Source: Pelomonas sp. Root1237 | Lineage (GTDB): Bacteria; Pseudomonadota; Gammaproteobacteria; Burkholderiales; Burkholderiaceae_C | DNA length: 64,000 nt | Assembly: GCF_001425055.1 (NCBI RefSeq) | Contig: NZ_LMDK01000021.1 | Span: 186,001-250,000, forward strand | Direction of reading: 5' to 3' | In this document: piece by piece, positions 1 to 64,000 of the stretch | Layout of the letters: each line of letters opens with the position of its first letter | Numbering within the stretch: position 1 is the stretch's first letter | Notes under the pieces: model-generated | What the model saw: the letters and a program-made list of their open reading frames with translations, nothing else | What the model was told of the DNA's origin: nothing | Database searches by the model: none | Position numbers and translations under genes: made by a program

Positions 1-369
1 CCTGGACAGCCCGGTGCCATGGGCGATTTCGGCCGCATCACGACCCTGGCCGACCTGCCCAGCAGCGCAGAGTTGCGCAAGCAGGTCAAGGCCGCCGCCG
101 CACTGCTGCGGGCCGGCGCGCCGCGCGCCGCAAAACCTAATCGCGAGCCGCGGCCCCAGCTCGAGATGCCCGACGACTTCGCCGCGGCGCTGAGCAAGGT
201 CAAGGCGGCCAAGCAGCACTACGACGCCTTCGCGCCCAGCAAGCAGCGCGACTACCTCGAATGGGTGCTGGAGGCCAAGCGCGAGGACACACGCACCAAG
301 CGCATCGCCCAGGCGGTGGAGTGGATCGCTGACGGCAAATCACGCAACTGGAAATACGAGAGTTGTTGA
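1..369 (+). CDS. YdeI/OmpD-associated family protein, C-terminal part
   Basis: The reading frame is open to the left edge, so only about the last 122 residues are visible. The end of the protein has the family pattern: a conserved segment around GRITTLADLP, a basic Ala/Pro linker, then an alpha-helical C-terminal domain with the residues YLEWVLEAKREDTRTKRIAQ and a terminal RNWKYESC. This matches the YdeI/OmpD-associated (bacteriocin-protection-like) family, cytoplasmic proteins whose biochemical role is not settled. The nearest feature downstream is a triple-hairpin repeat, which may separate it from the converging diguanylate cyclase gene. Family call is confident; function is unknown. Confidence 0.8.
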   Translation, partial: PGQPGAMGDFGRITTLADLPSSAELRKQVKAAAALLRAGAPRAAKPNREPRPQLEMPDDFAAALSKVKAAKQHYDAFAPSKQRDYLEWVLEAKREDTRTKRIAQAVEWIADGKSRNWKYESC

Positions 370-370
370 T

Positions 371-505
371 TGCCCCTCGTCCAGCTTTGCAGCGCTGAAC
401 GCGCGCCAATCTAGCCGGTCCCCCGAGGGGACGGCGATGCTTGCGGCATTGAGCCGCAAGCATCGCCATGGCGGGCCGGCTTGGGAGCGGCCCGGCGCTC
501 GACCC
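371..505. repeat. Triple-hairpin intergenic repeat, copy R1
   Basis: Three successive hairpins occur: GTCCCC-CGA-GGGGAC (418-432), a perfect 15-bp stem at 433-447/453-467 with loop ATTGA, and CGGGCCG/CGGCCCG (472-494). Closely similar sequence with the same three hairpins recurs near 6.8 kb and 25.2 kb. The copy sits between two converging genes. It looks like a REP/BIME-type dispersed repeat; no T-tract follows, so a simple intrinsic terminator is less likely. Confidence 0.8.
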
Positions 506-531
506 GAATACGCAAAGCAAATACCGGAGGC

Positions 532-1722
532 TCAACCCACCACGGATTGCAAGGTCGAATTGCGCATCCAGTCGTCGGCCACGACGACGCGGTTGCGGCC
601 TTTCTGCTTGGCCTGGTAGAGGGCCTTGTCGGCCAGGTGCATCAGCGTTTCGGGCGTGTCGCTCTTGGCCGCTTCGGCAACGCCCGCCGACAGCGTCACG
701 CGCAGTGGCATGCCGCCGTCGCCCTGCAGTTCCAGCGCCTCCACGGCCAGGCGCACCTGCTCGGCCAGATGTTTGGCGCCGGCGGCACCGGTGGCAGGCA
801 GCACGAGGCCGAACTCCTCGCCGCCCAGGCGCCCGAGCACGTCGGAGCCGCGCAACCGCGAGCGCGTGCAGGCCGCGACGGCCTTCAGCACCTGGTCGCC
901 CACGGCATGGCCATGCCGGTCGTTGACGCGCTTGAAGTGGTCCAGGTCCAGCATGACGAAGCCGACCGGCTGGCCCTCGCGGCGGCCACGCTCCATCGCA
1001 TGCGCCAGCAGCGACACCGTCGTGTTGTGGTTCACGGCACCGGTCAGCCCGTCGACGCTGGCGAGCTTGCGCATCTGGCTGGCCATACGCTCGAAATTCG
1101 CCAGCACGAAGCCGAAGCCCGCCGCCAGCATCGCCATGAAGGCCAGCATGAAGATGGCGCCGCTCCAGGCCTGCCAGGGCTCGGCGTCGGCCGGCGCGGC
1201 ACGCAGCCACCAGGCGGCAAAGCCCACGCGCAGCCACAGCGCCAGGCTGGCCAGCAGCAACATCAGTGAGACGGCGCGAAAACTCGTCTCGCCGCGCCAG
1301 CCCAGCCGCAGCGACGCGAGGGTGGCCGGCAGCAGCAGCGCGCCCATGGCCGCCGACATCGCGCCAGCGCGCACCGGCTGCGACACGTCCAGCACCGCCG
1401 GCACGGCCAAGGCCGCAAGCAGCAGCAACCCGTGGTGCCAAACCGGCAGGCCGCGGTTCAGCAGATGCCGCGATACCGCTGCTGCGAAACCAGCGAGGCC
1501 CGCCATCAGCAGCCAGTTGCCGCCCAGCAGTACAGCCCAGCCAGGCAGCCAGGGCTGCAGCGCAAAGAAGGCAAAGCCAAAGCTGAAGGCCAGCCCCGCC
1601 CAACCCAGGCGCTTGAGCTCGCCGCGGCTGAGTGCCCCGCGCCCAGCCATCCACAGCTGCAGCGTCAGCAGCCCGAATCCGAGCACGAGCATCAGCACCA
1701 GGGTGGGGATGTGCAGCGACAT
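532..1722 (-). CDS. Membrane-bound diguanylate cyclase (GGDEF)
   Basis: A 396-residue protein that should make cyclic di-GMP from two GTP at the inner membrane. Residues 1 to about 210 form six or so hydrophobic segments. The GGDEF domain follows, with DGLTG near 224, DLDHFKRVND near 259-268 and an intact active-site GGEEF at 300-304. RGSD at 291-294 sits exactly five residues before it, which is the inhibitory I-site (RxxD). The start at 1722 gives a typical N-terminal membrane helix (MSLHIPTLVL); the longer frame upstream is Arg/Ala-rich shadow. The sensory input is unknown, since the membrane part matches no named sensor I recognise. Confidence 0.9.
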   Translation of the reverse strand: MSLHIPTLVLMLVLGFGLLTLQLWMAGRGALSRGELKRLGWAGLAFSFGFAFFALQPWLPGWAVLLGGNWLLMAGLAGFAAAVSRHLLNRGLPVWHHGLLLLAALAVPAVLDVSQPVRAGAMSAAMGALLLPATLASLRLGWRGETSFRAVSLMLLLASLALWLRVGFAAWWLRAAPADAEPWQAWSGAIFMLAFMAMLAAGFGFVLANFERMASQMRKLASVDGLTGAVNHNTTVSLLAHAMERGRREGQPVGFVMLDLDHFKRVNDRHGHAVGDQVLKAVAACTRSRLRGSDVLGRLGGEEFGLVLPATGAAGAKHLAEQVRLAVEALELQGDGGMPLRVTLSAGVAEAAKSDTPETLMHLADKALYQAKQKGRNRVVVADDWMRNSTLQSVVG

Positions 1723-1835
1723 GCGCGAGCGGCGCCTCGTTGGTTGTGTTGAGTTGTAACACCCAGTGTAGACAGAGCCGGCACACTGCGCCGCAGGGTC
1801 TGCGCCGATGGCGTGAGGGCGCGCCGCCGAATCCA

Positions 1836-2744
1836 ATGCCCGGCGTGATCGCCTCTGCCCTGACCCCGGCGCTGTGCCTGCTGAACCCGCATGCCGCCAA
1901 CGGCCGCTGCGCCGCCCTCGCCGCCCCGCTGCGCGAGGCGCTGCCCGGGGTACCGCTGGTGCTGCCCGAGAACGTCGCCGCCGCACGCCAGCGCCTGCTG
2001 GCCCTGCCCGAAGGCAGCCGCGTCATCGTCGCCGGCGGCGACGGCACCGTGCACCAGCTGCTGCCGGCCCTGGTCGCACGCCGGCTGCAGCTGGCCATCC
2101 TGCCCGGCGGCACCGGCAACGACCTGGCCCGCGCACTCGGCCTGGCACGCATGGGTTGGCGCGAGGCCTTGGCCCACGCACAGCGCGCGCCGGCCGCAGC
2201 GATGGACCTGGGCGAGATCACGACGGCCGAAGGCGGCGCCCAGCTCTTCATGTCCAGCCTGACCGCCGGCTTCGACGCGGCCATCGCCATCCGCGCCCAG
2301 GCCGCACCCCACTGGCTGCGCGGCCAGCCACGCTATCTGTGGGCCACGCTCAACGAGATTGGCCGGCTGCGCGTCTACCCGATGCGCGTCGAGGCCGATG
2401 GCCAGCTGCTGAGCGACGGGCCGATGCTGTTCGCCTCCAGCCTGAACACGCCGAGCTATGGCAGCGGCATGCCGGCTGCACCCGGCGCGCGCGTGGACGA
2501 CGGCGAGCTGCAGCTGCTGCGCGTTGCCGCCTTCGGGCGGCTGGGTGCATTGGCCATGATGCCGCTGCTGCTGACCGGGCTGCACCTGCGTCATGCCAAG
2601 GTGAGCTTGAGCCGCTTCAAGGCCTTGCACCTGACCAGCCCCGCGTCCGTGCCGCTGGCCGTGGACGGCGAGCCCCTGCCGTCCGCCACCGACATCGCAG
2701 TGCGCGTGCTGCCGCAGGCCCTCAGCGTCGTCCGCGCGCGATGA
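1836..2744 (+). CDS. Diacylglycerol/lipid kinase (YegS/DagK family)
   Basis: A 302-residue lipid kinase-like protein. It opens with the nucleotide-binding pattern NPHAANG near residue 18, then GGDGTVHQ and the phosphate-binding segment LPGGTGNDLARAL, the three signatures of the DAGK catalytic domain. The C-terminal half has the beta-sandwich end of the family, including a late VDGEP motif. Such enzymes phosphorylate diacylglycerol or related lipids at the inner face of the membrane; the substrate cannot be read from sequence. The ATG at 1836 is chosen because homology begins just after it; no clear Shine-Dalgarno is seen. It ends 7 bp before the next gene, so they are probably co-transcribed. 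Confidence 0.88.
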   Translation: MPGVIASALTPALCLLNPHAANGRCAALAAPLREALPGVPLVLPENVAAARQRLLALPEGSRVIVAGGDGTVHQLLPALVARRLQLAILPGGTGNDLARALGLARMGWREALAHAQRAPAAAMDLGEITTAEGGAQLFMSSLTAGFDAAIAIRAQAAPHWLRGQPRYLWATLNEIGRLRVYPMRVEADGQLLSDGPMLFASSLNTPSYGSGMPAAPGARVDDGELQLLRVAAFGRLGALAMMPLLLTGLHLRHAKVSLSRFKALHLTSPASVPLAVDGEPLPSATDIAVRVLPQALSVVRAR

Positions 2745-2751
2745 TGGCGCC

Positions 2752-4035
2752 ATGGATCATGACGACACCCCGCGCGCCGGCTGGCTCGGTCCCTGGCTGA
2801 AAGGCTTTCCGGCACTGCAGCCGCCCCTGCCACTGGCCGACGTGGCCCAGCGCGGCTGGACGCTGCACGAGCTGCCGACACCCCTGGCCGTCGTGCGCCA
2901 GCAGGCCCTGGCCCACAACATCGCCTGGATGCAGAACTTTGCGGCCCAGCGCGGCGTGCAGCTGGCGCCGCATGGCAAGACGACGATGAGCCCGCAGCTG
3001 TTCCGCCGCCAGCTCGACGCCGGCGCCTGGGGCCTGACGTTCGCCAACGTGCACCAGTTGCGCCTGGGCCTGGCCGCTGGCGCGCGGCGGGCGCTGATCG
3101 CCAACCAGCTCATCGGCGCGGCCGAGCTGGCCGAATTGCTGGACCTGCGGCGCCGCCACCCTGGCCTGGAGCTGGCCTTCTTTGTCGACTCGCAGGCACA
3201 GCTGGATCTGCTGGCGGCGCACTGGGCGGATCTGGGCCAAGGCGAGGCTCGGATCGACGTGCTGATCGAACTCGGCACTTCGCGCTGCGGCGTGCGCGAG
3301 CATGGCCCGGCGCTGGCCTTGGCGCGTGCACTCAAAACCCACCCGGCACTGCGGCTGCGCGGCATCGGCTTCTACGAGGGCCTGCAGGTCCGAGGCGAGA
3401 GCGAACCCGACCGCGCGCTGATGCAGCAATGGCAGACGCGCATCGAGGCACTGCTGAGCGACATCGAAGCGGAGGGCCTGATCGACGCCGATGCGCAGCC
3501 GCTGTGGCTCAGCGGCGGCGGCTCGGCCCTCTTCGATCTCGTCGCCCCCGTGCTGGCCGGCAAGCCTGGCCGCCTGGGCCTGCTGCGCTCGGGCTGCTAT
3601 GTCTGTCATGACCACGAGCACTACGGCCGCTATATGCGCAGCATGGACGAGCGCATGGGCACGCCGCTGTCGGCGCCCAGCCTGCAGCCGGCGCTGGAGG
3701 TCTGGACCCAGGTGCTGTCCTGCCCCGAGCCGGGCCTGGCCTTGCTCAATGCCGGCCGGCGTGATGTGTCCTTCGATGCCGGCTGGCCGCTGCCGGTCTG
3801 GCATCTGCGCGGCGCCGAGCGATCCAAGGCCCCCGCAGGTTGGCGTGTCACCGGCCTGAATGACCAGCATGCCTATCTGCGCTGGGATCCGAGCGGATGG
3901 GACGGCCCGGCCGTCGGCGAGCGCGTCGCGCTGGGCCCCTCGCACCCGTGCACGACCTTCGACAAATGGGCCTGGATGGCCGTCGTCGACGAGGACGACC
4001 GCGTTGTCGATGCCATCACGACGCAGTTCGCATGA
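2752..4035 (+). CDS. PLP-dependent amino acid deaminase (D-serine dehydratase-like)
   Basis: A 427-residue fold-type III PLP enzyme of the alanine racemase N-terminal / DSD1-like C-terminal family. The PLP lysine lies in PHGKTTMSP near residue 76. The C-terminal domain carries GPSHPCTTFDKW, whose His-x-Cys pair corresponds to the zinc ligands of eukaryotic-type D-serine dehydratase. The expected reaction is deamination of D-serine or a related D- or 3-hydroxy-amino acid; the exact substrate is inferred only. It begins 7 bp after the lipid kinase, and its stop overlaps the ATG of the lactonase by 4 bp, indicating translational coupling. Confidence 0.85.
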   Translation: MDHDDTPRAGWLGPWLKGFPALQPPLPLADVAQRGWTLHELPTPLAVVRQQALAHNIAWMQNFAAQRGVQLAPHGKTTMSPQLFRRQLDAGAWGLTFANVHQLRLGLAAGARRALIANQLIGAAELAELLDLRRRHPGLELAFFVDSQAQLDLLAAHWADLGQGEARIDVLIELGTSRCGVREHGPALALARALKTHPALRLRGIGFYEGLQVRGESEPDRALMQQWQTRIEALLSDIEAEGLIDADAQPLWLSGGGSALFDLVAPVLAGKPGRLGLLRSGCYVCHDHEHYGRYMRSMDERMGTPLSAPSLQPALEVWTQVLSCPEPGLALLNAGRRDVSFDAGWPLPVWHLRGAERSKAPAGWRVTGLNDQHAYLRWDPSGWDGPAVGERVALGPSHPCTTFDKWAWMAVVDEDDRVVDAITTQFA

Positions 4036-5144
4036 AACGCCGTCATTTGCTGAGCCTCTCCGCCGCAGCCCTGATGCCCGCCACCGCCGCCACGCCACCG
4101 CCGCGCTTCCTGCACGTCGGCACCTATGCCCCGCTGGGCCAGGGCCTCTACAGCTTTGCCATCGCCGCCGACGGCGGCCTGAAACCCCTGGGCCTGACGG
4201 CCAACGCCCGCAGCCCGAGTTGGCTGGCAGCCCAGGGCCACCACGTCTATGCCGCAGAGGAAGGCGCTGACCATGTCGCTGTCTATATCCAGGACGCGCA
4301 CGGTCGGCTCGAACTTGTGCAGCGCCAGCCCAGCGGCGGCCGCGGCCCGGTGCAGCTGTCGCTGAGCAACGGCCACGCCTGGGTTGCCCATTACGGCGAT
4401 GCCCGCTTTGCTGCGCTGCCACTGCAAGCCGATGGTCATCTCGGCGAGACCGAGAGCTGGCCCAGTTGCGCCGGCCCAGACTGCCGGCCGGGCCCGCAAC
4501 AGGCGGCCAAGGCTCCGCCCGGCAGCCAGGCCAGCAGCGGTCACGAAGCACCGCACGCCCACATGATCCAGGCCAGCCCCGACGGCCGCTGGCTGCTCGG
4601 CACCGACCTGGGCCGCGACCGGTTGCTCGTCTGGCCGCTCAAGTCCGGTGCGCCGAAGGCCGCCGCTTTCGAACTCGCACTCAGCCCGGGCTCGGGTCCG
4701 CGCCACTTCGCCTTCCATCCCACGGACGCCCGCTGGGTCTACGTGCTGCAGGAAGAGTCGTCCACCTTGTCGACCGTCGAGCTGACGGCGGCCGGCCCGC
4801 GCCTGATTGACGAGATCTCCGTACTGCCGGCCGGCTTTGCCGGCACCAGCTACGCCTCCGACCTGCTCGTCGCACCCGGCGGCCGCCATCTCTACGCATT
4901 GAACCGACTGCACGACAGCCTGGCCGTCATCGCCCTGGCCCAGCCGCGCCGCCCGCGCCTGCTGGACCATCACTGGGTGCATGGCAGCTACCCGCGCAGC
5001 GCCTGCCGCGCCGGCCGCCACCTGTTCGTATGCAACCAGCGCAGCGACCAGCTCAGCCATTTCGACCTCGGCCGCCCCGAGCAGCCGCGCTTCACGGGGC
5101 GCCAGACGGCGGTGCCCAGCCCCGCCGGGGCCTGTTCGCTCTAG
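4032..5144 (+). CDS. Lactonase family beta-propeller protein, exported
   Basis: A 370-residue protein of the lactonase (YbhE/6-phosphogluconolactonase-type) seven-bladed beta-propeller family. The body begins FLHVGTY and shows repeated blade motifs such as SPSWLA, HAHMIQASPDGRWLL, GSGPRHFAFHP and YASDLLVAPGGRHLYALNR. The first 20 residues (MKRRHLLSLSAAALMPATAA) form a signal peptide with a KRRHLL start that is weakly Tat-like, so it probably acts in the periplasm rather than in the cytoplasmic pentose-phosphate pathway. The ATGA overlap with the deaminase gene fixes the start. Substrate unknown. Confidence 0.85.
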   Translation: MKRRHLLSLSAAALMPATAATPPPRFLHVGTYAPLGQGLYSFAIAADGGLKPLGLTANARSPSWLAAQGHHVYAAEEGADHVAVYIQDAHGRLELVQRQPSGGRGPVQLSLSNGHAWVAHYGDARFAALPLQADGHLGETESWPSCAGPDCRPGPQQAAKAPPGSQASSGHEAPHAHMIQASPDGRWLLGTDLGRDRLLVWPLKSGAPKAAAFELALSPGSGPRHFAFHPTDARWVYVLQEESSTLSTVELTAAGPRLIDEISVLPAGFAGTSYASDLLVAPGGRHLYALNRLHDSLAVIALAQPRRPRLLDHHWVHGSYPRSACRAGRHLFVCNQRSDQLSHFDLGRPEQPRFTGRQTAVPSPAGACSL

Positions 5145-5153
5145 ACTGAGCCG

Positions 5154-5621
5154 ATGAAGCAAGCCGCCCTCGTTTTCCTGCTCGTCGCCTCGGCGCTGGC
5201 CCGCGCCGAACCCATCGGCTCGGTCGACACCGCCTTCAAGCTGATCGGCCCCGACCACAAGGTGGTCGTGGATGCCCATGACGATCCCAAGGTGCAGGGC
5301 GTGACCTGCTATGTGTCGCGCGCCAAGGCGGGCGGCATCAAGGGCGCCATCGGCCTGGCCGAGGACAAGGCCGAGGCCTCCATCGCCTGCCGCCAGGTCG
5401 GCCCCATCACCATCAGCCAGGCACTGCCGCGCCAGGAAGAGGTCTTCAACGAGCGCATATCCCTGGTCTTCAAGCGGCTGCGCATCGTTCGCATGGTGGA
5501 CGCGTCGCGCAATACCCTGGTCTACCTGACCTACTCCGACCGCCTCATCGACGGTTCGCCGCAGAACAGCGTGACCGCCGTACCGGTCGGCCGCGAAACC
5601 CCCATCCCCATCAAGAAATGA
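5154..5621 (+). CDS. creA: CreA family protein
   Basis: A 155-residue exported protein with an N-terminal signal peptide ([18 protein letters not shown]). It has the CreA body: [35 protein letters not shown], and ACRQVGPI near residue 80. The conserved cysteines (CYVS and ACRQ) are kept. CreA is a widespread periplasmic protein of unknown activity. It starts 9 bp after the lactonase and overlaps the next gene by 4 bp (ATGA), so it belongs to the same transcription unit as the deaminase, the lactonase and the GGDEF-like protein. Confidence 0.93.
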
Positions 5622-6772
5622 CATTCACTGCCGCCCTGTTCGCGCTGATGCCCATGCAGGCGCTGGCCGCGGCGCTGGTGCTGATCACGCTGATCGGCTG
5701 GCACGGCGCGAATGCCGGCGGCCGCTGGGCCCAGGTGGGCATGGCAGCCCTGGCCCTGGGCCTGGCCATGGCGAGCCCGACCCACGGCGATCGAATGGCT
5801 GTGCCGACCCTGCACAGCGTCGGCCTGGCCGTCATCAGCCTCGGCCTGTCCGCGCTTTGGTGGGCCCTGGGCTTGTGGCTGACGCCGCGGCCGGGGCGCT
5901 GGCTCATGGCGGCTGCACCGCTGGTGCTGGGCATTGGCCACGCCCTGTTGGCGGACGAGCATGCCGTCGGCCAAACCCTGGCTGACGCGGTGCTCGGCGC
6001 CCAACTCGCCTGGCTGGGCGTGGCGCTGATGCTGCCGGGCCGCAGCACGGTGCTGCAGGGCCTGAACAGCCGGCGCTGGCGCCTGCTGGGGCTGGCCGCC
6101 GTGCTGCCGCTGCTGGCAGCCATGCTGGGCCGCGCCGCCACCACCCTGCTCGGCGACACCGCGCCCTGGCCCGACCTGCTGCTGGCGCTGGCCGGCCAGC
6201 TCGCCCTGCTGCTGGCCCTGCCGATGCTGCTACTGGCTTGGCGCGGCCAGACCGAGGCCGAGCTGGCGCGCCTGGCCCAGACCGACGGCCTGACCGGCCT
6301 GGCGGACTGCAACGCCTTCACCCAGCGCTCGGTCGACCTGATCTCCATGGCGCGCCGCTACGACGAGCCCCTGGCCCTGGTGGTGCTGGACCTGGACGAC
6401 TTCGCGACCCTGCAAGCAGAGCGCGACATGGATTTTTCCGATCGCGCCCTGGCCCTGTTTGCCAGCTGCATTCAGGCCCAGATGCGCCTGGGCGACCTCG
6501 CCGGCCGCCTGAGCGGCGAGCAGTTCGGTGTGCTGATGGCGCGCTGCCTGCCCGAGGGCCCGCAGGCCCTGGACCAGCGCCTGCGCAAGGCGCTGGCCGA
6601 ACGCGCACCGGCCGAGCTGGGCATGGCGCTGTCCTTCAGCGCCGGCTGGGCCAAGCTGCGCCCCGGTGACCGCGGCCTGGCCGACCTGCAACGCCGCGCC
6701 GACACGGCCCTTTACGAAGCCCGGCGCGCCGGCAAGGGTCAGTTGATGGCCGAGCCGGGGGTCCAGGACTGA
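5618..6772 (+). CDS. Degenerate GGDEF-domain membrane protein
   Basis: A 384-residue protein with seven or so hydrophobic helices (residues 1 to about 208) followed by a GGDEF-type domain. DGLTGL (223-228) and DLDDF (258-262) are kept, but the active site reads SGEQF (299-303) instead of GG(D/E)EF, replacing the first Gly and the catalytic fourth-position Glu. The inhibitory site RLGD (290-293) is intact and correctly spaced. The protein is therefore more likely a membrane-bound c-di-GMP receptor or regulator than an active cyclase. It is translationally coupled to creA through an ATGA overlap, which sets the start. Confidence 0.85.
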
Positions 6773-6780
6773 CATGAAGC

Positions 6781-6897
6781 CTCTCGTCCAACGGGTACGT
6801 TGGCCGGTCCCCCGGGGGGACGGCGATGCTTGCCGGCGCGACCGGCAAGCACATCGCCAGCGCGGGCCGGCTAGGGAGCGGCCCGTCGCTCGTCCCG
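6781..6897. repeat. Triple-hairpin intergenic repeat, copy R2
   Basis: Same order of hairpins as at 371-505: GTCCCCCGGGGGGAC (6807-6821), GGCGATG…TTGCCGG/CCGGCAA…ATCGCC (6822-6858) and GGGCCG/CGGCCC (about 6865-6883). The two sides of the central stem differ from R1 but remain complementary. It lies between two same-strand genes and ends about 28 bp before the acyl-CoA dehydrogenase start. Confidence 0.78.
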
Positions 6898-6924
6898 CAA
6901 GTCTTCTGGGATGGAGTCACCGAG

Positions 6925-8517
6925 ATGTCCACCTCTGACAACCTCGTCGACGAATGGGTCGGCCACAACCTGCTGGCCTCCGACCCGGCCTTGCTGGCCG
7001 CGCTGCGCGAGGCCGCGCCGCAGGCGGTCGAGCCGCTGACGCGCTATGGCGCCGAACTCGGCAGCGCCGAGACCGCCCAGCTGGCCCGCGACGCCAACCG
7101 CAATGGCCCGCAGCTGCGCCAGCTCGATGCGCGCGGCCGCCGTGTCGACCTCGTCGACTTCCACCCGGCATGGCATGCCCTGCTGGCCATGTACCGCCGC
7201 CAGGGCCTCGTGGCCGACGTCTTCGCCACCGACACGCCCGGCCGCTGGGCCCACTTCGCGGCCGGCTGCTATCTGCATGGCCAGGTCGAGGCCGGCTCGC
7301 TGTGCCCGGCAACGATGACCCAGGCCGCCATTCCCGTGCTGGCCAGGCAGCCCGAGCTGTTCGCGCCGCTGCGCGACAAGTTCTTCAGCCGTGAGCACGA
7401 CCCGCTGGACCGGCCGCTGACGGAGAAACCGTCGATCTGGGTCGGCATGGGCATGACCGAGAAGCAGGGCGGCTCCGACCTGCGCCGCGTGACGACTGCA
7501 GCCGCGAGCCAGGCCGACGGCAGCTATGCGATCACCGGCCATAAATGGTTTTTCTCGGCGCCCAGCAGCGACGCCCACCTCGTGCTGGCCCGCACCGAAG
7601 CGGGCCCGACCTGCTTCTGGCTGCCCCGCTACACGCCCGATGGCGCGCGCAACGCCATCCAGGTGATGCGCCTGAAGGACAAGCTCGGCAACCGCAGCAA
7701 CGCCAGCAGCGAGGTCGAGTTCCACGGCGCCTGGGCGCGGCGTCTCGGTGAAGAAGGCCGCGGCATCCCGACGCTGATCGAGATGGCCGGCTACACGCGC
7801 CTGAACTGCGTCATCGGCAGCGCAGCGCTCTTACGCGCCGGCCTCGTGCAGGCGCTGCACAACGCCCGCGAGCGCTCGGCCTTTGGCCGGCACTTGGCCG
7901 AGCAGCCGCTGATGCAGACCGTGCTGGCCGACCTGGCGCTGGAGAGCGAGGCCGCGATGCGGCTGATGCTGCGCCTGGCTCGGGGCTTCGAGAGCAACGA
8001 GCCCGGCTGGCAACGGCTGATGACGCCGGCCGCCAAGCTCTGGGTCTGCAAGCGCGCCATCGAGTGCACCGGCGAGGCCATGGAGTTGCTCGGCGGCAAT
8101 GGCTACGTGGAGGATGGCGTGCTGGCGCGGCTGTACCGCGAGGCGCCGGTCAACTCGATCTGGGAGGGCTCGGGCAATGTGATGGCCCTGGATGTGCTGC
8201 GTGCCGTCGCCCGTGAGCCCGAGGTGGCCTTCGCACTGCTCGATGCGTTTGACGGGAGCACGGACGCCCCGGTGCGCGCCGAAGCCCAAAGCCTGCGGCG
8301 CCTGCTGACCGGCGACCCGGCGGCACTGGAAGCCCAGGCCCGCCGCGTTGCGCAAGGCCTGGTGTTGTGCGCCCAAGGCCTGCTGATGCGTGAGCAATCG
8401 TCCACCCTTGCCGCGGACGCTTTCATCGCGACCCGCTTCGGCGGCGATGGCCGCCTTGTTGGCACGCTGGCCGTGCCGCAGGCGGCAAAGATCCTCGACG
8501 CGGCGCTGGTTGGCTAG
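6925..8517 (+). CDS. Acyl-CoA dehydrogenase, AidB/isovaleryl-CoA dehydrogenase-like
   Basis: A 530-residue flavoprotein, close to the length of E. coli AidB. Conserved segments occur in order: GMGMTEKQGGSDLR near 172, ITGHKWFFSAPSSDA near 205, CFWLPR, KLGNRSNASSEVEF, ELLGGNGYVEDG and REAPVNSIWEGSGNVMALD, which holds the region of the AidB-type C-terminal signature. The family oxidises short branched acyl-CoA thioesters with FAD; AidB itself is also linked to alkylation damage. The ATG at 6925 is preceded by a weak GGAG-like site. The stop (TAG) overlaps the stop of the converging binding-protein gene. Substrate undecided. Confidence 0.88.
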   Translation: MSTSDNLVDEWVGHNLLASDPALLAALREAAPQAVEPLTRYGAELGSAETAQLARDANRNGPQLRQLDARGRRVDLVDFHPAWHALLAMYRRQGLVADVFATDTPGRWAHFAAGCYLHGQVEAGSLCPATMTQAAIPVLARQPELFAPLRDKFFSREHDPLDRPLTEKPSIWVGMGMTEKQGGSDLRRVTTAAASQADGSYAITGHKWFFSAPSSDAHLVLARTEAGPTCFWLPRYTPDGARNAIQVMRLKDKLGNRSNASSEVEFHGAWARRLGEEGRGIPTLIEMAGYTRLNCVIGSAALLRAGLVQALHNARERSAFGRHLAEQPLMQTVLADLALESEAAMRLMLRLARGFESNEPGWQRLMTPAAKLWVCKRAIECTGEAMELLGGNGYVEDGVLARLYREAPVNSIWEGSGNVMALDVLRAVAREPEVAFALLDAFDGSTDAPVRAEAQSLRRLLTGDPAALEAQARRVAQGLVLCAQGLLMREQSSTLAADAFIATRFGGDGRLVGTLAVPQAAKILDAALVG

Positions 8518-9287
8518 TCGCCGAGGTAGCGGCGCACGATGCTCGCCTGCGTGCCATCGCGCTCCAGCGCCTCGCTGGCTTCACGGTAGCGCTGCACCAG
8601 GGCCGCGTCGACCGAACGCCTGCTGAACATCAGCTGCGCGGGCTCATGCGGCACCACCACGGACGTGGGCACGATGCGGCCGGCCAGGCCCAGCTCGCCC
8701 AGCTCCCAGCGCGCCGTCGCCTCGCTGGCCAGCACGCCATCGACGCGGCCGATCTCCAGCATCTGCCACAGGCTGCGGCGCGCCGAGGCCTGGGTCAGCG
8801 TGGCGCGAAAGGCCGGGTCAGCGAGCAACTCGGCGTAGTCGGGGCCGTAGACCACCCCGATCTGCACGCCCAGCTTCAGGCCCTGCCGCCAGGCCTCTTT
8901 CAGCCGCGTCGCGCTGGCGAAGTCGGCCTCGCGACCGGCACGCACGAAGAGGCGGTTGGCCACGGCAATGTGCTGTTCGACCCAATGCGCATAGGCCTCG
9001 CGTTCGGGGCGGCGCAGCGCGCCGGGCAGCAGGTCCAGGCGGCCGGCCTGCAACTCGACCAGGGCGCGTGCCCAGGGTAGCTCGACCCAGACCGCCCGGC
9101 ATTGCATGCGCTCCAGCGTGCGCTCGACCAGTTCGGTCTGCATGCCGATGAGGTGGCCCTGCCCGTCACGCATGCTGTAGGGCGGGTCGGGGTTCCAGCG
9201 CACGCGCAGCTCGCAGGCCGACGCCGGCAGGAAGGCAAGCGCAAGGCAGGTCAGGCTCAGGCGTAGCAGGGACAGAGGCGACAGCAC
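8514..9287 (-). CDS. Periplasmic solute-binding protein family 3-like
   Basis: A 257-residue exported protein with a signal peptide ending near ASACELRVRW. The mature part has the bacterial solute-binding family 3 pattern: WNPDPPYSM, GMQTELVERTLERM, a LEAGRLDLLPG-like segment and a late GRVDGVLASEATARWELGE. No permease or ATPase gene is adjacent, so it may serve a remote ABC transporter or be a ligand sensor. The likely start is GTG at 9287; no better ATG occurs before the homology. It converges on the acyl-CoA dehydrogenase with stops sharing bases 8514-8517. Confidence 0.8.
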   Translation of the reverse strand: MLSPLSLLRLSLTCLALAFLPASACELRVRWNPDPPYSMRDGQGHLIGMQTELVERTLERMQCRAVWVELPWARALVELQAGRLDLLPGALRRPEREAYAHWVEQHIAVANRLFVRAGREADFASATRLKEAWRQGLKLGVQIGVVYGPDYAELLADPAFRATLTQASARRSLWQMLEIGRVDGVLASEATARWELGELGLAGRIVPTSVVVPHEPAQLMFSRRSVDAALVQRYREASEALERDGTQASIVRRYLGD

Positions 9288-9412
9288 GCCCGCATTCTGA
9301 TCGAGACGGCGGGCTTGTCAGCCAGCTCCGACAGGCCACTGCGACACCGGCCGATACACGCCGCCCCCGCCCCTGGCGATGCTGGGCGCGCCAACTTCAG
9401 CCGGAATCTCCC

Positions 9413-9604
9413 ATGACCATCGAAGCCTCGCTGCAGCACAACTCCCTGGCCGAATCCAGCCCGCACCGCCCCTTCTGGTCAGCGCTGACGCGCCTGTGGT
9501 CGCCGGCCGCCACCTCGAGCGAGGCCGAGCTGGGTTATGAATGCGCGCTGCCCTGGACCCTCGGCGAGGACGCGCCCAGGGACAGCGGCGAACCCCGCTA
9601 CTGA
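9413..9604 (+). CDS. Small protein of unknown function
   Basis: A 63-residue frame with the third-position G/C bias of real genes here (nearly every codon ends in C or G). No domain is recognised; the sequence is polar with several Trp residues and an acidic end. A weak GGA precedes the ATG at 9413. It runs into the converging response regulator, overlapping its stop by 7 bp. It is supported only by codon bias and the clean start and stop, so it could be spurious. Confidence 0.5.
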   Translation: MTIEASLQHNSLAESSPHRPFWSALTRLWSPAATSSEAELGYECALPWTLGEDAPRDSGEPRY

Positions 9605-10248
9605 ATCAACCCATTCTTCAGCGCGTAGTAGGTCAGATCGCTGTTGGTCGCCAGCTTGAGCTTCTCGAGCACGCGCGTGCGGTAGGTGCTGACGGTCTTG
9701 ACGCTGAGGAACAGCGCCTCGGCGATATGGCCCACGGTCTCGCCCTGGGCCAGGCGCAGGAAGACCTGGAACTCGCGCTCCGACAGCGCCTCGTGCAGGG
9801 GCTTGTCGGGCGCATTGCCGGCGCTGCCGCCACCCACCACGCTGTCCGCCAGTTGCTCCGCCACCGCCGGGCTGATGTAGCGCCGGCCACGCGCCACCAG
9901 GCGGATGGCATTGGCGATTTCGTCGGGATCGCATTCCTTGTTGAGGTAGCCGCTGGCGCCCTGGCGCAGCAGCGTCGTCGCGTAATGCGCCTCAGGAAAG
10001 CCGCTGAGGATCAGCACCGGCAGTTCGGGGAATCGCGCCTTGATGGCGGCCAACGCGTCCACGCCGCTCTGGTCGGGCATGGAGATGTCCAGCAGCAGCA
10101 CGTCGACCTCGCCGCCACGCGCCATCTCTAGGGCGTCGTGGCCACTGGCGCCTTCGCCCGTGACGCGCAGGTCGACGTGGTCGGACAGGAACTGGCGCAA
10201 GCCGGTGCGCACGATGGCGTGGTCGTCGACGATGCCGATACGGATCAT
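9598..10248 (-). CDS. LuxR/NarL-family response regulator
   Basis: A 216-residue two-domain regulator. The receiver domain (1 to about 120) has VDDH at 7-10, phospho-acceptor D54 in LLLDISMPD, and a conserved Lys in GYLNKECDPDE. The C-terminal LuxR helix-turn-helix starts at LSEREFQVFLRLAQGETVG and contains VKTVSTYRTRVLEKL. It should bind DNA on phosphorylation. The HisKA_3-type kinase at 11276-12745 is the natural partner, since NarL-type regulators pair with that kinase class and no other is nearby. The ATG at 10248 opens exactly at the receiver fold. Confidence 0.92.
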   Translation of the reverse strand: MIRIGIVDDHAIVRTGLRQFLSDHVDLRVTGEGASGHDALEMARGGEVDVLLLDISMPDQSGVDALAAIKARFPELPVLILSGFPEAHYATTLLRQGASGYLNKECDPDEIANAIRLVARGRRYISPAVAEQLADSVVGGGSAGNAPDKPLHEALSEREFQVFLRLAQGETVGHIAEALFLSVKTVSTYRTRVLEKLKLATNSDLTYYALKNGLIQ

Positions 10249-10311
10249 GATGAACGCGGTGTTGAGGGATGGCCCAGCGTAGCAGTCCGCAAGGCGCGCC
10301 GCGATACCTTC

Positions 10312-10320
10312 AGTCCTACA
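10312..10320 (+). promoter_or_regulatory. AGTCCTACA motif upstream of the BON gene
   Basis: AGTCCTACA, 116 bp before the BON-protein start. The same 9-mer, or TGTCCTACA, recurs 80-116 bp before four other gene starts between 10.3 and 16.1 kb. It could be a regulator binding site or part of an alternative promoter. Inferred from repetition only. Confidence 0.45.
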
Positions 10321-10435
10321 TCGACGCCGGCCGAGTCCGACAGGGGGCCGCGCTTCGGGACTATGCCGCCCGTGGTGGCGCGCCGCGATAGTGGCTCCAG
10401 CGGCTCCGTGAAGCCGCCATCCAAGGAGAACTGCA

Positions 10436-10765
10436 ATGCTGAACAAGTCCATCCTCACTCTGGCCGTCGCCACCGCTCTCACGGCCACCCTGGCCGGCAC
10501 CAGCGGCTGCGCCGTCACCCGCAACCAGGAAACCGTGGGCGCCTATGTTGATGACGCCGCGTTGACCACCCGCGTCAAGGGCAAGTTCGCCGCCGACCCG
10601 ACCGTCAGCGCGATGGCCATCAGTGTCGAGACGCTGAAGGGCACGGTGCAACTGTCCGGCTTCGCCAAGTCGTACGAGGAAAAGGCCATGGCTGAGAAGC
10701 TGGCCCGCGAGACCTCCGGTGTCGTCGCCGTGCGCAATGACATCGCCGTGCGACACCCTAACTGA
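10436..10765 (+). CDS. BON-domain lipoprotein (OsmY-like)
   Basis: A 109-residue envelope protein. The N-terminus is a signal sequence ending in GTSGC, a plausible lipobox with Cys at residue 24. A single BON domain follows (DDAALTTRVKGKFAADP to VVAVRNDIAVR). BON proteins of this kind bind membrane phospholipids and are commonly induced by osmotic or envelope stress. A strong AAGGAG lies about 8 bp before the ATG. An AGTCCTACA motif is found 116 bp upstream, shared with neighbouring signalling genes. Confidence 0.88.
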   Translation: MLNKSILTLAVATALTATLAGTSGCAVTRNQETVGAYVDDAALTTRVKGKFAADPTVSAMAISVETLKGTVQLSGFAKSYEEKAMAEKLARETSGVVAVRNDIAVRHPN

Positions 10766-10777
10766 AGACCGCCGCTG

Positions 10778-10816
10778 AAGGACTTCCAAGGGAGTTTCCC
10801 TAGGAGAAGTCCTACA
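10778..10816. other. Imperfect inverted repeat carrying an AGTCCTACA site
   Basis: AGGACTTCC pairs imperfectly with a later AAGTCCT, and GGGA with TCCC inside it, so the stretch after the BON gene can form a hairpin. The right limb is the AGTCCTACA motif at 10808-10816, 84 bp before the next gene. It could end the BON transcript or present a two-fold binding site; there is no T-tract. Confidence 0.4.
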
Positions 10817-10899
10817 GCGCGATGCGCTGCCGGCACTGCCGGCCCGACGCGGAAGCGGTCCATACTTCAACCTCATCATCCTCGCGCCGCCGTCGGGCC

Positions 10900-11313
10900 A
10901 TGCCAGCACTCAAAGCCTTCATCGTCGAAGACAGTCCGGTGATCCTTGAGAACCTGATTGCGACGCTTGAGGAACTGGCTCAGGTCGAAGTGGTGGGCTC
11001 GGTGGCCGATGAAGCCAGCGCGGTGCGCTGGATGAGCCGAGACCCCGACGGCAATGCCGATCTCTTCATCGTCGACGTCTTCCTGCGTTCCGGCACCGGC
11101 CTGGGCGTGCTGCAGGCCGCCCAGCAGCTCGGCATCCGGGCGCGGCGCGTCGTATTGACCAATTACGCCACCGAGGAAATGCGCCGGCGCTGCGCCAGCC
11201 TGGGCGCGGAACGGGTGTTTGACAAGAGCCGCGAGCTCGACGACCTCATCAGCTACTGCGCCGAACTGGCCGAACATGCCTCATCAGCGCGCCCTGCAGC
11301 CGCGGCCAGTTGA
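10900..11313 (+). CDS. Single-domain (CheY-like) response regulator
   Basis: A 137-residue stand-alone receiver. Acidic residues E10-D11 begin the fold, D59 in LFIVDVFL is the likely phospho-acceptor, and the conserved Lys is in RVFDKSREL. There is no output domain, so it probably acts by protein contact or as a phosphate sink. Its last 38 bp overlap the proposed start of the CHASE3 histidine kinase, an overlap that supports co-translation. The start at 10900 is chosen because the receiver fold begins immediately (ALKAFIVEDS). Confidence 0.88.
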   Translation: MPALKAFIVEDSPVILENLIATLEELAQVEVVGSVADEASAVRWMSRDPDGNADLFIVDVFLRSGTGLGVLQAAQQLGIRARRVVLTNYATEEMRRRCASLGAERVFDKSRELDDLISYCAELAEHASSARPAAAAS

Positions 11314-12745
11314 ACGGCTGCCCGTGCTGCGTCATCTCGATCCCTGGCTGGAAGGCGCCAGCCGCAATCGCGGTCTGGCCGTCGGTTTCGCGGCACTGGC
11401 AGCAGCCGCCGTCATGGGCGTCAGCGAGGCCGCCTTCTGGGGTGCTGACGAGGCGCTGAACCAGTCCCAGGCCCGCCACCAGGCGCGCAACGACGGCCTG
11501 CGCCTGCGCGAGTTGCTGACCGATGCCGAGACCGCGCAGCGCGGCTATCTGCTGACCGGGCGCGACGATTACCTCGCGCCGATCAAGCTGGCCGAGCAGG
11601 AGCTGCCCAATGTGTTGTCACGGCTGCGCGGCCAGTACGCCAGCTCCGAATGGGAGGCCCTGGTGGCCGACGCGAGCCGGCGCGCCAGCGAAAAACTCTC
11701 CGAGCTGCAGCTGGTCGTCAAGCTTTACCGCGACGGGCAGGACACGGCCTGGCACGGGCTGGTCGAGTCCGACATCGGCCGCGAGAAGATGCAGGCGGTG
11801 CGCGACGCCGTCGGCCAGCTCGATCAGCACGAACTGACGCAGATTGCCACCGAGCGCGACGCCGTCGTGCGCTCGCTGAACTACGGCCGCATCGGCGTGC
11901 ACGGGCTGACGCTGCTCAGCCTGTTCGGCCTGGCCATCTTCCTGCGCCGCAACGAGGCCCTGCACGCGGCCCGCCGTGAGCACGCCCAGGAGCTGGCGCA
12001 GGAACGCGACCGGCTGGACCGCGAGGTGGCCCGCCGCACCGCCGAGCTGACCGAGCTGGCCCACCACCTGCAGACGGTGCGCGAGGACGAGCGCGCCCAT
12101 CTGGCCCGCGAGCTGCACGACGAGCTCGGTGCGCTGCTGACGGCCGCCAAGCTCGACGTCGCGCGCATCCGCCGCATGACGCGCACCGCGGCGCCCGAGA
12201 TCGACGAGCGCCTCAAGCACATGAGCGAGCTGCTCGACCAGGGCATTGCGCTGAAGCGCCGCATCATCGAGGACCTGCGCCCATCGGCCCTGTCCAACCT
12301 CGGCCTCATCCCGGCGCTGGAGATCCTGACCCAGGAGTTCGCGCAGCGCTCCGGCCTGCAGCTCAGCCTGGAGCTGATGGAGGCCCCCAGTGACGAGGCC
12401 AGCCGGCTGGCGATGTACCGCCTCGTGCAGGAGGCGCTGACCAATGTGCTGCGCCACGCCAAGGCCAAGCATGTGCGCGTCTCGCTGGCCGAATCGGATG
12501 GCTGGCTGCAATTGCACATCCGCGATGATGGCCAGGGTTTCAACCCCGAAGCGGTGGGGGCCGGCCACCATGGCCTGCTGGGCATGCGCTACCGCATCGA
12601 AAGCCTGGGCGGCACGCTGCAGCTGCTGTCCGCGCCCGGCCGCGGCACGCTGGTGCTGGCGCGCCTGCCGATGCGCGAAGATCCAGAACCCGAGCCAGCC
12701 CCCGTGACCGCGCCCGGCGAACTGGGCAGCCCCAGCCCTTCCTGA
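11276..12745 (+). CDS. CHASE3-domain sensor histidine kinase (HisKA_3)
   Basis: A 489-residue membrane kinase. One membrane helix (about 33-53) is followed by a periplasmic CHASE3-like domain with LLTDAETAQRGYLLTG near 80-95, a second helix (about 208-223), a coiled region, and a HisKA_3 domain with phospho-acceptor H281 in ARELHDELGALL. The HATPase has EALTNVLRHAKA and DDGQGFNPE. It should sense an envelope signal and phosphorylate the NarL-type regulator at 9598 and perhaps the lone receiver just upstream. The start is uncertain: ATG at 11276 overlaps the previous gene by 38 bp, and GTG near 11326 would avoid this; neither has a good ribosome site. Confidence 0.9.
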   Translation: MPHQRALQPRPVERLPVLRHLDPWLEGASRNRGLAVGFAALAAAAVMGVSEAAFWGADEALNQSQARHQARNDGLRLRELLTDAETAQRGYLLTGRDDYLAPIKLAEQELPNVLSRLRGQYASSEWEALVADASRRASEKLSELQLVVKLYRDGQDTAWHGLVESDIGREKMQAVRDAVGQLDQHELTQIATERDAVVRSLNYGRIGVHGLTLLSLFGLAIFLRRNEALHAARREHAQELAQERDRLDREVARRTAELTELAHHLQTVREDERAHLARELHDELGALLTAAKLDVARIRRMTRTAAPEIDERLKHMSELLDQGIALKRRIIEDLRPSALSNLGLIPALEILTQEFAQRSGLQLSLELMEAPSDEASRLAMYRLVQEALTNVLRHAKAKHVRVSLAESDGWLQLHIRDDGQGFNPEAVGAGHHGLLGMRYRIESLGGTLQLLSAPGRGTLVLARLPMREDPEPEPAPVTAPGELGSPSPS

Positions 12746-12754
12746 AGTCCTACA
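12746..12754 (+). promoter_or_regulatory. AGTCCTACA motif upstream of 12868 gene
   Basis: AGTCCTACA directly follows the kinase stop codon, 114 bp before the next start. In this copy and the one at 10312 a CCGAC occurs 16-17 bp further on, a second shared element of unknown meaning. Confidence 0.4.
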
Positions 12755-12867
12755 GGCCAAGCCTGCCCGAGCCGACATGGCGCCGCATCGGGCGCACCCA
12801 AACTGCTCCCGGGCGCCGCACCGACAGAGCGCGCGGTAACCGTCTCAGACGCAGCCAGGAGGGCACC

Positions 12868-13341
12868 ATGCAATTCCCGCGATCACCGCATGCCGAGGGC
12901 TGGCACACGCAGATGCCGGCACCGCCGGTACCCGACATGTCCATCATGTCGCGGGACGCCGACGCGCTGTCACCGCCCTTGCACAGCCGCCGCTTCCACG
13001 CAGCCGCCATGCTCGTCGCCATCGCGGCCCTCGGGGCCAGCGCCGGCGTGGACATGGTCGACGACCCGCGCCCGCTGGACGTGCAGCTGAGTGCCGTCAT
13101 GCACAAGGCGGCGGACACCCTGCACGGCTGGCAGCAGCAGCTGTCGCGCGGCCTGCAGGTGTCGCTGCGCGCGGTCGCGGACGGGCGCGACAACAGTGCG
13201 CCGCCGGCCTCGATACCCGATGACGCCACCATCGTCGCCAAGGCCGAAGCGCCGGCCGTTGATGCCGACGACCGCGACCAGCCAGTGCGCGCCGACGTGG
13301 CGCCGCAGCCGCCCCGCGAGTCGCAGGCGACCGCCCGCTGA
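12868..13341 (+). CDS. Single-pass membrane protein of unknown function
   Basis: A 157-residue protein not recognised by family. It has a polar N-terminal 40 residues, one hydrophobic stretch (AAAMLVAIAALGASAG, about 45-60), then a charged, Asp/Ala/Pro-rich tail likely outside the membrane. A clear AGGAGG lies 7 bp before the ATG at 12868. An AGTCCTACA motif 114 bp upstream ties it to the surrounding signalling genes. Codon use is typical of the window. Confidence 0.65.
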   Translation: MQFPRSPHAEGWHTQMPAPPVPDMSIMSRDADALSPPLHSRRFHAAAMLVAIAALGASAGVDMVDDPRPLDVQLSAVMHKAADTLHGWQQQLSRGLQVSLRAVADGRDNSAPPASIPDDATIVAKAEAPAVDADDRDQPVRADVAPQPPRESQATAR

Positions 13342-13343
13342 GT

Positions 13344-15902
13344 TCAGGCGGGCATCGTCTCTTCGGCGGCAACCAGCAGCTCAGCCAGTGGCTGGGGCCG
13401 GTGGAGCAGGAAACCCTGCACCTCGCCGACGCCCAGGCGCACCAACTCCAGCAGCACCTCGGGTGTCTCCACGCATTCCGCCACCGTCGTCAGGCCGAGC
13501 GTCCTGGCAACGTCGACAAAGCTGCGCACCGCCACCTGATCGAGCGGGTCGGTCATCAACGCGCGCACGAACTGGCCGTCGATCTTCAGCAGATCCACTG
13601 GCAGCGCCTTCAGATAGCTGTATGAGGAGGCGCCGGCGCCGAAATCGTCCAGCGCGATGCGCACACCCAGGGCCCGCATCTGCTGGATGAAGCTCGCCGC
13701 CTCGCCGAGCTGGGTGATGACGGCCGTCTCGGTGATTTCCAGGCACAAGGTCGCGGCACGCGTGGGGCCTAGCGCCGTCAGCAGGGCTCGGGCTTCCTGG
13801 TGGTAGGCCGCATCCTGCAGCGTCAGGGCCGACACATTGATGGACAGCGACGCGACCTCCGGGGGGCCGCCGCGCTGCAGCAAGTCAACCGCCTGCCTCA
13901 AGACCCAGCGGTCCAGTCGCGGCGCGAGATGGAAGCGCTCGGCCGCCGGCATGAAGGCGCCGGGCAACACACGGCTGCCGTCACGCTCGCGCAGGCGCAA
14001 CAGCAGCTCGCCGCGCAGCCGGCCATCGTCCTCACCCTGGGCCGGCAGCACACGCTGCAGGTCGAGCTCGAAGCGGTCCTCGTCCAGGGCCTGTTGCAGC
14101 CGCGTCGCCCAGCGGTGCTCGCTCTGGTGGGCGCGCAGCGTGGCGTCATCGGGCGCCCACAGTTGCACGCGGTTGCGGCCCTGCTCCTTGGCGATCATGC
14201 AGCAGGCATCGGCCTCGCGCATGGCGGCATCGGCATCGGGCCAGCGCCCATCCAGCGGGGCCACGCCGATGCTGGTGCCGATGCGAAACCGTTGCTCGCC
14301 GTGCACATAGCGGTACTGGTCCATCGCGTCGCACAACTTCTGTGCCACGTGCAGGGCCTCGTCGAGCGAGCAGTTTTCCAGAATGGCCGCGAACTCGTCG
14401 CCGCCCAGGCGCGCCACCGTGTCGCGGCCGCGAACGCCGGCCTCCAGGCGGCGGGCAACCTCGCGCAGCACCTCGTCGCCGGCGGCATGGCCGCAGTGGT
14501 CGTTGACGAGCTTGAAGCGATCGAGGTCGAAAGCCAGCAGCGCATGGTGGCTGCCATCGCGCTTGGCTCGCTCGAGCGTGCGCGCCAGGCGCTGGCCGAA
14601 CTCGACGCGGTTGACAAGGCCGGTCAGGCCGTCATGGCTGGCGCGCCAGCGGATCTCGTCGAACTGGCGGCGCTGCTGGGTCACGTCGCGAAAGACCAGC
14701 ACGGCGCCAAGCACGCGGCCGTCGGCATCGCGGATGGGGGCGACCGAGTCGTCCACGGCGCGCAGTTCGCCCTCGCGGCTCAGCAACATGGCACCGGCAG
14801 ACAGGCGCGTCGGCCGGCCGGTGGCCAGGCAGCGCTGCACCGGGTCGGCCAAGGGCTCGCCGGTTTCCTCGCGCTGGGCCAGGAAGACATGGCTGGCCGG
14901 CTGGCCGCGCGCCTCGGCGGCAGCCCAGCCCGTCAGCCGCTGGGCGACGGGGTTGAGCCAGGTCACGCGACCGAGGGCATCGGTGGTCAGCACCGCATCG
15001 GCGATGGATTGCAGCGTGACCTCCAGCAGCTCATGCTGCTCCTGCAATTGCTGTTGCAACCGGCGAGACTCGCTGACGTCCCAACAGACGCCCGACAAGC
15101 GCAGCGGCCGGCCGCCGGCATCGCGCAGCACCCGACCGGCGCTGCGCAACACATGGACGCTGCCATCGGGCCAGCTGACCCGCCATTCGCCGTCCAGCTG
15201 GGGCCCGTCGCGCAGGGCCGCCCGCACGGCCATGACGGCGGCGCGGCGGTCCTCGGGATGCAGGCGCTTGCGCCAGTTCGCGAGGCTGGTGCGCTGGCCA
15301 CGCGGCGGCTCGCCGTGCAAACGCCACATGGCGTCGTCCCAGGTGAGTTCGCCATGGCGAGAGTCCCGCAGGTCCAGATTCCAGACGCCAATGCCGCCGC
15401 TGTGGGTGGCCAGGGCCAGGCGCTCCAGCGTGCGCTCCAGCTCGGCACGCACCTTGGCGGGTTCACTGACGTCCTGCATGACGACACCGACACGCCGGCC
15501 GGTTTCGTCTTCGTCATGGCGACCAACCACGCGCAGCACGCGGTGCCCGTTCGGGCCGGTCTCGCACGGCAACTCGACATCCCAGCCCTCGCCGTCTGCC
15601 GCAGCGCGCTGCAGGGCCGCGTCCAACATGGCAGCACCATCGGGGCCGAAACGCTGCAACAGGGCTGCCAGCGTCGGTACCTGGCCAATGGGCAGGCCAA
15701 GCAACTCGCAGGCCGAGTCGGACACCGTCAGCTTCTCGGTGCCGGCCTGCCATTCCCAGGCGCCGACGCCAGCCAGGCGGCTGCAGCGCTCCAGGAAGCG
15801 CGCGTTCTGCGCCAGCGCGAGCTGCGCGGCTGACACCGAAGCGGCGAGCACATCCCGCGGTGCCTCGTCTGCGGGCACACCCGTCTGCTGGGGTTCGCTC
15901 AT
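13344..15902 (-). CDS. PAS-GGDEF-EAL cyclic di-GMP protein
   Basis: An 852-residue, apparently soluble sensor. Three PAS regions occupy about 35-145, 160-275 and 285-410; the second and third carry typical W-x-DVSE / RDVT ends. The GGDEF domain (420-580) has intact GGDEF at 500-504 and I-site RGRD at 491-494. The EAL domain (from about 600) reads ELL at 632-634 instead of EAL, but keeps INVS, ITETA, DDFGAG, LLKIDGQF and AECVET. It may make or break c-di-GMP, or use one domain to control the other. ATG at 15902 has GGAG 8 bp before it. TGTCCTACA lies 79 bp upstream on its strand. Confidence 0.92.
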   Translation of the reverse strand: MSEPQQTGVPADEAPRDVLAASVSAAQLALAQNARFLERCSRLAGVGAWEWQAGTEKLTVSDSACELLGLPIGQVPTLAALLQRFGPDGAAMLDAALQRAAADGEGWDVELPCETGPNGHRVLRVVGRHDEDETGRRVGVVMQDVSEPAKVRAELERTLERLALATHSGGIGVWNLDLRDSRHGELTWDDAMWRLHGEPPRGQRTSLANWRKRLHPEDRRAAVMAVRAALRDGPQLDGEWRVSWPDGSVHVLRSAGRVLRDAGGRPLRLSGVCWDVSESRRLQQQLQEQHELLEVTLQSIADAVLTTDALGRVTWLNPVAQRLTGWAAAEARGQPASHVFLAQREETGEPLADPVQRCLATGRPTRLSAGAMLLSREGELRAVDDSVAPIRDADGRVLGAVLVFRDVTQQRRQFDEIRWRASHDGLTGLVNRVEFGQRLARTLERAKRDGSHHALLAFDLDRFKLVNDHCGHAAGDEVLREVARRLEAGVRGRDTVARLGGDEFAAILENCSLDEALHVAQKLCDAMDQYRYVHGEQRFRIGTSIGVAPLDGRWPDADAAMREADACCMIAKEQGRNRVQLWAPDDATLRAHQSEHRWATRLQQALDEDRFELDLQRVLPAQGEDDGRLRGELLLRLRERDGSRVLPGAFMPAAERFHLAPRLDRWVLRQAVDLLQRGGPPEVASLSINVSALTLQDAAYHQEARALLTALGPTRAATLCLEITETAVITQLGEAASFIQQMRALGVRIALDDFGAGASSYSYLKALPVDLLKIDGQFVRALMTDPLDQVAVRSFVDVARTLGLTTVAECVETPEVLLELVRLGVGEVQGFLLHRPQPLAELLVAAEETMPA

Positions 15903-15980
15903 CGATGCTGCTCCGACGCAAAGACGGGCAAGCATCAAGCCCACAGGAGCGGGGCCGCGTCGGCAGGACGGGCAAGGACT

Positions 15981-16025
15981 TGTAGGACAGGGCCGCATCC
16001 ACGCGGGCCTACCGCTTGTCCTACA
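15981..16025. promoter_or_regulatory. Paired inverted TGTCCTACA sites between divergent genes
   Basis: TGTAGGACA (15981-15989) and TGTCCTACA (16017-16025) face outward, each about 80-90 bp before the start of the PAS-GGDEF-EAL gene and of the His-rich exported protein. The right copy lies in a 15-bp perfect palindrome, GCTTGT-CCT-ACAAGC. This arrangement suggests shared control of the divergent pair. Confidence 0.5.
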
Positions 16026-16114
16026 AGCACCGCGGCGGCGCACTGACAACCACCTGCCCCGGCGGGGCGTTCACTGGGTGCAGCGGCACCGCCGCATTCC
16101 TCAGGAGAAATCCC

Positions 16115-16558
16115 ATGACCACCCGTCGCAACCCCTTCGCACACTGGATCGCCCCGGCTCTGCTGGGCGTGGCTGCCATGGCGGCCCTGCCTGCCGCCCG
16201 GGCCGCGGACGTCGGCGTCTCCATCGGCTTCAGCCAACCGGGCGTGTACGGGCGCGTCGACATCGGCCGCTATCCGCAACCGGTGCTGCTGGCACCCCAG
16301 CCGGTCATCATCGGCCGCCCGGCCTACCGCGCCCAGCCGGTCTATCTGTGGGTGCCGCCCGAGCACCGCCACAACTGGCGCCGCCACTGCGGCTATTACG
16401 GCGCCTGCGGCGCACCGGTCTATTTCGTCGAGGACGGCTGGTACCGCCAGAACGTCGTCGTCTACCGTGACCGCGACGGGCGCCGTGACGACTGGCATGA
16501 CCGCGGCCGTCACGACCGCGGCCACGGGCACGGGCACGGGCACGGCCACCGCGACTGA
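16115..16558 (+). CDS. Exported protein with His/Gly-rich tail
   Basis: A 147-residue protein with a signal peptide ending at PAARAADVG. The mature part has YGRVDIGRYPQP and RPAYRAQPVYLWVPPEHRHNW motifs, seen in many short Burkholderiales exported proteins of unknown role, and ends with a run of alternating His and Gly after DRGRHDRG. The tail could bind metal ions; this is inference. AGGAG lies 7 bp before the ATG. A TGTCCTACA site occurs 90 bp upstream. Confidence 0.78.
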   Translation: MTTRRNPFAHWIAPALLGVAAMAALPAARAADVGVSIGFSQPGVYGRVDIGRYPQPVLLAPQPVIIGRPAYRAQPVYLWVPPEHRHNWRRHCGYYGACGAPVYFVEDGWYRQNVVVYRDRDGRRDDWHDRGRHDRGHGHGHGHGHRD

Positions 16559-16667
16559 TAGCTCGCAAAAGGCCACGCCGGACCTGCAGTTCCGGCCATC
16601 GCCAGCGGGCTCGGCGGCCTAAAGTCGGGTCAACCCTGACCGTTGTGCCGCTTGTGCGGCTGGCCGG

Positions 16668-18908
16668 ATGCCCGACTCTGCTGACCTTTCTTTCCCAACC
16701 CCGCTGACCCCGCCGCCGGCCCCGCGCCGGGTCTCGGCCTATGCGTGGCCCATGGCCCTGGCTCTCGCCGCCTGCGGTGGTGGCGGCGGCTCCGCGCCCA
16801 GCGAAGCGCCCGGCCCGCCGCCGCCAGCGGCCACGCCCAGCCCGCTGCCCATGCCGGTCCCGGTCCCGGTGCCAACGCCCAGCCCCTCGCCAACGCCCAG
16901 CCCCTCGCCAACGCCCAGCCCGTCGCCAAGTCCTGCACCGGCGCCCAGCCCCGCGCCCAGCCCCGCGCCCAGCCCGAGCCCGAGCCCGTCGCCCGCTCCT
17001 TCGCCGACGCCGACACCGCCGCCCCCCCCGCCGCCTCCTCCGCCTCCTCCGCCACCACCACCGGTGTCCGGCATCGTCGCGGCGGGGCTGGCGCTGAACA
17101 GCGCCACGGTGCGCGTGCTGGACGCGACCGGCAAGGCCATCGCCACCGGCAAACCCGTCACCGCCGCGACCGGTGCCTACGGCCCGATTGCACTGAGTGG
17201 CGACGGCCCCTTCCGCGTCGAGGCCTGTGGCAGCGTCGCCGACAAGCCAATCTGCCTTTGGGGTGTCACCAGCAGTGGCGGCACGCTGCATCTGACGCCA
17301 CTGACCAGTGCCATCACCGTGCTGGCCAGTGACCAGGCTCCCGAGACGCTGATGACCGGCGCCGTGCAGGGCCTGGGCGACACCGCCCTGGCCGGCGCCC
17401 AGACCCGCCTGCGCGCAGCGCTCGCGCCAGCCCTGGCCGACGCAGGCCTGGCAAGCGACTTCGATCTGCTGGCTGGCGCGCTGACGGCCGGTTCGCACAC
17501 CGGCTACGACCGCATGCTGGACACCGTCGCCGTCGGCCTGGGTGCCGACAGCAAGGCCTTCGTGACGCTGACGTCCCGCCTTGGGGCAGGCACCGCCTAT
17601 CTGGAGACCAACACGACCCAGGGCAGCCTGGGCTTCGACGCCGCAGCGGCGGGGGTGGACCTCACAGGCCTGGATGCGCTGTTCACCAAGCTGATCACGG
17701 CCACGGCCAACATCAACAACTGCCAGAGCAAGTTGATCGGCCTGGAGTCCATCTTCGACGCGAATGCGCGTGCCAGCGTCGATGCGATCTCGGCCCCGTT
17801 CACTGGGGCCAAGGACGCGGCGCAGCTGGTCTGCCTGCGCATGAACGGCATCCTGGGCGAGGGCGAGGTCATGTTCGGCGGGAAGCTGCTGCGCTCCACG
17901 CTCGGCCGCTGCGACTTCGGTGTCGGTGACCCGCTGTGCCGCGTCGGCTTCGTCTATCAGAACGCCGCGGGCTTCCAGCGGCGCTTGGGGCTGGAGCAGG
18001 CCGCCGTGAAGCGCCCCTCCGGCTGGACCTTCCTTGGCAACCGCCTGGAGGTGCAGGCCACGGCCGCCGCCCGCCTGGTGCTGACGCGCCGCGTCGACAG
18101 CGCGGCACCGGACAGCTATGCGCGCTATCTGGATATCAGCATTCCCGCTATCAGCGCCAGCGGCGGGGGTGTGCTGCAGTGCGCCCGGGTCAGCCAGAAG
18201 GACGCGAGCGGTGCCGATGTGCCGCTGGCGCTGTTCAAGAAGGCCGGCGCTGGCGGCTATCTGAGCCTGTGGAGCGTCAGCAGCAGCGACGGCACACCCA
18301 GCCTCGATCCGCTCAGCGGAGCCACGCGCGGCAACAACATCGTCAGCCTGCCGGTGCCCGCGGGCGCTGCCGGCGACGCCGTGGCGCGCAATTTCGTACG
18401 CGCGGGCCGCAACCTGAAGATCGAGCTGTTCCAGGACGGCGCCTGCGGCACGCCGCTCGGCGGCCTGGATGGCGACAGCCTTGGCATTGAACTCGCCGGC
18501 CAGCTGCCCATCACGGCCGCCACCCAGAGCGGCCTGCCCTGGCCGGCGCTGGTGGCCAAGGCGGTCACCGACCTGACCGGGATGAAGGGCGCCGTCAACG
18601 CCAAGATCAGCTATGGCCCGACGTGGACCTTGCCGCGCGGCGACCTGCTGCCAGACCGCGCCCTGCTCTGCACCGACACGGCTTGCAACAGCAAACTGGC
18701 CGAAACGGAACTCGGCGTCGTCACCAAGGAAGGTTCCACCAAGGGCGCCTTCGCCACCGGCGCCTCGCTAAGCGCAACCGTGGGCAACACGGCCCTCAAT
18801 GTCAACAGCTACAAACTGCTGCGCATCATCGGCCGCATGCCTGACGGCCTGGTATTGCAGCTGGACAGCCAGTCCTGCTCGGCGCAGACCTCGGGGCTGC
18901 CCTGCTGA
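16668..18908 (+). CDS. Large proline-rich lipoprotein
   Basis: A 746-residue surface or periplasmic protein of unknown function. LALAAC near residue 36 is a likely lipobox, followed by a Gly-rich stretch and a long Pro/Ser/Thr/Ala linker (about 45-135) ending in an uninterrupted run of 16 or so Pro. The remaining 600 residues form a globular region with paired cysteines (EACGSVADKPICLWG, ARVSQKD…, CGTPL, CTDTACN, QSCSAQTSGLPC). The N-terminal 27 residues before the hydrophobic part are unusually long, so an internal ATG at 16752 may be the true start. A triple-arm repeat begins 3 bp after its stop. Confidence 0.75.
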   Translation: MPDSADLSFPTPLTPPPAPRRVSAYAWPMALALAACGGGGGSAPSEAPGPPPPAATPSPLPMPVPVPVPTPSPSPTPSPSPTPSPSPSPAPAPSPAPSPAPSPSPSPSPAPSPTPTPPPPPPPPPPPPPPPPVSGIVAAGLALNSATVRVLDATGKAIATGKPVTAATGAYGPIALSGDGPFRVEACGSVADKPICLWGVTSSGGTLHLTPLTSAITVLASDQAPETLMTGAVQGLGDTALAGAQTRLRAALAPALADAGLASDFDLLAGALTAGSHTGYDRMLDTVAVGLGADSKAFVTLTSRLGAGTAYLETNTTQGSLGFDAAAAGVDLTGLDALFTKLITATANINNCQSKLIGLESIFDANARASVDAISAPFTGAKDAAQLVCLRMNGILGEGEVMFGGKLLRSTLGRCDFGVGDPLCRVGFVYQNAAGFQRRLGLEQAAVKRPSGWTFLGNRLEVQATAAARLVLTRRVDSAAPDSYARYLDISIPAISASGGGVLQCARVSQKDASGADVPLALFKKAGAGGYLSLWSVSSSDGTPSLDPLSGATRGNNIVSLPVPAGAAGDAVARNFVRAGRNLKIELFQDGACGTPLGGLDGDSLGIELAGQLPITAATQSGLPWPALVAKAVTDLTGMKGAVNAKISYGPTWTLPRGDLLPDRALLCTDTACNSKLAETELGVVTKEGSTKGAFATGASLSATVGNTALNVNSYKLLRIIGRMPDGLVLQLDSQSCSAQTSGLPC

Positions 18909-18911
18909 GCC

Positions 18912-19177
18912 AGGGCCTGTTAACACTACGGCAACGGGTCGCGTTGTGGCCAGAAAGGGCGCGAGCAAGGCGCAAAGCGGAGTCGGGTTGGACACCCGGC
19001 GAGCATTTGCAACGCCGCGCGCGGCATTTCTGGCCACAACCCGAAGGGAAGGCCCGCCGCCAGGGGCCACTCGGCGTTGCGCCACTGGCCCGCACATGAG
19101 TGCGGGCGGCGTGCCGCGCCTTGATTGGCCCTGGCGGCGGGCCTTCGCGACCCATTGCCGTAGTGTTAACAGGCCCT
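18912..19177. repeat. Three-way-junction element E1
   Basis: Outer stem: 32 nt at 18912-18943 pairs with 19146-19177 with one mismatch. Arm A: 18944-18956 (TTGTGGCCAGAAA) pairs perfectly with 19027-19039. Linker: 19040-19047 (CCCGAAGG). Arm B: 18 nt at 19048-19065 pairs perfectly with 19129-19146. Arm A encloses a core beginning CAAGGCGCAAAG and ending GCAACGCC; arm B encloses the reverse complement of such a core. Total 266 bp. It begins 3 bp after the lipoprotein stop, between convergent genes. Same geometry as E2-E4. Confidence 0.9.
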
Positions 19178-19185
19178 AAAAGAAC

Positions 19186-19219
19186 GGGCGCGGCAGCCGG
19201 TGGACCGGCTGTCGCGCCC
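19186..19219 (-). terminator. Strong hairpin, possible terminator of the M28 gene
   Basis: A 16-bp stem (one G-T pair) with a 2-nt loop: GGGCGCGGCAGCCGGT and its complement. On the minus strand it is followed by GTTCTTTTAG, a short T-rich run, so it may terminate transcription coming from the M28 peptidase gene about 185 bp away. The 19220-19403 stretch between shows no further gene or clear signal. Confidence 0.5.
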
Positions 19220-19403
19220 GAGCCATCACCGCCTCATCGCCGCAGCTCGACAGTGGACGGCCAGGGGCGACACGGGCAAGGCGGTCATGCTCAATGCATC
19301 AGCCCTCGCGGTGGTGGCGGCTGAATATTCGTCCATCGCCACGCCCACCGCAGTAAGCAAGGGTTGCCTTTGGCGACCGGGCGTCAGCGTTCTTCAGCGC
19401 TAT

Positions 19404-20813
19404 TCAGCGCCGTGGCAGCGGGTAGCTCGCCAGGCTGGCATAACCTTTCTTCGAGACTGACTGCACGCCGAAGACGACGTTGTCCTTGGACACCGGCAGC
19501 GTCGAGCGCGTGGCCCGGCCCACGTCCTTGAACTGCTGCCAGGCGGCCGAGTCGGTGTCGCGCCAGACGACGCGGTAGCCGGCCACCTCGGGGTCGTCGC
19601 TGGCCTGCCACTCCAGCGTCGAGTCGTTGGTCAGCTCGCGCGCATCCAGCTTCACGCCCTTGGGCGGCGCCGGCGCCCAGGCCAGCGTGGCCAGGCCGGC
19701 GAGGTTGGCGCGCGCCACATCGGCCACGTAGGCGAAGTCAACGAACTCGGGCAGGTCACCGAACACGACACCGTTTTCGGTCCTGGGGTTCTGGTGCTGG
19801 TGGGCGAAGTTCTCAAAGGGTTCGGAGAAGCGCACCGCCGCATAGCCACGCTCCAGGAAGGGGATGTGGTCACCGCCGCGCAGATAGCGGTCGCGGCGTT
19901 GGATGAGCTGGACCGTGAAGCCAGGCATGGCAGCCTCGGCGGCCGCCTTGAGGTGGCGGCCGAGCTGGTGGGTCGGCAGGTCCTCGTTGCCACCGGCCTG
20001 CAGCAACGGCAGCAGCTCGGCCTGCATGGCAGCGACGGACCTGACGTCGGCGTCGCTGGCAGGGCGGTTGGCGTTGGCGGCGGTCAGCAGGCGCACCAGC
20101 GGGTCGAGGCCGTCGGCAAACAGGCGCAGGCGTTTGGGGTCGGCCTGGCCCGCGTCGCCGCGCGAGCTGCCGACGATGTCGTTGGTGATCATGGCCTCGA
20201 CATTGGTGCCCGCAGCACGTGCCTCGCGTGCCCATTGCGCGGCGCCCAGCAGCCCCTGCTCCTCACCCGGCACTGCCATGAAGACGAGGGTCGCGTCGAA
20301 CTGACGCCCGGCCATCACGCAGGCGAGCTCCATGACCGCAGCCGTGCCGGAGGCGTCGTCGTTGGCGCCGGGCGCCTCGCCCAGGGAATCCATGACGTCG
20401 CTGTTGCGCGAGTCGTAGTGGCCGCTGACGACGAGGACGCGGCTCTTCGACGCACCGCGGCCCGGCAGCGTGGCGACGACATTCACCAGCTCGGTCGCCT
20501 GCGGCACGCGGTTGCCGGCCGGCTCGATGAAGCTCTGCTCCTCCACCTGCAGCCGCCCGCCGGCGAGCCTGGAGCAGTTGGACAGCTCCGCCGTGATCCA
20601 GCGGCGCGCGGCACCGATGCCGCGGGTGTCGGAGGCGATGTCGGACAGCGTATGGCGCGTGCCAAAGGCCACCAGCCGGCGGATGCGCGACTCGATGCGG
20701 GCCGGGCTGACTTCGGCCAGCATGGCCTTCAGCTCGTCGGCCGGCGCAGACTGGGCCTGGGCCGTGGCGGCGAGCAGGGGGAAGAGAATGAGGGCGGTCA
20801 ATCGGGCTTGCAT
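19404..20813 (-). CDS. M28-family metallopeptidase, exported
   Basis: A 469-residue protein with a signal peptide ending near ATAQA. The M28 aminopeptidase domain shows the di-zinc ligands in order: SGHYDSRNSD (His/Asp), GANDDASGTAAV (bridging Asp), PGEEQGLLGA (catalytic Glu and ligand Glu), the Asp region after NDIVG, and GGDHIPFLERGYAA (final His). A C-terminal fibronectin-III-like region (about 380-465, with LEWQASDDPEVAGYRVVWRD) may hold substrate or surface. It should cleave N-terminal residues from peptides outside the cytoplasm. No Shine-Dalgarno is evident before ATG 20813. Element E2 lies in its upstream region. Confidence 0.9.
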   Translation of the reverse strand: MQARLTALILFPLLAATAQAQSAPADELKAMLAEVSPARIESRIRRLVAFGTRHTLSDIASDTRGIGAARRWITAELSNCSRLAGGRLQVEEQSFIEPAGNRVPQATELVNVVATLPGRGASKSRVLVVSGHYDSRNSDVMDSLGEAPGANDDASGTAAVMELACVMAGRQFDATLVFMAVPGEEQGLLGAAQWAREARAAGTNVEAMITNDIVGSSRGDAGQADPKRLRLFADGLDPLVRLLTAANANRPASDADVRSVAAMQAELLPLLQAGGNEDLPTHQLGRHLKAAAEAAMPGFTVQLIQRRDRYLRGGDHIPFLERGYAAVRFSEPFENFAHQHQNPRTENGVVFGDLPEFVDFAYVADVARANLAGLATLAWAPAPPKGVKLDARELTNDSTLEWQASDDPEVAGYRVVWRDTDSAAWQQFKDVGRATRSTLPVSKDNVVFGVQSVSKKGYASLASYPLPRR

Positions 20814-20862
20814 GCAAACGATTCTGCCCTTGCCGGGTTGGCCGCGTTCTTCTACTCTGCCA

Positions 20863-21128
20863 GGGGCCTGTGGACCCCTCTGGAATCGGATGCGTTGCCA
20901 CTCAAAAGCCCGCGAGCAAGGCGCGAAGTCGAAGCTGGGGTCGATCCCAGCGAGGCTTCGCAACGCCGCGCGCGGGCTTTTGAGTGACAACCCTTCGGGA
21001 GAGGGTCTGCGCGGGCGCATGGCGTTGTTGCGCGCCTGGCCTGGGCATGAGCCCAGGCGGCGTCGCACGCCTAGCCCTGCACCCGCGCAAACCCTCTCGC
21101 ACCGATTCCAGAGGGGTTCACAGGCCCC
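20863..21128. repeat. Three-way-junction element E2
   Basis: Outer stem: 20863-20894 pairs with 21098-21128 (one mismatch, one bulged base). Arm A: 20 nt at 20895-20914 pairs with 20971-20990 (one mismatch). Linker: 20991-20998 (CCCTTCGG). Arm B: 21 nt at 20999-21019 pairs with 21078-21098 (two mismatches). Total 266 bp. It fills most of the gap between the divergent M28 and EF-G genes and ends 17 bp before the EF-G start. Both arms nearly match E3, but the outer stem does not. Confidence 0.92.
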
Positions 21129-21145
21129 ACACCGAGGAGATTCCG

Positions 21146-23203
21146 ATGAGCGAGACGAGCCTGGATTCGCGAGTGAGCACCATCCGAACGGTCGCGCTGG
21201 TGGGGCCGGCGGCGGCCGGCAAGACGCTGTTGCTGGACGCATTGCTGGCCCATGCCGGCGCCATCCCGCAGGCCGGCAGCATCGAGCGCGGCAGCACGGT
21301 GAGCGACCATGACCCGTTGGAGCGGCGCCTGGGCCATTCGCTGCAATCCAGCCTCGCCCACTTCACCCATGGCGGCATCCGCGTGCACGCCATCGACACG
21401 CCCGGTGCACCGGATTTCGTCGGCCAGGCCCTGCCGGCGCTGGAGGCGGCGGACACCGCCATCGTCGTCATCAACGCCCAGAACGGCATCGAGCTGATGG
21501 CCCAGCGCTTGCTGGCCGCCGCCGCCGAGCGCGGGCTGACACGCCTCATCGTCGTCAACAAGATCGACTGTCCCGACACCGACCTGCCCGGGCTGCTCGC
21601 CCAGATCCGCGAGGTGTTTGGCAAGGAGTGCCTGCCACTGAACTTGCCGGCCAGCGGCGCCAAGCGCGTCGCCGACTGTTTCTTCGCGGCGTCCGGGGAC
21701 GCCGATTTTTCGTCCGTGGCCGAAGCGCACCGGGCCCTGGTCGAGCAGGTCGTCGAGGTCGATGCGGCATTCGTGGACCGCTACCTGACCGACGGCGACG
21801 TCGACCCGCGCGAGCTGCATGCGCCGCTGGAGCAGGCGTTGCGCGAAGGGCATCTGATCCCGGTCTGCTTCTGCTCAGCCAAGACCGGCGCCGGCATTGG
21901 CGAACTGCTGTCGGCGATCGAAGCCTTGATGCCGAACCCGGCCGAGGGCAACCCGCCCCCTTTTCTGGAAGGCAAGGGCACGGAGCCCACGCCCTACCCC
22001 GCCCGGCCCGACCCAGCCGGCCATGTGCTGGCCCATATCTTCAAGATCGTCGCCGACCCCTACCTCGGCAAGATGGGCGTCATGCGCGTGCATCAGGGCC
22101 GCGTCGCCAAGGGCGGCCTGCTCTTCGTCGGCCATGCGCGCAAGCCCATCCGCGTCGCACACCTCTTCATGTTGCAGGGCGCCAAGCATGTCGACATTGA
22201 CGAGGCTTTGCCGGGTGACCTCTGCGCCATTGCCAAGGTGGAAGACCTCGCCTTTGACGCCGTGCTGCATGACGCGCAAGAGGACGAGCACATCTACCTG
22301 AAGCCGCTGGATTTCCCCACCCCGGTGCACGGCCTGGCCATCAGCCCCGCGCGCCGCGGCGATGAGCAGAAGCTCTGGGAGGTGCTGGCCCGGCTGGTGG
22401 AGGAAGACCCCTGCCTGCGCATCGAACAGGCCGGTGAAACGCACCAGACGCTGGTCTACGGCCTGGGTGAACTGCATCTGCGCCTTCTGCTGGAGCGACT
22501 GCGCGAGCTCTACAAGAGCGAAGTCCTCACCGAGCCGCCGCGCATCGCCTACCGCGAGACGATCTCGGCGCCGGCCGAAGGCCACTACCGCCACAAGAAG
22601 CAGAGCGGCGGCGCGGGCCAGTTCGGCGAGGTCTATCTGCGCGTCGAGCCGCTGGAGCGCGGCGCCGGCTTCGAGTTCGTCGACGCGGTGAAGGGTGGCA
22701 CCATTCCGGGCCAGTTCATGCCGGCCGTCGAGAAAGGCGTGCGCTCGGCGTTGGCCAGCGGCGTCATTGCCGGCTATCCGCTGGTGGACCTGCGCGTGGT
22801 CGTCTATGACGGCAAGCACCATTCCGTGGACAGCAAGGAAATCGCCTTCGTCACCGCCGGCCGCCGCGCGCTGATCGAGGCCGTGCGCGAGGCCCGGCCG
22901 CTGATCCTGGAACCCATCGTGCAGGTCGAGATCACGGCGCCCGAGCACGGCATCGGCGACATCACCGGCGACCTCGCATCACGCCGCGGTCAGGTCAACG
23001 GCACGCGCTCCGCCGTGCCGGGCAGCCTCATCGTGCAGGGCCTGGCACCGCTGGCCGAACTGGCCAGCTACCAGACGCGGCTGAACGCGATGACGGCAGG
23101 CGAAGGGCGCTACACGCTGCTGCTGTCGCACTACGAGCCGGTGCCGCCGAACACGCAGGCCGCCCTCGTCGGCGCTTACAAGGCGCACGACGAAGGGGAC
23201 TGA
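21146..23203 (+). CDS. Elongation factor G paralogue (EF-G2-like)
   Basis: A 685-residue translational GTPase. GPAAAGKT (20-27), IDTPG (83-87) and NKID (138-141) form the GTP site; P-loop and switch I (GSTVSDHDPLERR) depart from canonical EF-G and resemble the EF-G-2 class. Domains II to V follow, with YRHKKQSGGAGQFGEVYLR and PEHGIGDITGDLASRRGQV of domains IV-V. Its role may differ from the main EF-G; such paralogues can lack translocase activity, and the usual str operon genes are absent here. GAGGAG lies 7 bp before ATG 21146. The E2 element ends just upstream, in what would be the leader. Confidence 0.9.
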   Translation: MSETSLDSRVSTIRTVALVGPAAAGKTLLLDALLAHAGAIPQAGSIERGSTVSDHDPLERRLGHSLQSSLAHFTHGGIRVHAIDTPGAPDFVGQALPALEAADTAIVVINAQNGIELMAQRLLAAAAERGLTRLIVVNKIDCPDTDLPGLLAQIREVFGKECLPLNLPASGAKRVADCFFAASGDADFSSVAEAHRALVEQVVEVDAAFVDRYLTDGDVDPRELHAPLEQALREGHLIPVCFCSAKTGAGIGELLSAIEALMPNPAEGNPPPFLEGKGTEPTPYPARPDPAGHVLAHIFKIVADPYLGKMGVMRVHQGRVAKGGLLFVGHARKPIRVAHLFMLQGAKHVDIDEALPGDLCAIAKVEDLAFDAVLHDAQEDEHIYLKPLDFPTPVHGLAISPARRGDEQKLWEVLARLVEEDPCLRIEQAGETHQTLVYGLGELHLRLLLERLRELYKSEVLTEPPRIAYRETISAPAEGHYRHKKQSGGAGQFGEVYLRVEPLERGAGFEFVDAVKGGTIPGQFMPAVEKGVRSALASGVIAGYPLVDLRVVVYDGKHHSVDSKEIAFVTAGRRALIEAVREARPLILEPIVQVEITAPEHGIGDITGDLASRRGQVNGTRSAVPGSLIVQGLAPLAELASYQTRLNAMTAGEGRYTLLLSHYEPVPPNTQAALVGAYKAHDEGD

Positions 23204-23206
23204 GCT

Positions 23207-23635
23207 TCAGTGCTTGGCCTTGGCGGTGGTCTTCCTGGCCGGCTTGGCCTTGGCGTCCACCTCGGTCTCCGTGTGCATGACACACAACCATTCGCCATCC
23301 TTGCGCAGCCAGACGGACGAGTCGGCCATCTCCTGCTCCTTCTCCTCCGACTTGCCGCGAGGCGCGATGGCCTGCTTGACTCGATAGGTCAGCACGGCGG
23401 TGTCGTCGTTCGGGTGCATGACCTGCATGTCGCTGAACTCGAACGATCTGATGACCATCGGGCCTTCTTCCGCCATGTGCTTGTACTGCTTGCGATCGAA
23501 CTGCATGGCGCCGTGTGAACTCACCATCAGCGCCGGTTCGTCCAGCAGCGCCACTGCGGTGTCGGTGTCTTCGTCCACCATCGACTGCCAGAACTTCTTC
23601 TCCAGCGCGATGAGGGTGCTGTCTGCGGTATGCAT
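23207..23635 (-). CDS. DUF4440/NTF2-like protein
   Basis: A 142-residue protein of the SnoaL/NTF2-like fold, DUF4440 type: an N-terminal helix (LIALEKKFWQSMVDEDTDTAVALLDEP), then strands with DDTAVLTYRVKQ and DSSVWLRKDGEWLCVMHTET. No catalytic residue set can be assigned. The last 18 residues are Lys/Ala-rich (DAKAKPARKTTAKAKH), an unusual basic tail. It converges on the EF-G gene with 3 bp between stops. AGGAG precedes the ATG at 23635. Confidence 0.8.
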   Translation of the reverse strand: MHTADSTLIALEKKFWQSMVDEDTDTAVALLDEPALMVSSHGAMQFDRKQYKHMAEEGPMVIRSFEFSDMQVMHPNDDTAVLTYRVKQAIAPRGKSEEKEQEMADSSVWLRKDGEWLCVMHTETEVDAKAKPARKTTAKAKH

Positions 23636-23783
23636 GCCAATCTCCTTTGACGGCCTAAAACCTCAATATGGGTGCAGCCTGGCGGGCATTCAGTAGGAGT
23701 TGCCGGCTCAGCCGGGTCGGAACCGTCCTACGACCCGGGATCGCGCAGAAGTGAAGGTGAAGATCCATTTATCATTGCGGCCC

Positions 23784-24347
23784 ATGCCCAGCGCCCCCCG
23801 CGACGTCGCGCAGATCCGATTGGACAACGCGATGCGGCTGTTCGAAGAGTTCGTCAGCGCCACCGTCAAGAATGCCGATGCCGCCACCCTGCGTGGCCTG
23901 GAAAGGCGTTTCGCCGAGAGGCTGCAGATCCAGCCCAGCTACTGGAGCCAGATCAAGGGCCGCTCGCGCCAGATCGGCGAGCGCCTGGCGCGGCAGTTCG
24001 AGCAGCTCTGTCACAAGGCGCCGGGTTGGATGGACATCGAGCACGGTGCAATGGCCACTGCCGAGGCACCGGCCATGCCCGCTGCAGCAGCGCCTGCGGC
24101 AAGCGACTCGCCCAGCATGCCCCGAGATGACGACGAGCGCTTCATCATCGGCCTGGTGCTGACCTACTACCGCCGCCACCCGCAGCGCGCCCGCACGCGG
24201 CTGCTGGATCTGCTCGGCGAGGTGCTGACGTCGACCACACCGGCACCCGTGCCGGTGAAGGCGGCCGCGCCCAGTCCGCAGGCCGAGCTCGACGAGTGGC
24301 GCAAGCTGCAGGCGCGCGTCGCGCCGCTGAAGGCCAAGAAGCGCTGA
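23784..24347 (+). CDS. Small helix-turn-helix DNA-binding protein
   Basis: A 187-residue protein. Residues 25-80 resemble a Cro/CI-type helix-turn-helix: LQIQPSYWSQIKGRSRQIGERLARQFEQ followed by KAPGWMD. A low-complexity Ala/Pro linker and a helical C-terminal region follow (DDDERFIIGLVLTYYRRHPQRAR, then a basic end). It is probably a regulator; targets are unknown. A TTATCAT hexamer-like -10 lies directly before the ATG at 23784 with no ribosome site, so it may be leaderless, or translation may begin at the in-frame GTG at 23751. Confidence 0.65.
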   Translation: MPSAPRDVAQIRLDNAMRLFEEFVSATVKNADAATLRGLERRFAERLQIQPSYWSQIKGRSRQIGERLARQFEQLCHKAPGWMDIEHGAMATAEAPAMPAAAAPAASDSPSMPRDDDERFIIGLVLTYYRRHPQRARTRLLDLLGEVLTSTTPAPVPVKAAAPSPQAELDEWRKLQARVAPLKAKKR

Positions 24348-24413
24348 TCCTTCCGCGCATCCATCACTGGACGGCCGGTACTACTCACGTTAGGGGTGTT
24401 GGATAAAAACCGC

Positions 24414-24449
24414 TTGCGCAAGAGCAACGTTTGTTTATCATTTGCGCAA
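24414..24449. promoter_or_regulatory. TTGCGCAA palindrome pair with embedded promoter
   Basis: Perfect palindrome TTGCGCAA occurs at 24414-24421 and 24442-24449. Between them, TTGCGC and TATCAT are 16 bp apart, giving a plausible -35/-10 pair with one palindrome on each hexamer. This is a typical repressor operator layout. Candidates for the repressor are the HTH protein just upstream; its own start region has a related TTTATCATTGCG. Confidence 0.5.
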
Positions 24450-24632
24450 GTTGTGGCGTGTTGCAGTTCTCCCGTCACAGCGAGGTCGCACACCCAAGCC
24501 CTCTGACCGCCCGGCCCGCTTGCCTCGAGCGCAAGCCCCGGGCCCCAACTCATCCATGCAAACGCAGGCGCCACCCCGGGCCGAGCCGCCGCATTGCCCG
24601 CCGCCCACGTGCGGCCCCAACCGGAGCACGCC

Positions 24633-24824
24633 ATGTCCCAATTCACCTCCCCGCGTCCCCTGCAGATCAAAGCGCTCAAACCGCGCAATCCGCTGGTGGC
24701 ACCGGCCATGCAACGCCAGGCCGGCGCCCACCGAAGCGCGCACGACGCCCATGCCCAGCGCCAGCAAGCCCGCCTCGAATTGCGACGCCTGCTGCGCGAC
24801 CGCTTCCCCGACGACAGCCCCTGA
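24633..24824 (+). CDS. Small conserved basic protein
   Basis: A 63-residue protein with LKPRNPLVAPAMQRQAGAHR near residue 15, a pattern I recognise from short uncharacterised Burkholderiales proteins, then a basic helical end rich in Arg and Gln. GGAG lies 8 bp before ATG 24633. If transcribed from the promoter at 24414-24441, it would have a leader of about 180 nt, in which no structure or gene is evident. Function unknown. Confidence 0.68.
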   Translation: MSQFTSPRPLQIKALKPRNPLVAPAMQRQAGAHRSAHDAHAQRQQARLELRRLLRDRFPDDSP

Positions 24825-24899
24825 CCACAGCGCGCCGCCTGCCCCTCAGCCATGACCGATCCATGTCATGAGGGCCGGCCCGGCGCCAAGGAGACCCTC

Positions 24900-25136
24900 A
24901 TGAGATTGATCGAGTTGAGCGGCCCCGATGCCGCCGAAACCCACGCCGCCTGGGCCCGCCGCTGGACCCGCGTCAAGCGCGCGGCCCGTGCCATCCGGTT
25001 GGTGTTCTCGCCGGCCTACCGCCGGCGCCGTGCCCGCAACCATCTGGAGTTCTACGCCGAAGCCGGCGCGCCTGAAGGCGCGCTCTACGTCGATGGCCAG
25101 CTGACCGCCCGGCTGGAAGGCGTGCGCAGGCTGTAG
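24900..25136 (+). CDS. Small basic protein of unknown function
   Basis: A 78-residue protein starting MRLIELSGPDAAETHAAWAR, with an Arg-rich middle (RRRRARNHLEFYAEAG) and a C-terminus like VDGQLTARLEGVRRL. AAGGAG lies 6 bp before ATG 24900, a strong ribosome site. It follows the KPRNPLV-type small gene by 75 bp and may be in the same unit. No function can be assigned. Confidence 0.65.
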   Translation: MRLIELSGPDAAETHAAWARRWTRVKRAARAIRLVFSPAYRRRRARNHLEFYAEAGAPEGALYVDGQLTARLEGVRRL

Positions 25137-25143
25137 GAAAGTC

Positions 25144-25350
25144 GCCCCTCGTTTGCTCTTGCTCCGGCTGAACGCCGGCAAGTGCGAACGGTCCCCCGAG
25201 GGGACGGCGATGCTTGCCGTATTGACCGGCAAGCACATCGCCAGCCGGGCCGGCTTGGGAACTGGAGTCGGACACAAGCAGTCCCTGCGGACTGCTTGTG
25301 CCTACGACAGGCCATGGGGCTCTGGCCCATGGCAGCCCGGCGCTCGCCCC
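25144..25350. repeat. Triple-hairpin repeat copy R3 with an inserted hairpin pair
   Basis: The left part repeats R1 and R2: GTCCCCCGAGGGGAC, then GGCGATG…ATCGCC, then GGGCCGGCTTGGGA. The expected tail is interrupted by about 75 bp before CCCGGCGCTCG resumes near 25336. The insert has two hairpins: CACAAGCAGTCC/GGACTGCTTGTG (25273-25300) and GCCATGGG/CCCATGGC (25311-25333). With the R3 sequence this fills the 305-bp gap before the HDOD gene; the last 90 bp hold nothing clear. Confidence 0.75.
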
Positions 25351-25441
25351 GAGATAGGGGTGCCGTCAAAGCTGAAATGGTTGGCAAAACGGGGCCGCCT
25401 CCGACGAGCAGGCGGCCCCGCCCAGGCCTAGCATCGGCCCC

Positions 25442-26284
25442 ATGTCCGACCGCCTCTGCCTGACCGCGCCACTCCATAGCCTGGAGGCCTGGGTGGACGC
25501 CTTTGCGCGGGCCGAGATCCCCGTACTGGCCGAGACGGCCGAGTCGCTTGAGCACATGCGTGCGACCGAAGACGACGTCGACGCCCACGGCCTGGGAGAA
25601 ATGATCGCCACCGACCCGCTGATGACGCTGAAGGTGCTGGCCCATGCCAGTGAACAGCGGCGCGGCAGCACTTCCGGGCTCAGGGCCGACGCCGAAACAG
25701 TGACCGCTGCCATCGTGCTGATGGGCATCACCCCCTTTTTCCGCGACTTCGGTCCGCAGCCGACGCTCGAACTGGTGCTGGCTGACAACGATGAGGCCCT
25801 GCTCGGGCTGTCACGTGTCATGCAGCGCGCCGAACGTGCCTCGCGCTTCGCGCTGGGCTTTGCGGCCCATCGGGCCGACCCCGATGCCGCCGTCATCCAC
25901 AGCGCCGCCTTGCTGCATGACTTCGCCGAGATGCTGCTGTGGGTACATGCGCCCGTGCTGGCGCTGAAGATCGCCGCCTTGCAGGACGCCGACCGGCATC
26001 TGCGCAGCACGGCTGCCCAGCGCCAGGTGCTGGGCATTGAACTGGCCGAACTGGAGCAGGCCCTGATGCGACGCTGGCATCTGCCGGACTTGCTCGCGCG
26101 CATCACCAGCGAGAAAGACGGCCGCAACCCGCAGGTGCGCTGCGTGCACCTGGCCGTACGCCTGGCGCGGCACACGGCGCGGGGCTGGGATGACGCGGGC
26201 GTGCCGGACGATCTGCACGACATCGCCGAACTGCTCAACCTCGGCGAAGCGCACGCCCTCAAGCTGCTTCACGAATTCGACTGA
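25442..26284 (+). CDS. HDOD-domain protein
   Basis: A 280-residue single-domain HDOD protein. Characteristic parts are IATDPLMTLKVLAHA near 57, AETVTAAIVLMGITPFF near 85, and AALLHDFAEMLLWVHAP near 160, where a conserved HD-like pair remains (LLHDFAE). HDOD proteins take part in signalling, often with c-di-GMP pathways, and lack phosphohydrolase activity in most cases. The gene converges on the sigma-factor gene, with 13 bp between stops. Confidence 0.85.
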   Translation: MSDRLCLTAPLHSLEAWVDAFARAEIPVLAETAESLEHMRATEDDVDAHGLGEMIATDPLMTLKVLAHASEQRRGSTSGLRADAETVTAAIVLMGITPFFRDFGPQPTLELVLADNDEALLGLSRVMQRAERASRFALGFAAHRADPDAAVIHSAALLHDFAEMLLWVHAPVLALKIAALQDADRHLRSTAAQRQVLGIELAELEQALMRRWHLPDLLARITSEKDGRNPQVRCVHLAVRLARHTARGWDDAGVPDDLHDIAELLNLGEAHALKLLHEFD

Positions 26285-26297
26285 CGCCAACGCCAGG

Positions 26298-26846
26298 CTA
26301 TTCCCTTCTCCCCTGGAAGTTCAGCCGCCGCGCATTCCCCGCCATCAGGCCGCGCAGCCTCGTGCGACCGCGCGACAGCCGCGACATCACGGTGCCAACG
26401 GGAATGCCCAGGGCCGCGGCGATCTCGGCATAGGCCATGCCATTGACGGCCAGCAGCAGCAGCACCTCGCGCTGCTCCACCGGCAAGGCGGCCACGGCCT
26501 TGTGCAGGTCGCGCAGAGCCAGGCGTTCGGACTGCGCAGCAGCGACGGGGATGTCCAGCACCTGCCTGTCGAGGTCCACCACATCCAGCCGGCCACGGCG
26601 CAAAGCGTCGACGTGCAGGTTGTGCATGATGCTGAACAGCCAGCCGCGCATGTCGCCCACGCCCTGCCAGAGCCCGGCGCGCGACCAGGCGCGCTCCAGC
26701 GTGTCCTGCACGAGATCATCAGCGTCCTCGCGGTTGCGCCGCAGCGACCGCGCATAGCGGTGCAGCCGGGGCAGCCAGCCCAGCACCAGGCCGACGTCGG
26801 GCAGCGACGTGCCAGGGCGGGAACGGTACCGGTCGACCGTGGTCAT
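26298..26846 (-). CDS. ECF-type RNA polymerase sigma factor
   Basis: A 182-residue sigma factor with region 2 (LPRLHRYARSLRRNREDADDLVQDTLERAW) and region 4 (LPVEQREVLLLLAVNGMAYAEIAAALGIPVGTVMSRLSRGR). The region order and length fit the ECF class. No anti-sigma gene sits next to it: on one side is the HDOD gene, on the other an Lrp regulator. Control may thus be by a distant partner. ATG 26846 is chosen; the longer upstream frame is shadow. Confidence 0.92.
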   Translation of the reverse strand: MTTVDRYRSRPGTSLPDVGLVLGWLPRLHRYARSLRRNREDADDLVQDTLERAWSRAGLWQGVGDMRGWLFSIMHNLHVDALRRGRLDVVDLDRQVLDIPVAAAQSERLALRDLHKAVAALPVEQREVLLLLAVNGMAYAEIAAALGIPVGTVMSRLSRGRTRLRGLMAGNARRLNFQGRRE

Positions 26847-26878
26847 GGCCGGTGAATGCCACCGGCCGGCGCACAGGT

Positions 26879-27361
26879 TCAAACCGGTACAGCGGTCGTG
26901 TTCTTCAGCCGTTCCAGCACGAAGCTGGTCTTGCAGTCCTGCACGCTGGGGTGCATCAGCAGCGTGTCGCTGATGAAGCGGGCGTAGTGCTGCATGTCCT
27001 GCACCAGCACGCGCAGCAGATAGTCCATCTCGCCCGTCAGCGCCGCGCACTCGACCACCTCGGGCCAGGTCTGCACGGCAGCGCGGAAGAGGTCGCGCGG
27101 ATTGCGCAGCGGGTTGTCGGTCTGCTTCTCCAGCCTGACATTGATATAGGCCGTCAGGCCCAGGCCGATGCGCGCCGGCGCCACCAGCGCGACATAGCCG
27201 GCGATCACACCGGCCTCCTCCAGGCGACGCACGCGGCGCAGCACGGCGGAAGACGACAGCCCAGCCTCGCCGGCCAGCGTGTCATAGGTGAGGCGGCCAT
27301 CCTGCTGCAGCGCCCGCAGGATGCGGCGGTCAATGGCGTCGAGCTCGATGGCGGCTTCCAT
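26879..27361 (-). CDS. Lrp/AsnC-family regulator, probably of hppD
   Basis: A 160-residue regulator. The N-terminal HTH spans LDAIDRRILRALQQDGRLTYDTLAGEAGLSSSAVLRRVRRLEEAGVI (about 7-53); the C-terminal RAM domain has VECAALTGEMDYLLRVLV. Such proteins form oligomers that sense amino acids or related metabolites. The gene is divergent from hppD with 120 bp between starts, which suggests control of tyrosine breakdown. ATG 27361. Confidence 0.9.
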   Translation of the reverse strand: MEAAIELDAIDRRILRALQQDGRLTYDTLAGEAGLSSSAVLRRVRRLEEAGVIAGYVALVAPARIGLGLTAYINVRLEKQTDNPLRNPRDLFRAAVQTWPEVVECAALTGEMDYLLRVLVQDMQHYARFISDTLLMHPSVQDCKTSFVLERLKNTTAVPV

Positions 27362-27373
27362 GGCCGTGATTTT

Positions 27374-27427
27374 GCAGGTTTCCTGCGCCGATGGCCGAGT
27401 CCGCGCCGAAGAATGCATGAAACCTGC
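27374..27427. promoter_or_regulatory. Candidate Lrp sites between the regulator and hppD
   Basis: GCAGGTTTC (27374-27382, within the palindrome GCAGG-TTT-CCTGC) recurs in inverted orientation as GAAACCTGC at 27419-27427, 45 bp away. Spaced inverted half-sites between divergent genes are expected for an Lrp-type oligomer. Inferred only. Confidence 0.4.
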
Positions 27428-27481
27428 GCGAACCGCGCCGCAGAATTTTCGTTTTCAAGCATCACGCCGCTGGAGACTTTC

Positions 27482-28621
27482 ATGGCCAAGTTCACCCCCT
27501 GGGACAACCCGATGGGCACCGATGGTTTCGAGTTCATCGAGTTCGCCGCGCCCGATCCGGCGGGCCTGGGCAAGCTGTTCGAGACCATGGGTTTCAAGGC
27601 CGTCGCCAAGCACCGCCACAAGAGCGTGACGCTGTACCGCCAGGGTGGCGTCAACTTCATCATCAACGCCGAGAGCGATTCCTTCGCGCAGCGCTTCGCG
27701 CGCCTGCACGGCCCGTCCATCTGCGCCATCGCCTTTCGCGTGCAGGACGCCGGCCATGCCTACAAACGCGCGCTGGAGCTGGGCGCCTGGGGCTTCGACA
27801 ACAAGGCCGGCCCGATGGAGCTGAACATCCCGGCCATCAAGGGCATCGGCGACTCGCTGATCTATTTCGTCGACCGCTGGCAAGGCAAGGGCGGCGCGGG
27901 CGCCGGTGCCATCGGCAATATCTCGATCTATGACGTGGACTTCGTGCCGCTGCTGGACGCGCAGGGCCAGCCGGTCGACCCCAACCCGGTGGGCCACGGC
28001 CTGACCGAGATCGACCACCTGACGCACAACGTCTTCCGCGGCCGCATGAAGGAATGGTCGGAGTTCTACGAGCGCTTCTTCAACTTCCGCGAGGTGCGCT
28101 ACTTCGACATCGAGGGCAAGCTGACCGGCCTGAAGAGCAAGGCCATGACCAGCCCCTGCGGCAAGATCCGCATCCCGATCAATGAAAGCTCGGACGACAA
28201 GAGCCAGATCGCCGAGTACCTGGACCTGTACCACGGCGAGGGCATCCAGCACGTGGCGCTGGGCACGACCGACATCTACGGCACGGTCGAGGGCATGAAG
28301 AACACCGGTGTGCAGTTCCAGGACACCATCGAGACCTATTTCGACCTCATCGACAAGCGCCTGCCGGGCCACGGCGAGAACGTGGACGAACTGCGCCGCC
28401 TGCGCATCCTCATCGACGGCGCCACCCACCTGGGCGTGGACAACGAACTGCTGCTGCAGATCTTCACCAAGGAAGTCATCGGTCCGATCTTCTTCGAACT
28501 CATCCAGCGCAAGGGCAACGAGGGTTTCGGCGAAGGCAACTTCAAGGCCTTGTTCGAGAGCATCGAACTGGATCAGATCCGCCGCGGTGTGCTGAAGGAC
28601 GAGCCCGCCAAGGCCGTCTGA
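27482..28621 (+). CDS. hppD: 4-Hydroxyphenylpyruvate dioxygenase
   Basis: A 379-residue non-haem Fe(II) enzyme converting 4-hydroxyphenylpyruvate to homogentisate in tyrosine catabolism. The two vicinal-oxygen-chelate halves are visible, with Fe ligands in EIDHLTHNVFRG (first His), GIQHVALGTTDIY (second His) and FFELIQRKGN (Glu). The C-terminal helix GFGEGNFKALFESIELDQ is typical of the active-site lid. ATG 27482 has GGAG 9 bp upstream. The final 49 bp overlap the 3' end of the opposite-strand hydrolase gene. Confidence 0.97.
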   Translation: MAKFTPWDNPMGTDGFEFIEFAAPDPAGLGKLFETMGFKAVAKHRHKSVTLYRQGGVNFIINAESDSFAQRFARLHGPSICAIAFRVQDAGHAYKRALELGAWGFDNKAGPMELNIPAIKGIGDSLIYFVDRWQGKGGAGAGAIGNISIYDVDFVPLLDAQGQPVDPNPVGHGLTEIDHLTHNVFRGRMKEWSEFYERFFNFREVRYFDIEGKLTGLKSKAMTSPCGKIRIPINESSDDKSQIAEYLDLYHGEGIQHVALGTTDIYGTVEGMKNTGVQFQDTIETYFDLIDKRLPGHGENVDELRRLRILIDGATHLGVDNELLLQIFTKEVIGPIFFELIQRKGNEGFGEGNFKALFESIELDQIRRGVLKDEPAKAV

Positions 28622-29436
28622 AGACACTGCCAGGCCTCCTCCGAATGGACGAGGCCCATGTGGCCGACGCCATCGAGCCGGTGCGCCCGCGCGCCGGCCA
28701 GGATCGCCCGCTCCGCCGGATTGACGATCTGGTCACAGGGCGTCCAAAAGCAGTCAACGTCAGGCAGACCCGGCAGCGCCGCCAGCCAGGCATTGCCCAG
28801 GCGCATCTGCTGCGTGTTGACGCCCAGACCAAGCGCCGCCATGCGCGTGCCCTGGTGGGGTGAACCCAGCGTGATGACATGCGGCGCCTCATGCCCCGCG
28901 CCGAAGCGGCGCCACCAGGCCCGCAGCGCCAGGCCGCCCATGCTGTGGGCGCAAAGAATGGGCATACGGCCAGTCAGTGCCTTCAACCGCTGCACGCCGG
29001 CCTCGATCTCGTCCGCATAGGCATCGATGCTGCCGAAAGCCGGCTCCAGCGAAGGCGCGACGAAAGCGACACCTTGCTCGCGCAGGCGCTCCATCCAGCC
29101 ATTCCAGCGGCCACGATTGCAGGAGAAACCGTGCACCAGCAACACGCCCTGCCCGGCGCCCGCCGGCAGATGATCCGCTTCGGCCCATTCGCGCCAGGGC
29201 TGGCGCCATGAGAAGGCCAACTCGCTGGCGACGACCTCCCGGGCCCAGGCGCGAAGCAGTTGCCCCCAGGCCGGTGCGGGCCGGTTCACCCAGCGCAATT
29301 GCAGGAAGCCCCCCGCCAGAATGAGCGCATGCAGGCCCAGCGTCAGCAGCCCCCAGCCCCAGCCGAAGCGCCAGCCCACGGCCAGCGCCAGGGCCAGCCG
29401 CAGCAACACCCAGATCCTTTGCAGTCGTCCGTTCAT
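28573..29436 (-). CDS. Alpha/beta hydrolase (lipase-like), membrane-anchored
   Basis: A 287-residue protein. Two N-terminal hydrophobic segments (about 7-45) precede an alpha/beta hydrolase fold with LLVHGFSCNRGRW (oxyanion region), nucleophile Ser in CAHSMGGLALR (Gly of GxSxG replaced by Ala), Asp in TPCDQIVNP and His in GVGHMGLVHS. Substrate is probably an ester; not defined. The stop lies inside hppD, giving a 49-bp antisense overlap at the 3' ends. The gene diverges from the FFLEELY-type gene with 35 bp between starts. Confidence 0.85.
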   Translation of the reverse strand: MNGRLQRIWVLLRLALALAVGWRFGWGWGLLTLGLHALILAGGFLQLRWVNRPAPAWGQLLRAWAREVVASELAFSWRQPWREWAEADHLPAGAGQGVLLVHGFSCNRGRWNGWMERLREQGVAFVAPSLEPAFGSIDAYADEIEAGVQRLKALTGRMPILCAHSMGGLALRAWWRRFGAGHEAPHVITLGSPHQGTRMAALGLGVNTQQMRLGNAWLAALPGLPDVDCFWTPCDQIVNPAERAILAGARAHRLDGVGHMGLVHSEEAWQCLQTALAGSSFSTPRRI

Positions 29437-29471
29437 CGCCCGAGTGTAGGAAGGCAGAATTCCGCCGACCC

Positions 29472-30173
29472 ATGGATGAACTGAGTGCCGAATCCCTGCT
29501 GAAGGAACTGCGCGCCGTCGACGCGGAACGCGCCCGCCGTGCTGCCGACCCCGAGCTCGAGGCCCGCGTCCAGAGCGTGAAGGCCTTCCAGCAGCGCCGA
29601 TTTGCGGCCACCTATGCCGATCTGCTCGCCAACCCACGCTATGAGGCGGCCACGCGCTTCTTCCTGCACGAGCTTTACGGTCCCGACGATTACCGCCAGC
29701 GTGATGCGCAGTTCGCCCGCGTCATCCCGACGCTGACCCGCCTCTTTCCCGCCGAGGTCGTCGACACGGTCGCCAAGCTCGCGCAGCTGCACGCCCTGTC
29801 CGAACGCCTGGATACGCGCATGGCCGAGCACCTGCTGTCAGCCGATATCAAGCCCGACGAATACGCCATTGCCTGGCGCGCCTGCGGCGACCCGGTATCG
29901 CGGCAGCGGCAGATCGAGCTGACGATGGCGGTGGGCGAGTCGCTGGACAAGCTGACCCGCAAGCCGCTGCTGCGCCAGACGCTGCGGCTGATGCGCGGCC
30001 CCGCGCAGATGGCGGGCCTGGGCGCGCTGCAGAACTTTCTCGAAAGCGGCTTTGACACCTTCCGCGCGATGCGGGGCGCGGGCGAGTTCCTGTCCACTGT
30101 GCGACACCGTGAGGACACACTCGCACGTGCATTGTTTCGCGGTGATGCATCCGCGTTAGGGCAACTCCCCTAG
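29472..30173 (+). CDS. FFLEELY-motif family protein
   Basis: A 233-residue, mostly alpha-helical soluble protein. The signature near residue 63 reads FFLHELYGPDDY, one residue off the FFLEELY motif that names the family, followed by RDAQFARVIPTLTRLFP. The role is unknown. The C-terminal third (LESGFDTFRAMRGAGEFLSTVRHRE) is also typical. It starts 35 bp from the divergent hydrolase, and fadD follows 62 bp later in the same direction. Confidence 0.85.
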   Translation: MDELSAESLLKELRAVDAERARRAADPELEARVQSVKAFQQRRFAATYADLLANPRYEAATRFFLHELYGPDDYRQRDAQFARVIPTLTRLFPAEVVDTVAKLAQLHALSERLDTRMAEHLLSADIKPDEYAIAWRACGDPVSRQRQIELTMAVGESLDKLTRKPLLRQTLRLMRGPAQMAGLGALQNFLESGFDTFRAMRGAGEFLSTVRHREDTLARALFRGDASALGQLP

Positions 30174-30235
30174 CTTGATGTAACACGGCGTCCCAACATC
30201 GAAGGCTTCACGCCAAGCACGTCAGAAGGCCCTCG

Positions 30236-31981
30236 ATGACCGCCGTCCTTGCCGAAGTCACCGAAGTGACATCCCGCGCCAAGCCCTGGCTGGCCAGCTA
30301 CCCAGCCGGCGTGCCGGCGCAGATCGACACCCGCATCTACGGCTCGCTGGTCGACCTGCTCAACGAGGCCTTCCGCAAGCACGCCTCGCGCGATGCCGCC
30401 ATCTGCCTGGGCCAGCGCATGCGCTTCTCGGAGATCGACCAGCTCTCCATGCAGCTCGGCGCCTGGCTGCAGGCCCAGGGGCTCAAGCAGGGCGACCGCG
30501 TCGCCATCATGATGCCTAACCTGCTGCAGTACGGCGTGGCCATCGCGGCCATCCTGCGCGCGGGCTTCGTCGTCGTGAACGTGAACCCGCTGTACACGCC
30601 GCGCGAGCTGGAGCATCAGCTCAAGGACTCGGGCGCGCGCGCCATCGTCGTGCTGGAGAACTTCGCGCACACGCTGTCCGAGGTCATCGACGCGACCGAT
30701 GTGAAGCATGTCGTGCTCGCCTCCATGGGTGACCTGCTGAACTGGTGGAAGGGCCCGCTGATCAACTTTGCCGTGCGCCACCTGAAGAAGATGGTGCCGG
30801 AGTTCCGCCTGCAGCTCATGTCAAAAGAGGGCGACGGCCGCACCGTCGTGCGCTTCAACGAGGCCCTCGCCCATGGCGAGCGCCTGCACCTGAAGAAGCC
30901 TGAACTTGGCCCCGACGACGTCGCCTTCCTGCAGTACACCGGTGGCACGACCGGCGTGTCCAAGGGCGCGACGCTGCTGCATCGCAACATCGTCGCCAAC
31001 ATCCTGCAGGTCGAGGCCTGGTTCCAGCCCATGCTGGCCCGGCTGCCCGACCAGAACATGCAGTTCACCAACGTCTGTGCGCTGCCGCTTTATCACATCT
31101 TCGCGCTGACGGCCTGCTTCATGCTCGGTGCGCGCATGGGCCACCTCAACATCCTGGTGCCCAATCCGCGCGACATCCCCGGCTTCATCGAGACGCTGCG
31201 GGGCCACAAGATCCACATCTTCCCGGCCGTCAACACGCTGTTCAACGCGCTGGCTGCCGAGCCGGGCTTCTCGCGGCTGGACTTCTCCGAGCTGGTCATC
31301 TCCAACGGCGGCGGCATGGCCGTACAGCAGGCCACGGCCGAGAAATGGCTCAAGGTCACCGGCTGCCCGGTGGTCGAAGGCTATGGCTTGTCCGAGACCT
31401 CGCCGGCGGCGACCATCAATCCGCTGGACCAGCGCGCCTTCAACGGCAGCATCGGCCTGCCGATCTCGTCCACCGAGATCGCCATCCGCGACGACGACGG
31501 CCGCGACCTTCCGATCGGCGAACGCGGCGAGATCTGCATCCGCGGCCCGCAGGTCATGGCCGGCTACTGGAAGCGCCCGGACGAGACCGCCAACGTCATG
31601 TGCGCCGACGGCTACTTCAAGACCGGCGACATCGGCATCATGGACGAGCGCGGCTATGTGCGCATCGTCGACCGCAAGAAGGACATGATCCTGGTCAGCG
31701 GCTTCAACGTCTACCCGACCGAGATCGAGCAGGTCGTCAACATGCACCCGGGCGTGCTGGAGTGCGCCGCGGTGGGCGTGCCGGACGCCAAGTCGGGCGA
31801 GGCGGTCAAGCTCTTCGTCGTCAAGAGCGACCCGGCGCTGGCCGAGGAAGACCTGGTCAGCTACTGCACGGCACAGATGACGGCCTACAAGCGGCCCCGG
31901 TTCATCGAGTTCCGCGACGAACTGCCCAAGAGCAACGTCGGCAAGATCCTGCGCAGAGAACTCCGCACCAACACTGCCTAA
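30236..31981 (+). CDS. fadD: Long-chain fatty acid-CoA ligase
   Basis: A 581-residue acyl-activating enzyme that forms acyl-CoA from fatty acid, ATP and CoA, the entry step of beta-oxidation. AMP-binding signatures: YTGGTTGVSKGATLLHRN near 233, GYGLSETSPAATINPL near 381, YFKTGDIGIMDERGYVRIVDRKKD near 460, and the C-terminal Lys motif SNVGKILRRELR. Length agrees with FadD. AGAAGG lies 8 bp before the ATG at 30236. It converges on the SGNH-like gene across a hairpin. Confidence 0.95.
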   Translation: MTAVLAEVTEVTSRAKPWLASYPAGVPAQIDTRIYGSLVDLLNEAFRKHASRDAAICLGQRMRFSEIDQLSMQLGAWLQAQGLKQGDRVAIMMPNLLQYGVAIAAILRAGFVVVNVNPLYTPRELEHQLKDSGARAIVVLENFAHTLSEVIDATDVKHVVLASMGDLLNWWKGPLINFAVRHLKKMVPEFRLQLMSKEGDGRTVVRFNEALAHGERLHLKKPELGPDDVAFLQYTGGTTGVSKGATLLHRNIVANILQVEAWFQPMLARLPDQNMQFTNVCALPLYHIFALTACFMLGARMGHLNILVPNPRDIPGFIETLRGHKIHIFPAVNTLFNALAAEPGFSRLDFSELVISNGGGMAVQQATAEKWLKVTGCPVVEGYGLSETSPAATINPLDQRAFNGSIGLPISSTEIAIRDDDGRDLPIGERGEICIRGPQVMAGYWKRPDETANVMCADGYFKTGDIGIMDERGYVRIVDRKKDMILVSGFNVYPTEIEQVVNMHPGVLECAAVGVPDAKSGEAVKLFVVKSDPALAEEDLVSYCTAQMTAYKRPRFIEFRDELPKSNVGKILRRELRTNTA

Positions 31982-32034
31982 GTCTTATTAGGCCGCGCTC
32001 GCTGCCAAGGCCAGAGGCCTTGTCCTTCGCCAGG

Positions 32035-32061
32035 CACAAACAGTCCTCAGGACTGTTTGTG
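32035..32061. terminator. Convergent-gene hairpin (CACAAACAGTCC family)
   Basis: A perfect 12-bp stem, CACAAACAGTCC/GGACTGTTTGTG, with a 3-nt loop, lies between the converging fadD and SGNH genes. A near-identical hairpin is inside repeat R3 (25273-25300). It may act as a two-way terminator, but has no T-tract and is better seen as a dispersed hairpin repeat. Confidence 0.55.
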
Positions 32062-32085
32062 TCCGGGCTCAGCCTCGGGGGTGGG

Positions 32086-33045
32086 CTAGAACGGGTTGTT
32101 CTTGGCGCGCGTGAGCGCCAAAGTGCCGATGCGCTGCTGCGCGCTCGGGCCGAGCAGGGTGTCGCCGGCCCACAGCCATTGCGTGGGGTTGGCGTCGGTC
32201 ACCAGCGTGTCCGTCGTGCAGTCCTGAGGCGCGACCTCGGTGCGGCAGGCCGCGTTCGTCACATCGGCGTAGCCGAAGGCGGCCGGGAAGCGCGCGATCT
32301 GCTGGATCGTCTCGTCAACGAGCACGAGGCCGACCAGGCGGCCGTCGTTGAGCAGGTTCAGACGCATGGTCGTATTGAAGGCCGAGCTCAGGTCGTTCAG
32401 GAAGATGGCGCGGTCGATGTCGGTCTGCTGCTGTCTTTCCTTTTGACCGTAGGGCGTCAGGCCGACGTCGAAGATGGTGGCCACCAGCACACGGCCGTTG
32501 GCATTGGCGATGCGGTTGACCTGGTCGGCCAGCAGCTTGCCGCGCGCCTTGGCCTCGTTGATCAACGAGTCACGGCTCTGGGCCGGGAACTGGCGATACA
32601 GCTCGAGGATGTCGTTGACGCCGACCATGATGGACACGATGTCCTTGGGGCCGAAGCGGTCGTTGGACAGATGCAGGTCGATCTTGTCGCGCACATCGGC
32701 AACCTTGTTGCCCAGTGCCGCGTACATGATGCCCTGGGGCAGCGCGACGAAGTCGGTGTTGCACTGCGGGTAGACGAAGCCAAAGCCGCCGGCCAGGATC
32801 TGGCTCCAGACCGGGCTGAGCTTGCAGTCCACCTGCTTGGTGTCGGGATTCAGGCCGTTGATCGTGTACTTCTTGCCGCTTTGCAGAATGGTGCCCATCT
32901 CGTCGCCGAAGGCGATGACGCGGGTCGGCGCAAACGGGTCGATCTGCTGGGAGCTGCCACCGCCGCAGCCGGCGATCAGCGCGGCCGCTGCCACCATGGC
33001 CAAAGCCAGGCCGCGCTTCAATTTCTGGGAGACAACACGTTGCAT
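32086..33045 (-). CDS. SGNH/GDSL-like lipoprotein lacking catalytic residues
   Basis: A 319-residue lipoprotein with lipobox ALIAGC near residue 26. The body aligns with GDSL hydrolases: AFGDEMG near residue 46 stands where FGDS is expected, GVNDILELY is a good block III (GxND), and the late WLWAGDTLLGPSAQQRIG aligns with the block V DxxHP segment. The nucleophile Ser is Glu and the catalytic His is not present, so hydrolase activity is doubtful. It may bind a ligand. ATG 33045 is preferred over an in-frame TTG 9 bp upstream. Confidence 0.8.
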   Translation of the reverse strand: MQRVVSQKLKRGLALAMVAAAALIAGCGGGSSQQIDPFAPTRVIAFGDEMGTILQSGKKYTINGLNPDTKQVDCKLSPVWSQILAGGFGFVYPQCNTDFVALPQGIMYAALGNKVADVRDKIDLHLSNDRFGPKDIVSIMVGVNDILELYRQFPAQSRDSLINEAKARGKLLADQVNRIANANGRVLVATIFDVGLTPYGQKERQQQTDIDRAIFLNDLSSAFNTTMRLNLLNDGRLVGLVLVDETIQQIARFPAAFGYADVTNAACRTEVAPQDCTTDTLVTDANPTQWLWAGDTLLGPSAQQRIGTLALTRAKNNPF

Positions 33046-33069
33046 GACGATCAACTCAGGAACAAGAAC

Positions 33070-34056
33070 TCAATCGGAAAAGGCGGCCGCGGCCCGGCTG
33101 AGCCGGTCGCGCACGCCATCCCAGGCAGGGTCGTGGGGCGGTGCCTCGACCCAGATTTCGCGCGCGCCGGCCGCGTCCAGAAGGCGCAGCACCGCGAACA
33201 ATTCGTGGGCCGCTGCCGCCGGGTCGGCCGGCATGGCCTGCCAGCGCCAAGCCGGCAGCTGGGCGCGTGAATATACCGCCACCCCCTCCAAGCCCCCGCT
33301 GGCGGCCGTTGTGGCCAAACGTAAAGCCAGCGCCTGGGCATCCAGCAGGCGCACGCGGGCGCTCGGCGCGTAGTGCGCAGCCAAGGTGCCCGAGGCCTTG
33401 GGCGCCGTGGCATCCGACTCCACGAGCGGCTGGCCCAGGGCGGCCTCGATGCGGCCACGGCTGATCAGCCCCGGGCGCAGCAGGGCCGGATGCTCGCGGC
33501 TGCAGTCGACGATGCTGGACTCGATGCCCACCTCGCAGGCACCGCCGTCCAGCACCATCAGCTCGGGGCCGAATTCCTCGACGACATGGCGAGCCAGCGT
33601 CGGGCTGACGCGACCAAACCGGTTGGCGCTCGGCGCGGCCAAGCCCTCGACGCCCAGCGCGCGCGCTGCGGCCAGCACGGCGCGGGCGACCGGGTGGGCG
33701 GGTGAGCGCAGCGCCACGGTGGCGTGGCCACCGGCCGCAGCCTCGGCCATGCCGGCCTTGCGCGGCACGATGACGGTCAGCGGGCCGGGCCAGAAGGCAT
33801 CCATCAGCCGGCGTGCGGCGACGGGCAGATGGTCGGCAAAGGGTTCGGCGCCGGCGGCGTCCAGCACATGGACGATCAGCGGGTGGTCGCTGGGCCGGCC
33901 CTTGGCGGCAAAGATCCTGGCAACGGCCTCGTCCTGGTCGGCGCGCGCGGCCAGGCCATAGACGGTCTCGGTCGGCAGGCCGAGCAATTCGCCGTCGGCC
34001 AGGCGGCGCGCGGCGGCCTGGACGGCTTCGGGATCGTTGCCGGGCAGAAGCAACAT
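33070..34056 (-). CDS. sua5: L-threonylcarbamoyladenylate synthase (Sua5 type)
   Basis: A 328-residue enzyme making threonylcarbamoyl-AMP from threonine, bicarbonate and ATP for the t6A modification of ANN-decoding tRNAs. The YrdC core has GLPTETVYGLAA near 26, KGRPSDHPLIVH near 52 and APSANRFGRVSPT near 140. A C-terminal Sua5 domain follows from about 200 (SGTLAAHYAPSARV), making it the long form rather than TsaC. It is third in the purE-purK-sua5 unit and its ATG overlaps the purK stop by 1 bp. Confidence 0.94.
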   Translation of the reverse strand: MLLLPGNDPEAVQAAARRLADGELLGLPTETVYGLAARADQDEAVARIFAAKGRPSDHPLIVHVLDAAGAEPFADHLPVAARRLMDAFWPGPLTVIVPRKAGMAEAAAGGHATVALRSPAHPVARAVLAAARALGVEGLAAPSANRFGRVSPTLARHVVEEFGPELMVLDGGACEVGIESSIVDCSREHPALLRPGLISRGRIEAALGQPLVESDATAPKASGTLAAHYAPSARVRLLDAQALALRLATTAASGGLEGVAVYSRAQLPAWRWQAMPADPAAAAHELFAVLRLLDAAGAREIWVEAPPHDPAWDGVRDRLSRAAAAFSD

Positions 34057-35243
34057 CAGAAGTCGGTGGGCAGGCCCAGGATGGCGGCAGCCTCCACGGC
34101 GACCGCATGAGCCGCCTCAGGCGTGTCGGCCGTGATGTTCAGATGGCCCATCTTGCGGCCATGGCGGGCGTCGGCCTTGCCGTAGAGGTGCAAATGCGTG
34201 CCCGGCAGGGCCAGCACGCGGTCCCAGGCCGGGGGCGTGGGGCCGCCGTCGTCGTTGAACCAGAGGTCGCCGAGCAGGTTCAGCATGACGCTGGCCGAAT
34301 GCTGGCGCGGCGCCGGCAATGGCAGGCCGGCCAGCGCCCTCACCTGCAGCTCGAACTGCGACACATCGGCGCCGTTCATCGTCCAGTGGCCGGAGTTGTG
34401 CGGCCGCGGCGCCATCTCATTGACGACCAGGCGGCCATCTTGCAACCAGAAGAACTCGATGCACAGCACGCCGACATAGTTCAGCGCGTCCGCGACCTGG
34501 CGGGCGGCGGCTACTGCCAGCCTGTCGACCTCGACCGGCACATCCGGCGCCGGCACCTCGGTGACGGCCAGGATGCCGCCGCGGTGCAGGTTCTGCTGCA
34601 CCGGGAAGTTGACGATCTGCCCGTCCGCGCCGCGCGCCACCAGCACGCTCAGCTCGGCTTTCAACGGCAGCAACTGCTCAAGCACGCAAGGGACGCGCTT
34701 GAGCCCTTCCCAGGCCTGGGCCAGCTCGGCGGTGGTGGCCACGCGAACCTGACCCTTGCCGTCATAGCCCATGCGGCTGGTCTTCAGGATGCCTGGCAGC
34801 AGGGCCGGGTCGACGGCCGTGAGTTCGATCTCGTTGGTGATGACGGCATGCGGCGCGCAGGGCACGCCGGCCGCTTCGAAATGCGCCTTCTCGATGGCGC
34901 GGTCCTGGCAGACGGCGACCGACGCCGCGGCGGGCGCCACGACACGCATGCCGGCGAGCGTCTCCAGCGCAAGGGCCGGCACGTTCTCGAACTCGGTCGT
35001 GATCGCGTCGCAGTCGCGCGCCAGCTGGGCCAGGCCGAAGGAATCCAGGTAGTCGGCCTTGATGTGCTTCTCGGCCACGGCGCCGGCCGGGCTGACGGCG
35101 TCAGGGTCGAGCACGATGCAACGGTAGCCCAGGGCCTGGGCGGCATGCACGAACATGCGACCGAGCTGGCCGCCGCCCAAGACGCCCAGCGTCGCTTGCC
35201 GCGACTCGCCAAGCGTCGCCGCACCAGGGAGAAGGGCTGTCAA
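34056..35243 (-). CDS. purK: N5-carboxyaminoimidazole ribonucleotide synthase
   Basis: A 395-residue ATP-grasp enzyme converting AIR, ATP and bicarbonate to N5-CAIR in purine synthesis. [13 protein letters not shown] near 19 is the N-terminal signature; ATP-grasp motifs include [28 protein letters not shown], and [13 protein letters not shown] near 280. The best start is TTG at 35243, overlapping the purE stop in a TTGA, the rare-codon counterpart of ATGA coupling. It makes the substrate of PurE. Confidence 0.95.
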
Positions 35244-35752
35244 CGCAGTTCCTCGCTCATCGCGCGGGCGATTTCGGTCTGTTTCGTGCGGAAGTCATTC
35301 AGCTTGTCCAGCAGGGCCGCATCACGCGTCGCCAGCATCGCCACCGCAAACAGCGCCGCATTGGCCGCGCCGGCATTGCCGATGGCAAAGGTCGCGACCG
35401 GGATGCCCTTGGGCATCTGCACGATGGAATGCAGGGAGTCGACGCCCTGCAGGTGCCGGCTGGCGACAGGCACGCCCAGCACCGGCACCGTCGTCTTGGC
35501 GGCCAGCATGCCCGGCAGATGGGCCGCACCGCCAGCACCGGCGATGATCGCCTTGAGCCCGCGGCCTGCCGCCGCTTCGGCATAGGCAAACATCTCATCG
35601 GGCATGCGATGGGCCGACACGACCCTCGCCTCGAAGCCGACACCGAACTCGGTCAGAATCTCGGCCGCTTGCTTCATCGTCTCCCAGTCGCTGCTGGAGC
35701 CCATGACGATGCCGATGACGGCATCCGGGTTCTGGGGGGCTGGGGTGGACAA
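35240..35752 (-). CDS. purE: N5-CAIR mutase
   Basis: A 170-residue class I PurE converting N5-CAIR to CAIR. Characteristic parts: [14 protein letters not shown] near 14, [12 protein letters not shown] near 44, [15 protein letters not shown] near 70, and [23 protein letters not shown] near 104. It starts with TTG at 35752, with GGAG 7 bp upstream; no ATG fits. It heads a purE-purK-sua5 operon. Element E3 begins 53 bp upstream of its start, in the promoter region shared with the thioredoxin gene. Confidence 0.96.
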
Positions 35753-35804
35753 GGTCGCGCTCCGGAAGGCTCAGAAAAGCCTTGAATTGTAGGTGGCGCG
35801 TCCC

Positions 35805-36073
35805 GAAGTCTGTTGGCGCCACGGGGGGCGGATGCGTTGCCACTCAAAAGCCCGCGAGCAAGGCGCGAAACGAAGCTGGGGTCATCCCCAGCGAGGCTTC
35901 GCAACGCTGCGCGCGGGTTTTTGAGTGCCAACCTCTTCGGGAGAGGGCCTGCGCGGGCGCATGGCGTTGTTGCGCGCCTTGCACGGGCAAACCAGCCCGA
36001 GCTTCGGCGCGACGCCTAGCCCTGCGCCCGCGCAGACCCTCTCGCACCGCCCCCCGTGGCGCCAACAGACTTC
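35805..36073. repeat. Three-way-junction element E3
   Basis: Outer stem: 35805-35836 pairs with 36043-36073 (one bulged base). Arm A: 20 nt at 35837-35856 pairs with 35912-35931 (one G-T). Linker: 35932-35940 (CCTCTTCGG). Arm B: 21 nt at 35941-35961 pairs with 36023-36043. Total 269 bp. It fills the space between the divergent purE and thioredoxin genes and ends 12 bp before the latter's start. Arms match E2 closely; the outer stem is unrelated to E2's. Confidence 0.93.
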
Positions 36074-36085
36074 CTACCCTCAGCC

Positions 36086-37036
36086 ATGATCGACATCAAC
36101 CTCCAGAACTTCGAAGCCGAACTCATCGTCGCGTCCCAGAACCAGCCCGTGCTGCTGGACATCTGGGCGCCCTGGTGCGGCCCCTGCAAGACCCTGGGTC
36201 CCGTCCTGGAGAAGCTGGAAACCGCCTACGCTGGCCGTTTCACGCTGGCCAAGCTGAACAGCGACGAGGTGCCCGAGATCGCCACCCAGCTCAGCCAGAT
36301 GTTCGGCGTGCGCTCCATCCCCTTCTGCGTGATGTTCTCTGGCGGCCAGCCGGTGGACGGCTTTGTCGGCGCCCTGCCCGAGGCGCAGATCCGCGAGTTC
36401 CTGGACAAGCACGTGCCGGCCGGCGAGGAACTCGAAGCCGAGGCCGACCTGGCCGATGCCCAGGACCTGATGGCCGACGGCGACCTGGAAGCCGCGCTGA
36501 CCAAGCTGGCCCATGCCGTGCAGACCGACCCGGCCAATGACGCTGCCCGCTTCGATTACGTGAAGGCGCTGCTGGAACTCGGCCTGCTCAACGACGCGCG
36601 CGCTGCCTTCGCCCCGGTGGCGGCCAAGGCCGTCGACACCCTGGTGCCCTCGCCCCGCCTGGCGGCACTGGCCACCTGGCTCAGCGCCTTCGAAGCCGCC
36701 ACGGGCGCCGACCCGGCGGCGCTGCAGGGATCAATCGCCGCCAACAAGCGCGATTTCGACGCCCGCTTCACGCTGGCCCAGTTGCACCTGGCCAACCAGC
36801 GCTTCACCGAGGCCATGGACGAGCTGCTGGAAATCATCATGCGCGACAAGGCCTGGAACGGCGAGGCCGCGCGCAAAACCTACGTGGCCATCCTCGAGCT
36901 GCTGACCAAGCCGGCTCCCAAGCACGCCGCCGAGGCCAAAAGTGGCACGCTGGAACTCTCCGGCAAGGCCGCCGTCGTGCCCAGCGACCCGCTCATCGAC
37001 AGCTATCGGCGCAAGCTGTCGATGGCGCTGTTCTGA
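36086..37036 (+). CDS. ybbN: Thioredoxin-TPR chaperone (YbbN/CnoX-like)
   Basis: A 316-residue protein. An N-terminal thioredoxin domain (1 to about 110) with active site WAPWCGPCK near 33 is followed by tetratricopeptide-like helices (from about 118) of the CnoX/YbbN type, with LANQRFTEAMDELLEIIMRDKAW. Known members protect folding proteins from oxidation and pass them to GroEL and DnaK. E. coli YbbN lacks a complete CXXC; this one has both cysteines, so it may be redox-active, as in Caulobacter-type members. No Shine-Dalgarno precedes ATG 36086; the space is taken by the right edge of E3. Confidence 0.9.
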   Translation: MIDINLQNFEAELIVASQNQPVLLDIWAPWCGPCKTLGPVLEKLETAYAGRFTLAKLNSDEVPEIATQLSQMFGVRSIPFCVMFSGGQPVDGFVGALPEAQIREFLDKHVPAGEELEAEADLADAQDLMADGDLEAALTKLAHAVQTDPANDAARFDYVKALLELGLLNDARAAFAPVAAKAVDTLVPSPRLAALATWLSAFEAATGADPAALQGSIAANKRDFDARFTLAQLHLANQRFTEAMDELLEIIMRDKAWNGEAARKTYVAILELLTKPAPKHAAEAKSGTLELSGKAAVVPSDPLIDSYRRKLSMALF

Positions 37037-37071
37037 TCAGGCCCGCCTGACAGCCGCACGGCCCGGAATAC

Positions 37072-38853
37072 TCAGGGCACGCCGCTGTTGCCGCGATTGC
37101 TGCGGATGTCGCGCAGCCTCACGCATTCCGGATCGTTGTGATAGATCGGCTTTTCGCACTGCCGGTCGATGCACCAGGCGCGCGCGAACAGCACCCGGCC
37201 GCCGCAGGCCTCGTTGGCGGTGCGCGGCTCGGTGGACGGCGCAGGGGCCGCCGATGCCGGGGCCGGTGCCGCCTTGCTCGACGGGGCGGCCGGGCTGGAG
37301 GCCGCCGGCTCGGGCGCCGCGAAGACGGGGCTGCGCGGCACGGGGCGGAAGTCACCGGCCTTTTCGGTCACGATGGGCTTGGGCGCCGTTTCACGGCGCG
37401 ACGTTGCCGAGGCGGACGATGACGCCGGGCGGATGTTGACCGTGGTCACGGCCGACGAGGCCGCCTTGAGGGGCGCAGGCACCGGTGTGACCACAGGTCC
37501 GGGCGCAGATGCGGACTGCGGAGCCGGCGCGCTGGCCACCGAAGCTGGCGGTTCGGATTGCGTCTGCTGCACGGGCGCCGGCGCGGCCGCGGCCACGGAG
37601 GCCGCGGGTTCGGCCAGTGTCACCTCGGGCTTGGCCTGGTTGCCGCGCAACTGCATGACAAAAAGGCCAAGCAGCAGCAAGGCGCCCACGCCGCCACCGA
37701 TCATGGCTGGCATCTGCCAGGAGGGCGGCTTCTCAGCCGCGGCCTGCTGCGATGGTTTCGCGGCACGCGGCGGCGGCGCGGGTGGGGACGGAGGAGGAGG
37801 CGCGGACTTGCGCAGCGGCACGACAACGGTCTGCCCGTCGTCCTCGTCCAGCGGCGGGCCTTGCACCGTGTCGGCGAATTCGAGATCCAGCGGCTCCGAG
37901 GGTGCCGGCGGTGGCGGTGCAGCCGGCACCCGGGGCTGAGCGAGCTGGGGACGCGGCACGGCCGAACGGCCGTCCAGCACCTCGCGCCAGGCGGCGACCG
38001 TCTGGGGGCGCTGATGGGGGGCGACACGCAGCGCCCAGTCCATGCCGGCGAGGAAGGCCGGTGAATAGCCGGGCACCTCCAGCGGCAGGAGTTCGTCGCC
38101 CATCGCGCGGGCCGTCGCCGGCGGCGGTGGCCGGCCGGTCAGCAGCTCATGCATGGCAGCGGCCAGTGCATAGAAGTCGGTCCAGGCCCCCTGACGCAGT
38201 GTCGTCGCCTCGGCGTACTGCTCGATGGGCGCGAAGCTGGGCTTGAGGATGGCGGTGAAGACCTGCGTGCGGTCGCTGATCGCCTGGCGGGCGGCGCCGA
38301 AGTCCAGCAGGATGGGCGGGCTGCCGTCGGAGGGCAGGAAGATGTTGTCGGGCGCGACGTCACGGTGCCAGACGTTCTGGGCGTGCAGGGTTTCCAGCCC
38401 ACCCAGCACGGCGTCGAAGATGCGCTTGACCCAGGCCTCGGGTGGCGGCGTCGGCCGGGCCTTGCGCGCCTCGCGAAGGTTCTGGCCGACCAGGCGCGGC
38501 ATGGCCATGTAGGCGGTGCCGTTGGCCTCCCAGAAACGGTAGACCTTGAGCAGGGACGGGTGGTCGAAGCGCGCCAGCAGCTTGGCCTCGTTGACGAAGC
38601 TGCGTCGACCGAGCTCGAAGGTCTCCTTCATGGAGACCGAACGCACCGACACCTGGGACTGCCCGTCGCGCAGTGCGAACTGGCTGGGCATGTACTCCTT
38701 GATCGCAATCTCGCGCTCGAGCGAGTGGTCGCGTGCGAGGTAGACGATGCCGAAGCCGCCCACACCCAGGGTGCCAATGATCTCCAGCTCGCCGAACCGG
38801 GTGCCGGCGGGCAAGGCATTGATGGCTTCGTCGTCGCGGGCGTCGGCGGTCAC
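37072..38853 (-). CDS. Transmembrane serine/threonine protein kinase
   Basis: A 593-residue Hanks-type kinase. The catalytic domain (18 to about 280) has GVGGFGIVYLARD (Gly loop), AIKEYMPSQ (ATP Lys), HRDVAPDN (catalytic loop) and DFGAARQ (Mg site). A Pro-rich linker leads to one membrane helix near 376-394, then a periplasmic Ala/Pro-rich region and a short cysteine-bearing end (CGGRVLFARAWCIDRQC). It should phosphorylate cytoplasmic proteins in response to an external signal; partners are unknown and no phosphatase gene is near. Start is GTG at 38853. Confidence 0.92.
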   Translation of the reverse strand: MTADARDDEAINALPAGTRFGELEIIGTLGVGGFGIVYLARDHSLEREIAIKEYMPSQFALRDGQSQVSVRSVSMKETFELGRRSFVNEAKLLARFDHPSLLKVYRFWEANGTAYMAMPRLVGQNLREARKARPTPPPEAWVKRIFDAVLGGLETLHAQNVWHRDVAPDNIFLPSDGSPPILLDFGAARQAISDRTQVFTAILKPSFAPIEQYAEATTLRQGAWTDFYALAAAMHELLTGRPPPPATARAMGDELLPLEVPGYSPAFLAGMDWALRVAPHQRPQTVAAWREVLDGRSAVPRPQLAQPRVPAAPPPPAPSEPLDLEFADTVQGPPLDEDDGQTVVVPLRKSAPPPPSPPAPPPRAAKPSQQAAAEKPPSWQMPAMIGGGVGALLLLGLFVMQLRGNQAKPEVTLAEPAASVAAAAPAPVQQTQSEPPASVASAPAPQSASAPGPVVTPVPAPLKAASSAVTTVNIRPASSSASATSRRETAPKPIVTEKAGDFRPVPRSPVFAAPEPAASSPAAPSSKAAPAPASAAPAPSTEPRTANEACGGRVLFARAWCIDRQCEKPIYHNDPECVRLRDIRSNRGNSGVP

Positions 38854-38980
38854 TGATGCACCCTTCGCGCTGCGCGCTGTCCCGCCGAGCGGGAATGAGC
38901 CCCTTCGGGCGGCCGTGCGTTGCTCATAGGCCGGCGAGGGTAACGCAGCCAGGCCGTGCCGACTCTCCGGAAAAAGCCGG

Positions 38981-40126
38981 TCAGCGTGGCGGAGTGCCCA
39001 GCCCGGCGCTACTCAAGCGCTCGGCCCAGAGGCGGCGCTGGGCGGCGTCCTGGCCCCAGGCGGCCTGGGCGGCGTCGCCGTGGCGGGCTGCCAGCCCATC
39101 CTCATGCAAGCGGGCGTAGACCTGGGCCAGGCGGGCGTGCAGGGCCGCGCATTCGTCGAGGTCGCAGTGGGCCGCATCCTCGGCCAGCACCTCGACGGCG
39201 GCTTGGTCGGCCAGGGCCCTGGCACGTTGGACCTCGCCGGTATTGGCCCAGCACCAGGCCAGGTCGGCCAGCAGGCTGCCGCCGGTACGGGCCAGGCCAG
39301 CCGCCACCGCCTCGGGCAGGTTGGCCTCCAGCAAGGCAGCGGCAGTGGCGTAGTCGCCCTGCACGGTCAGCAGTTGGGCGCGCAGCAGCGGGGTCAGGTT
39401 GGCGCGGGCAGAACCGCCCACGGCATCGTCGAAATGGCCGATGGAGTCCACCCCCAGCAGCACGGCCGGCGCCTCGCCAGGCTCGCCGGCCAGGGCAGCG
39501 TGGCGGATGCGCAGGGCGCGCATCTGCATCTGGTTGTAGAGCAAGGCCGCCAGGCCGGCGTCGTCACCGTCGGCACTGGCGGCGCGGCGGCCCCAGGCAT
39601 ACCAGGACGACGCGGCGGCTTCGTCCCGAGCCCCCATCGCGAGATCCCAGGCCATGCCCAGCGCTGAAGCGACGCGACACGCGGCGGCGTTGTCCGCCGG
39701 GGCGGCAAGGACTGCGGCGGCATGGGCGACGAGACGGTCGATATCGCGGTCGACAAAGGCCATTTGCGCCAGCCAGGCGTCGCACAGGGTCTGCAGCGCC
39801 GCCAGGTTGGCCGCCTTGGCCATGACGTGGGCGCGCCGCACGCGTTCACAGGCGCCGCCGCCGAAGGCGCTGAAATAAGCCGTCAGCCCTTCGGCCAGAT
39901 GCAGCCAGGCTGCCAGCTCGATGCGCGGATGCACGAGGGCGCGCGCCTGCAGGCGGTTCAGCTCCTCGCGGGCCTCGACCTCGCGGCCATGGCGCAGCCA
40001 CAGGATGGCACGCTGGACCTGCAGCACGGCGGCACGCGCCGGCATGGAGGCGACGGCGGCAATCTCGCCGTCAAGCCGCTGTGCCAGCCGGCTGCGAAGC
40101 TTGACCGGACCGGCTGCAACGCTCAT
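38981..40126 (-). CDS. TPR-like helical-repeat protein of unknown function
   Basis: A 381-residue, almost wholly helical, Ala-rich protein with repeated helix pairs (for example LAEGLTAYFSAFGGG, LLTVQGDYATAAALLEANLPEA, LADLAWCWANTGEVQRARALAD) resembling tetratricopeptides. No catalytic residues or membrane helices are seen. It may be a scaffold. It lies between the kinase gene (128 bp downstream) and purC (145 bp upstream), all on one strand. ATG 40126 is chosen because the upstream extension is Pro/Arg-rich shadow. Confidence 0.75.
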   Translation of the reverse strand: MSVAAGPVKLRSRLAQRLDGEIAAVASMPARAAVLQVQRAILWLRHGREVEAREELNRLQARALVHPRIELAAWLHLAEGLTAYFSAFGGGACERVRRAHVMAKAANLAALQTLCDAWLAQMAFVDRDIDRLVAHAAAVLAAPADNAAACRVASALGMAWDLAMGARDEAAASSWYAWGRRAASADGDDAGLAALLYNQMQMRALRIRHAALAGEPGEAPAVLLGVDSIGHFDDAVGGSARANLTPLLRAQLLTVQGDYATAAALLEANLPEAVAAGLARTGGSLLADLAWCWANTGEVQRARALADQAAVEVLAEDAAHCDLDECAALHARLAQVYARLHEDGLAARHGDAAQAAWGQDAAQRRLWAERLSSAGLGTPPR

Positions 40127-40271
40127 TGGTGCACCCTTCGGCCTGCGGCCTTGCCTGTCCGGCAGCGCGGCCAGGCGTTCGCCAGGCATGCGATGCCCAC
40201 TGGGCATCCCATGTCCGGGCTCACTCCCGCCAGGCGGGAGCGAGCTTGCTTGGGACGGCCCGGCGCGGCGC
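40127..40271. other. Hairpin-rich gap downstream of purC
   Basis: Contains GATGCCC/GGGCATC and CTCCCGC-CAG-GCGGGAG hairpins and a tail CTTGGGACGGCCCGGCG that resembles the end of the R-family repeats. These may end purC transcription or be a worn repeat copy. No gene is seen. Confidence 0.4.
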
Positions 40272-41168
40272 TCATGCCGTCAGCCGCTGCAGCGCTTCTT
40301 CGTACTTCTGCACCGTCTTGGCGATCACCTCGGCCGGCAGGGCCGGCGCAGGCGCCTTCTTGCCCCAGGGCTGGCCGTCGATGCGCACGGCCTCCAGCCA
40401 ATCGCGCACGAACTGCTTGTCGTAGCTGGGCGGGTTGCTGCCCGGCGCATAGCTCTCGACCGGCCAGTAGCGTGAGGAGTCGGGCGTCAGCACCTCGTCC
40501 ATCAGCGTCAGCGTGCCGTCGGCATCCAGGCCGAACTCGAACTTGGTGTCGGCAATGATGATGCCCTTGGTCAGCGCGAAATCGGCGGCACGCTGGTAGA
40601 GCTGGATGGAGATGTCGCGCACGCGGGCGGCGAGGTCGGCGCCGATGATTTCAGCCGCCTGCTCGAACGAGATGTTCTCGTCGTGATCGCCCATCTCGGC
40701 CTTGGTGGCCGGCGTGAAGATGGGGGCGGGCAGCTTGTCGGCATTGCGCAGGCCCGCCGGCAGCTTGACGCCGCAGACGCTGCCGCTGGCCTGGTATTCG
40801 GCCCAGCCGCTGCCGGCCAGGTAGCCGCGCACGACGGCTTCGATGGGCAGGGGCTTGAGCCGCTTGACCAGCATGGTGCGGTCCTGCAGTTGCTCAGCCT
40901 CGGCGGGCGTGACGACGGACAGCGGGTCTTGGCCGGTCAGATGGTTGGGAACGATGCCCTGCAGCTTGTCGAACCAGAACAGCGCCATGCGGGTCAAGAG
41001 CGCCCCTTTGCCCGGAATCGGCTCGCCCATGATGACGTCGAAGGCCGAGAGACGGTCGCTGGCGACCATCAGGATGCGGTCGTCGCCGACGGCGTAGTTC
41101 TCGCGCACCTTGCCGCGGCCAAGCAGCGGCAGGGAGGTCAGGCTGGATTCGTAGAGGGCTTGGGGCAT
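40272..41168 (-). CDS. purC: SAICAR synthase
   Basis: A 298-residue enzyme joining CAIR and aspartate with ATP to give SAICAR in purine synthesis. Signatures: [30 protein letters not shown] near 15-45, [15 protein letters not shown] near 113, and [12 protein letters not shown] near 208 with TPDSSRYWP. The length fits the yeast-like longer form. ATG 41168 is the start. The gene lies apart from purEK in this window. The receiver gene ends 10 bp upstream, so they may be co-transcribed. Confidence 0.96.
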
Positions 41169-41178
41169 GGCGGCGATT

Positions 41179-41559
41179 TTAGGTGCCGCCTCCGGCCAGA
41201 TGGCTTCGTACTGCAGCTGCAAAGCTGTGCACGTCGATCGGCTTGGTCAGATAACCGTCGCAGCCGGCTGCGCGAAAGCGCACCTCGTCGCCCGGCATGG
41301 CAAAGGCGGTGAAGGCAATGACGGGCAGATCGGCGAGGTCGGGCGTGGCCTTGATGGCGCGCACCAGGCTCAGGCCGTCGGTACCCGGCAATTGGATGTC
41401 AACCAGGGCCAGGGCGGGCCGGTAGGCGCGCAGCCGCGCCCAGGCCTCGTCGACGTGCAGCGCGCGGTCGACGATGAAGCCGTCGGCCTCCAGCACGTAC
41501 TGTGCGAGATCGATGTTGAGCTCGTTGTCGTCGACGATCAGGATGCGTTCGCCAGCCAT
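41179..41559 (-). CDS. Single-domain response regulator (DivK-like)
   Basis: A 126-residue receiver with VDDNELN near 9-15, phospho-acceptor D54 in [13 protein letters not shown], and the conserved Lys in GYLTKPID. It has no output domain. Its ATG follows the stop of the hybrid kinase gene with one base between, so it is very likely the phospho-transfer partner or feedback element of that kinase. It reads CheY/DivK-like in its loops ([16 protein letters not shown]). Confidence 0.9.
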
Positions 41560-41560
41560 G

Positions 41561-44500
41561 TCAACCTTTCGTGAGTCGGCCACGCCGGTCCTGGCGGGCG
41601 GCGCGCAGCAGCGCATCGCGCACCTCGGCCAGGGCTTCGGCCTCGCCGGCGCTGGCGATGGCCGCGGCCGAGCGCGCCAGGCTTTCAATGTCCTGCCCAC
41701 TGAGGGTCAGCGCCGTCCAGACGATGACGGGCAGCTCGGCCCAGCGCGGATCCCCGCGCAGTTCATGCAGCACCTGGAATCCGTCGATGCCGGGCATCAT
41801 CAGGTCGAGCACGATGGCCGCGGGCTGCAGGGCGGGCAGGCGTTGCAGCGCCTCGGCGCCGCTGCCGACGGCCACGGCCTCGACGCCCGTGGCCTGCAAT
41901 GCCGCACACATCAGCTCGCGCGACGCCGCCTCGTCGTCGACCACCAGCACCGGCCGGCCCGGACCCAACCGGTCGCGCAGCGGCACGAGGGCACGCGCCA
42001 GGGCCGGGCGGCGCAGCGGCTTGGCCAGCACGTCGGACACCGTGAAAGCCACGCCCGCCCCCGTCGGGGGCGTCAGCGCCAGCGCCTTGACGGCCGCGTG
42101 CATGGACGGCCCGCCGCTGCGCAGCGCCGCCAGCAATGACAGGCCGGGCGCATCAGGCAGGCCGAGGTCGATGGCCAGTTCGGTGTAACGGCGCGCGCGG
42201 GTCAGGCGCAGCACCTCGCCGGCTGTGGACGCGGTGTCGGCGCTCACGCCGGCCCGCGACAGATCACGGGCCAGGCCGTCGCGCAGCGGATGGTCGCGCA
42301 GGGCGATGAGCTGCTGGTGGGCCGGCCGCCCGACCGGCTCGCCGGCATCCAGCGGCTGGCGCGGCAGCACGGCGTAGAAGCGGCTGCCGCGCCCGGGCTC
42401 GCTGTAGACGCCGACACGGCCGCCCTGGGCCTCCACCAGCCGGCGCGTCAGCGCCAGCCCCAGGCCCGTGCCCTGGTGGCGCTTGGTCAGGCCGTCGTCG
42501 AGCTGCTGGAATTCGACAAACAGATGGCCGAGGCGGTCGGCCGGAATGCCAATGCCGCTGTCCTCGACCTCCAACCGCCACAGCCGCGGGCCCTCGCCCA
42601 CCACGCGCAGTTCGACGTGGCCGCCGGCGAGCGTGAACTTGATGGCGTTGGACAGGTAGTTGAGCAACACCTGCTTGAGCCGAGCGGGGTCCAGCACCAG
42701 GTCTCGCAGCCCCGGTTCGATGGAGGACTTAAGGCTCAGGCCACGCTGCTCGGCGAGCACCGCGACGGTGGCCATCACGTCGTCGACCAGGGCCGGCAGT
42801 TCGACCGGCTCGGGATGGAAGTCCATCTTGCCGGCCTCGATCTTGGACAGGTCGAGCACGTCGTTGATCATGGCCAGCAGATGCCGGCCGCTGCTGGCAA
42901 TGTGCTGCAGCCACTCGCGCTGGCGCGGCCCATCCAGCAGATGCGGCGGATGGGCGCTCATGGTCAGCAGGTCGGCGAAGCCGATGACGGCATTCAGCGG
43001 TGTGCGCAGTTCATGCGACATATTGGCGAGGAAGAGGCTCTTGAGCCGGCTGCTTTCCTGCACGCGGCGGTTCTCGGCCGCCAGCCAGATGGACTGCTGG
43101 CGGGCCTGCTCGGCGGTGCGCATGGCGGTCACGTCGGCCACGATGCCGACCAGCCGCGGCGAACCGGCGTCGTCGTGGGTGACCCGGGCGTCCAGGCGCA
43201 GCCAGTGCACGCTGTCATCGGGCCAGATGACGCGGAACTCGGCATGCCAGGGCCGGTGGCCTTCGGGCAGCGCCGCCAGGCCGGCCTCCACCATGGCCCG
43301 GTCGTCGGGATGGACGGCAGCAAGCATGCGCTCGCGGTCCCACGGGCCTTCAGAGTCGGGTCGGCCGAAACATTGGTCATAGCGGCGCGAACGGTGGATC
43401 AGGCCGCTGTCCAGCTCCAGCTCCCAGTCGCCGATGGCCGCGGACTCGAGGGCGAAGCGCAGCCGTGCCTCGCTCTGGCGCAGCGCGGTCTCGATCTGGC
43501 GCTGGTGGGTCAGGTCGCGGGCGGATTTGATGCCGCCGATGATGCGGCCGGCCGCATCGCGCAGCGGCGAGACCTGGGCGGAGATCTCGACTCGCCGGCC
43601 GTCCCTGGCGATGTGAACGGTGCGGAACGGCGGCACATGCTGGCCCTGGGCCAGACTGGCGAGGATGCGCGTCTCCTCGGCTTCACGTTCGGGCGGGATC
43701 AGCATCTGCACCGGCTGCCCGACGACCTCCGCGGCCGTGTAGCCGAACATCTTCTCGGCGCCTGCATTCCAGTTGGTGATGCGACCATCCGGCGTCTTGA
43801 CGATGATGGCGTCGGCCGAGGATTCGACGACGGCCGCCAGGCGGCGCACCTCGGCCTCGGCTTCAGTCAGGCGACCGACGTCGCGGAAGACGATGGCGAC
43901 GCCACGCACGCGGCCGTCGGCGTGGTGGGTCAGGTCAGCGTGAACCTCAACGGGCCGCTGGCTGCCGTCTCGTGCGACGCAGACGGCCTGGCGCTGGAAA
44001 GCGCCTTCGCGGTTGCGCTCGCGCACGACGTCGATGGGGTTGCGCGCCTTCAGGTCGGCCGGCGTGCCCTCGCGCTGGAAGACTTCCCAGACCGGCAGGC
44101 CCAGGGCCTCGCGCGCCGGCCAGCCGGTGATGCGCTCGGCCACGGCATTGATGCGCGTGACCCGGCCGTCGCCGTCGGTCGTGATGAAGCCGGCGTCGAT
44201 GGCCGACAGCGTGGCGGCCAGGCTCTGCTCGGCTTCCAGCTGATGGTCCTCGGCGCTGTGGCGGCGGTCCATCTCACTGCGAAGCGCCTCGTTGGCCGTG
44301 CGCATCTCGTCCAGTGACGGCAGGCCCAGCAGCGTGGGCATCAGGCGCCAGGCCACGGCCGCCGTCAGCACGGACGCGCAGGCGGTGAAGACCTTGCCAG
44401 CGGTCTGCAGTCCGTAGTCGGGGCGCCAGATCGTCCAGACGTCCAGCACATGGGTCACGCCGCAGGCGAAGATGAAGATGGCGAACAGCGTCGCGATGCT

Positions 44501-44683
44501 GCCAAGGTTGACCTGGGGGCGTTGGCGGGCATAGCTGGCGATGGCCAGCGGGATGGAGAAGTAGGCCAGCGCGATGGAAAGGTCGGCGCCGACCATGGTC
44601 CAGAGCAGGCCGGGCGACCACTGGAAGCAATAGCCGTGGGGCAGGAAACCCGCTCGCGCGACGATTCCGGTCAGCTCGTCCAT
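41561..44683 (-). CDS. Hybrid histidine kinase with ethylene-receptor-like sensor domain
   Basis: A 1040-residue membrane hybrid kinase. Residues 25-115 form three membrane helices like the ethylene-binding domain: D34, Y41, I44, P45, I71, C74 and H78 match plant ETR1 D25, Y32, I35, P36, I62, C65 and H69 at a constant offset of nine, including both copper ligands. Three PAS regions follow (about 150-270, 282-395, 402-520), then HisKA with H557 in ANMSHELRTPLN, HATPase (NYLSNAIKF, DSGIGIPAD, GTGLGLAL), a degenerate receiver and a C-terminal receiver with VVDDEAAS and LDLMMPGIDG. ATG 44683 has GGAG 5 bp upstream. Ethylene binding is inferred, not shown. Confidence 0.92.
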   Translation of the reverse strand: MDELTGIVARAGFLPHGYCFQWSPGLLWTMVGADLSIALAYFSIPLAIASYARQRPQVNLGSIATLFAIFIFACGVTHVLDVWTIWRPDYGLQTAGKVFTACASVLTAAVAWRLMPTLLGLPSLDEMRTANEALRSEMDRRHSAEDHQLEAEQSLAATLSAIDAGFITTDGDGRVTRINAVAERITGWPAREALGLPVWEVFQREGTPADLKARNPIDVVRERNREGAFQRQAVCVARDGSQRPVEVHADLTHHADGRVRGVAIVFRDVGRLTEAEAEVRRLAAVVESSADAIIVKTPDGRITNWNAGAEKMFGYTAAEVVGQPVQMLIPPEREAEETRILASLAQGQHVPPFRTVHIARDGRRVEISAQVSPLRDAAGRIIGGIKSARDLTHQRQIETALRQSEARLRFALESAAIGDWELELDSGLIHRSRRYDQCFGRPDSEGPWDRERMLAAVHPDDRAMVEAGLAALPEGHRPWHAEFRVIWPDDSVHWLRLDARVTHDDAGSPRLVGIVADVTAMRTAEQARQQSIWLAAENRRVQESSRLKSLFLANMSHELRTPLNAVIGFADLLTMSAHPPHLLDGPRQREWLQHIASSGRHLLAMINDVLDLSKIEAGKMDFHPEPVELPALVDDVMATVAVLAEQRGLSLKSSIEPGLRDLVLDPARLKQVLLNYLSNAIKFTLAGGHVELRVVGEGPRLWRLEVEDSGIGIPADRLGHLFVEFQQLDDGLTKRHQGTGLGLALTRRLVEAQGGRVGVYSEPGRGSRFYAVLPRQPLDAGEPVGRPAHQQLIALRDHPLRDGLARDLSRAGVSADTASTAGEVLRLTRARRYTELAIDLGLPDAPGLSLLAALRSGGPSMHAAVKALALTPPTGAGVAFTVSDVLAKPLRRPALARALVPLRDRLGPGRPVLVVDDEAASRELMCAALQATGVEAVAVGSGAEALQRLPALQPAAIVLDLMMPGIDGFQVLHELRGDPRWAELPVIVWTALTLSGQDIESLARSAAAIASAGEAEALAEVRDALLRAARQDRRGRLTKG

Positions 44684-44781
44684 CCCAGCTCCCGACCCCA
44701 ATGACCAAGGGGTTATGCCGATGCATTGTGACCCCGCGAACAGGGGGGCATCAGGCGAAAACGTGTCTTATTCCCGGGGCT

Positions 44782-45207
44782 TCAGCGTGGCGTGATCAGC
44801 TCGAAGCCCACATAGCGGGCGATGAAGCGCTCCCGGCCCTCCTGGGCGAAAGCGTCGGCGTCCCAGTCCCCAGGGAGCAGCCGGTCGGCGAACTCGGGGC
44901 GGAAGCGGTAGACCTGGGCCGGTAGCGCGTTGCCGTCGGCCAGCGCCACGACGACATCGGCGCGCTCGTACTCGACGCCCTCGAAGGCATCCAGCCGCTC
45001 CCAGGCGCCAGTGTCGACGTCGCGATAAACCCGCCCCGGCACAAGGCCGCCCGCCGCGGCCCGCAGGCCGGGGTAGTCCTGGCCGCGCACCGGGTGGCGC
45101 TGGTGATCGGTCAGCGAGGCCGGCTCGCTGGCGAATTCACGCCCGCAGACGCGGGCCATGATGTCGGCCCACATCAGTGAGCCGTAGGTGAAGCAGTGAC
45201 GCGTCAC
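44782..45207 (-). CDS. Gamma-glutamylcyclotransferase-like (AIG2) protein
   Basis: A 141-residue AIG2/GGCT-fold protein: HCFTYGSLMW near 4-13 is the substrate-binding YGSL motif, with GLVPGRVYRDVD and LDAFEGVEYERADVVV carrying the acidic Glu of the catalytic site. It probably cleaves a gamma-glutamyl amine or peptide. Start GTG 45207 is preceded by AAGGG, which overlaps the fba TAA stop, and is 7 bp after fba, so it is translated from the same message. The pairing with fba has no obvious metabolic reason. Confidence 0.8.
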   Translation of the reverse strand: MTRHCFTYGSLMWADIMARVCGREFASEPASLTDHQRHPVRGQDYPGLRAAAGGLVPGRVYRDVDTGAWERLDAFEGVEYERADVVVALADGNALPAQVYRFRPEFADRLLPGDWDADAFAQEGRERFIARYVGFELITPR

Positions 45208-45214
45208 TGAACCC

Positions 45215-46279
45215 TTATTGGACCTTCTGTGCCAGCTCACCGCGCGCATAGGCGCCAGCGATGTCGACCAGCGTGCGGCCCTTGATCTTGCCGGCCTGGC
45301 CTTCGCAGCCGAATTGCATATAGCGCTCCTTGGCGATGACCTTGGCGGCTTCGCGGGCGGGCTTGAGCCATTCGCGGGCGTCAAACTTGTCGGGGTTCTC
45401 GGCCAGGAACTTGCGCACCGCGCCCGTCATCGCCAGGCGGATGTCGGTGTCGATGTTGATCTTGCGCACGCCATGCTTGATGGCCTCCTGGATCTCCTCG
45501 ACCGGCACGCCGAAGGTCTCCTTCATCTTGCCGCCGTACTGGTTGATGATGGCCAGCAGCTCCTGCGGCACGCTGGACGAACCGTGCATGACTAGGTGGG
45601 TGTTCGGGATGCGCGCGTGGATCTCCTTCACGCGGCCGATGGCCAGGATGTCGCCCGTGGGCTTGCGGCTGAATTTGTAGGCGCCATGGCTGGTGCCGAT
45701 GGCGATCGCCAGCGCGTCGAGCTGCGTGGCCTTGACGAACACGGCGGCCTCCTCGGGGTCGGTCAGCATCTGGCTGTGATCCAGCTTGCCTTCGGCGCCG
45801 ATGCCGTCTTCCTCGCCGGCATCACCGGTTTCGAGGTTGCCCAGGCAGCCCAGCTCTCCCTCGACGGTGACGCCGACCTGGTGCGCCATCTCGACGACCT
45901 TGCGGGTCACTTCCATGTTGTATTCGAAAGAGGCCGGCGTCTTGCCGTCTTCCATCAGCGAGCCGTCCATCATCACGGAGCCGAAGCCCAGGTCGATGGC
46001 ACCGGCGCAGATCTTGGGGCTGGTGCCGTGGTCCTGGTGCATGACCAGGGGGATATGCGGGTAGGCCTCGCAGGCGGCCTGGATCAGATGCTTGATGAAG
46101 GGCTCGCCAGCGTATTTGCGGGCGCCGGCCGAGGCCTGCAGGATGACCGGTGCACCGACCTCGTCGGCCGCGGCCATGATGGCCTGCACCTGCTCCAGGT
46201 TGTTGACGTTGAAGGCTGGGATGCCGTAGCCGTTTTCGGCGGCGTGGTCCAGCAACTGGCGCATGGAAACGAGAGGCAT
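45215..46279 (-). CDS. fba: Class II fructose-1,6-bisphosphate aldolase
   Basis: A 354-residue zinc aldolase of glycolysis, gluconeogenesis and possibly the Calvin cycle. Signatures include [13 protein letters not shown] near 19, HQDHG near 80 (zinc His), [24 protein letters not shown] near 139, GTSHGAYKF (second His), HGSSSVP (third His), and [12 protein letters not shown] near 283. The length and loop pattern are those of the CbbA/proteobacterial class IIB form. Start ATG 46279. Upstream lies element E4 in the gap to the divergent HTH-ATPase gene. Confidence 0.97.
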
Positions 46280-46368
46280 GGGTTGTCCCCGGTGGAGTTG
46301 AGAAATCTGGGCCGACTGCGGTACGCACCCTAGGCCGTAACCGCTTCGTAACTGGTTGGGGATTCTAT

Positions 46369-46635
46369 GGAGGCTGCCGGCCTTTGGGACGGGCGCGCGT
46401 TGACCCGCATTCGGGGGTCAGGCAAGGCGCAAAGCGGAGCCGGGTGGGTTACCCGGCGAGCATTTGCAACGCCGCATGAGCCTCGAAGGCGGGTCAACCC
46501 GTAGGGCCGGGGCGATTTGCCACGCCATCCAGCGTTGCGCCCGCCTCGTGGGGATGACCCCACAGCGGCGGCCGCGCCTTGTCTGGCATGGCAAATCTCC
46601 CCGGCGCGCACCCGTCCCAAAGGCCGGCAGCCTCC
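46369..46635. repeat. Three-way-junction element E4
   Basis: Outer stem: 31 nt at 46369-46399 pairs with 46605-46635 (one mismatch). Arm A: TTGACCCGC (46400-46408) pairs with GCGGGTCAA (46489-46497), then a weaker inner stem. Linker: 46498-46505 (CCCGTAGG). Arm B: 22 nt at 46506-46527 pairs with 46584-46605 (two mismatches). Total 267 bp. It lies between divergent fba and the HTH-ATPase gene. Its arm A core is closest to E1. The remaining gap sequence (46280-46368, 46636-46691) must hold both promoters. Confidence 0.9.
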
Positions 46636-46691
46636 AGAGTCGGTAGCGACCCCACCCCCCGTGATTGAAGTAGTCAGCACAATGCGTGCTC

Positions 46692-47711
46692 ATGACAAGA
46701 CTGGTGTTCGACCACCTCACCAACTGGATCACCGCCGCGGCCAGTGAGCACTCGCTGGCGTTGGCGACCCACATCGAGGAGCGCACCGGGGCCAGCCACC
46801 GCGCCGTGCTGTCGGCACTGAAGCGCCTGGTGGACGCCGGCTGGCTGACCCGCTCCGGCACCGGCCGCCGACCGGTGTTCTCGCCCGGCAGCCTGCGCCA
46901 GGTGGCGCGCAGTTACACCCTTTACGGCCTGCAGGAAGACCTGCCCTGGCAGCGCGACTTCGCACCCCATTTCGCCTTGCCCAAGCATGTGGAACGCATG
47001 GTGCAGCATGGCTTCACCGAGCTCGTGAACAACGCGGCCGACCATTCCGGCGGCAGCAGCGTCACCGTGTCGCTGCGCCAGACGCCCACCCATGTGCAGC
47101 TGCTCGTCAGCGATGACGGCATGGGCGTCTTCGACAAGATCTGCAGCGCCTTCCAGCTCGAGGACCCCCAGCACGCGATGCTGGAGCTCAGCAAGGGGCG
47201 CCTGACCAGTGCCCCCGATGCCCACACCGGCCGCGGCCTGTTCTTCAGCTCGCAGCTAGCCGATGTGTTCGACATCCACGCCAACAACACCGCCTACCAG
47301 CGCCGAGCCTGGGAGAGCGCCGGCTGGAAGAAGGGCCGCGCCCTGCCGCGCCAGGGCAGCTCCATCTACATGGCCATCGCGCTGAACACGACGCGCACGC
47401 TTGACGGAGTCATGGAAACCTGGAGCCTGGCAGGCGACGGCATCGAGTTCGACCAGACCCGCGTGCAGCTGCGCCTGCTGACCAGCGAAGGCCAGGCCCT
47501 GGACTCCCGCGCCCAGGCCCGCCGCGTCGGCTCCCGGCTGTCGGCCTTCAAGCGCGCCGAGATCGACTTCGACGGCGTGGCCGACGTCGGCCACGGCTTC
47601 ACGGACGAGCTGTTCCGCGTGTTCGCCAAGGCGAATCCGCAGATTGAGCTGGTGGCGGTGAACGCGACGCCGCGCATCGAGGCGCTGGTGAAGAGCGCCA
47701 GGGCCGGATGA
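46692..47711 (+). CDS. HTH-ATPase-DUF4325 regulatory protein
   Basis: A 339-residue protein in three parts: an N-terminal winged HTH (about 1-75, HIEERTGASHRAVLSALKRLVDAGWL), a GHKL ATPase (FTELVNNAADHSGG N-box near 115, SDDGMGVF G1 near 140, HTGRGLFF G2), and a C-terminal STAS-like DUF4325 (EIDFDGVADVGHGFTDELFRVFAKANP). It combines, in one chain, elements like an anti-sigma kinase and its antagonist. This layout occurs in other proteobacteria; function is not settled. ATG 46692 is chosen over in-frame GTG 46686. It overlaps the next gene by 4 bp. Confidence 0.85.
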   Translation: MTRLVFDHLTNWITAAASEHSLALATHIEERTGASHRAVLSALKRLVDAGWLTRSGTGRRPVFSPGSLRQVARSYTLYGLQEDLPWQRDFAPHFALPKHVERMVQHGFTELVNNAADHSGGSSVTVSLRQTPTHVQLLVSDDGMGVFDKICSAFQLEDPQHAMLELSKGRLTSAPDAHTGRGLFFSSQLADVFDIHANNTAYQRRAWESAGWKKGRALPRQGSSIYMAIALNTTRTLDGVMETWSLAGDGIEFDQTRVQLRLLTSEGQALDSRAQARRVGSRLSAFKRAEIDFDGVADVGHGFTDELFRVFAKANPQIELVAVNATPRIEALVKSARAG

Positions 47712-48442
47712 AGAAATCGCTCGCACTGGCGCTCGGCACGGCCTGTGCCCTGGCGCAAGCCCAGGACCGTCAGGGCTGCAGCGACGCGATCGAACAAGCC
47801 CTGCGAGCGGCGCGACCACCCGCCGTCGGGCTGGGCGATCTGGTCTCTCAGCACTGCAAGCCTTGGCCACCGTCCGTGGACCGGATCTCGGCCGCCGTGA
47901 TGGGCTTCCGGAGCAACGGCAAATCACCGAGGGGCGACGCAGCCTGGGAGGTGGTAGTGGCTCTGCTAGATGCCCGCACGCTGCGCCCGCTGCACATGCG
48001 CTGGACGCATGTCGACTCCGACGCACTGACCGGCATCGACGAATACAGCTTCAAGCTCGATACCGCCGCCTGGCAGCTGACGCCGCAGCTCCGCGCATTG
48101 GGGCTGCGCTTTCATTCCTCTGCCTACGGCTCGCGCTATGCCGAAGCCTATTGGGGAGACGAGTTGACGCTGTTCGTGCCGGACGGAGCCGGCCTGCGCG
48201 CGGTGATGGGCACCGTAACCCAGGCCCGGCAGCAAGTCGCCAGCAACGGAGACAACTGGCAGGTCGCCAAGCTCTCGTTGGCCATGGGCCGGCCCGGACC
48301 GGCGGGATGGGCCGACATCGTCGTCACCGAGGTCGGCCGTGCACCGCAGCGATGGACCTATCGTTACGACGGCAAAGCCTATGGTCTGAGCACGAAACAG
48401 GAGCCCTTCTGGGCCCACTACTGCTGCGCGCTGAGCTGGTGA
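47708..48442 (+). CDS. Exported protein of unknown function
   Basis: A 244-residue protein with a signal peptide ending ACALAQAQ. The mature part has two or more cysteines (GCSDAI, SQHCKPWP) and a mixed alpha/beta look, with aromatic segments (RFHSSAYGSRYAEAYWGDEL, PQRWTYRYDGKAYGL) and a CC pair near the end. No family is recognised. It is coupled to the HTH-ATPase gene by an ATGA overlap, so the two may act in one pathway. Confidence 0.7.
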   Translation: MKKSLALALGTACALAQAQDRQGCSDAIEQALRAARPPAVGLGDLVSQHCKPWPPSVDRISAAVMGFRSNGKSPRGDAAWEVVVALLDARTLRPLHMRWTHVDSDALTGIDEYSFKLDTAAWQLTPQLRALGLRFHSSAYGSRYAEAYWGDELTLFVPDGAGLRAVMGTVTQARQQVASNGDNWQVAKLSLAMGRPGPAGWADIVVTEVGRAPQRWTYRYDGKAYGLSTKQEPFWAHYCCALSW

Positions 48443-48446
48443 TCGC

Positions 48447-49346
48447 CTAGGGTTTGCGCAGCGCCGGCACCGGCGGCACCGCGATGCGCGGACCTGGGTA
48501 GCCCTCGACGACGCCGAAACGCCCGCCATCCTCGCGGGCCCAGTCCATCGCCCAGGCCTGCATCTCGGCCAGCTCTCGGCCGACGAAGTTCCACCACAGC
48601 AGCGGCGGCTGGCTCCAAGGTTCGCCGCCCAGTAGCAGCAGGCGTGACGCCACCGTGCAGCGCAGTTCGACCGACGTACAGCCTGGGCCGATGTAGAGCA
48701 GCGTGCCCGGTGTGATGACTTCGACCGCGTCATGGCCGGCCGGCGCGGCCTCGACCTCGCCCTCCAGCAGCATCAGCCCATGCTCGAACCCGGGCTGCAG
48801 GGCCAGCACCGCATCGGCCGGGCCGTCGGCGACGAGATCCACGCCCAGTAGCGGCGTGAAGCTGGGCACCGGTGAACGCTGGCTGCCGAACTCACCGACC
48901 AGCAGCGTCGCCTCGAAGCCACCCTGGCTGAGCCGCGGCAGTTCGGCGAAATGCTGGAAGCTGGGCGCGCGTTCGCGCTCGGCATCGGGCAGCGCGATCC
49001 ACAGCTGAGCAAGGTGGATGCGGTCGGAGAGCGACTCCTCGCTGTGCGAGATGCCGTGGCCGGCCGTCATCAGATTGACCTGGCCGGGGCGCAGCACCTG
49101 CTCGGAGCCCAGGCTGTCACGGTGCAGGATCTCGCCTTCGATCATCCAGCTGAAGGTCGACAGCCCCGTGTGCGGATGCGGGCCGACATTCATGCGCCGC
49201 TCGGGCGGCAAGGTGGCCGGGCCGGCATGGTCGGCGAAGCACCAGGCGCCGATGATGCGCCGCGCCTTGTTGGGCAGGGCGCGCTGAATGGGAATGCCGC
49301 CCACGTCGCCGATGTGGCTGGCGAGGCGCTCGACGTGGACGCTCAT
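48447..49346 (-). CDS. Pirin family protein
   Basis: A 299-residue bicupin. The N-terminal cupin has NVGPHPHTGLSTFSWMIEGE near 54 (metal His residues), and TAGHGISHSEES near 95 supplies the other ligands. Pirins bind Fe and serve as quercetinases or redox-dependent partners of regulators. It follows the flavin reductase gene with a 4-bp overlap (TGA/ATG), so both are co-expressed. Start ATG 49346. Confidence 0.93.
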   Translation of the reverse strand: MSVHVERLASHIGDVGGIPIQRALPNKARRIIGAWCFADHAGPATLPPERRMNVGPHPHTGLSTFSWMIEGEILHRDSLGSEQVLRPGQVNLMTAGHGISHSEESLSDRIHLAQLWIALPDAERERAPSFQHFAELPRLSQGGFEATLLVGEFGSQRSPVPSFTPLLGVDLVADGPADAVLALQPGFEHGLMLLEGEVEAAPAGHDAVEVITPGTLLYIGPGCTSVELRCTVASRLLLLGGEPWSQPPLLWWNFVGRELAEMQAWAMDWAREDGGRFGVVEGYPGPRIAVPPVPALRKP

Positions 49347-49897
49347 GACGTTCTCTTGCGCACGAAGTCGACAAAGCCGTGGACAAAGGTCTGCAACTGC
49401 CCCCGCACCCTGTCATCAACGAGACGGCCGTCGGCGTCGAAGACCGAGCCCGCCTTGGAGACCAGCAGCTCGCCGGCCATCCAGTGGTCGCAGCCGAAAG
49501 CATGCAGCACCGGCAACAGCGCGCCCTGGGAGCGCACGGTGCCGAAGCCGCCCGGCGACGCGCCGATCACGGCCGTGGGCCTGCCGCCAAACAGCTTGGC
49601 GCCTTCGCCGCTGGGGCGCGACAGCCAATCCAACCCGTTCTTCAGCACGCCGGGGATGGAGTGGTTGTACTCGGGCGTGCTGATCAGCAGCGCATCCGCG
49701 GCACGGATCTCCTCGCGCAGCTTCGTCACGGCCTCGGGGATGCCCTGGGCCTCGACGTCCCCGTCATAGAGGGGAATGCCGTGCAGGGTGCGCAGCTCGA
49801 TCGTGACGCCCTCGGGCGCCATCGCGATGGCAGCGCGCAGCAAGGCGGTGTTGTAGGACGCGCGGCGCAGCGCGCCGCTGAGGGCAATGATGTGCAT
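49343..49897 (-). CDS. NADPH-dependent FMN reductase
   Basis: A 184-residue flavodoxin-fold reductase. IIALSGALRRASYNTALLRAA near 3-23 binds the FMN phosphate, and STPEYNHSIPGVLKNGLDWLSR near 80 is the classic flavin/NADPH motif. It may supply reducing power or reduce quinones or azo compounds; substrate is not predictable. It is the first of a two-gene unit with the pirin. The start, ATG 49897, is 39 bp from the divergent copper-chaperone-like gene. Confidence 0.9.
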   Translation of the reverse strand: MHIIALSGALRRASYNTALLRAAIAMAPEGVTIELRTLHGIPLYDGDVEAQGIPEAVTKLREEIRAADALLISTPEYNHSIPGVLKNGLDWLSRPSGEGAKLFGGRPTAVIGASPGGFGTVRSQGALLPVLHAFGCDHWMAGELLVSKAGSVFDADGRLVDDRVRGQLQTFVHGFVDFVRKRTS

Positions 49898-49936
49898 GGC
49901 GATACCGCAAAGGTGGATGCGGGCATGATGCCAGCG

Positions 49937-50140
49937 ATGCACAGCTTCATCCTGCCCGACATGAGCTGCGGCCATTGCGTCGCCGCCATCACCGAAGCGC
50001 TGAAGGCGGCCGACGCCCAGGCGCGCGTCGAGATTGATCGCAACGCCAAGACCGCCGACGTCGACAGCGACCTGCCCCGCGAGGCACTGGTGGCCGTGCT
50101 GACCGAGGCCGGCTACCCGCCGGCGCCGGCCAGCACCTGA
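49937..50140 (+). CDS. Heavy-metal-associated (HMA) domain protein
   Basis: A 67-residue protein with the metal site DMSCGHC near residue 8-14 (MxCxxC) and the ferredoxin-like fold of CopZ/Atx1 chaperones, ending ALVAVLTEAGYPPAPA. It should carry Cu(I). No copper ATPase is present in the window. The start may instead be ATG 49925, which has a better GGTGG ribosome site; the fold begins at 49937. It ends 1 bp before the converging molybdenum-enzyme gene. Confidence 0.88.
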   Translation: MHSFILPDMSCGHCVAAITEALKAADAQARVEIDRNAKTADVDSDLPREALVAVLTEAGYPPAPAST

Positions 50141-50141
50141 C

Positions 50142-52370
50142 TCAAGCGAAGCTGAACGGCAGTTCCCGCTGACGCTTGCCAGTCAGCCGCGCCACCGCGT
50201 TGGCGAGCGCCGGTGCCAGCGGCGGCAGCCCCGGCTCGCCCATGCCCTTGGGTGGGTCGTTGCTGGGCACGATGCTGACCGTCATGACCTTGGGCGCGTC
50301 GGGCATGCGGGGCATGGCCATGTCGTAGAAGTTGTTCTGCTCGACGACGCCGTCCTTGAAGGTCACGCGGTGGGTCGGCATGGTCGTGGCCAGCGCGATG
50401 ATGGCCGCGCCCTGCACCTGGGTCTCGACCGCCTTGGGGTTGACGCACAGGTTGCAGTGCACACCAGCGTGGACTTCCTGCAGCACCGGCTGGCGATCCT
50501 TGCCCTTGCCCTTCATGCTCGCAACGACGACATAGGCGACGACCGACTCGAAACTCTCGTGCACCGCCACGCCCCAGGCCTGGCCGGGTTTGAGCTTGCG
50601 CTTGCCATAGCCGCTCTTGTCGACGGCCGCCTGCAGGGCGGCGCGATGGCGGTCGGCCTTGGCGTTGCCCTCCATCAGCTTGAGCCGGTAGGCGACCGGG
50701 TCCTGCTTGGTGGCAAACGCGATCTCGTCGACCAGGGTCTCCATGACATAGGCCGTGTGGGTGGAGCCCACCGAGCGCCACCACAGCACCGGCACGTTGA
50801 CGTCCGGGTGGTGGACGCTGAGGTTCATCGGGATCTCGTAGGGATCGCGCATGCCCTCGGTCGTCGTGCCGTCCACGCCCTTCTGGTAGCCAAAGCCTTC
50901 CAGCGGCGAGCCCTTCAGGATGCTCTGGCTGACGATGCGGTGCTGCCAGCCGGAGATCTTGCCCGCGGCATCGAAGCCGATCTCGGCGCGGTGCACCGTC
51001 ATGGGCCGGTAGTAGCCGGCCTTGACGTCATCCTCGCGGCTCCAGATCACCTTGACCGGCATGGGCTTGCCGGCCTGGGCCAGGGCCACCGCCACGGCTG
51101 CCGCCTCGCGCGGCCATTCGGTGGCGGGCGTGGCGCGCCGGCCAAAGCCGCCGCCCGCCATCTGCACATTGACCTGCACCTGCTCCGGCTTGAGCCCCAC
51201 CGTCTTGGCCAGGTTCATCGCATCGATGCCGGGCATCTGGGCCGCGTAATAGAAGTCGCAGCGGTCGGCCTTCAGGTCCACCGTGCAGGCCAGCGGCTCC
51301 ATCTGGGCGTGGTTCAGATAGGGGAAGACGAAGTCCGCCGTGATCTTCCTGGGCGCCTTCGCCCAGGCGCTGGCATCGGCCTGGAACTCCGGCTTGGGCG
51401 CCGGCGTGCCGGGCGTCTTGGCCAGGGCCAGGTACTGCTTGGTCAGCGCCGCGGTGTCGGGCTTGGCCACGCCACCCAGGTCCCAGTCGACCTTGAGCGC
51501 ATCACGGCCCTTCTTGGCCGCCCAGTAGCCGCTGGCCACCACCGCCACGCCCTGGCCACCGCGGTCCAGCGCCACCGGCAGCACGGCCTTGACGCCCTTG
51601 ACCTTGAGCGCCTCGGTCGAATCGAGCTTGGCGACCTTGCCGTTGAAGACCGGCGGCCGCTGGATGACGGCCACCGCCATGCCGGGCAGTTGCACGTCCA
51701 TGCCGTAGGCCTGGGTGCCGGTGCTCTTGGCCTGGCTGACGACCAGCCCGGTGGGCTTGCCGATCAGCTTGAAGGTCTTGGGGTCTTTCAGCGTGACGGC
51801 CTCGGGCACGGTGCCCTTCATCGCGGCGTCGAAGAATTCGCCGTAGCCGGCACTCTTGCCGCCACCTGAAATGACGCCGTTCTCGGCCTTCAGCGACGCG
51901 GCCGGCACGCCCCAGCTTTCGGCAGCGCTGGCCAGCAACATGGCCTTGGTGCGGGCGCCCAGCTCGCGGTACTGCTGATAGCTGTTCTTGACCGAGTTGG
52001 AGCCGCCGGTCAGGTGGATGCCGAAAAGCGGGTCCACATAGGCGGCCTTCTGGTCGCCAAAGCCGGTGCGGACCTTGCTCCAGTCGGCTTCCAGCTCCTC
52101 GGCGCAGATCATGGCCAGGCCGGTCTCGACGCCCTGGCCCATGTCCATGCGGTTGCACAGGATGGTGGTGGTGCCGTCCTTGGCGATGGTGACGAAGGCC
52201 AACGGTTGTTCAGTCGGCTTGGACCCGGGCTTGGGCGCCTGGGCGCTCGCCATGCCAGGCAACAGCGCCAGGCCGACGGCGCCGCCGACGGTGGTGGTGA
52301 CGAAGCTGCGGCGGGAAACTCCAAGGGAGCCCGCGGTCAGTGCCTGGTCGATACGACGGGGATTCAGCAT
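50142..52370 (-). CDS. Molybdopterin-binding oxidoreductase large subunit (IorB-like)
   Basis: A 742-residue protein of the xanthine dehydrogenase family, isoquinoline 1-oxidoreductase beta / aldehyde dehydrogenase type. It starts with a Tat signal (VSRRSFVTT near residue 17) and AQA cleavage site, so the folded complex is exported. Mo-cofactor regions include [20 protein letters not shown] near 79, [19 protein letters not shown] near 405, [21 protein letters not shown] near the end. The substrate is likely an aldehyde or N-heterocycle. It follows the 2Fe-2S subunit by 10 bp. Start ATG 52370. Confidence 0.92.
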
Positions 52371-52380
52371 GTCGGCCTCC

Positions 52381-52836
52381 TCAGGCGAGCTTGGCCGCAG
52401 CCGTGTGGATGGCCGCGCGAATGCGGGTGTAGGTGCCACAGCGGCAGAGATTGCCGGCCATGGCCTCGTCGATCTGCGCGTCGCTGGGCTTCTTGTTGCC
52501 CTTGAGCAGCGCAACCGCACTCATGACCTGGCCGCTCTGACAGTAGCCGCACTGGGCCACGTCATGCTCGACCCAGGCGGCCTGCACGGCCTGGCCGACC
52601 TTGTCGGTGGCGATGCCCTCGATGGTGGTCACCGGGCCTTGCACCGAGGAGATGGGCGTCAGGCAGGACCGCACCGGCGCCCCGGCCACGTGCATGGTGC
52701 AGGCGCCGCACTGGGCCGCCCCGCAGCCGAATTTCGTGCCGGTCAGCTGCAATTCCTCCCGCACGGCCCACAGCAGGGGCATATCGGGCTCGGCGTCCAG
52801 CGAGACGGCGCGACCGTTGACGGTCATGTTGATCAT
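52381..52836 (-). CDS. 2Fe-2S subunit of the molybdenum oxidoreductase (IorA-like)
   Basis: A 151-residue subunit with two [2Fe-2S] clusters: the plant-ferredoxin-like set C38, C43, C46 and C58 ([15 protein letters not shown]), and the helical-domain set in QCGYCQSGQ and NLCRCGTY. It passes electrons from the Mo centre, probably to a membrane cytochrome c. It lacks a signal and is likely exported bound to the Tat-tagged large subunit. ATG 52836. Confidence 0.93.
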
Positions 52837-52911
52837 GGGATTCCTCAGGGGGGTGGGACGCGGGCGACTCTAGCCACTTGCGGTGTCCCCGTACATCACT
52901 CGGGCATTGCC

Positions 52912-52937
52912 AAACAAAAAGGGCTCCGAAGAGCCCC
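52912..52937 (-). terminator. Intrinsic terminator of the TonB receptor gene
   Basis: GGGCTC-CGAA-GAGCCC (52921-52936) followed, on the minus strand, by TTTTTGTTTG. This classic hairpin with T-tract ends the TonB receptor message about 26 bp after its stop and separates it from the iorAB-like genes. Confidence 0.85.
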
Positions 52938-52962
52938 CAAGACGTAGCCACTCCGGCGCCGC

Positions 52963-55722
52963 CTACTTGAACTGGTAGCTCGCCGTGGCGTACCAGAAGC
53001 GGCCACGCGGGTCGACGAAGGAACCCGCATAGCCGGTCACGTGCGAGCCATAGCTGGACACGGCGGTGAACGGCGGGTCCTGGTCCAGCAGGTTGCGCGC
53101 GCCGACACGCAGGGCCAGCGTGGGCATGGGCTTCCAGCCTAGGCCCAAGTTCCAGCGGCTGCTGTCCTTGACCTTGTGCTCGACGAGCGGGCCGACGTTG
53201 GCCTCCACCAGGCCGGCCGATTCCGTCCAGCCCTTGACGAAGATGTTCTCCAGCGTCAGGTTCCAGTTGCCCATGTTCCAGTCCAGACCCAGGGTGTGCT
53301 GCCACTTGGGCACCGGCTGCACGCCGGCGCCGTCGCCGGCCGTGCCCTCATAGGACACGAACGGCGTGCCCTTGCCGTTCTGCTGCTTCCATTGGTTGAT
53401 GAAGCTGCCGGCGTAGCTCGCGCTCAGGCGACCCATGGAACCCAAGCTCCAGCCCGCCTTCACGTCGAGGTCGATGCCGTTGGTCTTCAGATCGCCGAGG
53501 TTCTCGACCGGGGTCTCGATGTAGCTGATGAAGCCGCTGGGCTGCAGGCGGTGGATGCGGGTGTTGTAGCGCTGGTAAAGGATCGGGTCGGACATGATGG
53601 CGTCGCCGCCGATGGTGCCGATCTGGTCCTTCTTCTGGATGTGCCAGTAGTCGAGCGCGATGGACAGGTCCCGCATCGGCTCGAACACCGCGCCAAAGGA
53701 ATACTGGCGCGACTTCTCGGGCTTGAGCGAGGGGTCGCTGGACAGGCGCACGTTGAACTGAGTCTCGCAGCGCGGGTCGCCGGCCTGGCCGGGCGGGCAG
53801 TTCGGGTCGACGAGGGAGTTGGCGGTGTTGGTGAAGGCCGTCGGGCTGTTCACGTCCCACAGCGTCGGGGCGCGGAAGCCCGTGCCGGCACTGGCGCGCA
53901 GCAGCACTTCGCGGCTGGGCTGGAAGCGCAGCGTCACGCCCGGGTTGAACGTGCCGCCGAAGTCGCTGTATTTGTCGTAGCGCGCCTTGACCGTGGCCTC
54001 CCAGCCCTTGGCGAAGGGCATGGACAGCTCACTGAACACGGCATAGATGGTGCGCGAGGCCACGGTCTTGGGCACCGTGCCTTCGCCGCCGATGTGCAGG
54101 CCCAGCTCATAGTCGGCATTCACGGCATGGTCGTCGGCCTTTTCCTTGCGCAGGTCGGTACCGACGGCCAGCATCATCGGGCCGCCGCTCATGGCCATCA
54201 GCTCGGTGCTGGCCTTGGCGTCGAAGGCGTAGGTCGTGCTCTTGGAACGGCGCATCGGGCCTTCCATGCGCGCACGGTTCAGCGCGGCCAGCCCAGCTTC
54301 ATCCTGCGGGCCGAAGGGGTTGATGACCCCGGTGGCCAGTTCGGTGATGAAGCGGCCTTCATGCAGGTAGTTGTAGTAGTCCAGCGAGCCCTTGGCCTGC
54401 GACATCGTCAGGCCGGCGTCGTAGTCCCAGCCCTGGAAGATGCCGGCGGCACCGGCCACGAAGCGGGTCTGCTCGTTCAACACGTTGTTGGTGCGCGGGC
54501 CGACCGGCACGGAACGCATCGCGATCTCGGTGAAACCGCCACCCAGCGTGTCGAACTGCGCCGGCGTGTAGCCCAGGCTGGTCAGCAGTGCCGCCGGGAA
54601 GTATTTGCTCGAGATGGGGAAGGCGAAGGACGGGTAGGTGCCGTCGGCCTTCACATGACCCGCCGTCGAGTCAATGGGCACGGCGGCAGTGCGGCCGATG
54701 GAGTCGTTGCGTGCGTAGCTGGCCTCGAAGAAGACCTGCGAATCGCCGCCCGTGTCCAGCGTCAACCGACCGAAGGCATCGGCCTTCTTGGAGTCGGGCA
54801 GGTTCTCCTGCATGGCCGGGTAGATGAAGCGGCAGCGCTTGATCGGCGTGCCGTTGGGGGTCGTCGCGGTCAGCGTCTGGATGGTGTTGAAGTTGGGGTC
54901 GCAGGGGCTGAAGTTGGTACCCGCGTTGGCATAGGCGCCCGGCGTGATGTTGAAGTCGACGAGGCGACCTGGGAAGGAGCGGCCCGAGGTGGGGGGATCG
55001 GAGCCGGGGATCTCGTCGATGCCGCGCAGATACCACTTCTGGTCGAGGGAGCTGACCTTGGTCTGCTTCTTGACGTTGCCGGTCACGAGCAGGTTGTAGC
55101 CATCGGTCTTGAGGCCGCCCATGCCGAAGGCGATGGAGGCGCTCGTCTCCTTGCCGCCGATGCTCTTCTCGGGTGCGCCGTACTTCAGCGTGACGGCGCC
55201 CTTGTCGTAGTCCTTGCGGGTGATGAAGTTGATGACGCCGCCGACGGCGTCGGTGCCATACACGGCCGAGGCGCCGTCACGCAGCACCTCGATGCGGTCG
55301 ATGGCCGCGAAAGGGATGCTGTTCAGGTCCACTGACGAATTGCCGCCGATGGAGCCGAAGGCGAAGTTGGCCAGGCGCCGGCCATTCAGCAGCACCAGCG
55401 TCGAGTTGGGGCCCAGGCCGCGCAGGTTGGCGAAACTCTGGGAATAGCCGGCGCCCTGCGTGGTGTCCGACTGCACGGCGGTGTTGGCACCGATGCGGCG
55501 CAGGATGTCCTCGACGTTGGTGGCGCCGGTCTTCTCGATCTGGTCGCGCGTCATCACCGACACCGGCAGGGCCGTCTCGGATTCAACCCGCTTGATCGAC
55601 GAGCCGGTGATGGTGATGCGCTCGAGCTGCTGCTGTTGGGCCGGTGCGTTCTGCGCAGCGGCCGAGCCGGCGATACCGGCGGCCAGCAAGGCCAGCGCCA
55701 GTCGGGTGTGACGGTGTTGCAT
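52963..55722 (-). CDS. TonB-dependent outer-membrane receptor
   Basis: A 919-residue receptor with a signal peptide ending SAAAQ. The plug domain has [19 protein letters not shown] and VEDILRRIG near 75, [20 protein letters not shown] near 98, and [30 protein letters not shown]-type segment near 140-170. The 22-strand barrel follows and ends [10 protein letters not shown]. This type of long receptor (with a full ISSDAG-like plug) often takes up nickel, iron chelates, or plant oligosaccharides or peptides; substrate unknown. ACAGGAG lies 10 bp before ATG 55722. Unlike iorAB it has its own terminator. Confidence 0.93.
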   Translation of the reverse strand: [919 protein letters not shown]

Positions 55723-55922
55723 GGAAGCTCACTCCTGTCAGTTGGGGCCTTGTGAAGGGTCGCCCCCGACCCCCGCCGCGGCGCGGCTTGTTGCCCTCAT
55801 GCAAAGAAGTGTTGAGCCGCAGTTCATGGCTCCTCCCCTGCGGGAAGTCAGGCTGTGGCGCATTCACAGCACTGCGAATTAGGGCCTGACTTCCTTCACG
55901 TCCGCGGCCGGCGCCGCAAGGC
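55723..55922. other. 200-bp gap upstream of the TonB receptor
   Basis: Holds the receptor ribosome site (ACAGGAGTGAG on the minus strand) and presumably its promoter. GGCCTGACTTCC and GCCTGACTTCCC recur 30-40 bp apart on the minus strand as imperfect direct repeats (GCCTGACTTCC near 55850 and GGAAGTCAGGC near 55885, opposite orientation), a possible regulator site. No gene is seen. Confidence 0.35.
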
Positions 55923-58337
<2,415 letters not shown>

Positions 58338-60001
58338 AGCCAGCGCGGATAGGGCTGCTCGATCATCTGCGTCTGGCCCCAGGGGCTTGCCGCGCCGGCG
58401 GCGTTGAAGGCCTTGGCGCGCAAGAAGTACTTGCCCGGCGATGGCTTCGGGATCGCGAGCTCGGGCTTGTCCGTTGCAAAGCGCTGCACGTCCGCGCCGT
58501 CAAAGGTCTCGGTCTTGGACCATTCCAGTTCGTAGCGCGTGACGTCCGGGTCGGCCCGCCAGCGCAGCTTCAACTGGTCGCCGCTGACCTCCGGCTCGGC
58601 CGGCGGTGGCGCGGGCGGCGGCGGCCTGATCTCGAAGGTTTGCGGGTCGCCGAACGGCCCGGCACGGCCGCCCGCTTCGACGGAGGCGATGCGCCAGTGA
58701 TAGAGGCCGTCGGGCAGTCGGGCGTCGTAGTTCGCGCCGTCAATGGGTGAGGGTTGCAGAACCAGGTCCTTGAAGCCGGCATCCCGCGCGATCTGCAGGC
58801 GCACATTTGGCGCCACCGTGTTGCGCGTCCAGGCGAAGGCCGTGCCACCGGCGTAGCTGACGGCACCGGGCGCAGGCGCCTGGATGAAGGGCGGCTCAGG
58901 CCGGGCCAGCAGGCGGATGCTTGCATCGGCAGCGGCGCCCTCCTGGCCGCGCGCGTCGATGGCGCGCACGCGCAGCGTGTAGTCGCCGTCGGCCAGCTCG
59001 CGCACCTCGGGCCAGGTGACGGCCGGCTCGCCCACGACGTCATCCAGCAGCAGGCGGTCGAAGTCACCGCCAACGTACAGCTGTACGCGCCAGGTGGCAG
59101 CGCCGGCCGGACCGCCTACCCAGGCCAGGTGCAGCGGCAGCCGCTCCGTCACGGGCACCAGGCCACTCAGATCGGGCGCCGACAGCAGCGGCGCGACGCT
59201 GCGCGCTGCTCCCTCGGCGAGCAGGCCCTGGCCGCTCGCCACGTCGGGGCCCAGGCCACCGGCATGCACGGCGCCGGACAGCACCTGCATGCGGCTCTGC
59301 GAACCCGCCGTCTGCACGCGGAACTCGGTGCCGCGCACGCCCAGGTTCACATGCGGCGTGCGCACTTCGTACAACGGCACGCGCTGTGCGTTGGGCGTCA
59401 CGCGGCTGTCCGCACCGCCCTGCTGCACGCCGATGCGCACCGCGGGGATGGCGCCGCGGCCCAGCACCAGCAGTTGGTCCAGCGTGATGTCGCTGTCGGG
59501 CGGGATCAGCAGCCGCGAGCCATCGGCGAAACGCAGGCTGGCGCTGGACTGAGCGCCGGTCTTGATGCGGTCCCCGCCTTGCAGCGTCGTGCCGGCGGTG
59601 AGTGCTTCGCTCGCCGCACCACGCTGGCGCGTGACCTGGCCGCGCGCGAACACGGCCTCGGCGACGCTGGCCTCGCGCTTCAGCCAGGCCACCGGCATGC
59701 GCAGGGTCGAACCGGGCATCAACCGCAGCGGATCGGGCACGCGGTTGAGCTTCTGCAGATCGCGCCAGGTCCTGGGCGGCGCCAGCCAGGCATCGGTCAA
59801 TGTGATCAGCGTGTCACCCGGCTGGATGCGGTAACGCCAGTCGGCATCGGCCGCGTCGGTCTGCCCGACGGCCCACCCACAGGCCAGCATCAAGCTCATG
59901 GCGAGCCAGACTCTCAGTGCATTCATCGGAGCCCCTTCCCTGGTAGCAGGGTGCATCCTAGTCATACCTGAGAATGGGCGACACCACGAGGAGGGCGTGC
60001 G

Positions 60002-60283
60002 ATGTTCACGATCTCGGCCTTTACCGGCTGGCTGCGCCGGCACCGTTTCGCCTGCTTCGGGTTGATGGTGCTGAGCTTTGTCGTCTTCGGCCTGCTGACC
60101 CTGGACCTGGTGCGGCTGGTGAGCGCAAACGCAGCCCTGCTGTCGAACTACGGCTGGCAGGGCCTGCAGGACGGCGGGCTGCGGCAACTGGCCGAGCTGA
60201 TCGCCTCGACGCTGGCGGCGATGGCGGCCTGGCTGCTGTTCAAGGTCTGCGAGACGGTGCTCGTGCAGGCCTGGACGCGTTAG
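60002..60283 (+). CDS. Small membrane protein
   Basis: A 93-residue protein with two membrane helices (about 18-43 and 66-85) and a basic N-terminus (RRHRFACF). No family is recognised. A strong GAGGAGG lies 8 bp before ATG 60002. It diverges from the FecR operon by 75 bp and overlaps the stop of the TetR gene by 4 bp on the other strand. Confidence 0.7.
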   Translation: MFTISAFTGWLRRHRFACFGLMVLSFVVFGLLTLDLVRLVSANAALLSNYGWQGLQDGGLRQLAELIASTLAAMAAWLLFKVCETVLVQAWTR

Positions 60284-60972
60284 GCCTGAGCCAACGCATC
60301 CTGCAGCTGCCCACGCAGCCGGCGCAGCCGCTGCAGCTCCTGGTCGGGTGCCTGCAGGGCCGGCCACAGCAGCGCGACGAGATCGCGGGCGCTGGCCTCC
60401 ACGTCGATCTGGCGGCCGGTGATGACCACCTCCCACAGCATGTGCTCCATCGGCCCGAACACCAACGAGCGCAGCATGCGCAGCGGGATGTCGCGCCGCA
60501 CCTCGCCGGCCTCCTGGCCGCGCGCCAGCAGCTCCATCAGCGGCGCGGTGTAGCGCCGCTGCAGCTCGACGAAGCCTTCGCCGAGGTCCTGGCCCTTGGT
60601 TCTGCCTTCCGACAGCACCAGCGCGCACAGCCCCGTGCCCTGGATCAGGAACAGGCGCAGATGCGTCAGCACGACGAACTCCAGCTGCTCGCGCACCGAA
60701 GCCTGGCGCGGCAGGCCGGCCTCGATGGCGGCGATGATCTCGTCGTACCAGTCCTGGATGACGCGCATGCAGAGCTCGCGCTTGCCGCGGAAATAGGTGA
60801 AGACGGTGGCCTCCGAGATGGCCAGGCGCTGGGCGATCTCGGTCGTCGTCGCACGCTCGTAGCCGCGCTCGGCGAACACCTCGCGGCCCACGCGCAGGAT
60901 GTCGCGCACGCGCTGCTCGGCCTTGGGGCCTGCGGGGGATCTGCGCTGGGGCGTGACGGCGACGGTGGTCAT
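60280..60972 (-). CDS. TetR-family regulator
   Basis: A 230-residue regulator. The N-terminal HTH (about 22-68) has ILRVGREVFAERGYERATTTEIAQRLAISEATVFTYF. The ligand-binding part (EQLEFVVLTHLRLFLIQGTG…) is not diagnostic. It is divergent from the MCC beta-subunit gene, and a perfect palindrome lies 23 bp upstream of its start, so it probably represses itself and the carboxylase. Regulators of this kind, such as LiuQ or FadP in betaproteobacteria, answer to acyl-CoA; that match is inferred. ATG 60972. Confidence 0.9.
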   Translation of the reverse strand: MTTVAVTPQRRSPAGPKAEQRVRDILRVGREVFAERGYERATTTEIAQRLAISEATVFTYFRGKRELCMRVIQDWYDEIIAAIEAGLPRQASVREQLEFVVLTHLRLFLIQGTGLCALVLSEGRTKGQDLGEGFVELQRRYTAPLMELLARGQEAGEVRRDIPLRMLRSLVFGPMEHMLWEVVITGRQIDVEASARDLVALLWPALQAPDQELQRLRRLRGQLQDALAQA

Positions 60973-60994
60973 CGAGGTCGCATTCTGCGTAATT

Positions 60995-61011
60995 CTTGAG
61001 TAACACTCAAG
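60995..61011. promoter_or_regulatory. Palindromic TetR operator
   Basis: CTTGAGT-AAC-ACTCAAG, a perfect 7-bp-arm palindrome, is 23 bp before the TetR start and 125 bp before the carboxylase start. It fits the size and position of a TetR-type operator. No second copy is seen in the window. Confidence 0.7.
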
Positions 61012-61135
61012 TCGGCATTGCATCCGTGTTCACCCTGGATTATTCTGGCGCCCCTCACGCGGCTCACGAGGCCGTCAATCAATAAGTTGAGCCCTGCTTA
61101 GTCATTGACTCGAGCATGGGCTTCGCGGAGACACC

Positions 61136-62743
61136 ATGCCGGTCCTCAATACCCAGCTCAACCCCCGCTCGGCCGACTTCAAGGCCAATGCGGACGCGAT
61201 GCGCGGCCTCATTGACGACCTGAACGCCAAGCTCGCCAAGATCGCCCAGGGCGGCGGCGACGCCGCGCGCGCCAAGCACACGGCCCGCGGCAAGCTGCTG
61301 CCGCGCGACCGCGTCGAGATGCTGCTCGACCCGGGCACGCCCTTCCTGGAACTGGCGCCGCTGGCGGGCCTGAACCTGTATGACAACGCGGCGCCCGGCG
61401 GCGGCGTGGTGGCTGGCATCGGCCGCGTGTCGGGCGTGGAATGCGTTGTCGTCTGCAATGACGCAACCGTGAAGGGCGGCACCTACTACCCCATCACCGT
61501 CAAGAAGCATCTGCGCGCGCAGGAGATCGCCCAGCAGAACCGCCTGCCCTGCATCTACCTGGTGGACAGCGGCGGCGCCAACCTGCCGAATCAAGACGAA
61601 GTGTTCCCCGACCGCGACCATTTCGGCCGGATCTTCTTCAACCAGGCCAATCTGTCCGCCGAAGGCATTCCGCAGATCGCCGTCGTCATGGGCTCCTGCA
61701 CGGCCGGCGGCGCCTACGTGCCGGCGATGAGCGACGAGACCATCATCGTCAAGAACCAGGGCACCATCTTCCTGGGCGGCCCGCCGCTCGTGAAGGCGGC
61801 CACCGGCGAGGTGGTCACGGCTGAGGACCTGGGCGGTGGCGACGTGCACACACGCCTTTCGGGCGTGGCCGACCACCTGGCCAACAACGACACGCATGCG
61901 CTGGCCATCGCACGGCAGTCCGTCGCACGGCTGAACTGGACCAAGGCGAGCCCACTGGCGATGCAGGAACCGAAGGCGCCGGCGCACGACCCCGCCGAGC
62001 TGCACGGCGTGATTCCCACCGACACGCGCAAGCCCTTCGACATCCGCGAGATCATTGCCCGCATCGTCGACGGCTCGGAGTTCGATGAGTTCAAGGCCCG
62101 CTACGGCGCGACGCTCGTCTGCGGCTTCGCCCACATCGAGGGCATGCCGGTCGGCATCGTCGCCAACAACGGCATCCTGTTCGCCGAGAGCGCCAACAAG
62201 GGCGCTCACTTCATCGAGCTGTGCTGCCAGCGCAAGATCCCGCTGATCTTCTTGCAGAACATCACCGGCTTCATGGTCGGCCGCAAGTACGAGAACGACG
62301 GCATCGCCCGCGCCGGCGCCAAGATGGTGACGGCCGTGGCCTGCGCCCAGGTGCCCAAGTTCACCGTCATCATCGGTGGCAGCTTTGGCGCCGGCAACTA
62401 CGGCATGTGTGGCCGCGCCTACTCGCCGCGCTTCCTGTGGATGTGGCCGAACGCGCGCATCTCGGTGATGGGCGGCGAGCAGGCGGCCAGCGTGCTGTCC
62501 ACCATCCGCCGCGACGCCGTCGAGGCCAAGGGCGGCACCTGGAGCGCCGACGAAGAGGAAGCCTTCAAGGCACCGCTACGCCAGCAGTACGAGGACCAGG
62601 GTCATCCTTACTACGCGTCGGCGCGGCTGTGGGACGACGGCGTCATCGACCCCGCCGACACGCGCCGCGTGCTGGCGCTGGGGCTGTCGGCGTCGCTGAA
62701 TGCGCCCATCCCTGAGACGAAGTTCGGCGTGTTCCGGATGTGA
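61136..62743 (+). CDS. mccB: Methylcrotonyl-CoA carboxylase beta subunit
   Basis: A 535-residue carboxyltransferase that moves CO2 from biotin to 3-methylcrotonyl-CoA in leucine breakdown. Signatures: [20 protein letters not shown] near 54, [24 protein letters not shown] near 145, [17 protein letters not shown] near 183, [23 protein letters not shown] near 376, and [18 protein letters not shown] near 415, as in MccB/LiuB rather than PccB. The biotin subunit gene (mccA) is not in the window. GGAG lies 5 bp before ATG 61136. Confidence 0.94.
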
Positions 62744-63537
62744 TGACCCCACGCCTGCGCTCCACGCTGACCTCGCTGCTGGTCAGCCTTACCGTTGCTG
62801 CCAACGCCGCCACGCAGGAAGACCTGCGGCGCGTGGACGCCGCGCTGCGCCATGCCGCGTCGCCGTGGTGCGGCCGTCTGGCTGAAATCGACGCGCAGGG
62901 CCAGCGCCGCTGCACCGTGTCCTTCGAGAGCGTGGGGCCGATCGGCGCAGGCAACGCGTTCGCGGTGTTCGACATGACCCGCATCTCCGATGAGTTGCTG
63001 GCCGTGCTGTCTGAGGACGAACTCGCCGCAGCGATGGGCCATGAGCTGGCGCACGTGGTGTTGGGTCACGGCATCTTCAGGATGCGCCGGCAGATCGCCA
63101 AAGCCCCAGACGAGGGGCACGCGATGATGCTGTCGCTCAGTGAACAGTTTGGTATCGAGCCCCACGCAGACACTCCTCAAGACCTGCGCGCCCAGGAGCT
63201 GGACGCCGACACGCTCGGCCTGGTCTTTGCCGGCCTGGCGGGGTACGACGTGCATCGCGGCGCGGCACTCTGGCGCACGGCCAGTCAACGCATTCCCGGC
63301 ATGAAGTCGCATGGCGGGCCCACCCACCCCGACAACGCACGCCGACATGCCAACGCGGCCCAGGTGGCACACAACTTCTGCCGGGCGGCCGCCGCATCGC
63401 AGCCGCCCTGGCCCGCCACTGAACGGCTGCTGCCTCGCTACGAGCTGTCGCGCGATGAAGCCGCGCGTCAGCTCGATCCGGCCCTGCTCAGCCGCGCCTG
63501 CGGCAAGCCCAACCCAGCCCGAATGCTGAAGGGATGA
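62743..63537 (+). CDS. M48-family metalloprotease, exported
   Basis: A 264-residue protein with signal peptide ending VAANAA and zinc site HELAH at 100-104, then a distal Glu ligand in RAQELDADTLGLVFAG. The arrangement fits the M48 BepA/YfgC-like group, periplasmic proteases in envelope quality control. No TPR domain is present, unlike BepA. Its ATG shares one base with the mccB stop (TGATG), so it is co-translated; the metabolic link is not obvious. Confidence 0.87.
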   Translation: MTPRLRSTLTSLLVSLTVAANAATQEDLRRVDAALRHAASPWCGRLAEIDAQGQRRCTVSFESVGPIGAGNAFAVFDMTRISDELLAVLSEDELAAAMGHELAHVVLGHGIFRMRRQIAKAPDEGHAMMLSLSEQFGIEPHADTPQDLRAQELDADTLGLVFAGLAGYDVHRGAALWRTASQRIPGMKSHGGPTHPDNARRHANAAQVAHNFCRAAAASQPPWPATERLLPRYELSRDEAARQLDPALLSRACGKPNPARMLKG

Positions 63538-63541
63538 CGAG

Positions 63542-64000
63542 ATGGTCACCATCCGCCCGCTGAGCAGCAATGACTGCATGCAAACGCTCACCACGCTGCT
63601 GCACCTGTCCTACGCCAGCCTCGCGGCCCAAGGCTGGAACTTCACCGCCGTTGACCAGAGCGTCGACGTGACGCGTGAACGCCTGGCCGGCGCCCATGGC
63701 TTCGTCGCCGAACGGGACGGCCGCTTCGTCGGCACGGTCGCCGTGCGCGGCCCCAAGCCTGCCGGCGAGGCCTACATCGCCGACCCGCCGCCGCCGCTGT
63801 ACACGACGGCTGGCACGGCCATCCTGTCGCAGCTGGCCGTCCACCCGGACTGCCGTGGCCAAGGCATCGCCGAGCGATTGATGGATGCCGCCGAGGCCTG
63901 GGCCTGCGAACAAGGTTTCGCCCGGCTCGCGCTGGACACCGCCGAGCCCGCCGTCGCGCTACGCCGCCGCTACGAGCGCCGCGGCTATGCCACCGTCGGC
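63542..64000 (+). CDS. GNAT acetyltransferase, N-terminal part
   Basis: 153 residues to the right edge, the frame still open. GNAT motifs: VTIRPLSSNDC at the start, HGFVAERDGRFVGTVAVRG near 50-70, ILSQLAVHPDCRGQGIAERLM near 100 (acetyl-CoA pyrophosphate loop Q/RGxGIA), and LDTAEPAVALRRRYERRGY near the end. The acyl acceptor is unknown. It follows the M48 gene by 4 bp and is probably in the same transcription unit; GAAGGG serves as ribosome site. Confidence 0.88.
   Translation, partial: MVTIRPLSSNDCMQTLTTLLHLSYASLAAQGWNFTAVDQSVDVTRERLAGAHGFVAERDGRFVGTVAVRGPKPAGEAYIADPPPPLYTTAGTAILSQLAVHPDCRGQGIAERLMDAAEAWACEQGFARLALDTAEPAVALRRRYERRGYATVG

Follow-up and report, generated by a model that had tools for sequence, protein, structure and literature searches.

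Foldback elements with a common apical hairpin in a Pelomonas genome: probable non-autonomous transposable elements

The window, i.e. the whole stretch of 64,000 nucleotides analysed here, carries four elements of 266 to 269 bp, each of which can fold as an outer stem enclosing arm A, a short linker and arm B. Element 2 lies between an M28 peptidase gene (-) and an EF-G-like gene (+), element 3 between an AIR carboxylase gene (-) and a thioredoxin-TPR gene (+), and element 4 between a class II fructose-bisphosphate aldolase gene (-) and an ATPase/STAS-like gene (+). The four folds had been proposed in an original prediction made from the letters of the window, and they were recovered at its coordinates, together with its linkers (CCCGAAGG, CCCTTCGG, CCTCTTCGG and CCCGTAGG). 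A blind outer-stem scan of the 64 kb (span 190-360, score >= 20) returned 18912-19177, 20863-21128, 35805-36073 and 46368-46636, and no others. The same scan found 0 folds in each of 10 dinucleotide-shuffled windows, which confirms the original observation. Folding energies of the four elements were -204 to -211 kcal/mol, compared to shuffle means of -122 to -132 (60 shuffles), with z values of -13.0 to -17.8. The outer stem of element 2, with 32 nt facing 31 nt, is 94% paired. The features are the following:

18912..19177, + strand: element 1, family I, two-arm, 266 bp (outer stem 18912-18943 / 19146-19177, arm A, linker, arm B)
18966..19017, + strand: tip A of element 1, CAAGGCGC...GCAACGCCG, found by motif search (C21:204966-205017)
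19040..19048, + strand: linker of element 1, CCCGAAGGG
19072..19123, - strand: tip B of element 1, same motif as tip A on the other strand, found by motif search (C21:205072-205123)
20863..21128, + strand: element 2, family II, two-arm, 266 bp
20917..20968, + strand: tip A of element 2, found by motif search
20991..20999, + strand: linker of element 2, CCCTTCGGG
21024..21074, - strand: tip B of element 2, variant CTAGGCGT
35805..36073, + strand: element 3, family II, two-arm, 269 bp
35859..35909, + strand: tip A of element 3, found by motif search
35932..35941, + strand: linker of element 3, CCTCTTCGGG
35966..36019, - strand: tip B of element 3, diverged
46369..46635, + strand: element 4, family III, two-arm, 267 bp
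46423..46474, + strand: tip A of element 4, found by motif search
46498..46506, + strand: linker of element 4, CCCGTAGGG
46530..46581, - strand: tip B of element 4, found by motif search

What the arms have in common had escaped the original prediction. Both arms are copies of a single hairpin type, inverted with respect to each other. Every tip of the four elements carries CAAGGCGC...GCAACGCYG or a variant form, on opposite strands in arm A and arm B, and the distance from the element end to the start of the tip is 54 nt. Element 2 ends 17 bp before the ATG taken as start of the EF-G-like gene, and element 3 ends 12 bp before the ATG taken as the gene start.

Further copies, on which the original prediction had staked the existence of a family, are numerous. 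Exact tip motifs number 52 in this genome, at 42 loci, and the motif is present in 103 of 200 Burkholderiales genomes. Relatives were also found among the matches listed from a GTDB sample, several of them in records titled as other phyla. There are two size forms, a two-arm form (~266 bp) and a one-arm form (~161 bp), with the apical hairpin CAAGGCGC...GCAACGCCG common to both, and the size classes overall extend from about 161 to 290 bp. When an end was detected, the tip lay at 53-56 nt from it in 41 of 44 cases in this genome, and in 16 of 17 among the GTDB matches listed, ends being sought at 45-75 nt for two-arm forms, and tips with less than 70 nt of flank on either side being excluded. 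Once the 45-75 nt limit was dropped, the 53-56 nt spacing was found for 43 of 46 own tips and 18 of 21 GTDB tips (matches listed). As a control, flanks were re-paired: an end was detected in 2 of 1475 re-paired GTDB cases, and two-arm folds were detected in 178 of 1020 re-paired own flanks, because copies share sequence. In other genomes, the tip and its 54-nt spacing are seen again in combination with different ends. Among the matches listed, no fold was present at 51 of at least 75 usable tips in the GTDB sample, and on viral contigs the full fold was present at 4 of at least 70 usable tips and absent at 66. Phage records searched for the elements gave no match, and a plasmid relative (Variovorax) is situated in an unannotated stretch. 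With a crude ORF caller, no spanning ORF was seen at 45 of 46 loci, and one locus was spanned. The elements are dispersed, multi-copy and protein-free.

The original prediction knew of no named family of such shape, and this held in Rfam and in the open-licence papers searched, where we recognised no prior description. Rfam gave 0 matches at gathering for the whole window, and at 18 further loci, with E up to 1, two microRNA matches (E 0.24 and 0.36) far below gathering scores. A role as transcription terminator was discarded: in a crude tally of gene orientation at 46 loci, the neighbours were divergent at 18, co-directed at 21 and convergent at 7, without the convergent excess expected of terminators.

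Comparison with congeners revealed insertion polymorphism. Element 1 is absent in G201, and element 2 in G201 and ten other aligned congeners. Element 3 is an older copy, orthologous in G205 and G208 and absent in seven congeners. For element 4, the empty site TTCTAT|GGAGTC was found in five congeners (L198, L200, L203, L205, L207), and an end-like remnant in G209. Both flanks of 19 further loci aligned in G201, where 15 had no recognisable element, two were scar-like (L002 and L018), one was filled (L009), and one had another, short foldback (L020, for which the limits used here and in the orientation tally were ~55 nt off). Arm-less scars occur, so that single copies look dispensable. The cleanest site is L062, where the empty form reads AAACCTAGGGCC and the filled form AAACCTA[..]TAGGGCC, i.e. 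a TA or CTAG duplication. CTAG/CTGG is present around L063 and CTAG around L078, the latter with no empty site seen. At most junctions no exact target duplication is readable, and several nucleotides differ around the insertion at many sites.

A PF01609 profile search detected 3 transposase loci in the genome under study (G000). The IS5-family IS in L280 bears the element 1 end at both of its own ends, identical over 17 and 18 nt, so that family I has the ends of an IS5-family IS resident in the genome. Nothing further is common to element 1 and the interior of this IS beyond 9-10 nt, and the tip motif was not found in the L280 locus; the element body is not derived from the IS. A Polaromonas relative of the L280 IS is flanked by CTAG on both sides. 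The 17-18 bp end of this IS was not found in elements 2, 3 and 4, for which we therefore infer the mobiliser. A second pair was found in G225, which has a 161-bp one-arm element ending in AGAGCCTGTTCAAAGT and an IS of 850 bp in which two frames overlap; the IS ends are each 2 mismatches of 16 away from the element end, and 150 shuffled ends all had 4 or more. Element ends therefore match a resident IS in two genomes. When 30 of the 36 PF01609 matches in 10 other genomes were inspected, G225 alone yielded a clear pair of IS and element; G218 and G219 have element-like ends close to transposases, which these ends do not bracket. In G188 and G151, which are rich in one family, no IS with the 16-nt GAGCCTGTTCAAAGTC end was found (30 of 45 matches examined). 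A 1.3-kb candidate pair in L586 was discarded, as it overlaps a 405-aa ORF which we take to be CorA-like and no transposase.

Covariation of the stems, also required by the original prediction, was observed even in place, both strands changing together. Between element 3 and its G205 orthologue, 7 outer-stem positions differ, 7/7 of them on both sides; with the G208 orthologue there are 7 left-strand differences, 6/7 on both sides. The family comparisons started from 47 extracts of family I and 23 of family II; removal of identical and N-containing copies left 44 and 23 rows, reference included. The structure was taken from the reference copy, which makes the pair counts favour pairing. The G-T/A-C mismatch types were 22/19 in outer stems, 22/18 in arm A and 29/24 in arm B. 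By cells they were 46/35, 48/43 and 110/59, the last figure being led by family I (arm B: G-T 89 vs A-C 39). Double changes in the outer stems had a Ts:Tv ratio of 40:32 by type and 166:77 by cell, compared to 837:784 in the flanks. The tip is inverted in place in L320 and L314, and the linker is seen in both orientations, its reverse form CCCTTCGGG being present in other family I copies. In published work, template switching is described as leaving homogenised arms and inverted spacers as its marks (PMC8604942, PMC8794818).

We propose, with a probability of about three in four, that all four are copies of non-autonomous transposable elements of foldback type, which an IS moves in trans and whose stems are maintained by template switching. 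A non-autonomous mobile element was one candidate of the original prediction, and it is the one favoured by the empty sites in congeners, the many dispersed copies and the IS ends common to element 1. The IS5-family transposase (L280) would cut the family I terminal repeats and mobilise the elements in trans, with a preference for CTAG-like targets, and families with other ends would be moved by transposases of related ISs. The body consists of one or two copies of an apical hairpin and of near-perfect stems joining them; the hairpin has conserved A-rich bulges and in most cases stands at 53-56 nt from the element end. Stems may stay paired because replication switches template between arms (quasi-palindrome correction), a process which would copy mutations from arm to arm, flip loops and tips, and sometimes delete arms. 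Our best guess for the conservation of the tip and its 54-nt spacing is a contact needed for mobilisation or for long-palindrome survival, with a host or transposition protein, or else hairpin nucleation. More tentatively, and with odds that we would place clearly below even, the elements might, instead of being decayed ISs, form a single ancient lineage of structural hyperparasites: a widely conserved factor would read the tip and the 54-nt ruler, several phyla would have been reached by repeated capture of the terminal repeats of active ISs, and template switching would keep the stems perfect.

Four other explanations were weighed. Ordinary MITEs, produced by internal deletion of an IS and having an interior without further meaning, would also have IS ends, a small size, no gene, and an IS in their own genome; this is unlikely, as the interior is unlike the IS beyond the ends, and as the tip and spacing are also seen with other ends in further genomes, of which several are titled as other phyla. 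We find it equally hard to credit that selection acts on a DNA cruciform used by a host protein, for instance in chromosome organisation or replication, and so keeps the stems perfect, with mobility being secondary: positions are mostly unshared with the closest relative and arm-less scars occur, against which stand the fixed geometry, the presence of the tip motif in about half of the 200 genomes of the order, and the much greater constancy of the arms than of the outer stem in family II (mean identity 0.97 vs 0.82), a difference that in family I is only 0.89 vs 0.87. The recombination-active cruciform of the original prediction was partly right, because hairpin behaviour leaves traces in the form of loop and tip inversions and arm-deletion scars; a host function is putative at most.

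Less probable still is a structured RNA family, also a candidate of the original prediction, in which the elements would be transcribed and selected for their RNA fold. The very low folding energies, the many two-sided changes, the G-T excess by cells and the short distance from elements 2 and 3 to the presumed starts would fit with it. Stems do covary, yet G-T and A-C mismatches are about equal by types, the two arms carry the tip motif on opposite strands, there is no credible Rfam match, and the element is missing from the closest relative at most loci compared. At the very bottom of our ranking comes a REP/BIME-type system, in which a RAYT (Y1) transposase would move the tips as REP sequences. 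In its favour, the elements resemble the BIME layout, being intergenic, present in high copy and made of a pair of inverted, imperfect hairpins whose bulges are conserved, and the genome has 3 Y1_Tnp matches; the tip motif was present within 1.5 kb at 0 of the 3 Y1 loci, family I has 17-18 bp IS5-type ends, and a TA/CTAG duplication is seen at the cleanest site.

If the transposable foldback reading is right, a mobile-element lineage would be defined by its shape and hairpin tip, by neither gene nor terminal repeats, and would be present in records of several phyla yet missing from Rfam and the open-licence papers searched. It would also serve as a warning, as two-sided covariation, commonly taken as proof of functional RNA, may come from DNA-level template switching. 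One genus offers dozens of natural 266-bp palindromes with orthologues, empty sites and deletion scars, in which one can measure how often arms are corrected, loops inverted and palindromes deleted. What recognises the tip, and why it stands 54 nt from the end, are testable questions.

Among known systems, MITEs of IS5-family ISs are the first term of comparison. Like them, the elements are non-autonomous, short and intergenic, and family I has terminal repeats in common with a resident IS; the cleanest site reads as a TA or CTAG duplication, and at most other junctions none is readable. Unlike them, the interior is not IS-derived, nearly the full length is paired, and one tip, at a 54-nt spacing from the end, is found across families with different ends; excerpts of a MITE review mention stable stem-loops and contain no shared apical hairpin (PMC10969869). 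By the usual traits of a MITE, terminal repeats common to an autonomous element are found for family I, and not for elements 2-4 with the L280 IS; insertion polymorphism and lack of coding capacity are found, and an interior derived from the IS by deletion is not. REP/BIME layouts consist of inverted imperfect hairpins in intergenic DNA, as do these elements, which differ from REP/BIME/REPIN by their IS-type terminal repeats and their size classes of about 161 to 290 bp; a RAYT gene flanked by the repeat, typical of that system, was not seen, no tip being near the 3 Y1_Tnp genes. Integron attC sites are folded single-strand hairpins with extrahelical bases; unlike them, family I has the terminal repeats of an IS. 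Parvovirus-type T-shaped terminal hairpins have an outer stem and two arms, parts of which flip; here the comparison is one of shape only, the present elements being internal to the chromosome.

The four folds proposed from the sequence were all recovered when the window was scanned for outer stems spanning 190-360 bp, and those places alone were found, within a base. None appeared in 10 dinucleotide-preserving shuffles of the window, and folding energies (-204 to -211 kcal/mol) lay 13 to 18 standard deviations under shuffles. The structured foldback elements are a real, unusual feature.

Foldback elements (window coordinates) and shorter forms
18912-19177: element 1, two-arm, family I
20863-21128: element 2, two-arm, family II
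35805-36073: element 3, two-arm, family II
46369-46635: element 4, two-arm, family III
L086, L090: one-arm forms, 161 bp
L088, L123, L124: one-arm-like forms, known as folds

The genome (G000; 6.43 Mb in 22 contigs, the window being C21:186001-250000) was searched by BLAST and patterns. At least three sequence families were found: I like element 1, II like elements 2 and 3, III like element 4. Common to all is a conserved apical hairpin, the tip, with the motif CAAGGCGC N20-50 GCAACGCYG, which has 52 exact matches in G000, at 42 loci by position, and none for the reversed control. Relaxed matches add elements of the same layout with other stem sequence (for example L028, L080, L082 and L083). 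Further copies, for which the original prediction had called for a search, exist in this genome and in related ones.

The tip lies on the + strand in arm A and on the - strand in arm B, meaning that the two arms repeat a single hairpin type in inverted orientation. Opposite strands were seen in 39 of the 40 family I and II rows with both tips detected, the exception being L314; in L320 the sole detected tip, in arm A, is inverted. In this hairpin AA is unpaired on the 5′ strand and, a few bp away, the 3′ strand has further unpaired bases, AA among them. From tip start to element end, the distance was 53-56 nt for 41 of the 44 G000 tips with a detected end, and for 43 of 46 when the end was sought without limits. 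Accordingly, the layout is about 54 + 52 + 54 + 52 + 54 nt with two arms and 54 + 53 + 54 with one. Linkers are short, of the form CCC-NNN-GGG, and occur in both orientations within family I (centre GAA in 23 of 44 rows, TTC in 12, others in 9). Mean column identity was 0.87 in outer stems vs 0.95-0.97 in tip motifs for family I, 0.82 vs 0.99 for family II, and 0.82-0.92 in tip interiors; as rows were not picked by motif, tip conservation among them is not circular. Tips seem to have been exchanged as modules. Family I elements L315, L297, L316, L300, L318, L321, L016, L317 and L322 have an arm-A tip interior that is family II-like.

Within the order, 103 of 200 genomes (G000 included) gave a tip match, vs 20 of 200 for the reversed control; a good many of the single matches appear to be chance hits in coding DNA. 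Seven genomes besides G000 hold 14 to 32 matches each, and two-arm folds with the same kind of linker occur in G188, G151, G133 and G139. A scan of bacteria and archaea, one genome per species, gave at least 115 stretches, 80 of them among the matches listed. Among these listed matches, 75 usable tips comprised 7 two-arm, 10 one-arm and 7 arm-only cases and 51 with no fold. The spacing held there too: 16 of 17 ends stood 53-56 nt from the tip and one at 58, with two-arm ends sought at 45-75 nt; lifting this restriction made it 18 of 21 at 53-56 nt. When flanks were re-paired across loci, an end turned up in 2 of 1475. By title, the 17 include Thioalkalivibrio, Wenzhouxiangella, Lautropia, Vandammella, Variovorax, Elusimicrobia, Gemmatimonas, a Clostridiaceae MAG and a Zetaproteobacteria MAG, a phylum list that is provisional because several records are MAGs, with possible contamination. 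Element ends differ among these listed records (AGGGAAACACTGATTAAT, AGGCTCTGTGAAACAATA, AGGAACCGCGCAGCAACA, GGAGCCTCTGAACAAGTC, AGAGCCTGTTCAAAGTCT, AGGGCCTGTTAACACTAA and others); AGGGCCTGTTAACACTAA, from the Zetaproteobacteria MAG, is identical to the left IS end in G000. A tandem form, with repeated flanks and two tips that point the same way at a distance of 212 bp, was seen at L137 (G177:C1:264700-266900), and one IMG/VR viral contig carries two two-arm elements (L473, L477) with the 54-nt spacing and end GGCTCATATCTTAT.

The stems covary, as the original prediction had required of a family: with paired positions taken from a reference copy, the outer stems of 44 rows of family I and 23 of family II gave 243 cells changed on both sides vs 102 mismatched cells. 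Selection on the RNA of one strand should favour G-T over A-C. By type per pair, outer stems showed 72 double changes, 22 G-T, 19 A-C and 16 other, arm A 22 G-T and 18 A-C, and arm B 29 and 24. Cell counts (G-T/A-C 46/35 in outer stems, 48/43 in arm A and 110/59 in arm B, the last driven by family I) leave room for a weak G-T bias. Counted by eye over the first 27 positions, element 3 differs from its in-place copy in G205 by 7 outer-stem changes, all two-sided, both copies being perfectly paired, and from that in G208 by 7 left-strand changes, 6 of them two-sided. Tips are inverted in place in L320 and L314, and arm-less scars of 51-63 bp occur in G188 and G151. Template switching together with palindrome deletion would leave linker flips, inverted tips and arm-less scars. 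In published work, template switching is described as homogenising arms and inverting spacers, and as having a part in compensatory changes (PMC8604942, PMC8794818).

At three of the four window sites the element is absent from the closest relatives. Site 1 reads CTGCTGACCTGAAAAG in the congener G201 vs CTGCTGAGCC[element]AAAAG in G000; element 2 is absent from G201 and ten other aligned congeners; site 4 is TTCTATGGAGTC in five congeners (L198, L200, L203, L205, L207) vs TTCTAT[element]AGAGTC in G000. At site 4, G209 keeps a left-end-like stretch and G207 differs at that place. The element at site 3 has orthologues in G205 and G208 and is missing from seven further congeners, so this copy is older. 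Flanks of 24 further loci were located in five congeners, and G201 regions were compared for 20, of which 19 had both flanks aligned (L021, which could not be aligned, was left out). No recognisable element was present in G201 at 15 of the 19, including L007, where CCCT near the junction could be a tiny scar; L002 and L018 are scar-like there (a few dozen bases or fewer) and L009 is filled. At the cleanest junction, L062, TA or CTAG is duplicated; most others in the G201 alignments are ragged by a few bases. The L020 site in G201 (L245) bears a different short foldback with ends like those of one-arm L086: the two genomes carry dissimilar elements at this position.

On present evidence, the elements depend on insertion sequences. 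PF01609 matches occur at three loci in G000. One of them is L280, an IS of roughly 826 bp lying where contig C1 ends; its transposase occupies two frames (NF033580 IS5 family; DUF4096 + DDE_Tnp_1) whose overlap falls on eight consecutive A. With this IS, element 1 shares 17 and 18 nt at the two ends and no other stretch beyond 9-10 nt; a relative of the IS on a Polaromonas plasmid is flanked by CTAG at both ends. A second pair comes from G225 (the Vandammella record): here a one-arm element of 161 bp and an IS of 850 bp, the latter with two overlapping frames, have in common an end different from that of L280, with 2/16 mismatches each side; the nearest of 150 shuffled-end trials still had 4. 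The L280 end was not found in elements 2, 3 and 4. Many elements of G188 and G151 end in GAGCCTGTTCAAAGTC, and no IS with this end was found there among the 30 of 45 matches examined; nor was a clear IS-element pair found in 9 of 10 further genomes with transposase matches (30 of 36 matches examined). G218 and G219 have element-like ends near a transposase, not bracketing it. We therefore infer a general mobiliser from two pairs, those of G000 and G225. The elements work like MITEs but differ from them in not being IS deletion products. The shared tip and spacing under different ends suggest a bolder reading, somewhat doubtful at present, of one old lineage swapping ends between ISs.

A stretch of about 120 bp that includes the left IS end is tandemly duplicated at L280:940-1230, beside an N close to where the contig stops; this may be an assembly artefact. 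Another G000 transposase locus (L281:793-2175) is enclosed by very long inverted repeats (score 166), and the ends seen are unrelated to the elements.

Element 2 (window 20863-21145 with its spacer) stops 17 bp short of the start ATG in an EF-G-like gene, with only ACACCGAGGAGATTCCG between. A TTGCC...TTCTAC stretch upstream is kept in most congeners, which suggests that the element now lies within the 5′ leader. At L014, L015 and L034 of G000 a mere 1 to 4 bp separate the end of the element from the apparent start codon that follows, a spacing at which these genes would be leaderless or bind the ribosome via element sequence.
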